From assembly GCA_023954035.1 (NCBI GenBank), contig JAMLIT010000015.1, positions 1 to 64,000 of the forward strand: DNA of 64,000 nucleotides. The letters run 5' to 3'. Of the stretch, positions 1-64,000 are shown piece by piece (the stretch's first letter is position 1; each line of letters starts with the position of its first letter). The notes under the pieces were generated by a model. It saw only the letters and a list, made by a program, of their open reading frames with translations, was not told where the DNA came from and did not search any database. The translations under genes were made by a program, and so were the position numbers. This DNA comes from Burkholderiaceae bacterium (GTDB lineage Bacteria > Pseudomonadota > Gammaproteobacteria > Burkholderiales > Burkholderiaceae_C).

Positions 1-320
1 AGCACGAGCACGGTGCCGTCATCCTGCAGCCGCGGCGCCGCCTGCTGCACGGCGTGGCCGGTGCCCAGCTGCGGTTCCTGGCGCACAAATTTCAGGTCAA
101 AACCGCTCCCAACGCTTGCTGCATCTGCGGTAGCAGCTTCTACTTCTGTAGCGCAATGGCCCGTAATGACAATGGCGCTGCGCGCCTGCAGATGGACCGC
201 CTGGTCCAGCACATGGCGCAGCAGGGCCCGTCCGCCCAGACGCTGGAGCACCTTGGGAATGCGGCTTTTCATGCGCGTGCCTTTGCCGGCCGCCATGATG
301 AGAATGTCGAGTGGTGTCAT
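1..320 (-). CDS. glmU: GlmU, N-terminal part (truncated by window edge)
   Basis: Bifunctional UDP-N-acetylglucosamine pyrophosphorylase / glucosamine-1-phosphate acetyltransferase, the last cytoplasmic steps to UDP-GlcNAc for peptidoglycan and LPS. Only about 106 N-terminal residues are inside the window. They begin MTPLDILIMAAGKGTRMKS, the nucleotidyltransferase signature with the GxGTRM loop that binds UTP, and include the QxPQLGTGHAV-like stretch (here QEPQLGTGHAV) that binds uridine and sugar. The ATG is at 320. The left-hand acyltransferase domain of hexapeptide repeats lies outside. Family identity is firm. The DUF2917 gene lies 54 bp upstream on the same strand. Confidence 0.9.
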   Translation of the reverse strand, partial: MTPLDILIMAAGKGTRMKSRIPKVLQRLGGRALLRHVLDQAVHLQARSAIVITGHCATEVEAATADAASVGSGFDLKFVRQEPQLGTGHAVQQAAPRLQDDGTVLV

Positions 321-374
321 GGCAATCTGTGTTCGTCCGGCGCAGGACCATCCTCGCCGGGAAAAAACACCCGA

Positions 375-863
375 TTATCCGCCCCTGCACTGCGGTACGG
401 CATGTGCGCCACCCGGCAACGCACGGCGCAGCGTCCACCGCGCCAACCCATGGGCCAGCTGCCCCGTCGCACGCGCCGCCGCACCCAGCGCCTGCCCCAG
501 GTCCCACAGCGGGCGCGCCACGCTGCGCTCCCAGTCCGCGGCAGCGGGCGTGGCGCAGGCCACAGGGGGCGCCGCTGTATCCCAGGCAAACGCCGCGTCC
601 TGCGCTCCCGGCGCAGCCCAGGGCTCCAGCACCACGGTGTAGCCGGGTTCGAGCGCCATGGCATCCCCGGCAGCCAGCACATGGTCGTATCCATCGCCCA
701 GGGTCAGCCAGACCCGCCCCCGGGCCACGCGCAGCACCCCCCGATCTTGCGGCCGCAGCGACAGCGCGTGCCCCGGGCGCAGGCGCCAGCAACCCGTCGG
801 CGCAGGGGATGTGCAAGCGTCCTGCTTCCCGGGCAGCAACACCGAATCCATGGGGTATGACAT
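375..863 (-). CDS. DUF2917 domain-containing protein
   Basis: A 162-residue soluble protein of unknown function. The first ~90 residues match the DUF2917 family, a small cupin-like beta fold common in Burkholderiales (RVARGRVWLTLGDGYDHVL, then an LEPGYTVVLEP strand). The C-terminal ~60 residues are an alanine-rich tail. It starts with ATG at 863 and is transcribed away from a LysR gene across a 122-bp shared intergenic region that carries a LysR-type inverted repeat, so the regulator at 986 probably controls it. No enzymatic motif is visible. Confidence 0.75.
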   Translation of the reverse strand: MSYPMDSVLLPGKQDACTSPAPTGCWRLRPGHALSLRPQDRGVLRVARGRVWLTLGDGYDHVLAAGDAMALEPGYTVVLEPWAAPGAQDAAFAWDTAAPPVACATPAAADWERSVARPLWDLGQALGAAARATGQLAHGLARWTLRRALPGGAHAVPQCRGG

Positions 864-950
864 GGCGATCTCCTTGCATCAATCAATAGAGTGGAATGCC
901 TGCATGATCCTGCTGATTTCATTGCAAGTCCAATGAAAGCGGGGTACGCT

Positions 951-973
951 ATTGATTCACAAACTGCATCAAT
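951..973. promoter_or_regulatory. LysR-type operator (T-N11-A inverted repeat)
   Basis: ATTGAT, 11 bases, then ATCAAT: perfect 6-bp arms in the classical LysR box layout, ending 12 bp before the ATG of the LysR gene at 986. A second inverted repeat, CATTG-N6-CAATG, lies at 920-935. Both sit between the divergent DUF2917 and LysR genes, so the natural reading is autoregulation of the regulator together with control of DUF2917. Binding itself is inferred. Confidence 0.6.
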
Positions 974-985
974 AAGGCGCTCGGT

Positions 986-1975
986 ATGTCTGCTCTGCCC
1001 CCGTCTGCCGCCCTGCTGCGCACCCGCCCCGTGGCGGCGGGCCACTGGCGCGCGTTCCTGGCTGTGGCGCGGCATCTCAACTTTCGTGCGGCTGCCGAAG
1101 AACTGGCGCTCACGCAATCGGCCGTGAGCCGCCAGATCCAGGCGCTGGAGGACGAGGTGGGCCTGCCGCTGTTCCTGCGCCACACCCGCGCCGTAGAACT
1201 GACGGGCGCGGGCGCGCAATTGCAGCGCACCGTGGCACCGGCCCTGGAGCGCATCGACGCGGCCGTGCGCCTGGTGCGCCAGACGGCGGGGCGCAAAAGC
1301 GTGGCCATCGCCACCTGGGCCAGTTTTGCCTCGACCTGGCTCATTCCGCGCATGGAGGCCTTTCAGCGCGACCACCCCGACATCGACCTGCGCATCGACG
1401 CCAGCGATGTCCCGGTCGACATGGACACCGCCGACATTGACCTGGCGCTGCGCTACAGCCTGCCTGGCACGCGCCTGGCCGGTGCTGAACGGCTGTTTGG
1501 CGAACAACTGGCGGTGGTGGCCAGCCCCTGGCTGCTCAAAAGCACGCCGCCCGTGCGGCGACCGGCCGATGTGGCCCGCTTCACCCTGATCGAAGCGGGC
1601 GATGCACACCGCAGCCTGCACCTGGAATGGCTGTCCTGGCGCCGCTGGTTCGATGCCCAGGGCGGCCCCCAGCTGCAGCCCCAGCGCTGGCTGTCCTTCA
1701 ACCACGCGCACCAGATCGTGCAGGCCGCGCTCAGCGGCCAGGGCCTGGCGCTGGCGCGCCTGCCCTTGGTGGCAGACGCGCTGGCCCGGGGTGACCTGGT
1801 GGAGGTGCTGCCCGGCCACCGGCTCGACTCGCCGCTGGCCTATTGGCTGCTGGTGGGCCCGCGCAGCAGCCAACGCCCCGAGGTGCAGGCTTTTTGCTCC
1901 TGGCTGCGCACCGAGGCAGCGGCCACGCGCACCGCCCTGGGCGAGGCGGCAGAACCCGGTGCACCAGGCCCATGA
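986..1975 (+). CDS. LysR family transcriptional regulator (GcvA-like)
   Basis: A 329-residue DNA-binding regulator. The N-terminal winged helix-turn-helix is at about residues 15-75 (WRAFLAVARHLNFRAAAEELALTQSAVSRQIQALE), followed by a linker helix and a LysR substrate-binding domain from about residue 100. The motifs WLIPRMEAFQRDHPDIDLRI and QIVQAALSGQGLALARLPL are typical of the GcvA/AmpR subgroup. The effector is unknown. The stop codon lies at the tail of a dispersed repeat (1976-2030). Confidence 0.85.
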   Translation: MSALPPSAALLRTRPVAAGHWRAFLAVARHLNFRAAAEELALTQSAVSRQIQALEDEVGLPLFLRHTRAVELTGAGAQLQRTVAPALERIDAAVRLVRQTAGRKSVAIATWASFASTWLIPRMEAFQRDHPDIDLRIDASDVPVDMDTADIDLALRYSLPGTRLAGAERLFGEQLAVVASPWLLKSTPPVRRPADVARFTLIEAGDAHRSLHLEWLSWRRWFDAQGGPQLQPQRWLSFNHAHQIVQAALSGQGLALARLPLVADALARGDLVEVLPGHRLDSPLAYWLLVGPRSSQRPEVQAFCSWLRTEAAATRTALGEAAEPGAPGP

Positions 1976-2030
1976 ATATCAAATTGATAGCTGCAACCGC
2001 TTGATGGACAAGCGATTGAGGCCATTTTTA
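1976..2030 (-). repeat. Double-hairpin dispersed repeat, copy A
   Basis: Read on the minus strand: GGCCTC, then a 9-bp stem AATCGCTTG/CAAGCGGTT (one T.G pair) with a 5-base loop, then GCTAT-N7-ATA. This is the only copy of ten in the minus orientation. It fills the space between the LysR stop (1973-1975) and the tyrS stop (2036), and its tail abuts the LysR stop codon. Confidence 0.8.
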
Positions 2031-2035
2031 CCCTA

Positions 2036-3271
2036 TTATTGCCCCAGCAGCACACGCGCAAACTTGCGTTTGCCCACCTGCACCACATAGCTTCCGGCAC
2101 CCAGCTTGAGGCCCTTGTCGGAAACCACGGCACCATCCACCCGCACGCCACCGCCGTCGATCAGGCGATTGGCCTCGCTGGACGAGGGTGCCAGGTTGGC
2201 CTGCTTGAGCAGGGCCGCCATGCCCAGCGGCGCCCCCGACAGGCTGACCTCGGGAATGTCATCCGGCACGCCGCCCTTGCTGCGGTTGGCGAAATCCTGC
2301 TCGGCCGCATCGGCCGCCGCCGCGCTGTGGAAGCGCGTGGTGATCTCCCTGGCCAGCATCACCTTGGCGTCCTTGGGGTTGCGCCCGCCCGCCACCTCGG
2401 CCTTGAGCGCGGCGATCTCCGCCAGGCTCTTGAACGACAGCAGCGTGAACCAGTCCCACATCAGCGTGTCCGAAATGCTCAGCACCTTGGCGAACATGGT
2501 GTTGGCCGCCTCGGTAATGCCGATGTAGTTGTTCTTGGATTTGGACATCTTGTCCACACCGTCCAGGCCGACGAGCAGCGGCATGGTCAGGATGCACTGC
2601 GGCTCCTGGCCGTATTCCTGCTGCAGGTGGCGGCCCATGAGCAGGTTGAACTTCTGGTCGGTCCCGCCCAGCTCCAGGTCACTCTTCAAAGCCACCGAGT
2701 CGTAGCCCTGCATCAGCGGGTACAGGAATTCATGCACGCTGATCGACTGGCCGGTGGTGAAGCGCTTGTGGAAGTCTTCGCGCTCCATCATGCGCGCCAC
2801 GGTGTACTTGGCGGCAAGCTGGATCATGCCGCTGGCGCCCAGGGGCTCGCTCCACTCGCTGTTGTAGCGGATCTCGGTGCGCGCCGGGTCGAGCACCAGG
2901 CTGGCCTGCTTGTAATACGTCTCGGCGTTGGCCTTGATCTGTTCGGGCGTGAGCGGCGGGCGCGTGCTGTTGCGGCCCGAGGGGTCGCCGATCAGGCTGG
3001 TGAAGTCGCCGATCAGAAAGATCACCTGGTGGCCCAGGTTCTGCAACTGGCGCATCTTGTTGAGCACCACGGTGTGGCCGATGTGGATGTCGGGCGCCGT
3101 GGGGTCCAGGCCCAATTTGATGCGCAGCGGCTGGCCGGACGCCTCGGAGCGCGTGAGTTTCTTGACCCATTCGTCCCTGGGCAGCAGTTCTTCGACACCG
3201 CGCAGCGAAATTTCCAGCGCCTGTCCTACACCATCAGAGACCGGGGTTGTTGTAACAGCAGATTGATTCAT
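2036..3271 (-). CDS. tyrS: Tyrosyl-tRNA synthetase
   Basis: Class I aminoacyl-tRNA synthetase that charges tRNA-Tyr; 411 residues, normal length for the bacterial family. Visible motifs: HIGH at residues 63-66, the tyrosine-binding GGTDQKFN around 202-209, KMSKS at 241-245, and a C-terminal S4 RNA-binding domain ([24 protein letters not shown]). The ATG is at 3271. It is divergent from the M23 peptidase gene, a pairing that I recall as common in this family of bacteria but have not verified. Confidence 0.97.
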
Positions 3272-3464
3272 AAGGGTTTTCTAGGGTGTCGCGCCTAAAC
3301 GGTTCGCTATACTTGCGGCCACATCGCAGTGGCGGATTCTAATTGGCCCGCTTTTCCGGACAGTTTCCTGCGCACTGCGGCACTGAATTTTCGTGTGTCG
3401 CGCTTCCCCAGACCCCCGCGTCCGGGACCTGCAACAGGCACACACTCACCCTGGGGATCGCATC

Positions 3465-4826
3465 TTGAATCATGGCTTGACCACCACCGGCGCCGCATTG
3501 CTCGATCGGATTTCCCAAGGCATCCAGAAACACCCCAAACGCATTACCGCCCTTCTGGCGGCACTCCTGCTGACCGGCGGCGGCGGCGCGTTTGCCGTGG
3601 CTTCGCTGGCCCCCGATCCCGCCGATCTGCCGGTGCGCATGATCGAGCAGTCCATCGACTCTCTGGCCAGCGGCACCACCCTGGCGGCGCTGACGGAGCA
3701 GCCCGGTTTCTCCTTGTTCCGCAGCGAGCAGGTGCGCAGCAGCGATTCGGCAGAATCCCTGCTGCAGCGTCTGGGCGTGGCAGATCCGTCCGCCGCCGCC
3801 TTTTTGCGGCGCGACAGCGCCACGCAGCGCAATCTCCTGGGCCGCACCGGCCGCCTGGTGTCGGCCGAAACCACCGACGACCACCGCCTGCTGCGCCTGA
3901 CCGCCCGCTGGGCGCCTGACGACAGCGGCTATTTCAAGCGCCTGGTGATCGAGAAGACCGATGCAGGCTTCACGTCCCGCATCGAAACCGCCCCGCTCAC
4001 CGCGTCCACCCGCCTGGCCGGCGGCGTGATCCAAAGCTCCCTGTTTGCCGCCACCGACGACGCGCACATCCCCGACGCGGTAGCCGTGCAGGTGGCCGAG
4101 CTGTTCTCGGGCGACATCGATTTCCGCCGCTCCCTGCGCAAGGGCGACCGTTTCTCCATCGTCTATGAAACGCTGGAGGCCGACGGCGAGCCCCTGCGCA
4201 GCGGCCGCGTCCTCAGTGCCGAGTTCCTGAACAACGGCAAATCCCACGAAGCACTGTGGTTCCAGGAGCCTGGCGCCAGCAAGGGCGCCTACTACACGCT
4301 CGACGGCCAAAGCATGCGCCGCGCCTACCTGGCCTCGCCCGTGGAATTCTCCCGCGTCTCCAGCGGGTTTGCCATGCGCTTCCACCCCATCCTGCAAAAA
4401 TGGCGCGCCCACCTGGGCACCGACTTTGCGGCCCCCACCGGCACCGCCGTGCGCACCGTGGGCGATGGCGTGGTCGAGTTCGCAGGCGTGCAAAATGGCT
4501 TTGGCAACGTCATCTACATCAAGCACCGCAACCAGCACGTCACCGTCTACGCCCACCTGAGCCGCATCAATGTGAAGAAGGGCCAATCGGTGGCCCAGGG
4601 CGAAAACATCGGCGCCGTGGGCTCCACAGGCTGGGCCACCGGCCCGCACCTGCATTTTGAGTTCCGCGTCAACGGCCAGCACCAGGACCCCATGGCCATC
4701 GCCCGCCAGAGCGAGGCCGCCGCACCGGTCTCTGCCGCCGCCCGCCCGGCGTTCGACCGCCTGGCCGCCATGATGCGCACCGAGCTGGCGTCCGCCGAGC
4801 TCATCCAGCAGGCCAGCGCTGAATAG
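3465..4826 (+). CDS. M23 family cell-wall metallopeptidase
   Basis: Periplasmic, membrane-anchored zinc endopeptidase that cuts peptidoglycan cross-links (MepM/NlpD type). One N-terminal membrane segment (ALLAALLLTGGGGAFAVASLA) precedes an OapA/LysM-like region and a C-terminal LytM domain. The zinc ligands are in HLGTD (from residue 316) and HLHFE (from residue 395), with the YAHL motif between. I chose the TTG at 3465 (453 residues) because the residues upstream of it look non-coding; an ATG at 3393 in the same frame would add 24 residues. It stands just ahead of anmK, so the pair links cell-wall turnover and recycling. Confidence 0.85.
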   Translation: MNHGLTTTGAALLDRISQGIQKHPKRITALLAALLLTGGGGAFAVASLAPDPADLPVRMIEQSIDSLASGTTLAALTEQPGFSLFRSEQVRSSDSAESLLQRLGVADPSAAAFLRRDSATQRNLLGRTGRLVSAETTDDHRLLRLTARWAPDDSGYFKRLVIEKTDAGFTSRIETAPLTASTRLAGGVIQSSLFAATDDAHIPDAVAVQVAELFSGDIDFRRSLRKGDRFSIVYETLEADGEPLRSGRVLSAEFLNNGKSHEALWFQEPGASKGAYYTLDGQSMRRAYLASPVEFSRVSSGFAMRFHPILQKWRAHLGTDFAAPTGTAVRTVGDGVVEFAGVQNGFGNVIYIKHRNQHVTVYAHLSRINVKKGQSVAQGENIGAVGSTGWATGPHLHFEFRVNGQHQDPMAIARQSEAAAPVSAAARPAFDRLAAMMRTELASAELIQQASAE

Positions 4827-4875
4827 CGATGCGCCCCCCGGAGGCGCTTCGCGCCTTGCAAGGCCGCGGATCACC

Positions 4876-6000
4876 GTGAATTCGTCTTCCGTTTCCGAGC
4901 TGTACATCGGCCTGATGTCGGGCACCTCGCTCGATGGGGTGGATGCCGTCCTGGCCGACTTCTCTGGCCCGCGCTGCGTGGTGCTGGAGTACCACGCCAG
5001 CGCTTTTGACGACACCACCCGCGCCGAACTGCTGGCGCTCAACAGCCCTGGCGCCAACGAACTGCACCGCGCCGCCCTGGCCGCGAACGGCCTGGCCCGC
5101 CACTATGCTCAGGCCGTGCAAACCCTGTTACGGGAAGCGGGCGTACCCGCCCAGGCTGTGCGGGCCATCGGCGCCCATGGGCAGACGGTGCGCCACCGTC
5201 CCGGGGAATTCGACGGTACGGGATACACCCTGCAGCTGAACAACCCGGCCTTGCTGGCCGAGCTGACCGGCATTGCCGTGGTGGCCGACCTGCGCAGCCG
5301 CGACGTGGCGGCCGGTGGACAGGGCGCCCCCCTGGTGCCCGCCTTTCACCAGCACATGTTCGGCCAGCCAGGGCAGGACTTGCTGGTCCTGAACATCGGC
5401 GGCATCGCCAACCTGAGCGCGCTGGGCGCCGATGGCCGGGTGCTGGGCTTTGATTGCGGCCCTGGCAATGCCCTCATGGACCACTGGTGCCAGTTGCACA
5501 CCGGCCAGCCGTTTGATCGCGATGGCACCTGGGCCGCCAGCGGCCAGGTGCTGCCCGGCCTGCTGGCCTTGTTCCAGGAGGAACCCTACCTGCATCGTTT
5601 GCCGCCCAAGAGCACTGGGCGCGACCTGTTCCGTCCCGAATGGCTGCAGGAACGGCTGGCGCGCTTTGGCCCGGCAACAGCGGCAGACGTCCAGGCCACA
5701 TTGACGGAATTGACTGCCAGCGCATGTGCAGAAAGCGCAATAAGCTATCAAAACAATAGCAAATTTCTGATTGTCTGTGGGGGAGGCGCCTTCAACCGGC
5801 ACCTTATGGCGCGCTTGCAGGCCCTGCTGCCCGCGCTCCAGGTACAGGCGGCCGATGCCTTCGGTCTGCCCGCCCTGCAGGTGGAGGCGGCAGCGTTTGC
5901 CTGGCTGGCCCGCCAGGCCATGCGGGGCCTGCCGGGCAACCTCCCCATGGCAACGGGCGCCCAGGGCGCCCGTGTGCTGGGGTGCATCTACCCCGCGTGA
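4876..6000 (+). CDS. anmK: Anhydro-N-acetylmuramic acid kinase
   Basis: Phosphorylates and opens 1,6-anhydro-MurNAc to MurNAc-6-phosphate in peptidoglycan recycling; cytoplasmic, 374 residues, full length. It has the ATP-binding LMSGTSLDGVD near the N terminus, the LNIGGIANLS motif, DCGPGNALMD, and the late VCGGGAFNRHLM. The start is GTG at 4876. Residues ~280-296 (SACAESAISYQNNSKF) are encoded by a copy of the dispersed repeat and stand where relatives have a normal helix leading into the VCGGGA strand. The total length is not increased, so it looks like replacement rather than simple insertion. Confidence 0.95.
   Translation: MNSSSVSELYIGLMSGTSLDGVDAVLADFSGPRCVVLEYHASAFDDTTRAELLALNSPGANELHRAALAANGLARHYAQAVQTLLREAGVPAQAVRAIGAHGQTVRHRPGEFDGTGYTLQLNNPALLAELTGIAVVADLRSRDVAAGGQGAPLVPAFHQHMFGQPGQDLLVLNIGGIANLSALGADGRVLGFDCGPGNALMDHWCQLHTGQPFDRDGTWAASGQVLPGLLALFQEEPYLHRLPPKSTGRDLFRPEWLQERLARFGPATAADVQATLTELTASACAESAISYQNNSKFLIVCGGGAFNRHLMARLQALLPALQVQAADAFGLPALQVEAAAFAWLARQAMRGLPGNLPMATGAQGARVLGCIYPA
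5714..5763 (+). repeat. Double-hairpin dispersed repeat, copy B (inside anmK)
   Basis: CTGCCAGCGC...AAAGCGC followed by GCTAT-CAAAACA-ATAGC, the most perfect second hairpin in the family (5-bp stem, 7-base loop). The whole copy is translated in frame in anmK with no stop codon. Confidence 0.75.
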
Positions 6001-6038
6001 AATCAAGGCTGGCGGGCTGATGGCCTGCCGGAAACGGA

Positions 6039-6401
6039 TCAGGAGAAGCTCGAACCGCAGCCGCAGGTCGAGGTGGCGCCCGGGTTCTTGATGACGAACT
6101 GCGCGCCCTGCAGGTCTTCCTTGTAGTCGATCTCGGCACCCACCAGGTACTGGAAACTCATGGCGTCGATCAGCAGCGAGACGCCATTCTTGGTCATTAC
6201 CGTATCGTCGTCGTTCGTGATCTCATCAAACGTGAAGCCATACTGGAATCCGGAGCAGCCGCCGCCTTGCACAAAAACGCGCAGTTTGAGTTCCGGATTA
6301 CCTTCCTCGGCAATCAGATCCGCTACCTTGGCCGCCGCACTCTCGGTGAAGATGATGGGGTCGGGCATCTCGGCAGGGATATTTTCGGCTACGGCGCTCA
6401 T
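6039..6401 (-). CDS. erpA: Iron-sulfur cluster insertion protein ErpA
   Basis: A-type Fe-S carrier that delivers clusters to apo-enzymes; 120 residues. The three conserved cysteines are present: C49 in the [10 protein letters not shown] motif, and C113 and C115 in the C-terminal STCGCGSSF. The N-terminal extension [20 protein letters not shown] is usual for betaproteobacterial ErpA. It is the last gene of a same-strand run (DUF6776 protein, bactofilin, erpA), with 59 bp between bactofilin and erpA. Confidence 0.95.
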
Positions 6402-6460
6402 GGGCTAACTCCAATACTGGTTGGGGGACGATGCTACTGCAATCTCCCCGTTTCTTCTGT

Positions 6461-6859
6461 TTACTGCTTGCTTGACGCCAATTTCAGTGGGGGCTTTTCC
6501 TCCACCACGGTATCGGCAGGAACCATCTTTCCGCAGATGGTGGCGCCCTGGTGCATTTCCAGGGTCTTGTAGTGCACGTCGCCCGCAATGCGTGCCTTGG
6601 GCTGCAGCTCCAGCATGGTGCCCGCATGCAGCGGGCCATTGATGTGGCCGTTGACGATGACATGGTCGGCATACACCGCACCCTCGACACGCGCCGAGGC
6701 AGAGATCACCAGCAACCCCGGTTTGTCGGACCCCGCACGCACGTCCCCCACCACTTCGCCATCAATACGCAAACCATCGGTAAAGTGCACATTGCCTTCA
6801 ATGCGGCTCCCCTCGGCGATCAGGCTTTTGATGGGGGGTTGCTTGCTACGGGAAAACAT
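6461..6859 (-). CDS. Bactofilin (polymer-forming cytoskeletal protein)
   Basis: Forms nucleotide-independent filaments that scaffold cell-wall or surface functions. The 132 residues are a right-handed beta-helix of short repeats (IEGNVHFTDGLRIDGEVVGDV, SARVEGAVYADHVIVNGHINGPL), typical of DUF583/CcmA bactofilins. Short unstructured tails flank the core. The DUF6776 membrane protein is encoded 51 bp upstream on the same strand, and peptidoglycan enzymes lie nearby. Its cellular role here is inferred only from family. Confidence 0.88.
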   Translation of the reverse strand: MFSRSKQPPIKSLIAEGSRIEGNVHFTDGLRIDGEVVGDVRAGSDKPGLLVISASARVEGAVYADHVIVNGHINGPLHAGTMLELQPKARIAGDVHYKTLEMHQGATICGKMVPADTVVEEKPPLKLASSKQ

Positions 6860-6910
6860 GAATCAAACTCCTTGGGGTGCACACCGGCACGCAGTCGAAC
6901 ATCACCGCCA

Positions 6911-7639
6911 TCATTGCACGGCCATGGGCTTGCCCAGCACGGCCGTCTGCGTGGCATGAAGAACGCTGCCTTCCATCACCCGGGCGGTCACTGTTTTTAC
7001 CATGGTCCGCAGCGGGATATCGACCATTCCCTCCAGGCGGCGGTACTGGCGCAGCTGCAGCACTGCGGCTTCGGGTACGGTCTGGGTCCAGGGTTTGCCA
7101 TCCCGCGTCCCAGACAGAACCAGTTCCAGCCGCCCCTTGAAATCAGATGTGTTCTTGGCCTGGCGCATCACCAGCACCTGCCAGCGCAAATGGGCGTCGG
7201 CCAGCATTTCCGTCTGCAGCCCCCGAATCGCCACGCCATGGCTCCCTGCGTTGGCCGGGAGGAGTTTCTCGAAGAACCCCAGGTCTTCCCGCAAGGCGGC
7301 ACTCTCAGCCTCTGCCTGGCGCAAGCGGGCCATCAGTTGCTGCATGGCTGTGCGCTCGGCGACCAGCAGGCTGTCCGACGTATTGCTCACCGCCTGCAAC
7401 TGCTGGCTTTCCTCGCGCAGACGATCAACCTCCGCACGCAAGCGGACCAGTTCCTCGCGACTCACCCCTTCAAGGCCAGCGAGGGAACGCCCGAACTCGA
7501 AAGCCCACAGGGCCACGGCCGCACAAAAGCCAAACACAACTGCCAGAAAAAGCCACCGCAACGGCCACGGCATGGCGCTGCGCACCGCCATACGGGGTGC
7601 GCTGATGGTCAGGCGGCGACGCAACAATCGCAAGCGCAT
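6911..7639 (-). CDS. DUF6776 family membrane protein
   Basis: A 242-residue bitopic protein of unknown function. A basic N terminus is followed by one membrane segment at about residues 28-47, then a coiled-coil from ~55 to ~125 (REELVRLRAEVDRLREESQQL), then a beta-rich C-terminal domain. The start is the ATG at 7639; the open frame runs further upstream into rpsI but that part is out of character. The topology (anchor, coiled coil, periplasmic domain) resembles proteins that organise envelope machines. Its position beside bactofilin makes a partnership plausible but unproven. Confidence 0.7.
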   Translation of the reverse strand: MRLRLLRRRLTISAPRMAVRSAMPWPLRWLFLAVVFGFCAAVALWAFEFGRSLAGLEGVSREELVRLRAEVDRLREESQQLQAVSNTSDSLLVAERTAMQQLMARLRQAEAESAALREDLGFFEKLLPANAGSHGVAIRGLQTEMLADAHLRWQVLVMRQAKNTSDFKGRLELVLSGTRDGKPWTQTVPEAAVLQLRQYRRLEGMVDIPLRTMVKTVTARVMEGSVLHATQTAVLGKPMAVQ

Positions 7640-7743
7640 GGGCGTCCATTCTCCTTTGTGGTGTGGTGGGGCGTTACAGGCCTCATCTGGCAGGGCTTGT
7701 TTTGCGTGCCGCAATATACCCCGGTACCGCCGAATGCCCGCCG

Positions 7744-7784
7744 AAAAAACAAAGCCGCAACCGGGGCACCCCGTTGCGGCTTTG
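7744..7784 (-). terminator. Rho-independent terminator of rplM-rpsI
   Basis: On the minus strand a strong stem, AAAGCCGCAACGGGG paired with CCCCGGTTGCGGCTTT, is followed by TTTTTTC. It lies 22 bp after the rpsI stop and reads in the right direction. Confidence 0.88.
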
Positions 7785-7805
7785 AGCAAAGCAGTGAAAA
7801 GCGGA

Positions 7806-8198
7806 TTAACGCTTGGAGAACTGCTTGGCGCGGCGTGCAGAACGCAGACCGACTTTCTTGCGCTCGACTTCGCGCGCGTCACGCGTCACGAAACCAGCCT
7901 GGCTCAGGGCCGACTTGAGCGTTGCGTCATAGTCGATCAGGGCGCGGGTGATGCCGTGGCGGGCCGCGCCGGCCTGGCCGGACTCACCGCCGCCGTGCAC
8001 ATTGATCATCACGTCGAAGGTTTCGGCGTGGTTGGTCAACAACAGGGGTTGCTTGGCGATCATGATCGAGGTTTCACGGCCGAAATAGGACTGGATGTCC
8101 TTGCCGTTGATTGTGATCTTGCCAGAGCCTTTTTTCAGAAACACGCGGGCGACGCTGGATTTGCGACGGCCGGTGCCATTGTTCCATTCACCAATCAT
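7806..8198 (-). CDS. rpsI: 30S ribosomal protein S9
   Basis: Small-subunit protein whose C-terminal tail contacts P-site tRNA. 130 residues, starting [20 protein letters not shown] and ending in the invariant KR tail ([11 protein letters not shown]). It follows rplM by 11 bp in the universally conserved L13-S9 operon. Confidence 0.97.
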
Positions 8199-8209
8199 CT
8201 CAAGGCTCC

Positions 8210-8638
8210 TTACAGTTCCAGCACTTTGGGCTGTTGGGCGGTGTGGGGATGCTCAGCACCACCATACACCTTGAGTTTCTTGATCATGGCGTAGCCAAGC
8301 GGACCCTTGGGCAGCATGCCCTTGACAGCCTTTTCCAGCGCGCGGCCGGGGTGCTTGGATTGCATGTCGCGGAAGTTGGTGGCCGTGATGCCGCCGGGGT
8401 AACCCGAGTGGCGGTAGTACACCTTGTCGATGGACTTGGTGCCGGTGACCTTGAGTTTCGCTGCGTTGATGATGACGATGAAGTCACCGGTATCAACGTG
8501 AGGCGTGTAAATGGCTTTGTGTTTGCCGCGCAGACGGAGGGCAACTTCGCTGGCTACCCGGCCGAGCACCTTATCGGTGGCGTCAATCACAAACCACTCG
8601 TGCACGACCTCAGCGGGCTTTGCGCTGAATGTAGACAT
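8210..8638 (-). CDS. rplM: 50S ribosomal protein L13
   Basis: Early-assembling large-subunit protein. Starting at the ATG at 8638 gives 142 residues, exactly the family length ([20 protein letters not shown] ... [19 protein letters not shown]). The open frame extends upstream but that part is leader. A clear promoter lies about 180 bp upstream, so the transcript has an unusually long 5' leader of ~170 nt. Confidence 0.97.
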
Positions 8639-8814
8639 GAGATTTCTCTTTCGAGGGTTTGACCGGCCAAAAGAAGGGGCCGGTGTCCTTGGCGCTCTTT
8701 TCCACGGTCGGTGTTTCTCTTGAAGCGGAAACCTCTTAGGTGGTACTTGCAAAACAGGCCTGAAGGCCTTTTTCACACTTCGCCGCGGAGCACGCAAGCG
8801 CTGCGAAGCCCGCC

Positions 8815-8843
8815 ATTATACAAAGACCGCGCATTTGCGCCAA
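8815..8843 (-). promoter_or_regulatory. Sigma-70 promoter for rplM-rpsI
   Basis: Minus strand: TTGGCG (8843-8838), a 17-bp spacer, and a perfect TATAAT (8820-8815). Transcription would start near 8808, leaving ~170 nt of leader before rplM. The leader includes a short hairpin AGGCCTTCAGGCCT at about 8755-8770. Confidence 0.8.
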
Positions 8844-8860
8844 CCCGCCTGCAAAAAGCA

Positions 8861-9502
8861 TCAGGCAAGCCGGGCGCGCAGCGCACGCACGGCGCTTTCC
8901 GGCGTGGTCAGCACCGGCAAACCCAGCGCATCGCGCACGGCGGGCGCGGCACGGGCCATGCTGAACTGTGCCAGCGCAATGACCGAACAGCCGGCCGCCG
9001 CCAGATCCTGCGCTGCAGCCACCACCGCCCGGTCATGCGCCGCCCCGTCGCCGCGATTGAGGGCATCCATGGCGCCGGTCGCCAGCGCACACCGAAGATC
9101 GACCGATGCCGGAAACTCTTCCGGCATGCTGGCAAGCGTCGGTGCAAAGGAGGCGATCAACCCCACCCGACCGCCCAGGTCTGCCGCATCCTGCACCATG
9201 GCCTCGTTGGGCTTGAGCACGGGAAGACCTGCATGCCTGCGCGCCACCGCCTCGATGCAGGGACCGAATGCGGAACAGGTGAACAAGATCGCCTGCGCGC
9301 CCGTTGCTACAGCATAGTCGGCCAGCACAGCGAAACGCGCATGCATGGCGTCGTCCAGACCCCGCCCGCTGCGCGCCAGATCGGCGGACAGACTGTCGTC
9401 GAGCAGGTTCATGCGCAACACTTCAGGCCAGGCTTGCACCAGCGCCGCGTTGATCGGATCGACCGAATGCGCCAGCGCATGAATGAGGGCCAGGCGCGTC
9501 AC
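8861..9502 (-). CDS. Aspartate/glutamate racemase family protein
   Basis: A 213-residue cofactor-independent racemase-like protein (Asp/Glu/hydantoin racemase superfamily). The paired catalytic cysteines are in ILFTCSAFG (N-terminal half) and AAGCSVIALAQFS (C-terminal half); the second motif is atypical. The likely start is GTG at 9502, overlapping the TRAP permease stop by four bases (GTGA). It is the last gene of the aminotransferase-TAXI-TRAP operon, so it probably acts on the imported substrate or its product. The exact substrate is unknown. Confidence 0.75.
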   Translation of the reverse strand: MTRLALIHALAHSVDPINAALVQAWPEVLRMNLLDDSLSADLARSGRGLDDAMHARFAVLADYAVATGAQAILFTCSAFGPCIEAVARRHAGLPVLKPNEAMVQDAADLGGRVGLIASFAPTLASMPEEFPASVDLRCALATGAMDALNRGDGAAHDRAVVAAAQDLAAAGCSVIALAQFSMARAAPAVRDALGLPVLTTPESAVRALRARLA

Positions 9503-12102
9503 GCTGCGGTCTCCACGGCTTTGGCCGCAGGGGCTCTGCCGCGCCGACGCTGCAGCACCACGACCGCCAGCAACAGCGCCAGTGCCGGCAGGAACATCCA
9601 TTCCTTGTCCGGTCGGTCCGCAGCCACCTCGGCAGATACGATGCGGTAACCCTGTTCGATCCCCAGTTTCTCGCTCACGCTGCCAAATTTCACCTTGGTG
9701 ATGAACAGCGCGTCACCCTGGGGAATGGCGCTCACTCCTGCGTTACCCAATCGATCGCGCACCGTCCCCGGCGCACCAAGCGGCAGCAGAACCCCCTTGC
9801 GGATGTCCTTGCCATCGAGGTTGGTGCCTTCGATCCACACCCGCTTGCTGGCACCCGCCGGGGCCGCCTCGATCAACTGGCCCATCTGCGCGGCGGGCAC
9901 CTCCTGGAACGGGGGGTACACCATGTCCCACCAGAACCCGGGGCGAAACAGGGTGAACGTGACGAGCAGCAGCGCCACGGTCTCCCACCAACGGTTGCGC
10001 ACAAGAAAGTACCCCTGCGTTGCAGCCGCAAACACCAGCATGGCCACCACTGCGCTGATTACAGTCAGGGCGAAGTGAAACGGCCCCGTGATTCCAATCA
10101 TCAGCAACTGTGTGTTGAAGATGAACAGGAACGGCAAGATCGCCGTGCGCATGCTGTAGAGGAATGCGGTGATACCGGTCTTGATAGGGTCTGTTCTGGC
10201 GATCGCTGCCGCCGCAAAAGAGGCCAGGCCGACGGGCGGCGTCACATCCGCCATCAATCCGAAATAAAAAACAAACAAATGCACCGCGATCAGCGGCACG
10301 ATGAGGCCGCTCTGCGCCCCCAGCTCGACCACCACGGGTGCCATCAACGTGGAGACCACAATGTAGTTGGCCGTGGTGGGCAGGCCCATGCCCAGGATCA
10401 GGCTGATGACGGCCACCAGAAACAGCATCAGCATGAGGTTGCCGCCCGAAAGCATCTCAACGATTTCCGTCATCACCAGGCCGATGCCGGTGAGAGAAAC
10501 TGTCCCAACAATGACGCCTGCCGCTGCTGTCGCCACACCGATACCGATCATGTTGCGCGCACCTGCGGCCAGGCCATCGATCAGGTCCATGGCGCCCGAC
10601 TTGGTGGCAGCGCCCAGCCCACCCGCCCCCCGGAACAGGGCCTGGATGGGTTTTTGTGTCAGCATCACAAAAATGATGAACAAGGTCGCCCAGAATGCGG
10701 ACAGGCCGGGCGACATCTGCTCGACCATGAGACACCAGATCAACACCACCACCGCCAGCAGGTAGTGCAGGCCTGATTTCACGGTGGGCCCGGTTTCCGG
10801 CAGTTCGAATACCTGCGCATCGGGGTCATCCAGCGGCAGTTCGGGCTGGCGCGAACCAAACCACAGCAGGCCCACGTAGGCTGCAAGCAGCGCCACACCA
10901 ATGATCCATATCGCGGCACTTCCCGCGACATCCTTGACCCAGCCCACACCCCAGTACACCGCTCCGCACAACACAAAAAACCCCGAGACCGTGAGCCCCA
11001 GCGAGAGCAGGCGCGAACCACCCGAGGCCGTACCGCGCCGTGGCAGGCCCACCATATTGGCTTTCAGGGCCTCGATGTGCACGATATAGAGCAACGCGAT
11101 ATAGGAGATGATGGCCGGCAAGAAGGCATGCTTCATCACTTCGATGTAGGGAATGCCCACGTATTCCACCATCAGGAACGCCGCGGCCCCCATCACGGGC
11201 GGCATCAGCTGGCCGTTGACAGAGCTGGAGACTTCCACGGCACCCGCCTGGTCAGGCCGGTAACCCACACGCTTCATCAGCGGAATGGTGAAAGTCCCCG
11301 TGGTGACCACGTTGGCGATCGACGAGCCGGAAATGATGCCGGTCGCCGCCGACGACAGTACCGCTGCCTTGGCCGGACCGCCGCGCATGTGGCCCAGCAA
11401 GGCAAAGGCGGACTTGATGAAATAGTTGCCAGCGCCTGCCTTATCGAGCAAGGAACCGAACAACACGAACAGAAAGATGAACCCGCTGGAAACCCCCAGT
11501 GCCACGCCAAACACGCCTTCAGTGGTCAGCCACTGGTGACTCATGGCGCGGCTGAGCGAAAACCCCCGGTGGGCAATCATGTCGGGCATGTAGCGCCCGC
11601 CGAAGGTATAGCCCAGAAACACCAGGGCCACGATCACCATGGGCAGACCCAGCACGCGGCGCGTCGCTTCAAGCAAAAGCACCATACCGACCACCGCCGT
11701 GTAGATGTCCATGTCGGTGGGGTTGCCAGGCCGCGACGCAATTTCACGATAAAAAAGAAACAGGTAGGCCGCGCAATAAGCCCCCACCAGAGCCAGCACC
11801 CAGTCGGTGATCGGCACTCGCTCACGTGGTGATCGCTTGAATGCCGGGTACGACAGATACGCAAGAAACACCGCAAAAGCGAGGTGAATGGCCCGGCTTT
11901 CGGTGTCGTTGAACACCAGAATACCGAACGTGAAAGGCAGCGGCGACGCGATCCAGAGCTGGAACAGCGACCAGGCCAGCGCGACGCCCAGAAGAAAGAG
12001 TCCGACCTTGGGCCCGGGCGAGCGTCCGCCCAGATCGTTGTCGGCGACAAGCTGCTGGACGTCGATGACCGGTGCAGCAGCGGTTGTGTTGGCGGGGTTC
12101 AT
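9499..12102 (-). CDS. TRAP transporter fused permease (DctQ-DctM fusion, DUF3394)
   Basis: Sodium-driven secondary transporter of the TAXI subclass: the 4-TM small and 12-TM large permeases are one protein, here 867 residues with many hydrophobic segments. The large-subunit signatures GGPAKAAVLSSAATGIISGSSIANVVTTG and GMGLPTTANYIV are visible. A C-terminal soluble DUF3394 domain (~residues 690-835) is followed by a last membrane helix. I chose the ATG at 12102 because it has a GAGGA ribosome site just upstream; the open frame extends ten residues further. It partners with the TAXI protein at 12194. Confidence 0.9.
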   Translation of the reverse strand: MNPANTTAAAPVIDVQQLVADNDLGGRSPGPKVGLFLLGVALAWSLFQLWIASPLPFTFGILVFNDTESRAIHLAFAVFLAYLSYPAFKRSPRERVPITDWVLALVGAYCAAYLFLFYREIASRPGNPTDMDIYTAVVGMVLLLEATRRVLGLPMVIVALVFLGYTFGGRYMPDMIAHRGFSLSRAMSHQWLTTEGVFGVALGVSSGFIFLFVLFGSLLDKAGAGNYFIKSAFALLGHMRGGPAKAAVLSSAATGIISGSSIANVVTTGTFTIPLMKRVGYRPDQAGAVEVSSSVNGQLMPPVMGAAAFLMVEYVGIPYIEVMKHAFLPAIISYIALLYIVHIEALKANMVGLPRRGTASGGSRLLSLGLTVSGFFVLCGAVYWGVGWVKDVAGSAAIWIIGVALLAAYVGLLWFGSRQPELPLDDPDAQVFELPETGPTVKSGLHYLLAVVVLIWCLMVEQMSPGLSAFWATLFIIFVMLTQKPIQALFRGAGGLGAATKSGAMDLIDGLAAGARNMIGIGVATAAAGVIVGTVSLTGIGLVMTEIVEMLSGGNLMLMLFLVAVISLILGMGLPTTANYIVVSTLMAPVVVELGAQSGLIVPLIAVHLFVFYFGLMADVTPPVGLASFAAAAIARTDPIKTGITAFLYSMRTAILPFLFIFNTQLLMIGITGPFHFALTVISAVVAMLVFAAATQGYFLVRNRWWETVALLLVTFTLFRPGFWWDMVYPPFQEVPAAQMGQLIEAAPAGASKRVWIEGTNLDGKDIRKGVLLPLGAPGTVRDRLGNAGVSAIPQGDALFITKVKFGSVSEKLGIEQGYRIVSAEVAADRPDKEWMFLPALALLLAVVVLQRRRGRAPAAKAVETAA

Positions 12103-12130
12103 GGGTGTCCTCGCAATCCATGGAAGAAAC

Positions 12131-12160
12131 AAAAAAGCCCTGAAGAATCAGAGCTTTTTT
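12131..12160 (-). terminator. Intra-operon hairpin terminator between TAXI protein and permease
   Basis: AAAAAAGC-CCTGA-loop-TCAG-AGCTTTTTT, a symmetrical U-tailed hairpin in the 91-bp gap between the binding protein stop (12194) and the permease start (12102). As an attenuating terminator it would let the binding protein be made in excess over the permease, as is usual for binding-protein transporters. Confidence 0.65.
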
Positions 12161-12193
12161 GCGGCAGATACCGACGTGCCCTCAGGCCGCGGC

Positions 12194-13171
12194 TTACATC
12201 CAGCCCTTTTCCTTGTAGTACTTCACGGCGCCTGGATGGAGCGGAGCACTCATGCCGTCCTTGATCATGTTCTTGGGATCAAGGTGCGAAAACGCGGGGT
12301 GCAGCTTCTTGAATTCATCGAAATTCTCGAACACCGCCTTGACCAGTTCGTACACCGTGGCGTCCGGCACCTTGGCCGAGGTCACGAATGATGCCAGCAC
12401 ACCGTAGGTCGGCGTCGGGTTGGGGTGGCCCGCATACAGACCGCCAGGAATGTTCACCTTGGCATAGAAGCTGTTGTCCTTGACCAGCTTGTCCACGGCC
12501 GGCCCCTGCAGCGGAACCAGGCGCGCACCACAGGTGGTGATCGGGTCCTGGATGTTGGCGCTGGGATGGCCCACGCCATAGAAGAAGCCATCGATCTTGT
12601 TGTCGCACAAGGCCGCGCCGTGCTCATCGGCCTTGAGCTCCGAGGCCAGGCCAAAGTCCGCCAGCGTCCAGCCCATGGCACCGAGCAATTCATCCATGGA
12701 GGCTCGCGTGCCCGACCCCGGGTTGCCCACATTGAAACGCTTGCTCTTGAAATCTTCAAACTTCGCGATGTTGGCCTCTTTGCGGCTCAGCACGGTAAAG
12801 GGCTCGGGATGCAGAGAGAAGACCGCGCGCAGGTCCGTGAACTTTCCGTCCTTGGCGAACGCCTTGGTGCCGTTGACTGCGTGGTACTGCCAGTCAGACT
12901 GGGCCACACCGAAGTCCAGTTCACCCTGGCGAATGGTATTGATGTTGACCACCGAGCCGCCTGTCGATTCCACCGAACAGCGAATGCCATGGCGCGACCG
13001 TTCCTTGTTGACCAGGCGGCAGATGGCGCCACCAGCTGCGTAGTACACGCCAGTGACACCACCGGTGCCAATGGTCATGAACTTGGGCTGCGCCACTGCG
13101 GCGGGCGCCATCATCGACGCGGCCAGCCCAACGGAGGCAGCCAATACGCTCAGGGAAAGTTTCGTCTTCAT
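12194..13171 (-). CDS. TAXI family TRAP substrate-binding protein
   Basis: Periplasmic solute-binding protein for the TRAP permease; 325 residues. The signal peptide ([20 protein letters not shown]) is cut after about residue 27, and the mature chain opens with the TAXI signature [24 protein letters not shown] proteins often bind glutamate or dicarboxylates; the ligand here is not shown. The upstream aminotransferase gene ends 40 bp away, which suggests one transcript. Confidence 0.9.
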
Positions 13172-13211
13172 CTTTTCGTCTCCTTCAAAAAACCGGTTTC
13201 AAGAGTTGCAG

Positions 13212-14561
13212 TCAGGGGATCGATGCTGCAATCGCTTCTGCCAGCAACTCCACGATATGTGCAAGTTCTGCATCACTTGCCACGAACGGCGGTGCCAGCA
13301 AGATGTGGTCACCATCGCATCCATTGACCGTTCCGCCCATGGGGTAAACCATCAATCCAAGCGACATTGCCTGCTTCTTCACCCGGGCATGCAGCTTCAA
13401 TGCAGGGTCAAACGGCGCCTTGGATTCCCGATCACGCACCAGCTCCACCCCCCAGAAGAAACCGCGTCCGCGAATGTCCCCCACATGCGGATGCGCACCC
13501 AGCACCCGACGCAAACGCTCGCCGAATTGCGCCCCTGCGCTGAACACACGTTCAACCAGGCAGTCGCGTTCGATGATGGTTTGCACTGCCAGCGCAGCAG
13601 CACAGGCGACCGGATGCCCCAGATAAGTGTGCCCATGCTGAAAAAACCCGCTGCCCTGGCCAATCGCCTCGACAATGCGGCCCTGGGCCAGCACGGCGCC
13701 AATCGGCTGGTAGCCACCGCCCAACCCTTTGGCAATGGCCTGGATGTCCGGCACCACGCCTTCCGCCGTGCAGGCATGCAGACTGCCGGTGCGACCCATG
13801 CCGCACATGACTTCGTCGAGGATCAACAACACCCCGTGGCGGTCACACACCTCGCGCACAGCCCGAAAATACCCCGGCACCGGCACCAGCACGCCGGCCG
13901 TTGCGCCACCCACGGTTTCTGCCACGAAGGCAATGACGCTCTTCGGCCCCAGCCGTGTAATGGTTTCGTCCAACTCCTGTGCCAGGCGCAGCCCGTACTG
14001 CTCCGGGGTTTCGTCGCCACGCTGCTCCCGATAGGGATAGCAGGGCGACACATGGGTCGCCTCGACCAGCAGCGGGGCGAACGGGGCCCTGCGCCACGCA
14101 TTGCCACCCACCGCCAGGACGCCCAGCGTATTGCCGTGATAGCTCTGCTTGCGCGCAATGAAATGACGACGCTCCGGTTCGCCCGTTTCGACGAAATACT
14201 GGCGGGCCAGCTTCATCGCTGCCTCCATGGCCTCCGAGCCACCACTGACGAAATACACGTGGCTCATACCCGGCGGCGCAGTGCGAACCAGTTGGTCCGC
14301 CAATGTCTCTGCCACCTCGGTCGTAAAAAAGCTGGTGTGTGCATACGCCAGCTGGTCAATCTGGCGGTGCATGGCTGCCAGCACTTCCGGATGGCCATGC
14401 CCCAGGCAGGACACTGCCGCACCACCACAGGCATCCAGGTAGCGCCGCCCTTGTGCATCCACCAGATACACCCCTTCACCCGATACCGCACGCGGCGGCA
14501 CCGTGCGCAGATGGCGATGGAGAACATGGGTCGCAACGGCAGGCAAGGACATCTCAGTCAT
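13212..14561 (-). CDS. Class III aminotransferase
   Basis: PLP-dependent omega-type aminotransferase of the aspartate aminotransferase family, 449 residues. PLP-binding residues are visible: D249 in LLILDEVMCGMGRTG and the Schiff-base lysine K278 in AIAKGLGGGYQPIG; SGGSEAMEAAMKLAR binds phosphate. The start is ATG at 14561; a second ATG at 14552 is possible. It is the first gene of the TAXI-TRAP operon and divergent from the DadA-like oxidase, so it likely deaminates the transported amine or amino acid. The substrate cannot be told from sequence alone. Confidence 0.88.
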   Translation of the reverse strand: MTEMSLPAVATHVLHRHLRTVPPRAVSGEGVYLVDAQGRRYLDACGGAAVSCLGHGHPEVLAAMHRQIDQLAYAHTSFFTTEVAETLADQLVRTAPPGMSHVYFVSGGSEAMEAAMKLARQYFVETGEPERRHFIARKQSYHGNTLGVLAVGGNAWRRAPFAPLLVEATHVSPCYPYREQRGDETPEQYGLRLAQELDETITRLGPKSVIAFVAETVGGATAGVLVPVPGYFRAVREVCDRHGVLLILDEVMCGMGRTGSLHACTAEGVVPDIQAIAKGLGGGYQPIGAVLAQGRIVEAIGQGSGFFQHGHTYLGHPVACAAALAVQTIIERDCLVERVFSAGAQFGERLRRVLGAHPHVGDIRGRGFFWGVELVRDRESKAPFDPALKLHARVKKQAMSLGLMVYPMGGTVNGCDGDHILLAPPFVASDAELAHIVELLAEAIAASIP

Positions 14562-14710
14562 GCGGGCAAGTTTAGAGCGTTGATCACCGTGCACGTATGC
14601 CGATTGATAGCCTTTCCATAACGAAAGCTCATAGCACCCATAAGCTGCGGACATGGCCCGTGCACCGATTGGCATTCGACGTGCAGGCGCCCGCGTCCTA
14701 GCATGGACCC

Positions 14711-15955
14711 ATGATTCAAGGACCATCTCCCCGCTCTGTTGCAGTCCTGGGCGCAGGCATCGTGGGCCTGGCCAGCGCCTGGGAACTGGTGCAGCAAGGC
14801 TACGACGTCACGGTAGTGGACCGCGCCACCAGTGGCGCCGGCACCAGCCGCGCCAATGGCGCACAACTGAGCTATTCCTATGTGCAGCCGCTGGCCGACG
14901 CTTCCATCTGGCGTCAGCTCCCCAAGCTGCTGCTGGCGAGCGATTCGCCGCTCAAGCTGCGCATCCAGGCGGACCCGGCGCAATGGGCCTGGGGCCTGCA
15001 GTTTCTGGCGGCCTGCCGCGACGATGTGTCGCGCCGCACAACCGAGGCTTTGCTGGCACTGGCGGCGCACAGCCGCACCGGGTTCGACGCCATGATGGCG
15101 CAGACCGGCCTGGACTGCGACTTTTCCGCCACAGGCAAACTGGTGCTCTACGCCGATGCGGCCGCATTTGCCGGGGCACAGCGGCAAATGCTGCTGCAGC
15201 GTGCGCTCGGCAGCGTGCAGCACGCCGTGACGGCAGCGCAATGTCTCGCCATCGAACCGGCCCTCGAAGCCCAGGCACCTCGCATCGCGGGAGCCATCCA
15301 CACCCCCAGCGAATGCGCCGCCGATTGCTTCAAGGTATGCGAAGGGCTGGAAGCCTCCCTGCGTGTGCAGGGCGTGCGGTTCATTCTGGACACCGAAATC
15401 ACAGGCCTGGTCACCGACGGCGTCCGTCTGCGCGCCGCGCAAAGTACCGCTGGCGCCATCGAAGCCGATGCCTTCGTGCTGGCGATGGCCACGGGATCGG
15501 TGCCCCTGGCCCGCGGCCTGGGAGTCCGGCTGCCCGTCTATCCGCTCAAGGGCTACAGCGTCACGGTACGTGCAGCAGCGAAACACGCTTGGGCGCCGCA
15601 GGTCAGCGTGACCGACGCGGCACGCAAGATCGTTTTTGCCCGTCTGGGCGATCGCTTGCGCATCGCGGGCATGGCCGAACTGGTGGGCAACGATGCCAGC
15701 ATCAAGGATGCCCGCATTGCCACGCTGCTGGCGGCCGGACGCGACGTCTTTCCACGCGCCAGCGACTACATCGCTGTAGACCGGTGGGCTGGATTGCGGC
15801 CAGCCACCCCCACCGGATTGCCCATTGTCGGTACCCTGCCCAACGCACCCGCCAATCTGCTGTTCAATACAGGCCACGGCGCATTGGGCTTTACGCTCGC
15901 CTTTGGTACGGCTCAGGCTTTGCTTGCCCCCTTGCGTGCGGCCGGTCGTGCCTGA
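14711..15955 (+). CDS. FAD-dependent D-amino-acid dehydrogenase-like oxidoreductase (DadA family)
   Basis: A 414-residue DAO/DadA-family flavoenzyme. The N-terminal dinucleotide-binding motif is VLGAGIVGLASAWEL and the chain ends with the FAD-proximal WAGLRPATPTGLPIVG and GHGALGFTLAFGTA. Such enzymes oxidise D-amino acids to keto acids and feed electrons to the quinone pool. The divergent aminotransferase-TAXI-TRAP-racemase operon supports a role in using amino acids, possibly D-forms. Its last 43 bp overlap the convergent LysR gene. Confidence 0.85.
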   Translation: MIQGPSPRSVAVLGAGIVGLASAWELVQQGYDVTVVDRATSGAGTSRANGAQLSYSYVQPLADASIWRQLPKLLLASDSPLKLRIQADPAQWAWGLQFLAACRDDVSRRTTEALLALAAHSRTGFDAMMAQTGLDCDFSATGKLVLYADAAAFAGAQRQMLLQRALGSVQHAVTAAQCLAIEPALEAQAPRIAGAIHTPSECAADCFKVCEGLEASLRVQGVRFILDTEITGLVTDGVRLRAAQSTAGAIEADAFVLAMATGSVPLARGLGVRLPVYPLKGYSVTVRAAAKHAWAPQVSVTDAARKIVFARLGDRLRIAGMAELVGNDASIKDARIATLLAAGRDVFPRASDYIAVDRWAGLRPATPTGLPIVGTLPNAPANLLFNTGHGALGFTLAFGTAQALLAPLRAAGRA

Positions 15956-16890
15956 CCGCTGGTTGCCGCGCCCACCGGAGTGGCCCGAACCCCAGGCATA
16001 TGCGCCAGCGCTTGGCGCATGCAGTCGGTAAAGGCGCGGACCAACTGCGAATGCGGCCGCGCCGAAGGCCGCAAAGCGTGCACAAAAGTGTGCACTGCGG
16101 GCTCAAACGCCAGGACCTCCACACGGTTGTGATCGGCCGACTGGGCAGTACAGGCTTCCACAATCGCCACCCCGACCCCGTGGTGGGCCAAGGCCAGGGC
16201 AACATGGTAGGTCTGCACCACCATGACGGGGTGCAGCCCGGGATCGGCACCCGCGAACGCATGGGCCAGCATGCGCCCTACAGGATCGCGGGCATCCAGC
16301 CCAATGAGGGGCAAGCCTGCCAGATCGCGCACACTCAGTACGCCCGTCGCGCTTTGCACTGGCGACAGCAGGCCTTTGGGCACCACGCACACCAGGCCTT
16401 GGCTGGCCAGGCGTTCCTCCTGCAGTGCAGGGTGGGACGGCGCACTGAAGAGGAAGCCGACGTCTGCCTCCTGCAACACCAGCGCATCCACAATTTGGGG
16501 CGAGTGCAGAGCCGCATGGTGAATGACCACCGAAGGATGCAACACCCGGAATCGCTCGACCGCCGCAGGAAACACCTCGTAGCTCAGCGCCAGCACCGTC
16601 AGGACCCGCACGTCCTTGGCACCATCGGCTTTGCGCAGCCCCTGCGCCAGGCGCCGCACTTCGTCGAGATCAGAAAATAGCTTGTCTACCAGCGGGAACA
16701 GGCTGCGCGCCTCGGCCGTGGCCACGAGCCGCCCCCCGGTGCGCTCGAACAGCGGAAACCCCAGTTGCAGTTCAGCGTGCTTGAGGGTGCGGCTCACCGC
16801 TGGCTGGGTGATGTTGATCAAGCGCGCAGCACCGCTGACGCTGCCGGTGACCATCACCGCATTGAAGACTTCAATATGGCGCAGGCGCAT
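15913..16890 (-). CDS. LysR family transcriptional regulator
   Basis: 325 residues from the ATG at 16890: helix-turn-helix at about residues 3-60 (FNAVMVTGSVSGAARLINI, QPAVSRTLKHAELQLG), then a LysR effector domain, ending in a basic alanine-rich tail. The effector half resembles regulators of opine or amino-acid catabolism (OccR/NocR side), a loose comparison made by eye. It converges on the DadA-like gene and is the obvious regulator candidate for that locus. It follows the Ser/Thr kinase gene by only 13 bp. Confidence 0.85.
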   Translation of the reverse strand: MRLRHIEVFNAVMVTGSVSGAARLINITQPAVSRTLKHAELQLGFPLFERTGGRLVATAEARSLFPLVDKLFSDLDEVRRLAQGLRKADGAKDVRVLTVLALSYEVFPAAVERFRVLHPSVVIHHAALHSPQIVDALVLQEADVGFLFSAPSHPALQEERLASQGLVCVVPKGLLSPVQSATGVLSVRDLAGLPLIGLDARDPVGRMLAHAFAGADPGLHPVMVVQTYHVALALAHHGVGVAIVEACTAQSADHNRVEVLAFEPAVHTFVHALRPSARPHSQLVRAFTDCMRQALAHMPGVRATPVGAATSGQARPAARKGASKA

Positions 16891-16903
16891 CGAGGGCGGG
16901 CGT

Positions 16904-18838
16904 TCAATTGGCAAAGTTGCTGCGTTCCAGCGGCTCCATGGCCTTGCGGAACTCGACACAGGCTGCGCGCCCGGCATTGCCCGGTTTGCGGCATTCTTCA
17001 CGCAGGCACATGCTGCGCGTCAGCACGCTGGTGTTTTCACACAGCGGCGGAGGCGGGCGCGGGGCGGGCGTGGGAACCGGCGGAGGCGGAGGCGGGGGGG
17101 GCACAGGTTCGATCACCGGCATCGGACTGGGCACCGGCGCGGGCGGCTCTTTGGCAACCTTGATCACTCGTGACGAACGTGACGGCGCCTTGGACACGGC
17201 ACGCGGATCCTCCGATGGCACGAAGGCGGGCGCAGGCGCCTCCACCAATGCGGGTTCACTGGCGGCAGGCGCAGGTTCGGAGGCAGGCGCCACGGCAATG
17301 GGCTGCGACGCCACTTCCTGCGAGGTCTGCACCGGGGGCTTCAGCTCCGTGATGATGGTGTCCACGGGCGCCGGGGCCCGGCTGCTCCAGCCATAGGCGG
17401 CTACGGCAGCCACCACCACAAAGGCAACTGCCACGGCCAGCCACGCCGCGCCCAGCGGGCGCGCTTTCGCTTTCACTTTCACTTTGTTTTTGGGGCCGCC
17501 CGTGTCTTTCACCGTGCGGACCGCCGCCTTTTGCGAAGGACTGCGGGCGTGCACCTTCTCCAGCCCCGCCGCCTGGGCAGGATCCAGAAAACTGCTGTCT
17601 GCGACATCTTCCAGAACCACGGTATCGCCCGCGTCCAGGAACACGGTATCTGCGGCATCGGATACGACGGACTGCGGCTCCCGGCTCTGCCCCTTGGGGG
17701 TGTCGGCGGACACCGGAGGAGTCACGACCACGGCAGCAGGGGCCGCAGGCGGAGGGGAGGATGATTGCCGGAGCCTTTCCTTCATCTCGGACGTCACATC
17801 CACCGTCGGCACCACCTGCCCCGGGCCTGGCTGGTCAGTGGGTTCAACCCAGATGTCACCCAGGTCGGCACGGAAATCGAAATGATCGACCCCCTCGGGC
17901 GGCGTCGTCATCTCCATGATCTGCAGAAAGGCGTCAATGCTTTGCGGGCGGTCCTGGGGATTGAGCGCCAGAGACTGGGAGATGGCCGCCACGAAAGCCG
18001 GCGAATACGCTTGCCCGAACTGGCGGTGCACCGTCTTGGCCACGCGCGCAAACGGCACCATCCGGTCCCGGATCGAGCGCAGGGTGGAAGGCAGCGGCGT
18101 ATCGTTGCACAGGCAGCCGTGCACCACGGCGGCCAGAGAATACAGATCGCTCCAGGGGCCTTGGGTCAGTTCGGTATCACCATCGGCGTATTGCTCGATC
18201 GGCGCATAGTTCACTTTCAGGACCGCCGTGTGCTTGTGGTCCCGATCATTGATGGCATGGCGCGCCGCACCCAGATCAAGCAGCACAGGAGGCCCGATAT
18301 CCTGCAGGAAAAGGTTGTCGGGCGATACATCGCGGTGCAGGGTCTGCCCGCTGTGCAGCACCCGCAACGCGCCCAGCACGCACCACAGCATCTTGCGCAG
18401 CCAGGCCTCGGGCGGCGGGGTGCGCATTTGCGCGCGTGCCTGCTTGAAGGTCATGCCGGTATACAGAGGCATGACCATGTAAGCGGTGTTGTTGGCCTCC
18501 CAGAACCGAAACACCTTGACGAGCGAGGGATGATCGAACTGCGCCAGCAGGCGCGCCTCGCCCACAAAGGACTTCAATCCCGCCATGAACGCGGCCTGGT
18601 CCGCGGGTGAGCGTGTGAGCAGGGAGCCATCGTCCGTGCGGGCGGCCAGTGCCGCCGGCATGAATTCCTTGATGGCGACGGCCCGGTGCAACGAATGATC
18701 GAACGCCCGGTAGACCATGCCGAACCCTCCCACCCCCAGCAGCGCGAGGATCTCGAATTCGCCCAGGCGCGTGCCCACGGACAGTGCATCGACATGGAGC
18801 GCTCCTGGAGCAGGCGCAAGATTGGAACGGTCATTCAT
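16904..18838 (-). CDS. Membrane-anchored serine/threonine protein kinase
   Basis: 644 residues. The kinase domain is at about residues 27-290: glycine loop LGVGGFGMVY (34-43), ATP lysine K57 in VAIKEF, and the catalytic loop HRDVSPDN with D170. The metal-binding motif reads DLG (D188-G190) instead of DFG. A proline- and valine-rich linker leads to one membrane helix at ~464-483. The periplasmic tail has a polyproline run and four cysteines near the C terminus. The start is ATG at 18838 (MNDRSNL). No phosphatase or FHA partner lies beside it. All catalytic residues except the F of DFG are present, so it is probably active. Confidence 0.9.
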   Translation of the reverse strand: MNDRSNLAPAPGALHVDALSVGTRLGEFEILALLGVGGFGMVYRAFDHSLHRAVAIKEFMPAALAARTDDGSLLTRSPADQAAFMAGLKSFVGEARLLAQFDHPSLVKVFRFWEANNTAYMVMPLYTGMTFKQARAQMRTPPPEAWLRKMLWCVLGALRVLHSGQTLHRDVSPDNLFLQDIGPPVLLDLGAARHAINDRDHKHTAVLKVNYAPIEQYADGDTELTQGPWSDLYSLAAVVHGCLCNDTPLPSTLRSIRDRMVPFARVAKTVHRQFGQAYSPAFVAAISQSLALNPQDRPQSIDAFLQIMEMTTPPEGVDHFDFRADLGDIWVEPTDQPGPGQVVPTVDVTSEMKERLRQSSSPPPAAPAAVVVTPPVSADTPKGQSREPQSVVSDAADTVFLDAGDTVVLEDVADSSFLDPAQAAGLEKVHARSPSQKAAVRTVKDTGGPKNKVKVKAKARPLGAAWLAVAVAFVVVAAVAAYGWSSRAPAPVDTIITELKPPVQTSQEVASQPIAVAPASEPAPAASEPALVEAPAPAFVPSEDPRAVSKAPSRSSRVIKVAKEPPAPVPSPMPVIEPVPPPPPPPPVPTPAPRPPPPLCENTSVLTRSMCLREECRKPGNAGRAACVEFRKAMEPLERSNFAN

Positions 18839-19059
18839 GGCAGAAGGTACGAGAGGCAGAGGGCGCCCAGGAGGATGGCGGAGGCGCAATCATCACTCCA
18901 CGGAAACCCATCAGAGGCAACAAAACGCATCTTGGCGGCAAAAAAACGTCAATACCTGCGAAATTGTGCCGATTGTGCCCCTGCCCGGACCTCCCCCCCA
19001 CAGGGACATCCCGGCCTCAGGGCAAAGGAAAGCCACCCGGGCATGGTTACCATTGGGGC

Positions 19060-19953
19060 ATGTTCAGTTACCGCCACGCCTTCCATGCAGGCAACCACGC
19101 CGACGTGCTCAAGCACACCGTGCTGATTGCCGCCCTGCAATACCTCACCGAGAAGGACGCCGCCCTGACCGTGCTGGACACGCATGCCGGCGCCGGGCTG
19201 TACCGGCTGGACGGCGACTACGCCCGCACCAGCGGCGAGGCTGGCGAGGGCATCCTGCGCCTGACGGCGACCGGTGCGCCCAGCGCAGCTCTGGCGCCTT
19301 TGCTGCAGGCTTATGTGGACATGGTGCGCGCCTTCAACCAGGGCGCCAGCACCCGGGTCTATCCGGGCTCCCCCTTCATCATCCAGCGCCTGCTGCGGGC
19401 ACACGACAAGCTCAAGCTGTTTGAACTGCATCCCACCGATCTGCGCGCCCTGGCGGGCAACGTGGCCCAGCTCAATGCGGGCCGCCAGGTGGCCGTGCTG
19501 CACGAGGATGGCTTTGAGGGCGTCAAGAAATTCTTGCCTCCACCAGCCCGCCGCGCTTTGCTGTTGTGCGATCCCAGCTATGAAATCAAGAGCGACTACG
19601 CAAAAGTGCTGGACATGGTGCAGGACGGGCTCAAGCGCTTTGCCACTGGGACTTACGCGGTTTGGTACCCCATCATTCCGCGCCCCGAGGCCCACGATCT
19701 TCCCCGTCGGCTCAAGACCATGGCCCAGAAGACGGGCAAGGGCTGGCTGCACGCCACGCTGACGGTGAAATCCAGCAAGATCACCGAAAGAGCCCAGGGC
19801 GAGACCCGGCGCCCGGGTCTGCCCGCGAGCGGCATGTTTCTCATCAACCCGCCCCACACCCTGAAAGCCGGACTGCAGCAGGCGCTGCCGCAGATGGTCG
19901 AGCGATTGGGTCAGGACCGCAACGCAAGCCATACCCTGGAATCGGGCAGTTGA
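19060..19953 (+). CDS. rlmJ: 23S rRNA (adenine-2030-N6)-methyltransferase
   Basis: Methylates A2030 of 23S rRNA; 297 residues. It begins MFSYRHAFHAGNHADVLKH, as in the E. coli family, with the SAM site DTHAGAGLYRL and the catalytic DPSYE (DPPY-type) motif in LLLCDPSYEIKSDY. The start is ATG at 19060; the open frame runs far upstream but lacks family similarity there. It converges on the secreted protein at 19981. Confidence 0.93.
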   Translation: MFSYRHAFHAGNHADVLKHTVLIAALQYLTEKDAALTVLDTHAGAGLYRLDGDYARTSGEAGEGILRLTATGAPSAALAPLLQAYVDMVRAFNQGASTRVYPGSPFIIQRLLRAHDKLKLFELHPTDLRALAGNVAQLNAGRQVAVLHEDGFEGVKKFLPPPARRALLLCDPSYEIKSDYAKVLDMVQDGLKRFATGTYAVWYPIIPRPEAHDLPRRLKTMAQKTGKGWLHATLTVKSSKITERAQGETRRPGLPASGMFLINPPHTLKAGLQQALPQMVERLGQDRNASHTLESGS

Positions 19954-19980
19954 TCTGCCTCGTCGGCAGGGCCCCGTCGA

Positions 19981-20586
19981 TCAACGCTTGCAGCGTGCGA
20001 GAAAAGCGTCCTCAAAGCGGCTGAGTTCATTGCGCTCGCCTTCGGTGAGGTCGGTGCGGGCGCGCTTGGCCGCGATGATGCGGCGCGACTCTGCGCACTG
20101 CTGCAGGAAGCGCTGCTCCTGCTCGCGCTGGCTCTGCTCGGCAAGCTGGGCAGACTTTTCTTCCTCGCGGCGCTGCTTTCTCAGGTCACGCCGTTCGCTC
20201 GAGAGTTGCGAGTATGCCTCTTGCTCCTGGTCCCGGCAGTCGCGCTTGTATTCACGCCGCATGCCTTCCACCACATCGGGCTTGATGCCGCGCGAATAGG
20301 CGGAACGGATCCCGCTGTCGAGCGAACGGCAGCGTGCACTCATGTACTGGTAGTGTTCCGGCTCCTCGGCAGGCACCCGCACCGGCGTGGACGAACTGCG
20401 ACCATAGGACGACGAGGACACCGGCCCGGCAACGGCCGCTGTGGTCCGGGTGTTGGCAGGGCAAGGCCGGGACAGCACAAAAGAATCGCCGTCAGAATCT
20501 CTGCAGTGGTAGCGCGTCTGGGCGCTGGCGCCAGGCGCTGCCAGGCCACCGCAAGCCAGCAGCAACAAGGCATGAACGAGCTTCAT
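19981..20586 (-). CDS. Secreted DUF4124-like coiled-coil protein, function unknown
   Basis: 201 residues with a clear signal peptide (KLVHALLLLACGGLAAPGASA), then a short DUF4124-like head (RYHCRDSDGDSFVLSRPCPAN), a serine-rich linker, and a long charged Q/E/R coiled coil to the end. Six cysteines lie in the mature part. It is probably a periplasmic structural protein. I do not recognise a specific family member. metF is encoded 36 bp upstream on the same strand. Confidence 0.65.
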   Translation of the reverse strand: MKLVHALLLLACGGLAAPGASAQTRYHCRDSDGDSFVLSRPCPANTRTTAAVAGPVSSSSYGRSSSTPVRVPAEEPEHYQYMSARCRSLDSGIRSAYSRGIKPDVVEGMRREYKRDCRDQEQEAYSQLSSERRDLRKQRREEEKSAQLAEQSQREQEQRFLQQCAESRRIIAAKRARTDLTEGERNELSRFEDAFLARCKR

Positions 20587-20622
20587 CGGTACGTCACAAA
20601 AATCAAAAACGAAATGTTACCG

Positions 20623-21486
20623 TCATTCGCGGGCCTGCAAGCCCAGGCGGCGGCCGATTTCCAGCGTTGCGGCACTCTGGTTCATGGTGTAGAAGTGCAA
20701 GGCGGGCGCGCCTTCGGCACGCAAGCGCTCGCACAAAGCCGTGACCACGTCCAGTCCGAAGGCACGGATGGAGGCCACATCGTCGCCAAAGCCCTGCAGG
20801 CGCAGACGCACCCAGCGCGGAATCTCGGCGCCGCAGGCGTCGGAAAACCGCAGGAGCTGCGTCGAGCTGGTGATAGGCATGATGCCAGGCACCACGGGCA
20901 CATCGGCTCCCAGGCGCCGCGCCTCGTCCACGAAGCGCCCATAGGCATCGCTGCTGTAGAAATACTGCGTGATGGCCGAGTCAGCACCCGCCTGCACCTT
21001 GGCGGCATAGGCCTTGAGATCGGCCTCCGGTGAGCGGGCCTGCGGGTGCACTTCCGGGTAGGCGGCCACTTCGATGTGGAAGTCACGCCCGGTTTCAGCC
21101 CGGATGAAGGCGACCAGGTCGCTGGCGTAATGGAACTCGCCGCCCATGCCGTAGCCGCTGGGCAAGTCGCCCCGCAACGCCACCAGGCGCCGCACGCCCA
21201 TCGCTTTGAGCGCTGCCAGTTGCTCACGCACCGATGCGCGCGTAGCCCCGATGCAGGAGAAGTGGGACGCTGCATCCACCCCCTCCTGCAAAATGGCGCG
21301 CACGGTGTCAAAGGTGCCTTGCTGGGTGGAGCCCCCCGCGCCGTACGTGACCGAGCAGAACTGGGGCCGCAGCGCATAGAGCTGCTGGCGCACAGCGCGC
21401 AGCTTTTCGGCGCCCTCGGGAGTCTTGGGCGGGAAGAATTCCAGGCTCACCGGCAAACCGGCAGTCGGTGCGTTGGCGGCGGTCAT
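20623..21486 (-). CDS. metF: 5,10-methylenetetrahydrofolate reductase
   Basis: FAD enzyme that makes 5-methyl-THF for methionine synthesis; 287 residues, full length. The family opening VSLEFFPPKTPEGAEKLR is clear, as are SVTYGAGGST, LRGDLPSGYG and the late LHFYTMNQSAA. The start ATG overlaps the tlyA stop by four bases (ATGA at 21483-21486). It belongs to the SAH-riboswitch-controlled ahcY-tlyA-metF unit. Confidence 0.96.
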   Translation of the reverse strand: MTAANAPTAGLPVSLEFFPPKTPEGAEKLRAVRQQLYALRPQFCSVTYGAGGSTQQGTFDTVRAILQEGVDAASHFSCIGATRASVREQLAALKAMGVRRLVALRGDLPSGYGMGGEFHYASDLVAFIRAETGRDFHIEVAAYPEVHPQARSPEADLKAYAAKVQAGADSAITQYFYSSDAYGRFVDEARRLGADVPVVPGIMPITSSTQLLRFSDACGAEIPRWVRLRLQGFGDDVASIRAFGLDVVTALCERLRAEGAPALHFYTMNQSAATLEIGRRLGLQARE

Positions 21487-22469
21487 GCGGCCCTCCTTGC
21501 AGAAACAAAAAATTCACGATTGCCGTCACCGCCGGTGATCGGGCTGTCAAACCAGTCCTGCACCGCCAAGCCCAGGCCGGCACAGCATGCGCGGATGCGC
21601 TGTTCCACCACGGCGTACAGTGCGGCATCCCGCACGACACCGCCCTTGCCCACCTGGCCCGGCTGCAGTTCAAACTGCGGCTTGACCAGCATCAGCAACT
21701 GGCCGCCCGGGGCCAGCAGCGGCACCAGCGCAGGCAACACCAGCGTGAGCGAGATGAAGGACAGGTCGCCTGTGATCAGGTCGAACACGGGCTCCAGGGG
21801 ATGTTTCGCCAGGGCAGCCTGGCGGCGGGGTGCGCCTGCCGCCGCCGCTACCGCCTGCGGGACGGCGTTGCGGGCAAGCTCGGCCTCGACCTCCTCATCA
21901 CGCACATCGTCGCTGTCGTCGTAATCGGACACCTCGCCGTCCCCAGACATCCAGCGGTAGGGGTTTTCAGGCGGAGTGTCGTCCTGCACCGGCGGCTCTT
22001 CCGTCTCGACTCCTGCGGCCTCCCAGGCCTCCTGCAGGGACGAAGGCGTCAGCGTGCGCGCATTCAACCCCTCAAGGCACACCACACGGGCATCCTGGCG
22101 CAGTTGCGCATGCAGCTGGTCTTGGCCCACATCCACACCCACGACCTGGCGCGCACCCTGTTCCAGCAGGCAGTGCGTAAACCCCCCGGTGGACTGGCCC
22201 ACGTCCAGGCATTGCATGCCCTGCACCCGCAGGCCGGTGTGCCGCAAGGCACCTTCGAGCTTGAGTCCGCCGCGCGAGACAAAACGCGCCTCGGCCTCGT
22301 CCAGCAGGTGCGCTTCGGCCCCGGCGGGGATGTCATCCCCGTTCTTGGCCACGCGATGCCAGGGCGCAGACGCGCCCAGGCGCCACTGCACCCCGCTGGC
22401 AATCAGGCGCTGGGCCTGCGAGCGGGTGCTGGCCAGGCCGTTCTCTACCAGAAACACATCGGCACGCAT
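21483..22469 (-). CDS. tlyA: TlyA family rRNA methyltransferase
   Basis: S4-domain plus FtsJ-like methyltransferase (rRNA 2'-O-methylation in the TlyA family). The S4 domain is at residues 1-60 (MRADVFLVENGLASTRSQAQ) and the SAM motif LDVGQSTGGFTHCLL follows. At 328 residues it is ~60-70 longer than usual. The extra length is an acidic and alanine-rich insert at about residues 150-220 (TEEPPVQDDTPPENP, GEVSDYDDSDDVRDEEVEAE) before the DLSFISLTLVLP core. It sits between ahcY and metF, an unexpected member for the methyl cycle but itself a SAM user. Confidence 0.88.
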   Translation of the reverse strand: MRADVFLVENGLASTRSQAQRLIASGVQWRLGASAPWHRVAKNGDDIPAGAEAHLLDEAEARFVSRGGLKLEGALRHTGLRVQGMQCLDVGQSTGGFTHCLLEQGARQVVGVDVGQDQLHAQLRQDARVVCLEGLNARTLTPSSLQEAWEAAGVETEEPPVQDDTPPENPYRWMSGDGEVSDYDDSDDVRDEEVEAELARNAVPQAVAAAAGAPRRQAALAKHPLEPVFDLITGDLSFISLTLVLPALVPLLAPGGQLLMLVKPQFELQPGQVGKGGVVRDAALYAVVEQRIRACCAGLGLAVQDWFDSPITGGDGNREFFVSARRAA

Positions 22470-22486
22470 AAATATTTAAGCAAAAT

Positions 22487-22540
22487 ACGCTTCAACCGCT
22501 TATCTGTAAAGCGGCTTAAGCTATTAAATCAATAGCAAAT
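22487..22540 (+). repeat. Double-hairpin dispersed repeat, copy C (ahcY-tlyA gap)
   Basis: First stem CCGCTT/AAGCGG, where the family norm is GCGCTT/AAGCGC: both sides changed together. Second hairpin GCTAT-TAAATCA-ATAGC. The tail CAAATCA supplies the TGA stop of ahcY on the other strand. The copy fills the 70-bp gap between ahcY and tlyA and so lies inside their common transcript. Confidence 0.8.
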
Positions 22541-23973
22541 CAATACCGGTAGGTATCGGGCTTGTACGGGCCTTGCTTGGGCACGCCAATGTAGGCCGCC
22601 TGCTCATCGGACAACTCGCTCAGCATGGCGCCCACCTTCTTCAGGTGCAGGCGTGCCACCTTCTCGTCCAGGTGCTTGGGCAGCACGTACACCTTGCCGT
22701 TTTCGTAGTAGTCACTGTGCGTGAACAGCTCGATCTGGGCAATGGTCTGGTTGGCAAAGCTCGACGACATGACGAAGCTCGGGTGGCCCGTGCCGCAACC
22801 CAGGTTCACCAGACGGCCCTTGGCCAGCAGGATGATGCGCTTGCCGTCTGGGAAGATCACATGATCGACCTGGGGCTTGATCTCTTCCCATTCGTACTGT
22901 TCCAGCGTGGCCACCTGGATTTCGTTGTCGAAGTGGCCGATGTTGCAGACTATTGACTGGTCCTTCATGGCCAGCATGTGGTCATGCGTGATCACGTCCT
23001 TGTTGCCCGTGGTGGTCACAAAGATGTCGGCCTTGTCAGCCGCGTATTCCATGGTGACCACACGATAGCCTTCCATCGCGGCCTGCAGGGCGTTGATGGG
23101 GTCGATCTCGGTCACCCACACCTGGGCCGACAGCGCACGCAGCGCCTGGGCGCTGCCCTTGCCCACGTCGCCGTAGCCGGCCACGCAGGCCACCTTGCCG
23201 GCGATCATCACGTCGGTGGCGCGCTTGATGCCGTCCACCAGCGACTCGCGGCAGCCGTACAGGTTGTCGAACTTGCTCTTGGTGACCGAATCGTTCACGT
23301 TGATGGCACGGAACATCAGGCTGCCTTTGGCCGACATTTCCTTCAGGCGGTGCACGCCGGTGGTGGTTTCCTCGGTCACGCCGATGATCTCGGCGCTCTT
23401 GCGGCTGTACCAGGTGGGGTCTTGCGCCAGCTTGGCCTTGATGGCGGCAAACAGGCAGGTTTCTTCTTCGCTGGTCGGGTTGGCAATGAGGGAGGCGTCC
23501 TTCTCAGCACGCTTGCCCAGGTGCATGAGCAGCGTGGCGTCGCCGCCGTCGTCCAGGATCAGGTTCGGGCCTTCGCCGGGCGTGCCTGCAGCGCCGAAGT
23601 CAAAGATGCGGTGTGTGTAGTCCCAGTAGTCCGCCAGCGACTCGCCCTTGATGGCGAACACCGGCGTGCCGCCGGCGGCAATGGCCGCGGCGGCGTGGTC
23701 CTGCGTGGAGAAGATGTTGCACGAGGCCCAGCGCACCTGGGCGCCGAGCGCCTGCAGCGTCTCGATCAGCACGGCGGTCTGGATGGTCATGTGCAGGCTG
23801 CCGGTGATGCGCGCGCCCTTGAGCGGCTGCCTGGCGGCAAATTCCTCGCGGATGGCCATCAGGCCGGGCATCTCGGTTTCGGCGATGCGGATTTCCTTGC
23901 GGCCCCAGTCGGCAAGGCCGATGTCGGTAATGGCGCGGTCGGTGGCGGAAAAAGCGGGGTTGCGGGCGTTCAT
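22540..23973 (-). CDS. ahcY: S-adenosylhomocysteine hydrolase
   Basis: NAD-dependent enzyme that splits SAH to adenosine and homocysteine; 477 residues from the ATG at 23973 ([20 protein letters not shown]). Visible motifs: the NAD-binding [33 protein letters not shown], and the C-terminal [12 protein letters not shown] signature that closes the active site. It carries the ~40-residue internal segment typical of proteobacterial forms ([17 protein letters not shown] region). Expression is controlled by the SAH riboswitch just upstream. Confidence 0.97.
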
Positions 23974-24048
23974 GCTTGGCTCCAAAAGCTGTTTTGAAAC
24001 ACCACCTGCCGCGAGAGAGATTTGCAGCCCATCGCACGCAAGGTGGAT

Positions 24049-24166
24049 GAGCGTCGTTGCACAGCGGATCGGTGCGCCTGTCGAACCGACAGACCCTTCG
24101 GCCCGGCCTCCCAAGCCTCACGCCTGCTTTTGAATCGCGGGACGCTGCAACGCTCCTCGGGAGAAG
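24049..24166 (-). ncRNA. SAH riboswitch upstream of ahcY
   Basis: Minus-strand leader with all core elements of the S-adenosylhomocysteine aptamer. P1 pairs CUCCCGAG (24163-24156) with CUUGGGAG (24115-24108). The conserved GAGCGNUGC block follows P1, then a GC-rich P2 and the AGGCUYGG segment. The pseudoknot strand GAGCGU (24155-24150) pairs with ACGCUC (24054-24049) in CAACGACGCUC. The usual consensus as I recall it is GAGCGC with GCGCUC, so both sides have changed together. An extra hairpin CTGTCG-GTT-CGACAG (24093-24079) sits between P1 and the pseudoknot strand. High SAH should raise expression of ahcY, tlyA and metF. Confidence 0.9.
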
Positions 24167-24173
24167 AACAGCG

Positions 24174-24202
24174 ATTATATCGGCGTGCGCCTTCGCAGGC
24201 GC
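24174..24202 (-). promoter_or_regulatory. Promoter of the SAH riboswitch-ahcY unit (overlaps upstream stop codon)
   Basis: A perfect TATAAT on the minus strand at 24179-24174 lies 7-8 bases before the riboswitch begins, exactly where a transcription start would fit. The TAA stop of the MFS gene (24177-24175) is inside this hexamer. No good -35 is seen (GC-rich at the right spacing), so an activator or extended contacts may help. Confidence 0.65.
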
Positions 24203-25401
24203 AGCGCCATCGCCAGCGCGCCCGCCAGCAGCACCAGCGAGAAGGCGACCAGAGCCGGCCAGCGCCCGTGCTCCCAGAACCAGCCGCCCGCCGAGCCCAG
24301 CACGCTGGAGCCGATGTAATAGGCCAGCAGATACAGCGAGGAGGCATGCCCCTTGGACTGGCGCGCCAGTTGCCCCACCCAGCCACTGGCAACCGAATGC
24401 GCCACGAAAAATCCGAAGGTAAGCACTGCAATCCCCACAATCACCCAGAGCAGCGGTGCCGCCAGGGTCAGCACGACGCCCGCGGCCATCAGTGCCACGC
24501 CGCCCACCAGCACGGGCGCGCGCCCCAGCCGATCGGCCAGCGCGCCCGCCGTGGGAGAAGCAAGAATGCCAAACAGGTAGACGCAAAAGATGAGGCCGAT
24601 CTGCGTCTGGTTCAGGCGGTAGGGCGGCAGCGCCAGCCGAAAGCCCGCGTAATTGAAGAGCGAGACAAACACCCCCATCAGTGCAAAACCCGACAAAAAC
24701 AGCATCGGCAAGCCCGGTGTGTGCAGGTGCGCGCGCCAGGCATCCAGATGAAACCGCAGACTCTGCGTTCGCCGCACGCCGGACGGAGCCACCCCGCTGG
24801 TTTGGGGCAACAGCCGCACAAATCCGATAGCGGCCATCAGCCCCAGAACGCCCATCGTGGCCATCGCCACGCGCCAGCCAAACTGGTCAGCGAGCGCGCT
24901 CATGCCCACCCGCCCGGCCATACCGCCAAAGGCCGTGCCACCGATGTACAGGCCCATGGAGAAACCCAGGCCGCGCGGATGAATTTCATCCGCCAGGTAG
25001 GCCATGGCGACAGCCGGCACGCCGCCAAGAAGAATGCCCTCCAAGGCCCGCGCCGCCAACAGTGCTCCCCAGGTAGGCGCCACGGCTGCCAGCACGTTGC
25101 AGACCGCGGCGAAGGCCATCGAGAAAAACATCAGCCGGCGCTTGTCCCGCCCCTCTGACCACGCACCAGCGACAAATATGGCCACTGCCAGGCACCCGGT
25201 ACTGACCGACAGTGCCAGCGAACTGCCTGCGGCTCCCAGGCCAAAGTGCGCAGCAAACTCCGGCAGCACCGGCTGCACGCAGTAGAGCAGGGAAAACGTG
25301 GCAAAGCCCGCCAAAAACAAGGCCAGGCTGATGCGTCGGTAGGCGGGCGAACCTGCGTCCACCCATGTGCGGGTGGCGGGCGATGAATCGGATTCCTGCA
25401 T
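24175..25401 (-). CDS. MFS transporter (YnfM/AraJ-like drug-efflux type)
   Basis: Twelve-TM major facilitator, 408 residues from the ATG at 25401 (MQESDSSPATRTWVDAG). The MFS loop motif between TM2 and TM3 is present as AGAWSEGRDKRRLMF, and the second-half copy is AGALADRLGRAPVL. The fold and opening (SLALFLAGFATFSLLYCVQP) match the YnfM subgroup, whose substrates are mostly undefined. It is encoded upstream of ahcY on the same strand, but ahcY has its own promoter in its stop codon, so a shared function is unlikely. Confidence 0.85.
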   Translation of the reverse strand: MQESDSSPATRTWVDAGSPAYRRISLALFLAGFATFSLLYCVQPVLPEFAAHFGLGAAGSSLALSVSTGCLAVAIFVAGAWSEGRDKRRLMFFSMAFAAVCNVLAAVAPTWGALLAARALEGILLGGVPAVAMAYLADEIHPRGLGFSMGLYIGGTAFGGMAGRVGMSALADQFGWRVAMATMGVLGLMAAIGFVRLLPQTSGVAPSGVRRTQSLRFHLDAWRAHLHTPGLPMLFLSGFALMGVFVSLFNYAGFRLALPPYRLNQTQIGLIFCVYLFGILASPTAGALADRLGRAPVLVGGVALMAAGVVLTLAAPLLWVIVGIAVLTFGFFVAHSVASGWVGQLARQSKGHASSLYLLAYYIGSSVLGSAGGWFWEHGRWPALVAFSLVLLAGALAMALRLRRRTPI

Positions 25402-25527
25402 GGGCGCCACTGTGACATGGCCTTGCGCTCCACGCTGGCAGCGCCGGCCCGTAAAATCGCCACGCTTTTCAAGAATCGCGCGCCGCGCCGTGCGGTCTGC
25501 TGTTTTCCCGACTCCTGGAACCCCCCT

Positions 25528-27156
25528 TTGTCCTACGCCCTTGAAACCCGGCGCCGCCGCACCTTTGCCATCATCTCCCACCCCGACGCCGGCAAGACCA
25601 CGTTGACGGAAAAGCTCCTGCTGTTCTCGGGCGCGATCCAGATCGCCGGCGCCGTCAAGGGCCGCAAGGCCAGCCGACATGCCACGTCCGACTGGATGGA
25701 GATCGAAAAGCAGCGCGGCATCTCGGTCGCGTCAAGCGTGATGCAGATGGCCTACCGCGACCATGTCATCAACCTGCTCGACACGCCCGGCCACAAGGAT
25801 TTTTCGGAGGACACCTACCGCGTTCTCACCGCCGTCGATTCGGCCTTGATGGTGATCGACGCCGCCAACGGTGTGGAAGCACAAACCCGCCGCCTGATCG
25901 AAGTCTGCCGCCAGCGCGACACGCCCATCATCACCTTCGTCAACAAGATGGACCGCGAGGTGCGCGACCCGCTGGACATCCTCGACGAGGTCGAGCGCGA
26001 ACTCGGCATGCCCTGCTGCCCCATCACCTGGCCCGTCGGTCAGGGCAAGAGCTTTGGCGGCATCATCAACCTGCGCACGCAGACCATGACGGTGTTCACC
26101 CCCGGCAGCGACCGGGGGCCCAAGGACTTTGAAGTGGTGCCGCTGGCCGAGGCCGACCGGCTGCGCAAGCGCTTTGGCCAGCCCTTTGACGATGCGCTCG
26201 AGAGCATGGAGCTGGCCGTCGGCGCCTCGGCCGCGTGGAATCACGATGAGTTTCTGGCCGGCAAGCTCACGCCGGTGTTCTTCGGCTCCGGCGTGAACAA
26301 CTTCGGCGTGATGGAAGTGCTGGACGCGGTGGTGGACATGTCGCCCCCGCCCGGCCCGCGCATCAGCACGCTGCTGGTCAACAAGCAGCCGGTGGTCAAG
26401 ACGGTGCAGCCTGAGGACGAAGGGTTTTCCGGCGTGGTCTTCAAGGTGCAGGCCAACATGGACGCCAACCACCGCGACCGCATCGCCTTCGTGCGCGTGG
26501 CCTCCGGCCGCTACCAGCCGGGCATGAAGCTCAAGGTGCAGCGCACCGGCAAAGAGCTGCGCCCGACCAGCGTCGTCACCTTCATGAGCCAGCGGCGCGA
26601 AGCCGTCGAAGAAGCCTACGCCGGCGACATCATCGGCTTTACCACGCACGGCGGCGTGCAGCTGGGCGATACCATCACCGATGGCGCCAACCTGCAGTTC
26701 ACCGGTCTGCCGTTCTTTGCGCCCGAGCTGTTCATGACGGTGATTTTGAAAAATCCACTGCGCACCAAGCAGCTCCAGCAAGGCCTGGCCCAGTTGGGCG
26801 AAGAAGGCGCGATCCAGGTCTTCAAACCCGACGTCGGCGGCCCGATGCTTCTCGGGGCCGTGGGGCAGCTGCAGTTTGAAGTGGTGCAGCACCGCCTGCG
26901 CGCCGAGTACGACGCCGACGTGCGTCTGGAAGGCTGCCAGTACACGGGAGCGCGCTGGATCACGGCGGACAGTCCGGCGGATTTGCGCGCCTTCACCGAC
27001 GCCTACCCCATGCGTTTGTCGCACGACGCAGCGAATGCCCTGGCGTTTTTGTGCACCTCACCGTACGACGTGCGGCTGGCGCAGGAGCGGTTTCCGAAAA
27101 TCCACTTCCATCCGCTGCGCGAGCACGCGGGCTTGAGCCTGGGCAGCGCCGGCTGA
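25528..27156 (+). CDS. prfC: Peptide chain release factor 3
   Basis: GTPase that recycles RF1/RF2 from the ribosome; 542 residues. G1 is SHPDAGKTTL, G3 is DTPGHKDFSEDT and G4 is NKMDRE; GRKASRHATSDWMEIEKQRG is diagnostic of RF3. The start is judged to be TTG at 25528 (MSYALETRRRRTFAII) because family members begin just here; the frame is open further upstream without similarity. Its stop overlaps the HAD gene start by one base (TGATG). Confidence 0.95.
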   Translation: MSYALETRRRRTFAIISHPDAGKTTLTEKLLLFSGAIQIAGAVKGRKASRHATSDWMEIEKQRGISVASSVMQMAYRDHVINLLDTPGHKDFSEDTYRVLTAVDSALMVIDAANGVEAQTRRLIEVCRQRDTPIITFVNKMDREVRDPLDILDEVERELGMPCCPITWPVGQGKSFGGIINLRTQTMTVFTPGSDRGPKDFEVVPLAEADRLRKRFGQPFDDALESMELAVGASAAWNHDEFLAGKLTPVFFGSGVNNFGVMEVLDAVVDMSPPPGPRISTLLVNKQPVVKTVQPEDEGFSGVVFKVQANMDANHRDRIAFVRVASGRYQPGMKLKVQRTGKELRPTSVVTFMSQRREAVEEAYAGDIIGFTTHGGVQLGDTITDGANLQFTGLPFFAPELFMTVILKNPLRTKQLQQGLAQLGEEGAIQVFKPDVGGPMLLGAVGQLQFEVVQHRLRAEYDADVRLEGCQYTGARWITADSPADLRAFTDAYPMRLSHDAANALAFLCTSPYDVRLAQERFPKIHFHPLREHAGLSLGSAG

Positions 27157-28004
27157 TGGAGCGTTCCCTGCAGCCGCTCTCCGCCTGGCATCCGCCACCC
27201 GACCTGCTCGGCGTGTTCACCGACATCGACGACACCCTGACCACGGACGGTGCCATCACGCCCGACGCGCTGGCCGCCCTGGGGGAATTGAAGGCTGCGG
27301 GCCTGCATGTCATTCCGATCACCGGGCGGCCGGTGGGCTGGAGCGAGCGCTTTGCGGCCGCCTGGCCCGTGGATGCGGTGGTGGCAGAAAACGGTGCCGT
27401 GGCGCTGCGCCCGCCGTCCACCGAATTTTCAGATCAAATCGGCCTCCTGCGCTTATCCGACAAGCGCAAGCAGCTATCAAAAATATACCAACAAGACGCG
27501 GCGGTGCGCGCTGCCAACTTCACTGCCATGCACGCGGTTTTGGAGCGTATCGAGCGCGAAGTGCCGCAGGCCCGCCGGGCACAGGATTCGGCGGGACGCG
27601 AGACCGACATTGCCATTGACCACAGCGAATTTGCCCATCTGCCCCAGCCCGCCATTGATGCCTGCGTGGCCATCATGCGGGCCGCCGGCATGAGCGCGTC
27701 GGTCAGCAGCATTCACATCAACGGCTGGTTTGGCGCGCACAACAAATGGGAAGGCGCGCGCTGGATTGTGCGCGAGCTGTTCGGGAGCGATCTGGCGCAG
27801 GAGTCGGCGCGCTGGGTCTATGTGGGCGATTCCACCAACGACCAGATCATGTTCGAGCACTTCGAGCACAGCGTGGGCGTGGCCAACATTGCGCGCTTTG
27901 TGCCGCAGTTGATCCATCTGCCACGCTATGTGACGGTCGGCGAGCGCGGCGCCGGGTTTGCTGAAGTGGTGCGGCAGCTTCTCAAGGCCGGCACTGCGCA
28001 ATAA
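27156..28004 (+). CDS. HAD-IIB hydrolase, mannosyl-3-phosphoglycerate phosphatase-like
   Basis: 282 residues with HAD motif I VFTDIDDTLTTDG, motif II PITGRP, and a late motif IV region GDSTNDQIMFEHF. This is the Cof/MPGP branch that dephosphorylates sugar phosphates; the substrate is not certain. The start ATG overlaps the prfC stop by one base, so translation is coupled. Residues ~95-111 (GLLRLSDKRKQLSKIY) are encoded by a dispersed repeat copy in the region that normally links the core to the cap domain. Confidence 0.82.
   Translation: MERSLQPLSAWHPPPDLLGVFTDIDDTLTTDGAITPDALAALGELKAAGLHVIPITGRPVGWSERFAAAWPVDAVVAENGAVALRPPSTEFSDQIGLLRLSDKRKQLSKIYQQDAAVRAANFTAMHAVLERIEREVPQARRAQDSAGRETDIAIDHSEFAHLPQPAIDACVAIMRAAGMSASVSSIHINGWFGAHNKWEGARWIVRELFGSDLAQESARWVYVGDSTNDQIMFEHFEHSVGVANIARFVPQLIHLPRYVTVGERGAGFAEVVRQLLKAGTAQ
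27439..27488 (+). repeat. Double-hairpin dispersed repeat, copy D (inside HAD gene)
   Basis: CGGCCTCC, then the stem TGCGCTT/AAGCGCA (outer A-T pair of other copies changed to T-A on both sides), then GCTAT-CAAAAAT-ATA. It is translated in frame as part of the phosphatase. Confidence 0.8.
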
Positions 28005-28369
28005 CCGCCAGACCAAGGCAACTTTCCGACGCGGTGGGAGCCTCCGTTCCCCGTGGTGCCGGTCTCGCTGAAGCATCGCATTGACTTCCCTCTGAACTCG
28101 TCTGCCAGTGCGTTGGCCGACTGTACCGATTGACCGGCGCAACCGCCATCCAGCGGCTTGTACACGCCCGATGCGGGAGAGACCACCGTCGGTTATAGCG
28201 CATCACAGGCGGCTGTCTGTTCGCGCCCGACGGGGTCGACTAATTTCAAACCCGCCTGCTCGCCAGATGTCCAGTGCTCAAGAGAGACAAGGAAAACTGC
28301 GACGAAGAGAAGGCCGCCTGCGCCACCACCATTCACAGACAACCTGAAAACCACGAAAAGGAGACATTC
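28005..28369. other. 365-bp intergenic region without a supported gene
   Basis: Between the HAD gene and the Bug-protein operon. Short open frames exist on both strands, but their third-codon GC is well below that of neighbouring genes and none looks like a known protein. ATGCGGGAGAGACC at about 28170 resembles the opening of a glycine aptamer, but the rest of that fold is missing. The region presumably holds the promoter of the downstream operon; AAAAGGAG before 28370 is its ribosome site. Confidence 0.5.
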
Positions 28370-29341
28370 ATGAACCACTTCGATGCCCGTCGCCGCATCT
28401 GGCTGGCCAGCCTCGGCGCCTGCTTGGGCATGCTCAGCATGGGTGCAGCCCAAGCGGCAGACCCGAGTTACCCCGCCAAGCCGATCCGGATCATTGTTCC
28501 CTACCCGCCGGGCGGCATTGCCGATGGCACCGCACGCAATTTCGCAGCCGGCCTAGCCTCGAGACTGAAAGGAACGGTCGTGGTGGAAAACCGGGCCGGC
28601 GCCTCTGGAATCATTGGTGCCGATGCGGTGGCAAAAGCTCCGGCCGACGGCTACACGCTGTTGTTCACGGTGGTATTGCAACTGGTGGCACAGCGCAAGG
28701 ACGTCAAGGTGCCCTACGATGCTTTCAAGGATTTCCGACCGATCGTGGGTGTCAGCCAGAATCCGCATATTTTGGTGGCCACGCCCGGCCTGGCCACGAA
28801 TCTCCCCGATCTGCTCAAGCTGGCAAAAACGCGAAAGATCGCCTACGGCTCGTACGGTGAAGGCACCACCACACACCTCCTGCTGGAATCGCTCAGCCGG
28901 GAACGACAGCTGGACATGGTGCATGTGCCTTACAAGGGCGAGGCACCCGTGGTGACCGACCTCATGGGCGGACACGTCCAGATCGGTCTGCTTTCGCCAG
29001 GCGCGGCGCGCGAGCATCAGAAAAACGGAACGCTGACGCCGCTTGCAGTGGCCGCGCCCAAACGCAACGAATTCCTCCCGGAAATCCCTACTGCAGCAGA
29101 GCAAGGTGTCCAAGGCTTGGAGTGGACCTACGGACTCGCTGTTTTCGCGCCTGCCGGGGTCCCCGACAAGATTGCGGAACGTCTGAGCGCAGAGGGGATG
29201 GCCGTGACGAAAGACCCTGAGTTTCAGGCGCGGGTGCGCGCAAATTCCAATTCACCTTGGTCCGCGACGCCGGCCGAGGTGGCAGCGCAGTTGAGCCTGG
29301 AAGACAAAACCTGGAAGGTCTTGACGGCCTCTGAAAAATGA
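28370..29341 (+). CDS. Bug/TctC family periplasmic substrate-binding protein
   Basis: Tripartite tricarboxylate transporter (TTT) binding protein; 323 residues. A signal peptide (RIWLASLGACLGMLSMGAAQA) is followed by the Bug signature YPAKPIRIIVPYPPGG and later VENRAGASGIIGADAVAKAPADGYT. AAAAGGAG lies just upstream of the ATG at 28370. No TctA or TctB membrane genes lie nearby, as for most orphan Bug proteins in Burkholderiales. It begins a tight operon with two SDRs and an aldehyde dehydrogenase, so its ligand is probably the substrate of those enzymes. Confidence 0.92.
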   Translation: MNHFDARRRIWLASLGACLGMLSMGAAQAADPSYPAKPIRIIVPYPPGGIADGTARNFAAGLASRLKGTVVVENRAGASGIIGADAVAKAPADGYTLLFTVVLQLVAQRKDVKVPYDAFKDFRPIVGVSQNPHILVATPGLATNLPDLLKLAKTRKIAYGSYGEGTTTHLLLESLSRERQLDMVHVPYKGEAPVVTDLMGGHVQIGLLSPGAAREHQKNGTLTPLAVAAPKRNEFLPEIPTAAEQGVQGLEWTYGLAVFAPAGVPDKIAERLSAEGMAVTKDPEFQARVRANSNSPWSATPAEVAAQLSLEDKTWKVLTASEK

Positions 29342-30123
29342 CCGCGCCAGCCTCTGTGGCCTTCTCAGGCCTGATGCCCGTTGCGGGTACGCGCGTGGTG
29401 GTGGCGGGCGGTTGCGGTGGCATTGGCCGCGCCTTCGTGGCCGCGGCGCAGGCGCACGCGCTGCAGGTGATCGTGCTCGACCTGGAATCGTCCATTCGTG
29501 AGAACCCCCCTCCTGCGGGCGTTCAGGCCATCGCCTGCAACGCACTGCATGAGGACGAAATCAAGCATGCGATGGCCCAGGTGCATTCGACGTGGGGCGG
29601 TGCGTGCGACGCCTTCGTCAACCTGGTGGGCTACACCCGCGAGCGCACCTTGGTGGAGCACCTTCCCAGTGCCGAGTGGGATGACATCATCTCCGGCACG
29701 CTGCGCAGCGCTTACCTGCTGTCGCGCGAAGCGATCCCGCTGCTGCGCGCCGGAAAGACACCGGCGCTGGTGCACACCTCTTCGACCTTTGGCGTGCGCG
29801 TCGCGCTGCCCGGCTATGGACCGTATGCCGCCGCCAAGGCCGGCGTCATCAACCTGGTGCGCGCCCTGGCCACCGAACTGGCACCGGTGATCCGGGTCAA
29901 TGCGGTGGCACCTGGTGCGGTCGAAACCGCGTTTCTGAAAGGTGGAACCAGCCAGCCGGAAAAGAGCGTGCGGATCGACGTTGATCAACTGGCACAAGCG
30001 GTACCGCTACAGCGCATTGCGCAACCGAACGACATCGTGGGTCCGCTGATGTTTCTGATGGGGCCGGGGTCCGCGTACATGACGGGCCAGACGGTGCATG
30101 TCAACGGCGGCTTCTGGTCTTGA
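29338..30123 (+). CDS. SDR family oxidoreductase
   Basis: 261-residue NAD(P)-dependent short-chain dehydrogenase. The cofactor motif is VVAGGCGGIGRAF (GxxxGxG spacing). The catalytic Ser is in HTSSTFG, and Tyr/Lys are in YGPYAAAKAG. It ends with the usual MTGQTVHVNGGFWS. Its ATG overlaps the Bug-protein stop by four bases (ATGA). The substrate is unknown. Confidence 0.9.
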   Translation: MTAPASVAFSGLMPVAGTRVVVAGGCGGIGRAFVAAAQAHALQVIVLDLESSIRENPPPAGVQAIACNALHEDEIKHAMAQVHSTWGGACDAFVNLVGYTRERTLVEHLPSAEWDDIISGTLRSAYLLSREAIPLLRAGKTPALVHTSSTFGVRVALPGYGPYAAAKAGVINLVRALATELAPVIRVNAVAPGAVETAFLKGGTSQPEKSVRIDVDQLAQAVPLQRIAQPNDIVGPLMFLMGPGSAYMTGQTVHVNGGFWS

Positions 30124-30148
30124 TTCAACAGATAGGCAGCGATCCCGA

Positions 30149-30922
30149 GTGAACGTCAAACAATTGTTTCAACTGCAGGACCAGATTGCACTGGTGACTG
30201 GCGGATCCCGGGGCCTGGGGCTGGGAATGGCGCAAGCCCTGGGTGAACTGGGCTGCCGGGTGGCCATCAGCGCGCGCAAGGCCGACGAACTGGCCGAAGC
30301 CCAAGCGCACTTGAAGGCCAAGGGGATTGACGCCTTCGGAATCGTGTGCGACTTGCAACATGTCGAAGGCATCCCGGCGCTGGTCGATGCCGTGTGCCAA
30401 CGGTTCGGCGACATCGACATCCTTGTGAACAATGCAGGCACCACCTGGTCGGCGCCCGCCGAGGACTACCCCGACGAGGCTTGGCACAAGGTTCTCAACC
30501 TCAACCTCAACGCGCCGTTCTTCCTGACGCGCGAGGTGGGTCGTCGATGCATGATTCCGAGGGAGCGCGGAAAGATCATCAACATCGCTTCGGTCGCCGG
30601 TTTGCGTGGCACGGCACCCGGCGTGCACACCATTGCCTACAACACCTCCAAGGCCGCACTGATCAACTTCACGCGCACCCTGGCCTGTGAATGGGGGCGC
30701 CACAACATCAACGTCAACGCGATCTGCCCCGGTTTCTTTCCCTCCAAAATGTCCGCCGGACTGCTCGATCGCATCGGTGACGCGGTGATTGCGCGCACAC
30801 CGCTGCAGCGACTTGGCGGCGAAGACGATCTGAAAGGCGCAATCGCTTTTTTGGCCAGTGAAGCGTCTCGCCACGTCAGCGGCCAGATCCTGCCGGTGGA
30901 TGGTGGGTCGTCCGCACTATGA
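30149..30922 (+). CDS. SDR family oxidoreductase (FabG-like)
   Basis: 257 residues, classical SDR: TGGSRGLGLGMAQALG binds the cofactor, NNAG follows, then the catalytic Ser in INIASVAG and Tyr/Lys in IAYNTSKAALINF; it ends SGQILPVDGGSS. I chose GTG at 30149 because the upstream part of the frame overlaps the previous gene and has no SDR similarity. This is the second SDR in the operon and may act on a different oxidation level of the same compound. Confidence 0.88.
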   Translation: MNVKQLFQLQDQIALVTGGSRGLGLGMAQALGELGCRVAISARKADELAEAQAHLKAKGIDAFGIVCDLQHVEGIPALVDAVCQRFGDIDILVNNAGTTWSAPAEDYPDEAWHKVLNLNLNAPFFLTREVGRRCMIPRERGKIINIASVAGLRGTAPGVHTIAYNTSKAALINFTRTLACEWGRHNINVNAICPGFFPSKMSAGLLDRIGDAVIARTPLQRLGGEDDLKGAIAFLASEASRHVSGQILPVDGGSSAL

Positions 30923-31013
30923 GATCGGCACAGGAGCAGTGCCTCATGGTCTCAACGACCAGCAACAACCACCTGGGGAAAGCTCCTCACATCAACCACC
31001 GGAGTCTCATGGC

Positions 31014-32510
31014 ATGAGCATGTCCACACCTTACCGGCTGCCTGCGGTAGTCACCAGTTTCATTGACGGGCAATGGCAGTCAGCTGGCAGCCACCTGCTG
31101 CCGGTGATCAACCCCGCGAACGAAGAAACGATAGCCCAGCTTTCCGAAGCCGACGCCAACGAGACCGCTGCTGCCGTGGCAGCAGCCAGGCGCGCTCACG
31201 AGCAAGGCCGCTGGGCCGACCTGCCAGCAACTGAAAAGCAGAGGATCTTCCGCCGAATCGGCGCACTGACGACGCAACATCTCGACGAGCTCGCCTGGCT
31301 GGAATCGCTCAATAGCGGCCTGCCCCTGCGCTACGTGCATTCGCGCCAGCTGCCCCGTATCGTGAGCAACTTTTCGTTCTTCGCCGACTGGTTGTCGCAG
31401 AACACCGAAAGGGCTGGCGTACAGGATGACAGCTATCTGCGTTACGTGGTGCGCGAGCCGGCCGGCGTGGCGGCCCTGATCTCGCCCTGGAACGCACCGC
31501 TGGCTCTGGCCTCGACCAAGATCGCTGCAGCATTGGCCTTCGGCAACAGCTGCGTGGTCAAGACCGCCGAGACCACACCGCTGGCCGTGGCCCGGTTCAT
31601 GGACATCCTGACCGAGGCCGGCGTACCGGCAGGCGTGGTCAACCTGATCAATGGCCGTGGCCATATCACGGGCGATGCGCTGGTGCGCCACCAGGACGTG
31701 CGGGTCGTATCCTTTACGGGCGGCACAGCCACGGGCCGGGCCATCGCGGCGGCGGCGGCCCCTGGACTCAAGCGCGTGGATCTGGAACTGGGCGGCAAGT
31801 CCGCCAACATCATCACCGCATCGGCCAACCTGGACGACGCGCTGGAGGGTGCGCTGACGGCGATTTACACCAACAACGGTCAACAGTGCTTTGCCGGCTC
31901 GCGCATCCTGCTCGAACGCTCCATTGCCGACGAGTTCCTTCGGCGATTCGCAGAACGGGCGCGCACGATCCGCGTCGGCGACCCGCTGGACCGCGCGACC
32001 GAGATCGGACCGCTTGCCAACGAGGCCCACTACGCCAGAGTCCAATCCTTCGTCGGCGCGGCCTTGAACGAAGGCGGCCGATTGCTGTGCGGCGGCCAAC
32101 GGCCGGCAAAGCTGCAAACCGGTTATTACTTCGAGCCGACCGCAGTCCTGATGCCGTCCAACGACACCCGGGTATGCCAGGAAGAAATCTTTGGTCCCTT
32201 TGCCGCTTTTCAGACCTTCGACAACTTCGATGAAGCCTTGCGCATCGCCAATGCGTCGGACTTCGGCCTTGTGTCCTACCTGTGGAGCAATGACCTGGCG
32301 CAAGTCAACCAGGCCATGCGTGCCATCAAGGCAGGCGTCGTGCTGGTGAACACACCGATGACGCTGGATCTGCGCTTTCCGTTCGGTGGCTACAAGAACT
32401 CGGGCGTAGGGCGCGAGGGCATCGACGGCATGCGCCACTTCTACACCGAGGAAAAGACGGTGACCATCGCGCTCAAACGGCCGGTGATGGAGCCCCTGGG
32501 GATACTCTGA
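31014..32510 (+). CDS. Aldehyde dehydrogenase family protein
   Basis: 498-residue NAD(P)-dependent aldehyde dehydrogenase. The N-terminal FIDGQWQSAG is typical. ISPWNAPLALASTKIAAAL and KTAETTPLA bind the cofactor, the general base E is in LELGGKS, and the nucleophile C is in NNGQQCFAGSRIL. The late EEIFGPFAAF is present. The ATG at 31014 has GGAG ten bases upstream. It closes the Bug-SDR-SDR-ALDH operon, consistent with oxidising an alcohol through an aldehyde to an acid. It resembles hydroxymuconic-semialdehyde types, but assignment to one is not safe. Confidence 0.9.
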   Translation: MSMSTPYRLPAVVTSFIDGQWQSAGSHLLPVINPANEETIAQLSEADANETAAAVAAARRAHEQGRWADLPATEKQRIFRRIGALTTQHLDELAWLESLNSGLPLRYVHSRQLPRIVSNFSFFADWLSQNTERAGVQDDSYLRYVVREPAGVAALISPWNAPLALASTKIAAALAFGNSCVVKTAETTPLAVARFMDILTEAGVPAGVVNLINGRGHITGDALVRHQDVRVVSFTGGTATGRAIAAAAAPGLKRVDLELGGKSANIITASANLDDALEGALTAIYTNNGQQCFAGSRILLERSIADEFLRRFAERARTIRVGDPLDRATEIGPLANEAHYARVQSFVGAALNEGGRLLCGGQRPAKLQTGYYFEPTAVLMPSNDTRVCQEEIFGPFAAFQTFDNFDEALRIANASDFGLVSYLWSNDLAQVNQAMRAIKAGVVLVNTPMTLDLRFPFGGYKNSGVGREGIDGMRHFYTEEKTVTIALKRPVMEPLGIL

Positions 32511-32567
32511 GCCGGGGGGCACATTCGACGCCATGGAAAGCAGCATGGCGCGCACCTGCAAGCCACA

Positions 32568-33809
32568 TCAGCCCGGCGCGCTCGCAGCGCTGGCCGGGAG
32601 CGCGAGCACCACGCGGTTGCGCCCGGCCTGCTTGCCGGCATACAAGGCCGCATCGGCCCGCGCCATCAGCGCAATCAGGTCTTCTCCGGCTTGCTGCTGG
32701 GCCACGCCGACGGTGGCTGTTACCGCAACCGCTTGGTCGCCGATCATCGTCGGCGTTGCGGCCAGCTGGTCGATGAAACGCTGCATCACCGAGGCCGCAC
32801 TCTCCAGCTTGGCGTCCGGCAGCATGACGGCAAATTCCTCGCCACCAACCCGCGCCGCCATGTCGGCGCCACGAAAGGAGCGCAGGCACATTGCGCCGAG
32901 CGCGCGCAGCACCGCATCGCCACCCGCATGGCCGTGGGTGTCGTTGACGCGCTTGAAATGGTCCAGATCCATCAAGGCCAGCGACAGGGGTTCGCTGCGA
33001 CGCTGCGCGCGCACCGATTCCGTGGCAAAACGCTCGCCCAGCGCGCGTCGGTTGGGCAGACCGGTGAGCACGTCGGTGGAGGCGTGACGCTCCAGTTCGT
33101 CCTGCAGGGCCACGCGCCGGGCCACTTCGTCCTGCAACTCACGGTTGGCTTCCTGCAGCTGGCGGCGCAACAGGTATTCCTGTCTTTCGGTCTTCTGCTG
33201 GCGCAGCGCCGCCGCATAACCCAGCACGGCCGGCAGGGCCACCAGGAAAGCCGTTCCCACCTTGACAAAGACCTCCGTGGTGGTGAGCCACACCCCCAAA
33301 GTGGCTCCGACAGCCCCGAACAGCGCCACCGGCGCCGCCAGCGTCACGCGCACCGGCACAAACAGGAACAGCATGAGCTGGATGACCATGATGGCGCCGG
33401 TATTGAACGACCGTATCTCTGGACGCAACCCGTAGAGCAGGAAAAAGAAGGGGTAGCCTAGCAAAGCCAGTCCCATGAGCACGTGTCCGCGCAGAGCCAG
33501 CGCAGGTCGCCGCCCGAGGACTTGCACGGTGGCCAGCAGCATCAGCGCAAAGACCGCGCGGTACACCGCCAGAATCCAGAAATTGGGCACGGCGCCCAGG
33601 GCGACGTAGTCAGGCACCACGAACACGATCATCAGAGCCGCCCAGAGCACCAGCCCCGTGCGCTGCTCCGACAAGACCCGCGGCAGCGTGCTCTCGCGAA
33701 AGGCCTGTTCCAGCGCGGCGTCCACAAACTCGCCACGCAGCGGCGACACCCGCTCGGACGGCGGGAGGGCACGCGTTTGAGGACCGGCGGATGGCATGGC
33801 TGCCCACAT
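32568..33809 (-). CDS. Membrane diguanylate cyclase (GGDEF)
   Basis: 413 residues. An N-terminal region with about six membrane segments (residues ~50-200) is followed by a short coiled coil and a GGDEF domain from ~245 to the end. The active site reads VGGEEF, which supports c-di-GMP synthesis, and LDHFKRVNDTHGHAGGD precedes it. No RxxD inhibitory site is seen five residues before GGEEF. The start at 33809 or an internal ATG at 33797 are both possible. Probably senses a membrane or extracellular cue. Confidence 0.9.
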   Translation of the reverse strand: MWAAMPSAGPQTRALPPSERVSPLRGEFVDAALEQAFRESTLPRVLSEQRTGLVLWAALMIVFVVPDYVALGAVPNFWILAVYRAVFALMLLATVQVLGRRPALALRGHVLMGLALLGYPFFFLLYGLRPEIRSFNTGAIMVIQLMLFLFVPVRVTLAAPVALFGAVGATLGVWLTTTEVFVKVGTAFLVALPAVLGYAAALRQQKTERQEYLLRRQLQEANRELQDEVARRVALQDELERHASTDVLTGLPNRRALGERFATESVRAQRRSEPLSLALMDLDHFKRVNDTHGHAGGDAVLRALGAMCLRSFRGADMAARVGGEEFAVMLPDAKLESAASVMQRFIDQLAATPTMIGDQAVAVTATVGVAQQQAGEDLIALMARADAALYAGKQAGRNRVVLALPASAASAPG

Positions 33810-33845
33810 GTTAGGCCCTTGGGGGATAGTCGTGCCGCGCCACCT

Positions 33846-34277
33846 TCACGCCTTGTAAGTCGACAACAGAATGCTGGTTTCTGTGCCCGCAATGCCAGGC
33901 GTCAGGCGGATGCGGCCCAGCGCTGCGTCAAACGATTCCAGGCTGTCTGCCCGTACCTCGGCCACGATGTCCCAGCGCCCGTTGGTGCTGTGCAGGGTGC
34001 CCACCGCCGCCTCCCCGCGCAAGGCGCGAATCACGGCGGGGGCGCCGTTGCCTTCCACGGCTATCGACATCCAGGCGCGAATGCGCTGGGGCTCGGAATC
34101 GGGGCGCAGGCGCACCGTGTAGCCGGTGATCACGCCCGATTCTTCCAGCTTGCGCAGCCGGTTTTGCACCGTGCCGCGCGATACGCGCAGCTTGAGCGCG
34201 AGAGTGGCCAACGGCGTACGGGCGTTGTCGCGCAGCAGGCCCAACAGTTGGCGATCGGTATCGTCAATTTTGCTCAT
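33846..34277 (-). CDS. Lrp/AsnC family transcriptional regulator
   Basis: 143 residues from the ATG at 34277 (MSKIDDTDRQLLGLLRDN). The helix-turn-helix is at ~20-45 (TPLATLALKLRVSRGTVQNRL), followed by a C-terminal RAM ligand domain. It is divergent from ornithine cyclodeaminase across 117 bp, so it most likely senses an amino acid of that pathway (ornithine, arginine or citrulline; inferred). Confidence 0.9.
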   Translation of the reverse strand: MSKIDDTDRQLLGLLRDNARTPLATLALKLRVSRGTVQNRLRKLEESGVITGYTVRLRPDSEPQRIRAWMSIAVEGNGAPAVIRALRGEAAVGTLHSTNGRWDIVAEVRADSLESFDAALGRIRLTPGIAGTETSILLSTYKA

Positions 34278-34288
34278 AACGCCAATTA

Positions 34289-34359
34289 TTGCTGGCAAAG
34301 CGGCCTGAGAGTCTGCCGATTTGCACGTTTTTGTCGCTATTCGTTGGCTGGGCCAGCAA
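34289..34359. promoter_or_regulatory. Candidate Lrp operator region upstream of ocd
   Basis: TTGCTGGCAA (a 10-bp palindrome with TG centre, 34289-34298) and GCCAGCAA (34352-34359) form facing TTGCTGGC/GCCAGCAA arms about 55 bp apart between the divergent regulator and ornithine cyclodeaminase. Spaced half-sites suit the wrapped octamers of Lrp proteins. This is a pattern seen by eye only. Confidence 0.35.
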
Positions 34360-34394
34360 AAGACAATGGATGGACAGCTTATGGAGACAAAAAA

Positions 34395-35444
34395 ATGACC
34401 CGCCTTATCGACCTTCCCGCCCTATCGCAACTGGTGCAAGCCATGGGCCCCGCAGCACTCATCGGCCAGTTTGCACAGGCCATTGAGGCCGACTTTCTGC
34501 GTTGGCCCGAATTTGACAAATCGGCCCGCAGCGCCTGCCACAGCGAACGCGGCGTGATCGAACTGATGCCCGTGGCCGGTGCCACGCACTACGCCTTCAA
34601 ATACGTCAACGGCCACCCCGACAACCCGGCCCGAGGCCTGCCCACGGTCATGGCTTTTGGCGTGCTGGCCGAGGTGGAAACCGGCTATCCGCTGCTGCTG
34701 TCCGAGCTGACGCTCACCACGGCGCTGCGCACCGCCGCCACATCGGCGATGGCGGCGCGCGCCCTGGCCCGGCGCAATGGCCGCTGCATGGCCTTGATCG
34801 GCAACGGCGCGCAAAGCGAGTTTCAAGCCCTCGCTTTTCACGCCCTGCTGGGCATTGACGAAGTGCGCGCCTTCGACGTCGATGCCGCCGCCACCGACAA
34901 GCTCCAGCGCAACCTGGCCGACTGGCCGGGCCTCACCGTCGTGCGCGCGGCTTCGGTGCAGGACGCCGTGCGCGGTGCCGACGTGGTGACCACCATCACC
35001 GCCGACAAGGCCCGCGCCACCATCCTCACGCCCGACATGATCGAGCCGGGCATGCACCTCAACGCCGTGGGTGGCGACTGCCCAGGCAAGACCGAGCTGC
35101 ACCCGGATGTGCTGCGCGCCGCCCGCATTTTTGTGGAATACGAACCGCAAACGCGCATTGAGGGCGACATCCAGCAGCTCGCGCCCGACCATCCGGTGAC
35201 CGAACTCTGGCGCGTGCTGGCCGGAGAGGCGCCCGGCCGCACCTCCGAGCAGGAAGTCACCGTATTCGATTCCGTTGGCTTTGCGCTGGAGGACTACGCC
35301 GCCCTGCGCGTGCTGCACCGCTTGGCGCAGGAGCGCGGCATCGGGCGCGACGTGCAGCTCGTTCCCAGCGATGGCGATCCGAAAAACCTGTTCGGCCGCA
35401 CGCGCGGCATCGGCTCGGCAGCACGCCTGCGCCGCGTGGCCTGA
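34395..35444 (+). CDS. Ornithine cyclodeaminase
   Basis: NAD-dependent conversion of ornithine to proline and ammonia; 349 residues, OCD/mu-crystallin family. Visible: the substrate-binding stretch MPVAGATHYAFKYVNGHPDNP, the Rossmann motif LIGNGAQSEFQALAFHALLG, and NAVGGDCPGKTELHPDVLRAARIFVEYEPQ with the catalytic Asp. The ATG at 34395 has GGAG upstream. The CtlX gene starts four bases after its stop, so the pair should act in sequence. Confidence 0.93.
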   Translation: MTRLIDLPALSQLVQAMGPAALIGQFAQAIEADFLRWPEFDKSARSACHSERGVIELMPVAGATHYAFKYVNGHPDNPARGLPTVMAFGVLAEVETGYPLLLSELTLTTALRTAATSAMAARALARRNGRCMALIGNGAQSEFQALAFHALLGIDEVRAFDVDAAATDKLQRNLADWPGLTVVRAASVQDAVRGADVVTTITADKARATILTPDMIEPGMHLNAVGGDCPGKTELHPDVLRAARIFVEYEPQTRIEGDIQQLAPDHPVTELWRVLAGEAPGRTSEQEVTVFDSVGFALEDYAALRVLHRLAQERGIGRDVQLVPSDGDPKNLFGRTRGIGSAARLRRVA

Positions 35445-35447
35445 GCC

Positions 35448-36380
35448 GTGTCCCTCGCTTGCCTTCAGGCGCCGGGCGCCGTGGTGATGGTGCGTCCGCT
35501 GCACTTTCACCCCAACCCGGAAACCGCCGCAGACAACGCCTTTCAGAGCCGCGCATGCCGCCAGCCGCCGGACGAGACGGCCCGCCTTGCCTATGCGGAA
35601 GTCAGCCACGCTGCGGCGCGGCTGGAGGCCGCCGGGGTGCGCGTGCATCTGTTTGACGACGACGGTGCCCGCAGCACGCCCGACAGCGTGTTCCCGAACA
35701 ACTGGTTCTCCACCCATGCGGGGGGCCATGTGGCGCTGTATCCGATGTTTGCGCCCAACCGCCGGCGCGAGCGGCGCAGCGACATCATCGAGGACCTCAA
35801 GTCGACGTACCGTGTGCAGGACGTCATTGACTATTCGGGCCTGGAGCACGACGGCATGTTTCTGGAGGGCACCGGTGCCATGGTGCTGGACCATGTCGCC
35901 CGCATCGCCTACACGGCCCAGTCGAACCGCGCCAACCCGGTGGCGCTGGAGCGCTTTTGCACGCATTTCAACTTCGAGCCCATGGCCTTCGCCACGGCCG
36001 ATGCCCAGGGCCAGGCCTGCTACCACACCAATGTCATGCTGTGCGTAGGCACCGACTTTGCGCTCGGCGGCTTTTACCTGATTGCCGATACGCAACGGCG
36101 GGTCGCGGTGCGCGAGCGCCTGCGCGAGAGCGGGCGCGAACTCATTGAACTGGACGCGCAGCAGATCGGCGACTTTGCCGGCAATGCGCTGGAACTCAGC
36201 GGCCGGGGCGGCGAGCGGCTGCTGGCCCTGTCCGAACGCGCCTGCGCCAGCTTGAGCGCTGCGCAAAAGGCCGTCATCGAGCGCAGCGCCACGCTGCTGC
36301 CCCTGACCGTGCCGACCATCGAACTGGCCGGCGGCTCGGTGCGCTGCATGCTGGCGGGCATTCATCTGGCGCGGCGTTGA
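35448..36380 (+). CDS. ctlX: Citrulline hydrolase CtlX / arginine deiminase-related protein
   Basis: 310-residue member of the guanidino-group-modifying (amidinotransferase fold) superfamily. The catalytic set is visible: VFPNNWFSTHAGG, then HDGMFLEGTGAMVLD, the His in CYHTNVML, and the nucleophile Cys in GGSVRCMLAGIHLARR. CtlX proteins hydrolyse citrulline to ornithine, which the preceding gene product would turn into proline. The start is GTG at 35448. Older annotation would call it an amidinotransferase or dimethylargininase. Confidence 0.82.
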   Translation: MSLACLQAPGAVVMVRPLHFHPNPETAADNAFQSRACRQPPDETARLAYAEVSHAAARLEAAGVRVHLFDDDGARSTPDSVFPNNWFSTHAGGHVALYPMFAPNRRRERRSDIIEDLKSTYRVQDVIDYSGLEHDGMFLEGTGAMVLDHVARIAYTAQSNRANPVALERFCTHFNFEPMAFATADAQGQACYHTNVMLCVGTDFALGGFYLIADTQRRVAVRERLRESGRELIELDAQQIGDFAGNALELSGRGGERLLALSERACASLSAAQKAVIERSATLLPLTVPTIELAGGSVRCMLAGIHLARR

Positions 36381-36402
36381 CCCCAGAATTTCTATAGAAA
36401 TA

Positions 36403-36451
36403 TGCCTCCAGCGCTTATTCGGCAAGCGCTGATAGCTATTGATTTTGTAGC
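36403..36451 (+). repeat. Double-hairpin dispersed repeat, copy E
   Basis: The cleanest first stem of all: CAGCGCTT-N6-AAGCGCTG, 8 bp perfect, followed by GCTAT-N7-GTAGC. It lies between ctlX (stop 36380) and the convergent membrane protein, whose TAG stop is at 36457-36459, a few bases beyond the repeat tail. Confidence 0.85.
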
Positions 36452-36456
36452 TCAGG

Positions 36457-37071
36457 CTAACTCTCTGCTGCCAAAGCCCGCTCCTCCCGCAGCACCAGGG
36501 TGCGCGCCACCTGGGCCAGCCAACCCACCGCAGCGACACAGGCCAGGGCAATCAGCCACTCGCCCAGCCGGGCCTGGTCGTCCAGCAGGTAGGCATTGCA
36601 GATGCGCACCGGCGAATCGGCATACAACTGCCCGGCCACCGCCATCATGGGCAGCAGGTTTCCGAGGAAAAAGCCCTGCATCAGCAGGCCCGCCGGCGCC
36701 CAGGACAGGCGCAGCGCCGCACCCGCGAGCAGCAGCAACGCAAACTTCAGCGTCTCGATGGCCGGCACCACCAGCGCCAGATCGAGCGCGCGCGGAACCA
36801 TCAACAAACTCAGAATGCCGGCCGCAGCCAGCAGGCCGGTGATTCCATAGGCATTCCAGCGCGCAACGGCCGCGCGCAGGCGCGGGCCCATGCCCCCCGC
36901 CAGGCAGGCGCCGGCCAGCAGCAGCAGCGGCGCCTGCAGCAGCATGTGGCGCAGCATGCTTTGCTCCAGCGCGGCGCGAACAAAGGGCAGCGCCAGCCAT
37001 GCGGTGAACAGGCATCCCATGGCCCACTGGGCGCGCGCGGGGATGGGGAGCGTGAGCGTTTTGGTTCTCAT
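36457..37071 (-). CDS. Integral membrane protein of the oxidase cluster, function unknown
   Basis: 204 residues with about six hydrophobic segments (for example AMGCLFTAWLALPFVRAAL, HMLLQAPLLLLAGACLAGGM) and a histidine in the second segment. It is the last gene of the ccoN-ccoO-cytochrome c-SCO run and overlaps the SCO gene by four bases. That suggests an accessory or assembly protein for the oxidase. I know of no characterised relative. Confidence 0.6.
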   Translation of the reverse strand: MRTKTLTLPIPARAQWAMGCLFTAWLALPFVRAALEQSMLRHMLLQAPLLLLAGACLAGGMGPRLRAAVARWNAYGITGLLAAAGILSLLMVPRALDLALVVPAIETLKFALLLLAGAALRLSWAPAGLLMQGFFLGNLLPMMAVAGQLYADSPVRICNAYLLDDQARLGEWLIALACVAAVGWLAQVARTLVLREERALAAES

Positions 37072-37703
37072 GTCCGGCCGCTCTTTGCCAGGTGGCGCGC
37101 ATAGTTCAGCGCCAGCTCCTGCTCGCTGATGTCAAACACGCGCACCAGGCGCCCCTGCGCGTCCAGCACCAACAGCGCCGCGTTGTGCTCGTAGTCGCCC
37201 CGGCCGTCGGGCACCACCACCACCTGCAGGCGGCGCAGCAAGGCGGCCGCTTCGCTGGCGTCCGGCACCCGCGCAAACTGCCACAGCGCTGGGTCCGCAC
37301 CCAGCTGGCGCGCGTAGGCAGCAAGGCGCTCAGGGGTGTCGTAGCTGCCGTCAAAACTGATGGACAGCAGGCGCACAGCCGCGCCGGGCGCCATCGGCTC
37401 CTGCTGCAAGCGGCGCTGCATTTGCTGAAATACGCCACCCAGGCTCAGGCAGACGGTCTCGCAGCGGGTATAGACGAAATCGACCACGGTGACGCGCCCG
37501 GCCCCGCTCAGCCAAGGGACCAAGGGCTGTGCCGGAAGTCCCGGCCCTTCAATGGACACCTCTGGCACAGGCACGGGCTGCAGCGCCACCTCCAGGCGGC
37601 GCGCGCCTTCGGCGGTCCAGACCTGAAAGTCGTGCGTGAGCCAGCTCGCGCCCGCATAGCCGGCGCAGACCAGCAGCGCGGCAGCGAGCGCGGTGCGCAG
37701 CAT
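37068..37703 (-). CDS. SCO1/SenC family copper chaperone
   Basis: 211 residues; one N-terminal membrane anchor (LAAALLVCAGYAGAS) and a thioredoxin-like fold with the copper-binding CxxxC as CETVC and the distal His in GDYEHNAALLVLD. It supplies copper to the CuB site of terminal oxidases. It is coupled to the upstream cytochrome c gene (start and stop share base 37703) and to the membrane protein downstream. Confidence 0.88.
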   Translation of the reverse strand: MLRTALAAALLVCAGYAGASWLTHDFQVWTAEGARRLEVALQPVPVPEVSIEGPGLPAQPLVPWLSGAGRVTVVDFVYTRCETVCLSLGGVFQQMQRRLQQEPMAPGAAVRLLSISFDGSYDTPERLAAYARQLGADPALWQFARVPDASEAAALLRRLQVVVVPDGRGDYEHNAALLVLDAQGRLVRVFDISEQELALNYARHLAKSGRT

Positions 37704-38320
37704 CAGCTGGCGGGCGCGGCCGCCAGCGCCTTGAGCGCGGCGCCGCCCTCAAATGGCGTATTGCGGGGACTGGCTTTGCGCTCGGTTTCGAACAGCGCGG
37801 GCAAAACCGCATCGGCCTTGTTGGACCAATTGCTGCGGATGAAGCTGGCCAATCCGGCCAGCTCGGCGTCCGACAGTTGGTGGAAAGGTGGCATGGCACC
37901 GTTGTAGTTGGCGCCTGCGACCGTGATGTCGCCATTGATGCCATGCAGCAAGATGTTGGCGAGCACGCGCGCGTCGCCCAGCACCCATTCCGAGCCGTCG
38001 AGCGGCGGGAACACGCCGGGCAAGCCCTTGCCGGTGGCCTGGTGGCAGGCGGCGCAGTGGGCGGCAAACAAGGCCTTGCCGTCGACGGCGGCGCCGGGCT
38101 CGGCCGGAGCCGGTCCCGAGAGATCGGCCACCGTGCGCCGGTCGCCCAGCCGTGCATTGCCGACCGGATCGGACAGCAGCAGGTAGACGACGCCAAACAG
38201 CACCATCACCAGAACCACGGCGGCGGCGACCAGGGGCATGGGGCGCATGCGCTCTTCGGGTTCGGCGTTCTCGCGCTCCTGCGCCAGATGCGTTTCGGAC
38301 TTTTCGGGAATCGGTTCCAT
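37703..38320 (-). CDS. Membrane-anchored monohaem cytochrome c
   Basis: 205 residues: a charged cytoplasmic N terminus, one membrane helix (LVAAAVVLVMVLFGVVYLLL), and a periplasmic class I cytochrome c domain with CAACH and the distal Met in GAMPPFHQLS. The start is ATG at 38320, 16 bp after ccoO, with GGAAAG upstream. In this cluster it may replace the missing di-haem CcoP as the electron entry point. Confidence 0.85.
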   Translation of the reverse strand: MEPIPEKSETHLAQERENAEPEERMRPMPLVAAAVVLVMVLFGVVYLLLSDPVGNARLGDRRTVADLSGPAPAEPGAAVDGKALFAAHCAACHQATGKGLPGVFPPLDGSEWVLGDARVLANILLHGINGDITVAGANYNGAMPPFHQLSDAELAGLASFIRSNWSNKADAVLPALFETERKASPRNTPFEGGAALKALAAAPAS

Positions 38321-38336
38321 GGCAGTGCTTTCCAAT

Positions 38337-38993
38337 TCAGGACGCTTTGGCGTCAGCGCTGCTCGCAGCGCCGGCCGGAGGCGGGGCCGCCGCAGGCGCC
38401 GCTTCGCCGCGCGGCTGCGGTGGCAGCACCGGGTAGGTGTGGTTCAGGCCGCGCAAGTAGCGCACAAGGTCCAGCGCCTCGGGCCGGGCCACCACCACGC
38501 GTCCATTGGGCGCAGCGCCCGGCGGCAGCTTGAGCACCACGTCGCCCTCTTCGGCTTCGGGCTTGACGTCGAACATGTACGGGTAGGACGGCATGATCGA
38601 CCCCGGCACATAGGCCCTGGGCTGGTACAAGTGCCCCAGATGCCAGTCCTGGCTGGGCTGGCGCGCGCCGATGTTGAACAGGTCGGGCCCGGTGCGCATG
38701 CTGCCCAGCAGGTGCGGTTTGTCGTAGATGTAGTCGCCCGGCACCGAGGCGCGGCCCCAGCCGCGTTCCGCGTCTGGTCCCAGGTTGCGGTCACGCGGCT
38801 GCTGGGTGTGGCAGTAGACGCAGCCGTTGGCGATATACACCTCGCGCCCGCGCAGCTCGGCGCTGCTATACGGCTTGAGGCCTTCAGGCGCGTGGACATC
38901 GCGCACCTGCACGTACGGCAGAACCACCAGCGCAGCGGTGGCCACGGCCAGCGCCACCATGGCGCCGGCCGCCAGCTTGACTTCATTCTCCAT
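38337..38993 (-). CDS. ccoO: cbb3-type cytochrome oxidase subunit II (CcoO-like)
   Basis: 218 residues: an N-terminal membrane helix (KLAAGAMVALAVATAALVVLPYV) and a mono-haem c domain with NGCVYCHTQQ, the CcoO signature YIANGCVYCHTQ, and a Met ligand around IMPSYPYMFD. The ATG at 38993 lies inside the end of the ccoN reading frame (11-bp overlap), so the two are coupled. The proline/alanine C-terminal tail is not typical. Confidence 0.88.
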   Translation of the reverse strand: MENEVKLAAGAMVALAVATAALVVLPYVQVRDVHAPEGLKPYSSAELRGREVYIANGCVYCHTQQPRDRNLGPDAERGWGRASVPGDYIYDKPHLLGSMRTGPDLFNIGARQPSQDWHLGHLYQPRAYVPGSIMPSYPYMFDVKPEAEEGDVVLKLPPGAAPNGRVVVARPEALDLVRYLRGLNHTYPVLPPQPRGEAAPAAAPPPAGAASSADAKAS

Positions 38994-40638
38994 GGAGCAC
39001 CTCCTGCGCCTTGCGCGGCCAGAACAGGGCGGCGCCGGTGCGCTGCGGTCCAAAACGCAGTGCCATCGCCAAAAAGTGCCCGACAAAAATGACGTGGCTC
39101 AGCACCATCAGCGAGCCGCCCACGCTGCGCCACTCCAGATAGGGAATGGTGACGGCCACCGAATCCATGAAGGGTTTGGTCGCATCCAGCATGTACAGGC
39201 CTTGCAGCCAGCCACCAATGGACAGGCCAATGAAGTAAATGCCGATGCCGATCGCCGCCAGCCAGAACTGCAGCGTGATCAGGCGCGGGTACGGCCATTC
39301 CCAGTTGAGCACGCGCGGCATCATGAAATAGATGGCGCCAAACAGCACCATGGTGACGAAGGCGTAGGCGCCCAAATGGGCATGCGCCACCGTGAAGTGC
39401 GTGAAGTGCGCCACCTGGTTGATTGAGCGCAGCGCCTCGAACGAGCCCTGCAGCGACGACAGCATGTACATGAAGCCGCCAAACATCATGAAGCGCAGCG
39501 TGGGCGAATAGCGCGCCAGGTGCATGCGCCCCCACATGGTGCCGGCCATGTTGATGGTGAAGGCCAGCACCGGAATGATCATCATCATGCTCTGCACGAT
39601 GGACAGCGTGGTCAGCCAGCCGGGCACCGGCCCGCCGATCAGGTGGTGGCCGCCGACCTGACCATAGAAGAAGGCCAATGTCCAGAACCCGAGAATGGAC
39701 AGGTTGTAGGAGCGCACCGGCCGCCCGATGATCTTGGGCAGGAAGTAGTAGATGGCTCCGACGCTCACCGGCGTGAACCACAAGCCCAGCACGTTGTGGC
39801 CGTACCACCAGTTGGTGGTCGCCTGCTGCACGCCGGTGTGCACACCCGGCAGCTTGGCAACGATGAACAGCAGGGCAATCCAGAGCAGTGCGGCGACGTG
39901 GTACCAGACGGTCACATAGAGTGATTCGACCTTGCGGTTCACCAGCGTGTAGAGAACCGGGCCGATGATGCAGATGAATCCGGCGACGATGAACAGGCCG
40001 ATCTGCCAGGGAATCTCCAGGTATTCCATGCCGTCGGTCCAGCCCGAACCGATGGCGCCGATGGCGCTGGCAATACCGGTGTTGATCAGCGCGCCGCCCA
40101 GCATCACCCAGGCCCCGCCCATCAAAGGCGTGCGCAGCAGGCGCGGGAGCAACCAGATGATGGTGCCGAGCGCCGCGTTGGAGATCCAGCCGTAGAGCAC
40201 GGCCGTGAGGTGCACGGTGCGGATGCGTCCAAAGGTCATCCAGGCTTCGCTCACCAGCAGGTCGGGCATGTGCAGCTTGAGCGACGAAGTCAGGCCCGCC
40301 ACCGAGCCCAGCACCAGCCACATGCAGGCAAAGGCGATGAACATGAACACCGGAAACGCGGTCGAGCGGTCGGCCTCCACGCGGTGCAGCAGCTCGTCCG
40401 GATCGGGCGGGTGGCCCGCCTCGCCGGCCTCGGCTGCGGCGTCACGCAGCGGTTTTTGCTCATCTCCGGGAAGCGCCGGGTCATCGGCCCGGCCAATTTC
40501 CCCCGGCGCAAAGATCACCGACGCGGCGCGCGGATTTTCCAGCAGCAAGCCCTTGCGCATCGACCAGATGAAAACAAACAGGCCGAGCAGCGAAAGCAAG
40601 AAGGCGCCGAGCAGGCTCAGGAGCGCACTGTCCATCAT
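38983..40638 (-). CDS. ccoN: cbb3-type oxidase catalytic subunit with N-terminal CcoS-like segment
   Basis: 551 residues. The CcoN core (from ~95) has the haem and copper histidines: HLTAVLYGW (low-spin haem), WWYGHNVLGLWFT and GGHHLIGG (CuB), and FTVAHAHLGAYAF (haem ligands). About 90 residues precede it: one membrane helix then FIWSMRKGLLLENPRAASVIFAPGEIG, which reads like the small maturation protein CcoS (normally separate), and an acidic linker. Start ATG at 40638 with AAGGA upstream. No ccoP, ccoQ, ccoG or ccoI lies near. Expected role: high-affinity oxygen reduction. Confidence 0.88.
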   Translation of the reverse strand: MMDSALLSLLGAFLLSLLGLFVFIWSMRKGLLLENPRAASVIFAPGEIGRADDPALPGDEQKPLRDAAAEAGEAGHPPDPDELLHRVEADRSTAFPVFMFIAFACMWLVLGSVAGLTSSLKLHMPDLLVSEAWMTFGRIRTVHLTAVLYGWISNAALGTIIWLLPRLLRTPLMGGAWVMLGGALINTGIASAIGAIGSGWTDGMEYLEIPWQIGLFIVAGFICIIGPVLYTLVNRKVESLYVTVWYHVAALLWIALLFIVAKLPGVHTGVQQATTNWWYGHNVLGLWFTPVSVGAIYYFLPKIIGRPVRSYNLSILGFWTLAFFYGQVGGHHLIGGPVPGWLTTLSIVQSMMMIIPVLAFTINMAGTMWGRMHLARYSPTLRFMMFGGFMYMLSSLQGSFEALRSINQVAHFTHFTVAHAHLGAYAFVTMVLFGAIYFMMPRVLNWEWPYPRLITLQFWLAAIGIGIYFIGLSIGGWLQGLYMLDATKPFMDSVAVTIPYLEWRSVGGSLMVLSHVIFVGHFLAMALRFGPQRTGAALFWPRKAQEVLHGE

Positions 40639-41021
40639 TGATCCTTGTGCATGCCGGCCCGGCGTCGGCTGGTTGCTTGACTTGCCGCAATGCAGCAAAT
40701 GCACTGTCCGGGTAAGCCAATGCGGACCGAATTTTAAGATTCATCCAAAATGAATTTTTTATGGCGCTGCATGCCCATGCATGCAACGCGCGTATTTTGG
40801 ATAAAAATGGGCTCCAGCGCTCATTAATAAAGCCTTATTAGCTACTTTTTTGATAGCGTTGGCCGGCGCAACGCGATTTCTGCGTCCCAGCGGCATGCCA
40901 GGCTCTGACGCCACGCCTGACGCCGACCCCAGGGCCCCAGCCGGCGTGCCCTTTGCGTGCCGGCATGGTGCAACGGCCTTGCAACTGCAACAATGCCTCT
41001 TTTGTCCAATGGGTTTGCGCC
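40639..41021. promoter_or_regulatory. Regulatory region between divergent ccoN and DUF294 genes
   Basis: A 383-bp region with no gene. It holds the inverted repeat ATTCAT-N5-ATGAAT at 40739-40755, about 100 bp before ccoN, a possible operator. TTGAC-N4-CGCAA at 40677-40690 is a weak (7/10) FNR-like site but is rather close to the start codon. A dispersed repeat copy occupies 40804-40857. Confidence 0.45.
40804..40857 (+). repeat. Double-hairpin dispersed repeat, copy F
   Basis: GGCTCCAGCGCT...AAGCCTT, then GCTAC-N7-ATAGC. It is the most decayed first stem of the family, and it lies in the promoter region between two divergent genes rather than at a gene end. Confidence 0.65.
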
Positions 41022-42908
41022 ATGAACTCCGCTCCCCCTTCCGCCGACGCTCTGCACGGCCTGCTCGCCGGTCACCGCATCTGGGCTGCGCTGGACCCCG
41101 CCGCGCTGGCGCAGTTCGCTGCGCAGTGGGAACAGGAGGACACCAGCGAGGGCATGCTGCTCCTGCCCCAGGGACGCTTGTTCAGCCGTTTGGGCATGGT
41201 GCTTGCGGGTGCGGTGGACTTGCTGGACCCGGACCTGGGGCACGCGGTTCGCCTGGAGCGCGGCGAGTTGTTCGGCTTTGGTGCAACGCCAGCGCGCCAC
41301 CTGACGACCTGGCAGGCCACCGCCGCGACCGATGGCGCCGTCGCCTGGCTGGCGCCCGCAGAACTGCAGCGCCTGTGCCAGACGCACGACGCACTGGAGT
41401 ACCACTTTCCCTCGCTGCCCAGCGCCACTGGCATGGCCCACGGCGAAGGCGAGGCGCCAGGCGAAGCCGGCCTGCGGCTCAACCGCCTGGCCACCCCCAT
41501 TCGCACGCTGCTGCGCCGGCCGCCGGTCAGCCTGTCGCCGGAGACGCCGATTCGGGACGTGGCCATTCACATGCGGTCGCAGCGCGTGTCCTCGGTGCTG
41601 CTGGTGGAGGACGGTGCGCTGATCGGCCTGGTGACCGACCGCGACCTGCGCAACCGGGCGTTGGCCGAGCAGCTCGACCCGGCGCTGCCGGTGCGCCGCA
41701 TTGCCACGCTGGCGCCGCGCACCTTGCAGGCCCACAGCCCCACGTTCGAAGCCATGCTGCTGATGGCGCGGGCCAATATCCACCATGTTCCGGTGATGGA
41801 CGGCGCGCAATTGGTCGGCATGGTGACCGCCACCGACCTGGCCGAACAGCAAAGCACCTCGGCCGTGGTGCTGGCCGGAGAAATCCACAAGCAGACCACC
41901 GCCGCCGGCCTGGCGCAAACCACGACCCGCCTCAAGGCGCTGCAACGCCACCTCGCCGACGCCGACGCCAGCGCCTACAGCACGGGCCACATCGTCACCG
42001 CCATCACCGACGCCATCACCGTGCGCCTGATCCAGCTGGCCGAGGAGCGCCTGGGCCCGGCGCCGGTGGACTATGTCTGGGTGGCTGCTGGCTCGCAGGC
42101 ACGCAGCGAGCAGACCGCTCTGTCGGACCAGGACAACTGCCTGGTGCTGTCCGACGACTACGACGAGACCCGCCACGGCGCCTGGTTCCGCGATTTTTCC
42201 CGTTTCGTCTGCGACGGCCTGGCGGCGTGCGGCTACATCCACTGCCCCGGCGAGATGATGGCCATGACCGACAAATGGCGCCAGCCGCGCGCGCGCTGGG
42301 CCGAATACTTCCGCCAGTGGGTCGACACGCCCGAACCCATGGCGCTGATGCTGACCTGCGTGTTTTTTGACCTGCGAGCCATCCACGGCCACAGCGAACT
42401 GCTCGATACGCTGCGCTCCGACATGCTCGAGCGCACCCGCGGCAACAGCCTGTTCCTGGCGCACATGGTGGGCAACGCGCTCAAGCACCGCCCGCCGCTG
42501 GGCCTGTTTGGCACCATCTCACGCATTCGCGGCGGCGAGCACCCGGGCACCATTGACCTCAAGCACACGGGCATCGTGCCCATCGTCGATCTGGCACGCT
42601 TGTTTGCGCTGGCCGGCGGCGTCGCCGCGGTCAATACCCATGACCGGCTGGAACTGGCGGCCGCGGCCGGCACCGCCGGCGAAGTGAGCCCCCAAAGCGC
42701 TCGCGATCTGCGCGAGGCGCTGGAATTCATCTCCAAGCTGCGCATCCGCCACCAGGCCCGGCAAATGGCCCAGGGCCAGGCACCCGACAACTTCCTGGCG
42801 CTGGAAGAACTCTCCAACTTCGAGCGCAGCCATTTGAAAGAGGCGTTCTCGGTGGTGCAGGTGGTGCAAGGCGTGCTGGGACAGCGCTACCAGGCGGGGC
42901 GGTTTTAG
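41022..42908 (+). CDS. cNMP-binding / CBS / DUF294 nucleotidyltransferase-like protein
   Basis: 628 residues with four parts: a cyclic-nucleotide-binding-like beta barrel (~20-130), a CBS pair (~165-290; VSSVLLVEDGALIGLVTDRDLR, NIHHVPVMDGAQLVGMVTATDLA), a GlnD-type nucleotidyltransferase (~310-450; GSQARSEQTALSDQDNCLVL, with GS and D-x-D as expected), and the DUF294 substrate-binding C domain. It probably senses an adenine nucleotide and modifies an unknown target. The same gene type is often seen beside ActP-like symporters and DnaQ-like exonucleases, as here. Start ATG at 41022. Confidence 0.85.
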   Translation: MNSAPPSADALHGLLAGHRIWAALDPAALAQFAAQWEQEDTSEGMLLLPQGRLFSRLGMVLAGAVDLLDPDLGHAVRLERGELFGFGATPARHLTTWQATAATDGAVAWLAPAELQRLCQTHDALEYHFPSLPSATGMAHGEGEAPGEAGLRLNRLATPIRTLLRRPPVSLSPETPIRDVAIHMRSQRVSSVLLVEDGALIGLVTDRDLRNRALAEQLDPALPVRRIATLAPRTLQAHSPTFEAMLLMARANIHHVPVMDGAQLVGMVTATDLAEQQSTSAVVLAGEIHKQTTAAGLAQTTTRLKALQRHLADADASAYSTGHIVTAITDAITVRLIQLAEERLGPAPVDYVWVAAGSQARSEQTALSDQDNCLVLSDDYDETRHGAWFRDFSRFVCDGLAACGYIHCPGEMMAMTDKWRQPRARWAEYFRQWVDTPEPMALMLTCVFFDLRAIHGHSELLDTLRSDMLERTRGNSLFLAHMVGNALKHRPPLGLFGTISRIRGGEHPGTIDLKHTGIVPIVDLARLFALAGGVAAVNTHDRLELAAAAGTAGEVSPQSARDLREALEFISKLRIRHQARQMAQGQAPDNFLALEELSNFERSHLKEAFSVVQVVQGVLGQRYQAGRF

Positions 42909-43073
42909 GTTGTTGCTTGATTGGCTGCGCTCGACCCCGGGCGTTGGCACGAACGCAGTGCAGGCATTGGGGTCGGATGACGATTTGGCGCAGCGAAACT
43001 CGTGCTCCGATCCCAATCCCGGAATGCTGGGCACAGCATGCGCGGGAGCCTTCACACAGCACAAATTCTGGCC

Positions 43074-43135
43074 ATTTTTGGCCTCCAGCGCTTGATACAT
43101 AAGCGCCGAGAGCTACCAATTTAATAGCAAATTCA
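43074..43135 (+). repeat. Double-hairpin dispersed repeat, copy G
   Basis: TTTTTGGCCTCCAGCGCTT-N6-AAGCGC, then GCTAC-N7-ATAGC and tail AAATTCAA. The TCA in the tail is the TGA stop of the convergent exonuclease gene (43133-43135), the same arrangement as at ahcY. Confidence 0.85.
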
Positions 43136-45304
43136 ATACTTCAACCGCGCGTAATACGTCTTCTGCGCCGCCTCGCGCGCCTGGCGCAGGGTGTGGATGC
43201 CCTGCTCGGCCAGCAGCGGAATCAGGCGCAGCCAGATTTCCGCCGTCACCAGCGCGTCACCCAGCGCAGTGTGGCGCCCGAGCACCGCCACATTGAAGCG
43301 CTCTGCAATGGCTTCCAAGCGGTGCGACTCCTGGTTCGGGTGCACCACGGCCGAGAGCAACAGGGTGTCGAGCACCGGCTGGCGAAACGCGATGCCGGTT
43401 GCCTCTTCCTGCAACTGCAGAAACTTCATGTCGAACGCCGCGTTGTGCGCCACCAGCACCGTGTCTTCGGCAAAGGCATGAAAGACGGGCAGCACCTGTG
43501 CGATGCGCGGCTGGCCGTTGACCATGTCCTGGGTAATGCCGTGGATGGGAATCGACTCGGCCGGAATGCTGCGGCCCGGATCCACCAGTTGCTCGAAGCT
43601 CTCCTGGCGCAAGAGCTTGCCGTTGACGATGCGCGCCGCGCCGATCTGGATGATCGCGTCGCCCCCCGAAGGATTGAGGCCCGTGGTTTCGGTGTCGAAC
43701 ACGGTGTACGCCAGCTCGGCCAGCGGGCGGTCCTCGAGCTCGCTGCCCTCTTCGCTGCTCTGGAACAAATCGAAGTCGTAGAACTCGGGCCGGCTCGGCA
43801 GCTCGGCCGGCGCGCCCCCGACTTCCTCGGCCTGGCCGCTGGCCAGCGGCAACAGAAAGCGAAACAAGGCCTGGTGGCGCACGCGCTCGCGCTCGAACCA
43901 CATTTCGCCGCCGTGACGTTCGACCACGTCGCGCACCGACAGCGGCGTGCGCTCGCGGCCAAAGCGCATGGCGTCCATCTCCCAGCTCATGACGGTCTCG
44001 TTGCTCATGGCCTGGCCGGTCCAGACCAGGTCGAGCTGCGCATGCGCGCCAGCGCGGGCCAGACGCAGTTGCAGAAAGCGCACCTCGAATTCGTCGACCA
44101 GGCGCGTGCTCAAGTAGGCGAGCGCCTGGAGCAGGGTGTAGCTGTCGACCTTGAGCCACAGCTGCGGGTCGATGTCCTCCAGCGTGACCGGACAGCCGCA
44201 GCGCGCGCGAATCTGCCGCTGCGCAGCAGCTGCCAGGTCCGCGCCCAGCATGTCCTCCAGCGGCCAGCGCGTCTTGAGGCGTTGCGCACTGCGCTGGGCC
44301 AGGTCGGTGACGCGCGCACCCATGGACGCGACCTCGTCGCGCACCACGCCCAGAAAGCGCTCGCGCATGTCGGGCGGTGTGTCGGGGTAGCCCAGCATGT
44401 CCACCGCGGTCTGGATATTGGCCAGCGACGCGCGGCTGCCCTCGGTCAGGCCGTGCAGCAACTGGTCGCGCTCGGCTTCCTCGGCCACGCTTTCGGTGAC
44501 GTTGTCGAGCATGAGCACGAAACCGGTGACTTCGGTGCTGCGCCCCGCCATGCCCTGGCTGGCGCGCACCGGCGCCACCTGCACGCGCAGCAGCTGCCCG
44601 CCCGCCACCGTGGTGACGAACTGTGCCGTCGGCCGGGCATCGCCCCGCGCGACCGCCTGCTGAATGCGCTCGAAGGCGTGCGCCAGCACCTGGCGCTCAA
44701 GCGCCGCGTAAATCGAGCGGCCAATTCCGATCAGCTCGGCCCCATCGGCCAGTTGCGGACCTTGCGAGAGCGCGCGAAACGCCTGGCGGGCGCGCTGGTT
44801 GTAGAGCAGGATACGCCCGGCGTGGTTGCACACCACCACGCTTTGCTGCAACTCGGCCATCAGCGCGGCCAGGCGGTCTTTTTCCTGCTGCACGCGCTCG
44901 CTCGCCTGCGTGACCTGTGCGTCCATCTCGGCGCGCAGGCGGTCGCGCTGCGCCGCCAGTTCGTTCACCGCCGCCGCCAGCGCCTGCATCTCGCGCGTGC
45001 CGCGCGGCTTGAGTTGCTGCGGCTGGCGGGCAGCCAGCACGACGCGCGCTTCCTCCAGCAGGCGGTGAGGCGCGCCCACGTAGCGCTGGTGCAGCAGGCG
45101 CAGCACCACCGCCACACCGATCAAGCCCAGCACCCAGCCGACAAAGACCAGCGCAATCCGCCCCGCCAGCACCTCTCCGACCGCGTCGCGTTCGGACGGG
45201 CCGAGCGTGGACCAGACGATGGCCGACATCAGCACCAGCCACAGCGCCATCACCAGGCCGGTGAGGGCGATGGCAGCCAGCAGGCGTGGATCGGTGCGCT
45301 TCAC
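43133..45304 (-). CDS. Membrane pseudokinase fused to DnaQ-like 3'-5' exonuclease
   Basis: 723 residues. Two membrane helices (~8-33, ~46-70), a coiled coil (~90-150), a PAS domain (~145-260), then a histidine-kinase-like block that lacks the phospho-accepting His-Glu/Asp motif (the place reads LTEGSRASLANIQ) and has only a degenerate ATPase half. The last ~180 residues are a DEDDh exonuclease: VFDTETTGLNPSGGDAIIQ, VAHNAAFDMKFL, and H/D in HTALGDALVTAEIW. GTG start at 45304 overlaps the response-regulator stop (GTGA). Usually annotated as DNA polymerase III epsilon, but it is not replicative. Confidence 0.85.
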   Translation of the reverse strand: MKRTDPRLLAAIALTGLVMALWLVLMSAIVWSTLGPSERDAVGEVLAGRIALVFVGWVLGLIGVAVVLRLLHQRYVGAPHRLLEEARVVLAARQPQQLKPRGTREMQALAAAVNELAAQRDRLRAEMDAQVTQASERVQQEKDRLAALMAELQQSVVVCNHAGRILLYNQRARQAFRALSQGPQLADGAELIGIGRSIYAALERQVLAHAFERIQQAVARGDARPTAQFVTTVAGGQLLRVQVAPVRASQGMAGRSTEVTGFVLMLDNVTESVAEEAERDQLLHGLTEGSRASLANIQTAVDMLGYPDTPPDMRERFLGVVRDEVASMGARVTDLAQRSAQRLKTRWPLEDMLGADLAAAAQRQIRARCGCPVTLEDIDPQLWLKVDSYTLLQALAYLSTRLVDEFEVRFLQLRLARAGAHAQLDLVWTGQAMSNETVMSWEMDAMRFGRERTPLSVRDVVERHGGEMWFERERVRHQALFRFLLPLASGQAEEVGGAPAELPSRPEFYDFDLFQSSEEGSELEDRPLAELAYTVFDTETTGLNPSGGDAIIQIGAARIVNGKLLRQESFEQLVDPGRSIPAESIPIHGITQDMVNGQPRIAQVLPVFHAFAEDTVLVAHNAAFDMKFLQLQEEATGIAFRQPVLDTLLLSAVVHPNQESHRLEAIAERFNVAVLGRHTALGDALVTAEIWLRLIPLLAEQGIHTLRQAREAAQKTYYARLKY

Positions 45305-45681
45305 GGGCGGTCCTTGGCCAGCATCTCGGCAACGCGCGCCACCAGTTCGCGCGTGGCAAACGGCTTGGTCATGTAGTCGTCCGCGCCCAATGCCATGCCT
45401 TTGGCCAGATCGGTGTCGCGTCCCTTGGCGCTGAGCATCAGGATGCGCGTGTGCGCCAGCGCGGAATTGCCGCGCACGCTGGCGCAGACTTCGAAGCCAG
45501 ATTTGATGGGCATCATCACGTCCAGCAGCACCAGGTCAGGTTGTTCGCGCTCGATGGCCTCCAGCGCCTGCTGGCCGTCGCGCGCCACGCTGACCGCGTA
45601 GCCCTCGCGCTGCAGCAGGTATTCCAGCGAGATCACGATGTTGGGCTCGTCGTCGGCGATCAGGATTTTCTTCGGGCTCAT
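45301..45681 (-). CDS. Response regulator, receiver domain only
   Basis: 126 residues from ATG at 45681, a stand-alone CheY-like receiver: acidic pocket DDEP, phospho-acceptor Asp in LVLLDVMMP, Thr/Ser in MLSAKG, and Lys in DYMTKPFA. No output domain. Its start overlaps the symporter-kinase stop by four bases and its stop overlaps the exonuclease start, so the three proteins are made together. It should pass the kinase signal to the exonuclease fusion or another partner. Confidence 0.9.
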   Translation of the reverse strand: MSPKKILIADDEPNIVISLEYLLQREGYAVSVARDGQQALEAIEREQPDLVLLDVMMPIKSGFEVCASVRGNSALAHTRILMLSAKGRDTDLAKGMALGADDYMTKPFATRELVARVAEMLAKDRP

Positions 45682-48431
45682 GGGGCGGTGTCTCCAGAAA
45701 GAGGCGGCTGCCAGGGCAGCCAGAAACAAAAACAGGCGCCGGGCAGGCCGCCCTTGCCCGGCGGCTCCAGCCAGAGGCGGCCGCCGAAATGCGCAACGAT
45801 GTGCTGGCTGATCGGCAAGCCCAGGCCCGTGCCCTGGCCTCCGGGCGCCGGTTCGCCGGCTTGGTGGAAGCGGTCGAAGATCAGACGCTCATGCCCGGCG
45901 GGCACGCCCGGTCCATTGTCTTGCACGCACACGGTCAGGCCCTTCGCATCCGCACGCGCCTGCAGGCGCACGCGCCCGCCCGAGGACGGAACGAACTTGG
46001 CGGCATTGGAGAGCAGGTTGAGCAGCACCTGGAGCACGCGGTCGGGGTCGGCGTGCAGCCGCGGCAGGGCGTCGGGCAAGTCGAGTTCGACCTCGGCGCC
46101 GCGGTCCTTCAACAGGGCGGCGGTGGTGGCCACCGCCTTTTGCAGCAGTTCCCGTACGTCGATTTCGGCCAGGCGCCAGTCGATGTGCCCCGATTCGATC
46201 TTCGCCATGTCGAGCACCTGGTTGACGAGCCGGGTCAGGCGCTCGGTTTCCTGCACGATGATGTCGACGAAGTGCTGGCGCTGCTGCAGCGGGACGTCTG
46301 CGTCGCCCTGCAGGATTTCAGCGAGCGCGCGGATCGAGGTCAGCGGGGTGCGCAGCTCGTGCGTCACCGAGGACATGAAATCGTCTTTCATGCGGTCCAG
46401 GCTCTTGAGCTGCTCGTTCGCGCTGCGCAGCTCGCTCGTGGCCTGCTCGAGCGAGCGCGACTTGGTCTCCAGCGCGCGCGAGTAGCTGCGCAGTTGCGAA
46501 GCCTCTTCCAGCATTGCCAGAACGTCGCCTTGCGACAGCGCTTCCTCGTCGGACACCGAGGCCACGAGTACGCGGGCGGATGCGCTGCCCACTGCGCCGG
46601 CGAGCTGGGCCTCGACGAACTGCACCAGGCGGGCGTCGGGCACCAGGGCCTGGCCCGCGGGCAGGCCCGCCCGCCGCGCATAGCCGCGCCACAGCGCGTC
46701 CGTCTTGTCCGCGCCGAGAAAGCGTTCGCACAGGCGCTTGAGCTCGGCGGCATCGGCGCGGCCGCGCCAAAATACCGGCGTCTGCGCCGTGCCGCGCCGG
46801 AAGACGTCGACAAAAAGCAGCGCCTGGCTGGCTTCGCGCCCGGATGGCGCGCGCCAGAGCGACACCGCCACATAGGCTGCGCAGTTGACCAGCAGGCTCC
46901 AGAACAGCGAGTGCGTCAGGCTGTCGAGCCCCTGCAGCCCCCACAGGGACTCGGGCCGCAGCCAGGCCAGGCCCCAGGGGCCGGCGGTGAGAAAGCCCGC
47001 GTCGACCCAGCCCGATTTGGCAATCGAGGGCAGCATCAGCGTGTAGACCCATACGCCAAAGCCCGAGATGAGCCCCGCCAGCGCGCCCACGCGCGTGCCG
47101 CCACGCCAGTACATTCCTCCCAGCAGCACCGGGGCGAACTGGGCCACCGCGGCAAAGCTGATCAGGCCAATGCTGGCCAGGGCATAGGCGTCGCCCGCCA
47201 ACTGGAAATACAAGTAGCCCAGCAGGAGCACGCCCACGATGGCCGCGCGCCGAATCATCAGCAGGGGCCGGGTGAAGTCGCGTGGCTGGTGCGCGGCGCC
47301 CAGCAGCCGCAGGCGCAAGAGCAGCGGCAGCGCCAGTTCGTTGCTGACCATGGTGGAGACCGCCACGGTCTCCACGATCACCATGCCGGTGGCGGCGGAA
47401 AGCCCGCCGATGAAGACGAAAAGCGCCAGCGCGTTCTGCCCCGCCGCCAGCGGCAGCGAGAGAACGAAATGCTCGGGGTTGTGCCCACCCGCGCTGAAGT
47501 ACAGAAGGCCGCCGAGCGCGATGGGCAGCACGAATAGGTTGATGAGCAGAAGGTAGAGCGGGAACATCCAGCTCGCACGGCGCACATGGTCTTCGTGCAC
47601 GTTCTCCACCACCATCACCTGGAACTGCCGCGGCAACACGAGCGCCGCGCACAAAGCCAGCACCATCAGCCCCATCCAGCGTGCCCAGGAGTACGGCCCG
47701 CCCTGCTCGGCCTGGAGCAGCGCTGCCAGATCCGGGCGCGAGCGCGCCTGGGCAAAGATGTCGCCCAGCCCGCCGAACAAGCCGTAGACGACAAACGCAC
47801 CGACGCATAAAAACGCGGCCAGCTTGACCAGCGACTCAAAGGCAATGGCCGCGACCATGCCCTCGTGGCGCTCGGTGGTATCCAGATGGCGCGCGCCAAA
47901 CACGATGGCAAAACCCGCCAGGGCAATGGCCACGTAAAACGCGCTGTCCTGGCTCCAGTGCAGGTGCGCGGGGACGACCGAACTGCCCGAGGTCAGCAGC
48001 GCATAGCCCGAGGACACCGCCTTGAGCTGAAGTGCGATGTAGGGAACGATTCCGACCACGGCCACCAGCGTGACCAGCGTCGCCAGCAACTGGCTTTTTC
48101 CGTAGCGGCTGGCAATGAAGTCGGCAATCGAAGTGATGCGATGCGTTTTGGCGATGCGGATCATCTTGCGCAGCACCATCCAGCCCAGCACCATCGCCAG
48201 CGTCGGCCCGAGATAGATGGGAAGAAACCACATGCCGCCCGTGGCCGCGCGTTCGACGCTGCCGAAATACGTCCAGGCGGTGCAGTACACCGCCATGGAC
48301 AGCGCGTACACCCAGGGCCTGGCGATGACGGAGCGGCGCGCCGCCGCCCGGCGGTCGGCCCAGTAGGCGACGCCGACGAGCAACAGCAGATACGCCAGCG
48401 AGGTGCCAATGACGAGTGACGCCGGCAGCAT
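45678..48431 (-). CDS. Sodium:solute symporter-histidine kinase fusion (CbrA/MctS type)
   Basis: About 917 residues. The first ~500 form a 12-13 TM sodium:solute symporter (SSSF) fold (SMAVYCTAWTYFGSVERA, ITSIADFIASRYGKS). A linker and coiled coil follow, then HisKA with the phospho-acceptor His in SSVTHELRTPLTSIRALAEIL and HATPase_c with NLLSNAAKFV, DNGPGVP and GTGLGLPIS. It senses, and possibly transports, a carboxylate or amino acid. ATG at 48431 chosen; an overlapping TTG at 48440 (TTGA with the upstream stop) is also possible. Confidence 0.9.
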   Translation of the reverse strand: MLPASLVIGTSLAYLLLLVGVAYWADRRAAARRSVIARPWVYALSMAVYCTAWTYFGSVERAATGGMWFLPIYLGPTLAMVLGWMVLRKMIRIAKTHRITSIADFIASRYGKSQLLATLVTLVAVVGIVPYIALQLKAVSSGYALLTSGSSVVPAHLHWSQDSAFYVAIALAGFAIVFGARHLDTTERHEGMVAAIAFESLVKLAAFLCVGAFVVYGLFGGLGDIFAQARSRPDLAALLQAEQGGPYSWARWMGLMVLALCAALVLPRQFQVMVVENVHEDHVRRASWMFPLYLLLINLFVLPIALGGLLYFSAGGHNPEHFVLSLPLAAGQNALALFVFIGGLSAATGMVIVETVAVSTMVSNELALPLLLRLRLLGAAHQPRDFTRPLLMIRRAAIVGVLLLGYLYFQLAGDAYALASIGLISFAAVAQFAPVLLGGMYWRGGTRVGALAGLISGFGVWVYTLMLPSIAKSGWVDAGFLTAGPWGLAWLRPESLWGLQGLDSLTHSLFWSLLVNCAAYVAVSLWRAPSGREASQALLFVDVFRRGTAQTPVFWRGRADAAELKRLCERFLGADKTDALWRGYARRAGLPAGQALVPDARLVQFVEAQLAGAVGSASARVLVASVSDEEALSQGDVLAMLEEASQLRSYSRALETKSRSLEQATSELRSANEQLKSLDRMKDDFMSSVTHELRTPLTSIRALAEILQGDADVPLQQRQHFVDIIVQETERLTRLVNQVLDMAKIESGHIDWRLAEIDVRELLQKAVATTAALLKDRGAEVELDLPDALPRLHADPDRVLQVLLNLLSNAAKFVPSSGGRVRLQARADAKGLTVCVQDNGPGVPAGHERLIFDRFHQAGEPAPGGQGTGLGLPISQHIVAHFGGRLWLEPPGKGGLPGACFCFWLPWQPPLSGDTAP

Positions 48432-48436
48432 GGCGG

Positions 48437-48685
48437 TCAATCGCGCGCAGCGAGCGCCTGGTCGGCCAGCGGCGAAGCCGGCGCATCAGGCGCCGCGCGG
48501 GACTCCATCCACCAGGCCACGGTGGCGATGCCCGCTCCCCAGAGGACAAAAAGGGCCAGGGGAAACAGCGGAACGCCGAACACGGTCCGATCGCTGTCCC
48601 ACAAGCCCAGCAGAGGGAAGTTGAGCAGCAACCAGCCTGCGGCGAACAAGGCGCCCAGGCGCTGGGAACGCAGCGTGTGGCTCAC
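48437..48685 (-). CDS. Small membrane protein ahead of the symporter-kinase
   Basis: 82 residues with two membrane helices (LGALFAAGWLLLNFPLLGLW and LFPLALFVLWGAGIATVAWWM). The layout is like small symporter subunits (DUF3311/DUF4212 style) and it is coupled to the symporter-kinase gene, so it is probably its membrane partner. No recognised motif. Confidence 0.65.
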   Translation of the reverse strand: MSHTLRSQRLGALFAAGWLLLNFPLLGLWDSDRTVFGVPLFPLALFVLWGAGIATVAWWMESRAAPDAPASPLADQALAARD

Positions 48686-48768
48686 GGCAATCTCCGTTCA
48701 GGAAGCAGCGGCGCGCATCGCATGTGCGCAAGCACCCGGCATTGTGCGCGCAGCGCTTTACCGTCGGC

Positions 48769-49137
48769 TTACTTGCCCGCGCCGCCTTGCGCCTTGGGCC
48801 CAAAGCGGCCGTGCGCCTGGCGCGAAATGGCGAAGTCCAGGAAAAACTTGCACCACAGGGTGCTGCCGGCGATGGCAGTCCAGGTATCGTAGTCCAGCCG
48901 GCCCAGCACGATGCCGAAGATCACCACCGCCAGCACCACGCCGGCCAGCAGGTTGATCACCATGACGTAGGGCGCGAATTTCTCGGGATGGGGGGGCGAC
49001 TCACCGCGCTTGAGCGCGACCTCGGAAAAATCGCGCCGCACGACGATGCGCCAGGCGCGACGGAACCAGAAAAAGGCAATCGGGAAGAGCGCCAGAAACA
49101 AAATCCAGGTCAGGGCGACATTCACGTCAAAAACCAT
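48769..49137 (-). CDS. Small two-helix membrane protein, function unknown
   Basis: 122 residues from ATG at 49137 (MVFDVNVALTWILFLALFP). About three hydrophobic segments; an aromatic/basic stretch WFRRAWRIVVRRD follows the first, and a glycine-rich tail ends the protein. It lies between the actP terminator and the signalling operon. No family recognised. Confidence 0.6.
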   Translation of the reverse strand: MVFDVNVALTWILFLALFPIAFFWFRRAWRIVVRRDFSEVALKRGESPPHPEKFAPYVMVINLLAGVVLAVVIFGIVLGRLDYDTWTAIAGSTLWCKFFLDFAISRQAHGRFGPKAQGGAGK

Positions 49138-49193
49138 GCGGTGCTCCTGTTTCCACCCCGGGCACGCAGGTGCCATGAGCGGACGATGCAATC

Positions 49194-49227
49194 AAAAAGC
49201 CCTGCCGGCGCAACGCCGACAGGGCCT
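49194..49227 (-). terminator. Rho-independent terminator after the ActP-like gene
   Basis: Minus strand GCCCTGTCGGCG-TTGC-GCCGGCAGGGC followed by TTTTT: a long stem with a proper U tract, 54 bp after the symporter stop. Confidence 0.9.
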
Positions 49228-49280
49228 CCATTGTGATGACTTGGTGCGCAAGCCGATAGGGCCGCGCACCGCAGCGCAAC

Positions 49281-51089
49281 TTAATGCGAACCCGTCACCG
49301 CCTTGGAGCCGCGCGGAATGCGCACCGCCTCGACCATGGCCTGGATGTGGGCCGGCGGCTCGGCCGTGACCTTGTCGACCAGGAAGGCTACGGCAAAGTT
49401 CACCATGGCGCCGACCGCACCAATGGCTTCTGGCGTGATGCCGAAGAAGCTGTTGGCGCCGCCGATCAGGCCCAGGTACTCCGTGCCCTTGATGAAGAAA
49501 ATGCCCTTGTGCGCGAACACGTAGAACAGCGTGAAGACCAGGCCGGCGATCATGCCTGCCATGGCGCCTTCCTTGTTCATCTTCTTGCTGAAGATACCCA
49601 TCATGATCGCCGGGAACAGCGAGCTGGCCGCAATACCGAAAGCCAGCGCCACCGTCCCCGCCGCAAAGCCTGGCGGGTTCAGCCCCAGGTAGCCGGCTAT
49701 CACGATCGCCACGGCCATGGAGATCTTGCCGGCACGCAGCTCGCCCTGCTCGCTGATGTCGGGCTTGAAGATGCCCTTGACCAAGTCGTGCGAGACAGCG
49801 GACGAAATCGCCATCAGCAGACCCGCAGCCGTCGACAGAGCCGCAGCCAGACCACCCGCAGCCACCAAGCCAATCACCCAGTTGGGCAGCAAGGCGATCT
49901 CGGGATTGGCCAGCACGATGATGTCGGCGTTGACCGTCAGCTCATTGCCCTTCCAGCCTGCGGCTGCGGCCTTTTCGGTCACGGCAGCATTCTTGGTCTT
50001 GTCGTTGTAGTACTGGATGCGGCCGTCACCGTTCTTGTCGGTGAACTTCAGCAGGCCGGTGGTTTCCCAGCGCTTCATCCAGTCGGGACGCTCGTCGTAT
50101 TTGATGGCGGCCTCTGGGGCGAACGGGTCGGTGTTTTGCATGACCACGCCAGGCGTGATGGTGCGAATCAGGTTGGTCTTGGCCATGGCAGCCACGGCGG
50201 GCGCCGTGGTGTACAGAATGGCGATGAAGACCAGGGCCCAACCGGCCGAGCTGCGTGCGTCCTTCACCGAAGGCACGGTGAAGAATCGCATGATGACGTG
50301 CGGAAGGCCGGCGGTACCAATCATCAGCGACAGCGTGTACATGAACATGTTCAGCGTGCTGCCAGGCAACTGCGTGGTGTACTTGCCAAAGCCCAGGTCG
50401 GTGACGATCTTGTCCAGCGTGGCCAGCAGCGACACGTCGTGCCCCGCCAGGTTCGAACCCAGGCCCAGTTGGGGGATCGGGTTGCCGGTGAGCTGCAGCG
50501 AGATGAAGATGGCCGGCACGGTGTAGGCGAGGATCAGCACGATGTACTGCGCCACCTGGGTGTAGGTGATGCCCTTCATGCCGCCGAACACCGCGTAGGC
50601 GAACACGATGGCCATGCCCACATAGATGCCGGTGTCGCTGGAGACGCCCAGGAAGCGCGCAAACGCAATGCCCACGCCCGTCATCTGGCCGATGATGTAG
50701 GTCAGCGATGCGATCAGCAGGCAGATCACCGCAATGGTGCTGGCGCCCTTGGAATAGAAGCGGTCACCAATGAATTGCGGCACCGTGAACTTGCCGAACT
50801 TGCGCAGGTAGGGTGCCAGCAGCATGGCCAGCAGAACGTAGCCGCCCGTCCAGCCCATGAGGAAGAGCGCGCCGCCATAGCCCATGTTGGAGATCAGGCC
50901 GGCCATGGAGATGAACGACGCGGCGCTCATCCAGTCGGCTGCCGTCGCCATGCCGTTGGTCACCGGGTGCACGCTGCCGCCGGCGGCGTAGAACTCGCTG
51001 GTCGAACCCGCACGCGCCCAGACGGCGATGCCGATGTAGAGCGCAAAGCTCAGACCGACGAAGATGTAGATGGTGGTTTGGAGATCCAT
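49281..51089 (-). CDS. ActP-like sodium/acetate symporter (VC_2705 subfamily)
   Basis: 602-residue SSSF carrier with ~13 membrane helices (FVGLSFALYIGIAVWARAG, then MATAADWMSAASFISMAGLI, the family's conserved sodium-site region). A ~70-residue hydrophilic loop (residues ~315-385: DERPDWMKRWETTGLLKFTDKNGDG, with an EF-hand-like DKNGDGR) lies between helices, as in the VC_2705 subfamily. The DUF4212 small subunit is encoded just upstream, a fixed pair. Substrate is probably acetate or another short carboxylate. Confidence 0.9.
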   Translation of the reverse strand: MDLQTTIYIFVGLSFALYIGIAVWARAGSTSEFYAAGGSVHPVTNGMATAADWMSAASFISMAGLISNMGYGGALFLMGWTGGYVLLAMLLAPYLRKFGKFTVPQFIGDRFYSKGASTIAVICLLIASLTYIIGQMTGVGIAFARFLGVSSDTGIYVGMAIVFAYAVFGGMKGITYTQVAQYIVLILAYTVPAIFISLQLTGNPIPQLGLGSNLAGHDVSLLATLDKIVTDLGFGKYTTQLPGSTLNMFMYTLSLMIGTAGLPHVIMRFFTVPSVKDARSSAGWALVFIAILYTTAPAVAAMAKTNLIRTITPGVVMQNTDPFAPEAAIKYDERPDWMKRWETTGLLKFTDKNGDGRIQYYNDKTKNAAVTEKAAAAGWKGNELTVNADIIVLANPEIALLPNWVIGLVAAGGLAAALSTAAGLLMAISSAVSHDLVKGIFKPDISEQGELRAGKISMAVAIVIAGYLGLNPPGFAAGTVALAFGIAASSLFPAIMMGIFSKKMNKEGAMAGMIAGLVFTLFYVFAHKGIFFIKGTEYLGLIGGANSFFGITPEAIGAVGAMVNFAVAFLVDKVTAEPPAHIQAMVEAVRIPRGSKAVTGSH

Positions 51090-51102
51090 GATGGCTCAGT
51101 CC

Positions 51103-51363
51103 TCACTCTTCCTGCACGTTGAAGCGGCGGTCGATGTCGCCCATCTTCTTGGCGTAATAAAAAATCAGCGCAATGAAGATGTAGATGGAGCCCTGCTGGG
51201 CAAACCAGAATCCAAGCGGATAGCCGCCCAGCTTGATGTTGTTGAGCATGTCTGCGAACAGAATGCCTGCCCCGAACGACACGAGAAACCAGACGATCAA
51301 TATCTTGAACAACAGGCTTAGCGTGGCCTTCCAGTAGGCTTGACTGCTTGTGTCTTCCTTCAT
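51103..51363 (-). CDS. DUF4212 small symporter subunit
   Basis: 86 residues, two membrane helices (LLFKILIVWFLVSFGAGILFA and GSIYIFIALIFYYAKKMG). Always found next to VC_2705-type symporters and thought to be their second subunit. It ends 13 bp before the symporter ATG. Upstream to 51583 there is only leader and promoter sequence. Confidence 0.9.
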   Translation of the reverse strand: MKEDTSSQAYWKATLSLLFKILIVWFLVSFGAGILFADMLNNIKLGGYPLGFWFAQQGSIYIFIALIFYYAKKMGDIDRRFNVQEE

Positions 51364-51583
51364 GTAGTCCCCTTTTTTCGTTTAAGAAATACGGCGCGAG
51401 CAAACCGCCGTCCCCACGCAACTCTGCGGTCCTGGCCGCATGTCTGCGAGACGAACTTTTAACGGAAAACCTTACAGCCGACTGATGAAAAATCGCAAAC
51501 CGGCGACGAAAACCCGAAGTCAAGGGAAAACACCGAGAGAATGGCGCCACAGCCTGCGCGTTAACCCGGCTTGCAGCGACCAT

Positions 51584-51624
51584 GAAAAAAGCCTCCGAGC
51601 GGCCTGGCTGGCCGCTCGGAGGCT
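51584..51624 (-). terminator. Rho-independent terminator after the lipoprotein gene
   Basis: AAGCCTCCGAGCGGCC-AGCCA-GGCCGCTCGGAGGCTT followed by TTTT on the minus strand: about 16 paired bases, 17 bp after the stop at 51642. Confidence 0.92.
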
Positions 51625-51641
51625 TGTGCGGGGCGGGTGAC

Positions 51642-52142
51642 TCAGCAGCCCGCGGGTCGGTTGCCGCGCATGGGAATCACGGCATGAACCTTGACGGTGG
51701 CGCCCGAGCCATCGCTGGCGCGCAGCAGCTTGCCATTCAGAAAGACCTGGTCGAGGTCGCGCCGCACCGCCGTGTCGGTGGTCTCGTCGCTGGTGTATTC
51801 CTGGCCGTCGAAGGTGAGGTAGAGGACGTACAGCGCGTCCCCGCCGCTCTCGTAGCGCACATCGCCGAAGGCTTCGGCGCCCGAGCCGACTTTTTTCGCG
51901 CCATCGAACTTGAAGGAACACAGCTCTGGCGTCGAACCGATCGGATTCTTGCGTTCCACGTCGGTCAGATTGATGGTTCCGTCGCCGTAGATGCCGTTGA
52001 GGCGTGTAAGCGTGGCCTGGCTGACCGTGAGTACGCCCGCCTTTTCGCTGGGAATCGGGTCTTCGTCGGTTCCGCCGCCGCAAGCGGACAGAACAAGGGC
52101 ACTGGCCAGGGCGGCGGCAACAGAAAGGCGCAAAGCAGACAT
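51642..52142 (-). CDS. Putative lipoprotein, function unknown
   Basis: 166 residues from the ATG at 52142, which has GGAG upstream. The lipobox signal peptide is LSVAAALASALVLSACGGG, with acylation at the Cys. The mature part is a small beta-rich domain (YESGGDALYVLYLTFDGQEYTS) with two further cysteines. It forms a single-gene unit with its own terminator. No family recognised. Confidence 0.75.
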   Translation of the reverse strand: MSALRLSVAAALASALVLSACGGGTDEDPIPSEKAGVLTVSQATLTRLNGIYGDGTINLTDVERKNPIGSTPELCSFKFDGAKKVGSGAEAFGDVRYESGGDALYVLYLTFDGQEYTSDETTDTAVRRDLDQVFLNGKLLRASDGSGATVKVHAVIPMRGNRPAGC

Positions 52143-52285
52143 CGGAAACTCCAATAGCAAAGGGGGCAGGGAATGCGGCAGAGCCGTCTGCCGCGCTGGT
52201 CCCATGCTAAGAACGCCTGCCTCCGGCCCCTGTCCGTGCAGGACAGCGCGGCATGTAGGAGCGCGCCGACGAAGCCCGGCAGCGC

Positions 52286-58261
<5,976 letters not shown>

Positions 58262-58398
58262 GGGATCCTTCACTTAGGGGCAAGCATCATAGGAGCCCTC
58301 ACGCGGTGCTGCAGCGGCGGCGCGAGTGCCATTGCCGTGGAGGTGGTCAGACGCTGCAAGCTGGCCTAGACTTGGGCGCTGGACCAAAGGAGACAGGG

Positions 58399-59511
58399 AT
58401 GAACCACTGGAAATGGGCAGTCACCGCAGGCACCTTACTCATCGGCCTGCACGGCGCCTTGCAGGCGCAGTTGTTGATCGGGCAGACGGTGGGCGTGACC
58501 GGGTCCGCCGCCGCCACCGTCAAGGAATCCATGGGCGGCGCGCAGCTTTACATTGACTCGGTGAACGCACGCGGCGGTGTCAATGGCCAGAAAGTGGAAA
58601 TCCTGACGCTGGACGACCGGTTCGACCCCAAGCTCACCCTGGCCAACGCCCGCACGCTGATTCAAGAGAAGAACGTGCTGGCGCTGTTCATGACGCGCGG
58701 CACACCGCACACCGTGGGCATTCTTCCGCTGCTTGATGAATTCGGCGTGCCGCTGGTGGGCCCGTCCACCGGCGCCATGGTGCTGCACGAACCGGTGAAG
58801 AAAAACATTTTCAACGTCCGCGCGCCCTACCAGCGCGAAGTGAAAAAGGCCATCGGCCATTTGGCCACCCTGGGAGTACAGCGCATCGGCGTGGTCCACG
58901 TGGACGACACCTTTGGCGCCGACGCCCTGGCCGGCGCGCTCGCCGGCTTCAAAGACAACCAACTCGAAGCGCTGTTCGTAGAGAAATTTGATCGCGCCAA
59001 ACCCGATTTCAGCGCCATCGCGCCGGCTGTCGCCAAGCAAAACCCGCAGGCGGTGCTTATTTTCGGCACCGGCTCGGCCGTGGTCGACGGCATCAAGGCC
59101 CTGCGCGCTGCCGGCGTCACGGGGCAGATCGTCACGCTGTCCAACAACGCCTCCGGCGGCTTCGTCAAGGCGCTGGGGGGCGAGTCGCGCGGCGTGGTGG
59201 TCACGCAGGTCTTTCCGTCGGAGCGGGCGGTCACCTTTCCGCTGGTGCGCGAGGCAACGGGCCTGGCGCAGCAAGCCAAAATCCAGCTCACGCCCGCCAT
59301 GGTCGAGGGCTTTACCAACGCCAAAGTGCTGGTGGAAGGCCTGCGCCGCGCCGGGCCCAACCCGACGCGCGCCAGCCTGCACAAGGCGCTGGAGACGTTC
59401 AACAAGTTCGACCTGGGTGGCCTCACACTCAGCTACACCGCAGACGACCATTCCGGGCTCGACTTCTCCGACCTCTCCATCATCGGCCCTGAGGGGCACT
59501 TTCGCCGCTAA
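58399..59511 (+). CDS. ABC transporter substrate-binding protein (LivK/HAAT type)
   Basis: 370 residues: a signal peptide (WAVTAGTLLIGLHGALQA) then a periplasmic-binding type 1 fold with VGVTGSAAATVKESMGGAQLY, VNARGGVNGQKVEI and the middle VHVDDTFGADALAGALAGF. AAAGGAGA stands before the ATG at 58399. No permease or ATPase genes are beside it, so it is an orphan binding protein, common in this family. Ligand unknown (branched-chain amino acids, amides or aromatics in relatives). Its 3' end overlaps the TetR gene by 32 bp. Confidence 0.88.
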   Translation: MNHWKWAVTAGTLLIGLHGALQAQLLIGQTVGVTGSAAATVKESMGGAQLYIDSVNARGGVNGQKVEILTLDDRFDPKLTLANARTLIQEKNVLALFMTRGTPHTVGILPLLDEFGVPLVGPSTGAMVLHEPVKKNIFNVRAPYQREVKKAIGHLATLGVQRIGVVHVDDTFGADALAGALAGFKDNQLEALFVEKFDRAKPDFSAIAPAVAKQNPQAVLIFGTGSAVVDGIKALRAAGVTGQIVTLSNNASGGFVKALGGESRGVVVTQVFPSERAVTFPLVREATGLAQQAKIQLTPAMVEGFTNAKVLVEGLRRAGPNPTRASLHKALETFNKFDLGGLTLSYTADDHSGLDFSDLSIIGPEGHFRR

Positions 59512-60151
59512 ACGCGGACAATGGCGCAGGTGGGAGCAGAAACGCGTGACTGAGCTGCACCAGGGCATCTTCCAGCTCCGTGCTGCCCAGCATCGGTGAC
59601 TGCTCCAAAGACGCAGCCCGCACCGCGCCCATGAATGCGCGCGTCAGCACGAACAACTGCGAAGGCGTCAATGGCCCAGCACCCTCGCGCTGCGCCAGGC
59701 GTTGCAGAGACAACGCCAGCCGCTCGCTGGTCCCGCGCACGGCGACCAGCATGGCGGCACGGTAGTCGATCTGCCACGAGAGGCGCGCGAGTGCCCGCTC
59801 CGCAGTGTTGCCCGCAGCAAACGCGGCGAGGTAGCGCCGCACGTACTGCCGCACCTGCTGCTCCAAAGGCCATTGCTCCTGCTCAGCACGCGCAAGCACG
59901 GCGTCGAGTTCGAGCATCACGTTCTCGCAATGCCTGTCAAGCATGGCCGCGAGGATGGCTTCCTTGCTGGGGAAGTATTGGTACAAGGAGCCGATGGAAA
60001 CGCCTGCCACTTCGGCAATGCGGTTGGAGGTGAGGCCCGCCTCTCCCTGGGTGGCGACTATCTGCCGGACCGCCTGAAAAATAGCCTCCACCGTCACCAG
60101 AGAACGTGCTTGCCGAGGCTTTCGGCGCGGCGTGGAAGCGGCAGAGGACAT
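59480..60151 (-). CDS. TetR family transcriptional regulator
   Basis: 223 residues. The helix-turn-helix is at ~25-65 (VEAIFQAVRQIVATQGEAGLTSNRIAEVAGVS split as two helices, then GSLYQYFPSKEAILAAML). The all-alpha ligand domain is of the TetR_C type. It is divergent from the membrane protein at 60199 with only 47 bp between, so it likely represses that gene and itself. Confidence 0.9.
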   Translation of the reverse strand: MSSAASTPRRKPRQARSLVTVEAIFQAVRQIVATQGEAGLTSNRIAEVAGVSIGSLYQYFPSKEAILAAMLDRHCENVMLELDAVLARAEQEQWPLEQQVRQYVRRYLAAFAAGNTAERALARLSWQIDYRAAMLVAVRGTSERLALSLQRLAQREGAGPLTPSQLFVLTRAFMGAVRAASLEQSPMLGSTELEDALVQLSHAFLLPPAPLSAFSGESAPQGR

Positions 60152-60198
60152 GCGAAACCTGAGTACAAAGCGAGTAGGCGAAGGCGTTGGCGCTGATT

Positions 60199-60891
60199 AT
60201 GCTGAGCCGCATGAAAGCCGCCAAACCTACTCTGAACTGCGGTGCTTCCCCCCGTTCACAGCGCTTCTGGAGCCTGCGTGCGCTGCACCGCGCCAGCGCC
60301 ATGCTGCTTGCCGGACTTGTGTTGATGCACCTGGGCAACCACCTCGCCGGCCTGCGTGGCCTGGGCGTGCACCAGGCTGTCATGGAGAGCTTGCGCGCAC
60401 TCTACCGCCAGCCGACGGTGGAAGCGGTGTTGCTGGCCGCCGTGCTGTTTCAAGTCGGCAGCGGAACGCTGCTGTGGTGGCGCGGGCGCGGGCAACGCCA
60501 CGGCTGGGTCGCACGGGTTCAGGCGGCCTCGGGCCTGTATCTGGCATTTTTCCTGCTTGTGCATGTAAGCGCCGTGCTCAGCGCGCGTCTGCAAGGGGTG
60601 GACACCAACTTCTACTTTGCTGCGGCAGGGGTGCACGTGGCGCCCTTCTACCTCTTCTTTGTGCCCTATTACTTCCTGGCAGTGCTGGCGTTCTGGACGC
60701 ATGCGGCGTGCGGCCTGTACTGGAACTTGCCGCCGCGCCACCAGCAGCCGGTGCTGGCCGCAATGCTCTTGGTCGGCGTGCTGATGGCGGGCACGCTGGC
60801 GCTGTGGCTGGCCGGCGGCATCTATCCGATCGATATCCCCGCGCCCTACCTCGCGTCCTTTCCGGCAAGCCTGCGCGGCGCGGGCCTGTAG
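60199..60891 (+). CDS. Membrane protein, possible cytochrome b-like (SdhC/FrdC-type)
   Basis: 230 residues, five to six membrane helices. Histidines within or at helix ends (LMHLGNHLAGL, FFLLVHVSAVL, AGVHVAPFYLFF, FWTHAACGLYW) are arranged like haem ligands in fumarate reductase/succinate dehydrogenase membrane anchors, but no partner subunit is near. The start ATG at 60199 is preferred. Divergent from the TetR gene. Function is not known. Confidence 0.6.
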   Translation: MLSRMKAAKPTLNCGASPRSQRFWSLRALHRASAMLLAGLVLMHLGNHLAGLRGLGVHQAVMESLRALYRQPTVEAVLLAAVLFQVGSGTLLWWRGRGQRHGWVARVQAASGLYLAFFLLVHVSAVLSARLQGVDTNFYFAAAGVHVAPFYLFFVPYYFLAVLAFWTHAACGLYWNLPPRHQQPVLAAMLLVGVLMAGTLALWLAGGIYPIDIPAPYLASFPASLRGAGL

Positions 60892-60920
60892 GCCAGCGCA
60901 CCGCCGGCGTGTGGCCGAGC

Positions 60921-61565
60921 TCAGCCTGACAAGCCGCTGGGCACCCGGGCCGGCGCGTCCCATTGCTGCTCAAACCAGGCGTCGCCCTCCACGCAGGCCC
61001 TCAGCATGGGCAGGCCATCGAACCCCCAGAACAGCTTGCCGTCCACGCCAAATGCCGGCACGCCGAACACGCCTTGTGCGGCGGCGGCGTCGGTGTTGCT
61101 GCGCAGCATGGTTTTGACTTCCGGGCTTCCGGGCTCCATACCGGGTTGGAGTTGCGGCGCCAGCGCGGCGGCCAGCGCATCGAGGCGCGCCGCGTCCAGC
61201 GCATCGTGCCCACCCACCCAGACGTGGCGCAGCACAGTGCCAGCCACGAAACGGTTGATGCTGCCATCCACCGAACAAGACAGCGCTTGGCGCAGCAGCG
61301 GCAGCGGGTTGAACGGGTGGCGCGCCGGCATCTGCAAAGGAACGCCCAGCGCATGGCCCAGCCAGCTGACGTGCCGGTACGTCCAGTCGCGCTTCGGACG
61401 AATGCCGGCCGGACCGGGGTTGCCGTGTTGCTGCAACAGCGCGCCCAGCAGCACCGGCCGGTATTCAACGCGGTAGCTCAGGCCTTCAAGCGCCTCAGGC
61501 AGGCGCTCGAAGGCCAGCCAGGCGTAGGGAGAGATGAAGTCGAGGTAGAAGGTGATGTGTTTCAT
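60921..61565 (-). CDS. DsbA-like 2-hydroxychromene-2-carboxylate isomerase family protein
   Basis: 214 residues of the thioredoxin-fold GST-kappa/HCCA isomerase family: starts MKHITFYLDFISPYAWLAFE with the S-P-Y active site (Ser instead of Cys), and has VFGVPAFGVDGKLFWGFD. Likely a glutathione-dependent isomerase in aromatic degradation or a general GST-kappa. The start ATG overlaps the DUF1289 stop by four bases (ATGA). Confidence 0.85.
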   Translation of the reverse strand: MKHITFYLDFISPYAWLAFERLPEALEGLSYRVEYRPVLLGALLQQHGNPGPAGIRPKRDWTYRHVSWLGHALGVPLQMPARHPFNPLPLLRQALSCSVDGSINRFVAGTVLRHVWVGGHDALDAARLDALAAALAPQLQPGMEPGSPEVKTMLRSNTDAAAAQGVFGVPAFGVDGKLFWGFDGLPMLRACVEGDAWFEQQWDAPARVPSGLSG

Positions 61566-61837
61566 GGCTGCTCCGTCGTGTGCAAACTCTCTGGCACGGG
61601 GGCGCCTGCACGACCTAGCAGCCGCACCCAGATGGCGCGCCGCGTGGCGTCGTCGGCCACGGACCAGTGGCGGATTTCGTCGATGGTGCGAAAACACCCC
61701 TCGCACAGGCTGCCATCGACCGACATGCGGCACACCGACACGCAAGGCGAGGGCACGACTTCGTCGGAATCATGGTCAAAATAGCCTGCAGCGCTTAGTG
61801 TGCTTGCGCGAGCCGCTATTGTCTGTATAGCAGTCAT
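61562..61837 (-). CDS. DUF1289 domain-containing protein
   Basis: 91 residues; a short cysteine motif protein with PSPCVSVCRM...GSLCEGCFRTIDEIRHW, four cysteines that could bind a metal or Fe-S centre. The ATG at 61837 overlaps the YbaK stop (ATGA). Residues ~3-20 (AIQTIAARASTLSAAGYF) are encoded by a dispersed repeat copy, so the natural N terminus was supplied by the element. Confidence 0.85.
   Translation of the reverse strand: MTAIQTIAARASTLSAAGYFDHDSDEVVPSPCVSVCRMSVDGSLCEGCFRTIDEIRHWSVADDATRRAIWVRLLGRAGAPVPESLHTTEQP
61778..61831 (+). repeat. Double-hairpin dispersed repeat, copy J (start of DUF1289 gene)
   Basis: AATAGCCTGCAGCGCTT...TGCGC, then GCTAT-TGTCTGT-ATAGC. It begins five bases inside the coding region and gives the first ~20 codons of the DUF1289 protein on the other strand. 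Confidence 0.75.
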
Positions 61838-62349
61838 GTGCACGTGGGGGCCTCGGTGACATCCGCCAGGGGCGCGCCGGTCAGGCGCTGCAAATCGTGT
61901 GGAGACAGCGCAAAGACGGCATGCGGATGACCGGCCGCCGCCCACAGCACGTCAAAGCGCAGCAGCTCGCGGTCAATCAAGGTCACGCCCGGCAGCGCGT
62001 GGGCAATGGGCGCCACGCCGCCGATGGAAAAACCGGTGCGCGCTTTCACGAACGCGGCATCGGCACGGCCCAGCGCCCCCACCAGCGCTTCGACCTTGGT
62101 CGCGTCCACGCGCCGGTCGCCTGAGGTGATGACCAGCACCACCGCGTCGTCCGACACGCGCCGGAAAATGATGCTCTTGGCCACCTGGCCCACGGCAATA
62201 CCTAGCGCATCCGCTGCTTGTTGCGCGGTGCGGCAGGCGTCGTCCAGCATGCGCGGCGCATGCAAGTGGCCGGCCTCCTGCAAGGCCGCAGCCACGCGCT
62301 GCACCCCACCCGGCAGGGGCTTGGGTTCGGCTCCACACATTCCGTTCAC
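61834..62349 (-). CDS. YbaK/EbsC family aminoacyl-tRNA deacylase-like protein
   Basis: 171 residues; the YbaK/ProX trans-editing fold, with VGQVAKSIIFRR (catalytic Lys), TSGDRRVD, and FSIGGVAPIAHALPG. Relatives clear Cys-tRNA-Pro or Ala-tRNA-Pro. The GTG start at 62349 overlaps the HMG-CoA lyase stop (GTGA). Confidence 0.88.
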   Translation of the reverse strand: MNGMCGAEPKPLPGGVQRVAAALQEAGHLHAPRMLDDACRTAQQAADALGIAVGQVAKSIIFRRVSDDAVVLVITSGDRRVDATKVEALVGALGRADAAFVKARTGFSIGGVAPIAHALPGVTLIDRELLRFDVLWAAAGHPHAVFALSPHDLQRLTGAPLADVTEAPTCT

Positions 62350-63254
62350 CCCGCCCGCTTGTTGAGCAGCGCCGTCGCCGCGCGCGAGTTCGGCTTGCGC
62401 CCCAGAAAATCGCTGATGAACACGCCCGCGTCGATCAGCTTGTCGAGGTCAATGCCGGTGTCAATGCCCATGCCTTGCAGCATGTACACCACGTCTTCCG
62501 TGGCCACGTTGCCAGTCGCGCCCTTGGCGTAAGGGCAGCCGCCCAGACCCGCCACCGAGGTCTGGAAGTTCCACACCCCCAGCTCCAGCGCCGCCAGCGT
62601 ATTCGCCAACGCCTGGCCGTAGGTATCGTGAAAATGCCCCGAGACGTCGTCCAGCGCGTAGTGCTGCAGCGTGGCCTCGATGGCCCACTGCACCTTGTAC
62701 GGCGTGCCCACGCCAATGGTGTCGGCCACGTCCACGCGCTGCACGCCAATGCCTTTGAGCAGCCCCGCGAGATACGCCACGCGCTCGGGTGCGATCTCAC
62801 CCTCGTACGGGCAGCCCACGGTGCAGCTCATGGCGCCGCGCACCGCAATGCCCGCCGCCAGAGCCGCCTCGACCACGGGCGCAAAGCGCTCGATGCTCTC
62901 GGCAATGCTGCAATTGATGTTCTTCTGGCTGAAGGCTTCGCTGGCCGAGCCGAAGACGACGATTTCGTCGGGCTTATCCAGCAGCGCCGCCTCAAAGCCT
63001 TTGAGGTTGGGCGTGAGCACCGAGTAGCGCACGCCGCTCTGGCGCTGCACGCCCTGCATCACCGCGTGGTTGTCGGCCATCTGCGGCACCCATTTTGGCG
63101 AGACGTAGCTGGTGACCTCGATCTCTTGCAGGCCGGCTGCTTGCAGGCGGTGCACCAGCCCGATCTTGACCTCGGCAGGCACAGGCGACTTCTCGTTCTG
63201 CAGGCCGTCGCGGGGACCTACGTCGATGAGTTGAACGCGGGTGGGGATATTCAT
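62346..63254 (-). CDS. Hydroxymethylglutaryl-CoA lyase
   Basis: Splits HMG-CoA to acetyl-CoA and acetoacetate in leucine breakdown; 302 residues from ATG at 63254 (MNIPTRVQLIDVGPRDGLQNE). DVGPRDGLQNEK binds metal and substrate, SCTVGCPYEG follows, metal ligands are in HFHDTYGQ, and the catalytic Cys is in VAGLGGCPYAKGATGNVATED. It heads a four-gene coupled run. Confidence 0.96.
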   Translation of the reverse strand: MNIPTRVQLIDVGPRDGLQNEKSPVPAEVKIGLVHRLQAAGLQEIEVTSYVSPKWVPQMADNHAVMQGVQRQSGVRYSVLTPNLKGFEAALLDKPDEIVVFGSASEAFSQKNINCSIAESIERFAPVVEAALAAGIAVRGAMSCTVGCPYEGEIAPERVAYLAGLLKGIGVQRVDVADTIGVGTPYKVQWAIEATLQHYALDDVSGHFHDTYGQALANTLAALELGVWNFQTSVAGLGGCPYAKGATGNVATEDVVYMLQGMGIDTGIDLDKLIDAGVFISDFLGRKPNSRAATALLNKRAG

Positions 63255-63286
63255 CACAGGATTCTCAACAGGAAAGTTTCGGTGGC

Positions 63287-64000
63287 TCAATAGCCACGCG
63301 CTGGGTTCACGATACCGGCAATGGCCTCACCACGCTCCAGCGCGACGATCTTGCCCGCAATCTGCGCGATGCTCTCATCCCGCAGTGTGCGCGCCGAGGC
63401 GTGTGGCGTAAGCGTGATGGCCGGGTGCTTCCAGAACGGGTGTGCGGCGGGCAGTGGCTCGGTGCGGAACACATCGAGCGCGGCGCCCGCGAGGTGGCCG
63501 CTGTCCAGCAGCGCGATCAGGTCCTGGTCCACCAAATGCGCACCGCGGGCCACGTTGATGACATAGCCAGCCGGTCGCAGGCGGGAGAGCCGGCGCTTGT
63601 CCAGAATGTTTTCGGTCTCCGGCGTCAGAGGCAGCAGGTTCACCAGCACACGGCTGGCGGCCAGGAAATCGTCCAACCCGCTTTCGCCATGAAATGTTTG
63701 CACGCCGTCCACCGACTTGGGCGAACGGCTCCAGCCGTTGACAGGAAATTCAAACTGCGTGAGCGCCCGCGCCACGCGTTCGCCGAGTACCCCCAGCCCC
63801 ATCACACCGACCGGAAAATTCTGGCGCAACTGGGGCTTTCTGTAGATCCACTCACCCCGCCGCATGGCAGCTTCGGTCTCGCCCAGCTCCCGGAAATGCC
63901 GAATGACCGCGTGGCAGACGTATTCGGCCATTTGTACCGCCATGCCGGCGTCGTCCAGGCGCACCACGCGGCAGCCGGGCGGCAGCTCCAGCTGCAGCAG
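63287..64000 (-). CDS. Glyoxylate/hydroxypyruvate reductase A-like dehydrogenase (5' end outside window)
   Basis: D-isomer-specific 2-hydroxyacid dehydrogenase, about 237 C-terminal residues inside the window. The NAD motif GVMGLGVLGERVA, the catalytic Arg in INVARGAHLVD, Glu in DVFRTEPLP and His in ITLTPHASART are all visible; the sequence resembles GhrA. It ends 32 bp before the HMG-CoA lyase start on the same strand. The start lies beyond position 64000. Confidence 0.88.
   Translation of the reverse strand: MLQLELPPGCRVVRLDDAGMAVQMAEYVCHAVIRHFRELGETEAAMRRGEWIYRKPQLRQNFPVGVMGLGVLGERVARALTQFEFPVNGWSRSPKSVDGVQTFHGESGLDDFLAASRVLVNLLPLTPETENILDKRRLSRLRPAGYVINVARGAHLVDQDLIALLDSGHLAGAALDVFRTEPLPAAHPFWKHPAITLTPHASARTLRDESIAQIAGKIVALERGEAIAGIVNPARGY

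What the first reader, a model, noticed from the sequence alone, without database searches (positions are those of the whole stretch)
5714..61831. Repeat copies lie in frame inside protein genes, like Rickettsia palindromic elements
Five copies are translated: AnmK residues ~280-296, HAD phosphatase ~95-111, UvrA ~463-480 and ~1614-1631, and the first ~20 residues of the DUF1289 protein. The three antisense ones use the same frame and give related peptides ([38 protein letters not shown]). The two sense ones use different frames but still have no stop. The repeat thus seems able to spread through coding DNA while keeping frames open, as reported for Rickettsia and Wolbachia protein-inserted palindromes. 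In AnmK the segment replaces a normal helix without changing length.
Basis: partly seen in the sequence, partly recalled or inferred. Interest (0 to 1): 0.85.

Follow-up and report, generated by a model that had tools for sequence, protein, structure and literature searches.

The report
Conserved chromosomal DNA motif inside genes
A 58-letter DNA signal, present hundreds of times on the chromosomes of many Comamonadaceae bacteria, also lies inside their protein genes, where it is often spelled by unusual codon choices rather than by inserted DNA, and it may be the missing mark by which these bacteria recognise their own DNA.

Summary
The five in-frame copies are real, but insertion explains only some. 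An HMM trained only on intergenic copies finds 16 in-gene copies (>=20 bits) in 405 kb of genes; ten synonymous-codon shuffles gave one in total. In three 400-kb genome samples from two genera, 40 of 157 copies lie in genes, in all six frames. UvrA (two) and the HAD gene hold inserts at variable linkers. AnmK and the DUF1289 start have no extra residues. In DUF1289, 23 of 23 genus members other than the three repeat-free ones spell one Ile ATA (about 4% of Ile codons); those three use ATT. The copies do not look like decaying transposons: between orthologous intergenic copies the blocks differ at 17% of positions, spacers at 55%. None was found in 200 kb of two extrachromosomal contigs of Simplicispira suum, where 24 were expected. 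I read the repeat as a maintained chromosomal signal, most likely of the DNA-uptake type: sequence-selective transformation is reported in this family (PMC4212676). Function is untested. Rickettsia-like spread is only partly supported.

The parts
1977..2032 (-). motif copy, intergenic between convergent genes, 46.0 bits
5710..5765 (+). motif copy inside anmK (sense), 33.7 bits; no length change against any orthologue compared
4876..6000 (+). anmK (anhydro-N-acetylmuramic acid kinase), host gene
   Evidence: Pfam AnmK
22479..22540 (+). motif copy, intergenic, 40.6 bits
27434..27487 (+). motif copy inside HAD-type hydrolase gene (sense), 37.1 bits; 15 residues extra against G014
27156..28004 (+). 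HAD-type hydrolase gene (Pfam Hydrolase_3), host gene
36396..36452 (+). motif copy, intergenic, 53.6 bits
40801..40861 (+). motif copy, intergenic, 43.7 bits
43076..43133 (+). motif copy, intergenic between convergent genes, 47.7 bits
53366..53426 (+). motif copy antisense inside uvrA-like gene, linker at residues 1613-1631, 40.6 bits; 90 nt extra against repeat-free G002 and G005
56818..56877 (+). motif copy antisense inside uvrA-like gene, variable linker at residues 462-480, 51.9 bits; 96 nt extra against G002
52286..58261 (-). uvrA-like gene of about double length (about 1990 residues), host of two copies
61775..61836 (+). motif copy antisense over the start codon and first 20 codons of a DUF1289 gene, 28.2 bits; residues shared with repeat-free relatives, codons not
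61562..61837 (-). DUF1289 gene, host
95..155 (+). weaker motif copy antisense inside a gene that reads like GlmU (name recalled from the peptide, not searched), 22.6 bits
19529..19597 (+). weak motif match inside an unidentified gene, 16.9 bits

Best explanation
The five segments are copies of a chromosomal DNA motif of Comamonadaceae, about 58 bp, with two inverted repeats, near-invariant blocks and random spacers, about one per 8 kb. SHOWN: the blocks are conserved at intergenic sites while spacers drift; in-gene copies share the host genome's own version of the motif; a quarter of copies lie in genes, either as in-frame inserts in linkers or in place, without length change, through codon choice and tolerated residues; none was found in the sampled extrachromosomal contigs of one closed genome. 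INFERRED: it is a recognition signal of the DNA-uptake (DUS/USS) type. Fragments carrying a good motif are taken up and recombined preferentially, so the motif spreads and is kept by allele replacement at homologous places in the core genome, including inside genes where the protein tolerates it, and is not kept on plasmids. New sites also arise by short insertions in permissive linkers; how those are made is unknown.
For: Codon-level writing: 16 in-gene hits >=20 bits against 1 in ten synonymous shuffles; 40 of 157 copies in genes in three 400-kb samples, 0 in 15 shuffles; DUF1289 Ile codon ATA in 23/23 genus genomes (21 shown to carry the repeat; G040 and G041 not in that search but with the anmK copy) and ATT in the 3 repeat-free ones, ATA being 4% of Ile codons; in other genera [AC]TAGCT at that place in 15 of 16 repeat-positive and 1 of 5 repeat-negative genomes whose alignment reaches the N-terminus, and in 0 of the 7 others read; AnmK segment GC3 0.44 in 22 carriers, 0.80 in 15 non-carriers, gene median 0.82. 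Length neutrality. Constraint: 89 orthologous intergenic pairs differ 0.166 in blocks and 0.547 in spacers; without requiring a hit in the second genome, 104 of 147 intergenic comparisons at 60-88% flank identity still score >=20 bits. Genome-specific logo shared by in-gene copies: model position 39 is A in 18/19 in-gene copies of G153 and 6/13 of G012, Fisher p=0.003; position 40 likewise; position 41 not (p=0.22). Core: 0 hits in 200 kb of two extrachromosomal contigs of G012, 24 expected, P=4e-11; 3 of 72,556 plasmid and 0 of 50,697 phage records. Between tandem genes 31 same and 40 opposite orientation; convergent spacers favoured (37 of 115 copies against 112 of 681 spacers), divergent avoided (7 of 115 against 140 of 681). 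Host genes include uvrA, rarA, topB, mutS, ligA, comEC. Selective DNA uptake by Verminephrobacter (pilus-dependent) and own-species-only transformation of Acidovorax, no signal named in the parts read (PMC4212676: abstract, section 21, first part of the discussion, passages). Neisserial DUS are reported to arise by recombination in permissive core regions (PMC2397512: passages).
Against: No uptake experiment; no receptor identified; lack of cross-species transformation may reflect poor recombination rather than uptake. About 55 bits over 58 bp and 1.2 copies per 10 kb against DUS of 9-11 bp (PMC4212676). Clean insertions exist, which uptake drive alone does not make. In-gene copies are kept less well than intergenic ones: 197 of 410 comparisons at 60-88% flank identity score >=20 bits, 156 below 10. 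Weak in-gene matches (6-12 bits) are only slightly more frequent than in shuffles (15 against 8.75), so gradual origin by point mutation has little support. The block/spacer contrast is measured on pairs where both copies match the model, which lowers block differences, and few sites supply many pairs. A 6-kb contig of G022 carries two copies. The presence in DNA-maintenance genes was noticed afterwards and not tested. Four AnmK rows from repeat-rich genomes (G012, G014, G018, G000 contig 34) lack the copy, as do 12 of 19 repeat-positive other genera.
Confidence: 0.42

Rival explanations
1. A mobile palindromic element of the Rickettsia RPE / MITE type that inserts in genes in frame and then decays.
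For: Clean 60-nt in-frame insertion in the uvrA of G001; 90-96 nt at the UvrA linkers and 15 residues in the HAD protein against relatives lacking them; in-gene copies are lost in many relatives (156 of 410 comparisons below 10 bits); other genera carry other inserts at the same UvrA linker.
Against: Blocks conserved while spacers are random, no alike subfamilies by eye; block conservation and retention at orthologous intergenic sites; none in the sampled extrachromosomal contigs; AnmK, DUF1289, RarA, CoaBC, LigA show no insertion.
Confidence: 0.2
2. A REP-like domesticated element moved long ago by a RAYT (Y1 transposase) and now kept for a structural role (gyrase, IHF or transcript 3' ends).
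For: Two inverted repeats; preference for convergent spacers; a Y1_Tnp protein in 22 of 26 genus genomes; one 250-residue Y1_Tnp gene (L247) has a 21.6-bit motif copy at its end.
Against: A Y1_Tnp protein of about 250 residues is present also in the repeat-free G002, G005 and G008; the other 11 of 12 Y1_Tnp loci fetched (most of them shorter, IS-like proteins) have no motif copy; stem changes are only partly compensatory.
Confidence: 0.2
3. A binding site of a nucleoid, segregation or replication protein, scattered over the chromosome, under ordinary selection; transformation plays no part.
For: Sequence blocks rather than base pairs are conserved, genome-specific logos, both orientations, chromosomal.
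Against: No candidate protein found here; copies inside conserved enzymes are costly unless each site matters; presence in 39 of 150 family genomes is patchy.
Confidence: 0.17

Closest known systems
DNA uptake sequences of Neisseriaceae / uptake signal sequences of Pasteurellaceae
   Same: Chromosomal core motif, conserved while its surroundings diverge, in and between genes, present in DNA-maintenance genes (PMC2397512 passages); genome-specific forms (dialects of DUS recalled)
   Different: About 58 bp with two inverted repeats and 55 bits instead of 9-11 bp; about ten times rarer (density of DUS recalled); uptake not shown
Rickettsia palindromic elements and Wolbachia palindromes
   Same: Palindromic repeat translated inside conserved proteins
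   Different: RPE are 105-146 bp and reported as in-frame fusions (PMC2229807 passages); here several in-gene copies add no length and lie in codon choice
Motif pair GCTTAT(N)5AAGCG of Acidovorax ebreus TPSY (and ATAGCT(N)22CAAAAG of Polaromonas naphthalenivorans)
   Same: Same core string; 114 copies, 107 intergenic, 5 in genes, 44 convergent against 4 divergent (PMC5217627, section 13 read)
   Different: That section reports motif pairs without the full element, its constraint, codon-level copies, absence from plasmids or a function
REP / BIME with RAYT
   Same: Short palindromes in hundreds of copies, mostly near gene ends (recalled)
   Different: REPs are 20-40 bp and most are GTAG- or CGTC-tagged (PMC3733652, title and start of abstract in listing); Y1_Tnp genes here do not track the repeat

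Membership tests
DNA uptake sequence (DUS/USS) | Presence in a DNA fragment raises its uptake by competent cells | not testable with these tools
   Needs a bench assay
DNA uptake sequence (DUS/USS) | Over-represented on the chromosome and conserved at orthologous places while flanks diverge | tested here: met
   (intergenic copies; in-gene copies are kept less well)
DNA uptake sequence (DUS/USS) | Core genome, scarce on plasmids and phages | tested here: met
   exception: two copies on a 6-kb contig of G022
DNA uptake sequence (DUS/USS) | Short motif of about 9-12 bp | tested here: not met
   58 bp, about 55 bits; so it is not filed as a DUS, only said to work like one
Rickettsia-type palindromic element (RPE) | In-gene copies are in-frame insertions that lengthen the protein | tested here: inconclusive
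   True for UvrA x2, HAD and the G001 uvrA copy; not true for AnmK, DUF1289, RarA, CoaBC, LigA
Rickettsia-type palindromic element (RPE) | 105-146 bp element | tested here: not met
   58-66 bp model with two separate inverted repeats; RPE size from PMC2229807 passages
MITE | Alike recent copies over the whole length | tested here: not met
   Random spacers, no alike subfamilies by eye
MITE | Target-site duplication and a mobilising transposase | not tested
   One clean insertion was viewed but its ends were not resolved
REP with RAYT | Repeat presence follows, and flanks, a RAYT gene | tested here: not met
   Y1_Tnp protein of about 250 residues in repeat-free G002, G005, G008; motif at 1 of 12 Y1_Tnp loci
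Rfam RNA family | Match to a curated family | tested here: not met
   No motif copy in the window matched at E<=1

The most novel reading that the evidence does not exclude
The motif is the DNA uptake signal of Comamonadaceae: a long, two-palindrome uptake sequence with genus-specific dialects that shapes codon use and residues inside core genes, and that explains the selective transformation of Acidovorax and Verminephrobacter. Species that lost it, such as the three repeat-free members of this genus, keep its peptide in DUF1289 as a fossil while their codons drift back.
Probability: 0.3. Interest if true: 0.9.

Novelty: new variant of a known kind. Interest (0 to 1): 0.78.

Why it matters
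It shows a DNA-level signal imposed on protein-coding sequence across a bacterial family, detectable because the same residues are spelled with rare codons only in genomes that carry the signal. If it is an uptake signal, it would lie outside Neisseriaceae and Pasteurellaceae and would explain the selective transformation reported in Acidovorax and Verminephrobacter, with a direct test. If it is a nucleoid or segregation site, it is an unusually large one. Either way, in-frame repeats in proteins need not be insertions of selfish DNA.

Tried and rejected
Chance likeness: rejected by synonymous-codon shuffles. Built to keep frames open: rejected; total open frames are fewer than in shuffled copies (72 against 88 +/- 6.6; copies with at least one open frame 34 of 34 against 33.1). 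Transposase link: Y1_Tnp proteins present also without the repeat. RNA structure as the conserved feature: stems vary with few compensating changes in the family-wide counts, although one orthologous group swaps GCGCTT/AAGCGC for GCGCCC/GGGCGC. Rfam: no match. Structure of the UvrA linker: AlphaFold model too poor (mean pLDDT 51), so whether inserts fall in surface loops is open. TilS: 18.1 bits only, and 6 residues longer than the solved TilS 1ni5, counted as weak. L206:8657 of the G012 sample lies in what reads, by eye, as a run-on of a uvrA-like 3' fragment and is a doubtful in-gene case although it is in the count of 12. In-gene and intergenic calls rest on a home-made gene finder; 30 host genes were given to NCBIfam or Pfam (10 of G012, including TilS; 10 of the 12 of G004; 10 of the 16 of G153) and 26 matched a family.

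Literature: nine word searches (only the top of each list was seen) showed the motif only as a motif pair in PMC5217627, and no description of it inside genes or as an uptake signal; they cover open-licence PMC papers only. One paper of Ogata and colleagues on RPE was looked up and not held; their work is known here through PMC2229807 and from recall.
Full report
What was checked. All five are present, in frame, in genuine genes. The window lies in a 76-contig assembly whose relatives are Simplicispira, family Comamonadaceae: G012 is Simplicispira suum SC1-8, since the 15 kb compared of its contig 2 is identical to plasmid NZ_CP027670 of the same length; G007, G021 and G002 share contig lengths with records of S. 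hankyongi, Acidovorax sp. SCN 68-22 and Giesbergeria anulus.

The element. In evenly spaced 400-kb samples of three genomes (G012 and G004 of the genus, G153 of another genus) the intergenic-only model finds 48, 52 and 57 copies at 20 bits or more, about one per 8 kb. The alignment of 71 intergenic copies, orthologues included, shows blocks close to invariant, among them GCGC, AAGCG and AGCTAT, separated by spacers with 0.1 to 0.5 bit; the total is about 55 bits. The repeat was found at E<=0.001 in 39 of 150 family genomes, 36 of 133 genera, and in 0 of 16 genomes of other families of the order. In the genus, G002, G005 and G008 have none and 21 others searched have it.

Not chance. A model trained on 34 intergenic copies of G012 and the window, DUF1289 left out, was run on 410 genes (405 kb). 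It gives 16 hits >=20 bits and 21 >=15; ten shuffles that keep every protein and its codon content but deal synonymous codons anew give 1 and 5 in all. In the three 400-kb samples 12, 12 and 16 copies are in genes, 40 of 157, in all six frames; 15 shuffles gave none. A histogram over the three samples shows 55 gene hits at 15 bits or more, copies that only overlap a gene end included, against 0.5 in shuffles, but only 15 against 8.75 between 6 and 12 bits.

Inserted copies. The uvrA of G001 has a copy where eight relatives are exactly 60 nt shorter and three others 78-84 nt shorter. The UvrA sites of the window are 96 nt (first) and 90 nt (second) longer than in repeat-free G002, and the second 90 nt longer than in G005; these linkers also vary in length where no motif is found, for instance 87 nt longer in G001. 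The HAD protein has 15 more residues than G014, while others keep a segment of about equal length that scores low and looks like a decayed copy. AceE and Uup hold copies in length-variable linkers.

Copies in place. AnmK has no indel in 55 rows (53 distinct, the window's own included; the non-genus rows are the 28 best of 143 genomes with a match), and none against the solved AnmK 3qbw; yet the site scores 15 bits or more in 18 of 25 genus rows and in 7 of 19 repeat-positive other genera, against 0 of 9 repeat-negative ones (repeat status). In carriers the third-base GC of this segment is 0.44 against a gene median of 0.82; in non-carriers it is 0.80. RarA keeps nearly the residues of other genera, at equal length in three of five repeat-free genomes, but its codons match the motif only in G012 (27.0 bits; 10.1 in repeat-carrying G014; at most 2.1 in the other five). 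LhgO is of equal length in the four genomes with a match. Against solved homologues (organisms recalled, not shown by the tool) CoaBC and LigA have no gap at the copy, RarA and Lnt are shorter, LpxK and MutS 2 and TilS 6 residues longer; an inserted copy would add about 18. These seven were chosen by me as conserved enzymes, not at random, and five of them hold copies of only 21 to 27 bits.

The clearest case is DUF1289. In all 26 genus genomes the protein begins with much the same residues, I-A-A-R-A in most. In the 23 genomes other than G002, G005 and G008 the Ile is ATA, which is 4% of Ile codons, and the next Ala is GCT in 22; in those three the Ile is ATT and the next codon GCC or ACC. 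Of the 23, 21 were shown to carry the repeat; G040 and G041 were not in that search but carry the anmK copy. Among the 28 best non-genus matches the block [AC]TAGCT stands there in 15 of 19 repeat-positive and 1 of 9 repeat-negative genomes; for three of the former and four of the latter the alignment did not reach the N-terminus, and without these the counts are 15 of 16 and 1 of 5. Another 114 genomes with a match were not read. Synonymous third bases of these five codons are more alike between carriers (0.785) than in the rest of the gene (0.622), though eleven of 78 five-codon windows are higher, several overlapping the motif. Shared ancestry adds to these counts. Most distant repeat-negative genera have other N-termini, so whether the residues came from the motif or before it cannot be told.

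Constraint. In 89 pairs of orthologous intergenic copies, block positions differ at 0.166, spacer positions at 0.547 and the 20 bases on each side, compared without gaps, at 0.526 and 0.544; in 228 in-gene pairs 0.160, 0.451, 0.431 and 0.450. Both copies of a pair had to match the model, which lowers block differences, and few sites supply many pairs. A count without that condition: of 147 intergenic comparisons at 60-88% flank identity, 104 score >=20 bits in the second genome and 20 below 10; of 410 in-gene ones, 197 and 156; against G002 and G005, 0 of 38 score 10 or more. So intergenic copies are held firmly, in-gene copies less so. The motif has genome-specific forms that in-gene copies share: in G153 the three bases just before AGCTAT are nearly fixed as AGC, in G012 they are free; position 39 is A in 46/47 (outside genes) and 18/19 (in genes) for G153 against 13/36 and 6/13 for G012, with the third of these bases not different in genes (p=0.22).

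Place in the genome. Copies outside genes favour convergent spacers (37 of 115; spacers 112 of 681) and avoid divergent ones (7 of 115; spacers 140 of 681), with no strand preference between tandem genes (31 to 40). Sampled stretches of the two smaller contigs of S. suum (200 of 237 kb; one is a confirmed plasmid, the other taken as one) have no copy where 24 were expected. A 71-kb contig of G022 has none, a 6-kb contig has two. Three of 72,556 plasmid records and no phage record of 50,697 matched the consensus; BLAST with a consensus is less sensitive than the model.

What it most likely is. A decaying mobile repeat would not keep its blocks while its spacers randomise, nor appear in genes without length change, and would be expected on plasmids. 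A signal read on DNA fits. Of such signals, uptake sequences fit best in my judgement: in Neisseria they are reported to arise by recombination, to sit in permissive core positions and to be enriched in genome-maintenance genes (PMC2397512, passages); host genes here include uvrA, rarA, topB, mutS, ligA and comEC, a post-hoc remark. In this family, V. eiseniae takes up DNA selectively and with its type IV pili, and no tested Acidovorax species was transformed by another's DNA; in the parts read no signal is named (PMC4212676: abstract, section 21, first part of the discussion, passages). Poor recombination could also explain the Acidovorax result. Against the uptake reading stand the length of the motif, its rarity, the real insertions and the lack of any assay. 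Nucleoid or segregation sites and REP-like elements remain open.

Known before. PMC5217627 lists GCTTAT(N)5AAGCG in Acidovorax ebreus (114 copies, 5 in genes) and a pair in Polaromonas naphthalenivorans that I take for the same element (125 copies, 18 in genes) as motifs without function (section 13). In-frame palindromes are known from Rickettsia, and ERIC and Correia elements are also reported in frame (PMC2229807, passages). New here as far as the nine searches show: constraint, codon-level copies, genome-specific forms, absence from sampled plasmids and the uptake proposal.

Noticed in passing
window 1-64000, switch near 23,900: The contig looks mosaic: 1 to about 23.9 kb is 98-100% identical to G016, the rest is mostly closer to G012 (S. 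suum), at 73-100%; the assembly also holds a second, G012-like AnmK on contig 34. Assembly chimera or recombination.
   Followed up: partly
UvrA linker, window residues about 450-490; L018, L019, L022, L024, L035, L036, L059, L073, L080: The same UvrA linker holds other repeat-like peptides in other genera (for instance SPASGRG...LPLAGEGRGEG in Variovorax guangxiensis and RSTTRSASERG in Comamonadaceae MAGs), so it may be a hot spot for in-frame repeats of several families.
   Followed up: no
L013 (G007) UvrA, before the FMPQG motif: A second insert of about 28 residues in S. hankyongi, not seen at that place in the other loci printed, looking like another translated repeat.
   Followed up: no
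window 24042-24164, minus strand: SAH riboswitch above Rfam's gathering score.
   Followed up: no
G022 contig 3 (L388): A 6,145-base contig carries two motif copies although the 71-kb contig of the same genome has none.
   Followed up: no
L206:8657-8717 and L206:18222-18283: Two motif copies follow what read by eye as uvrA-like C-termini about 9.6 kb apart in S. suum, as if the 3' end of uvrA with its motif had been duplicated.
   Followed up: no
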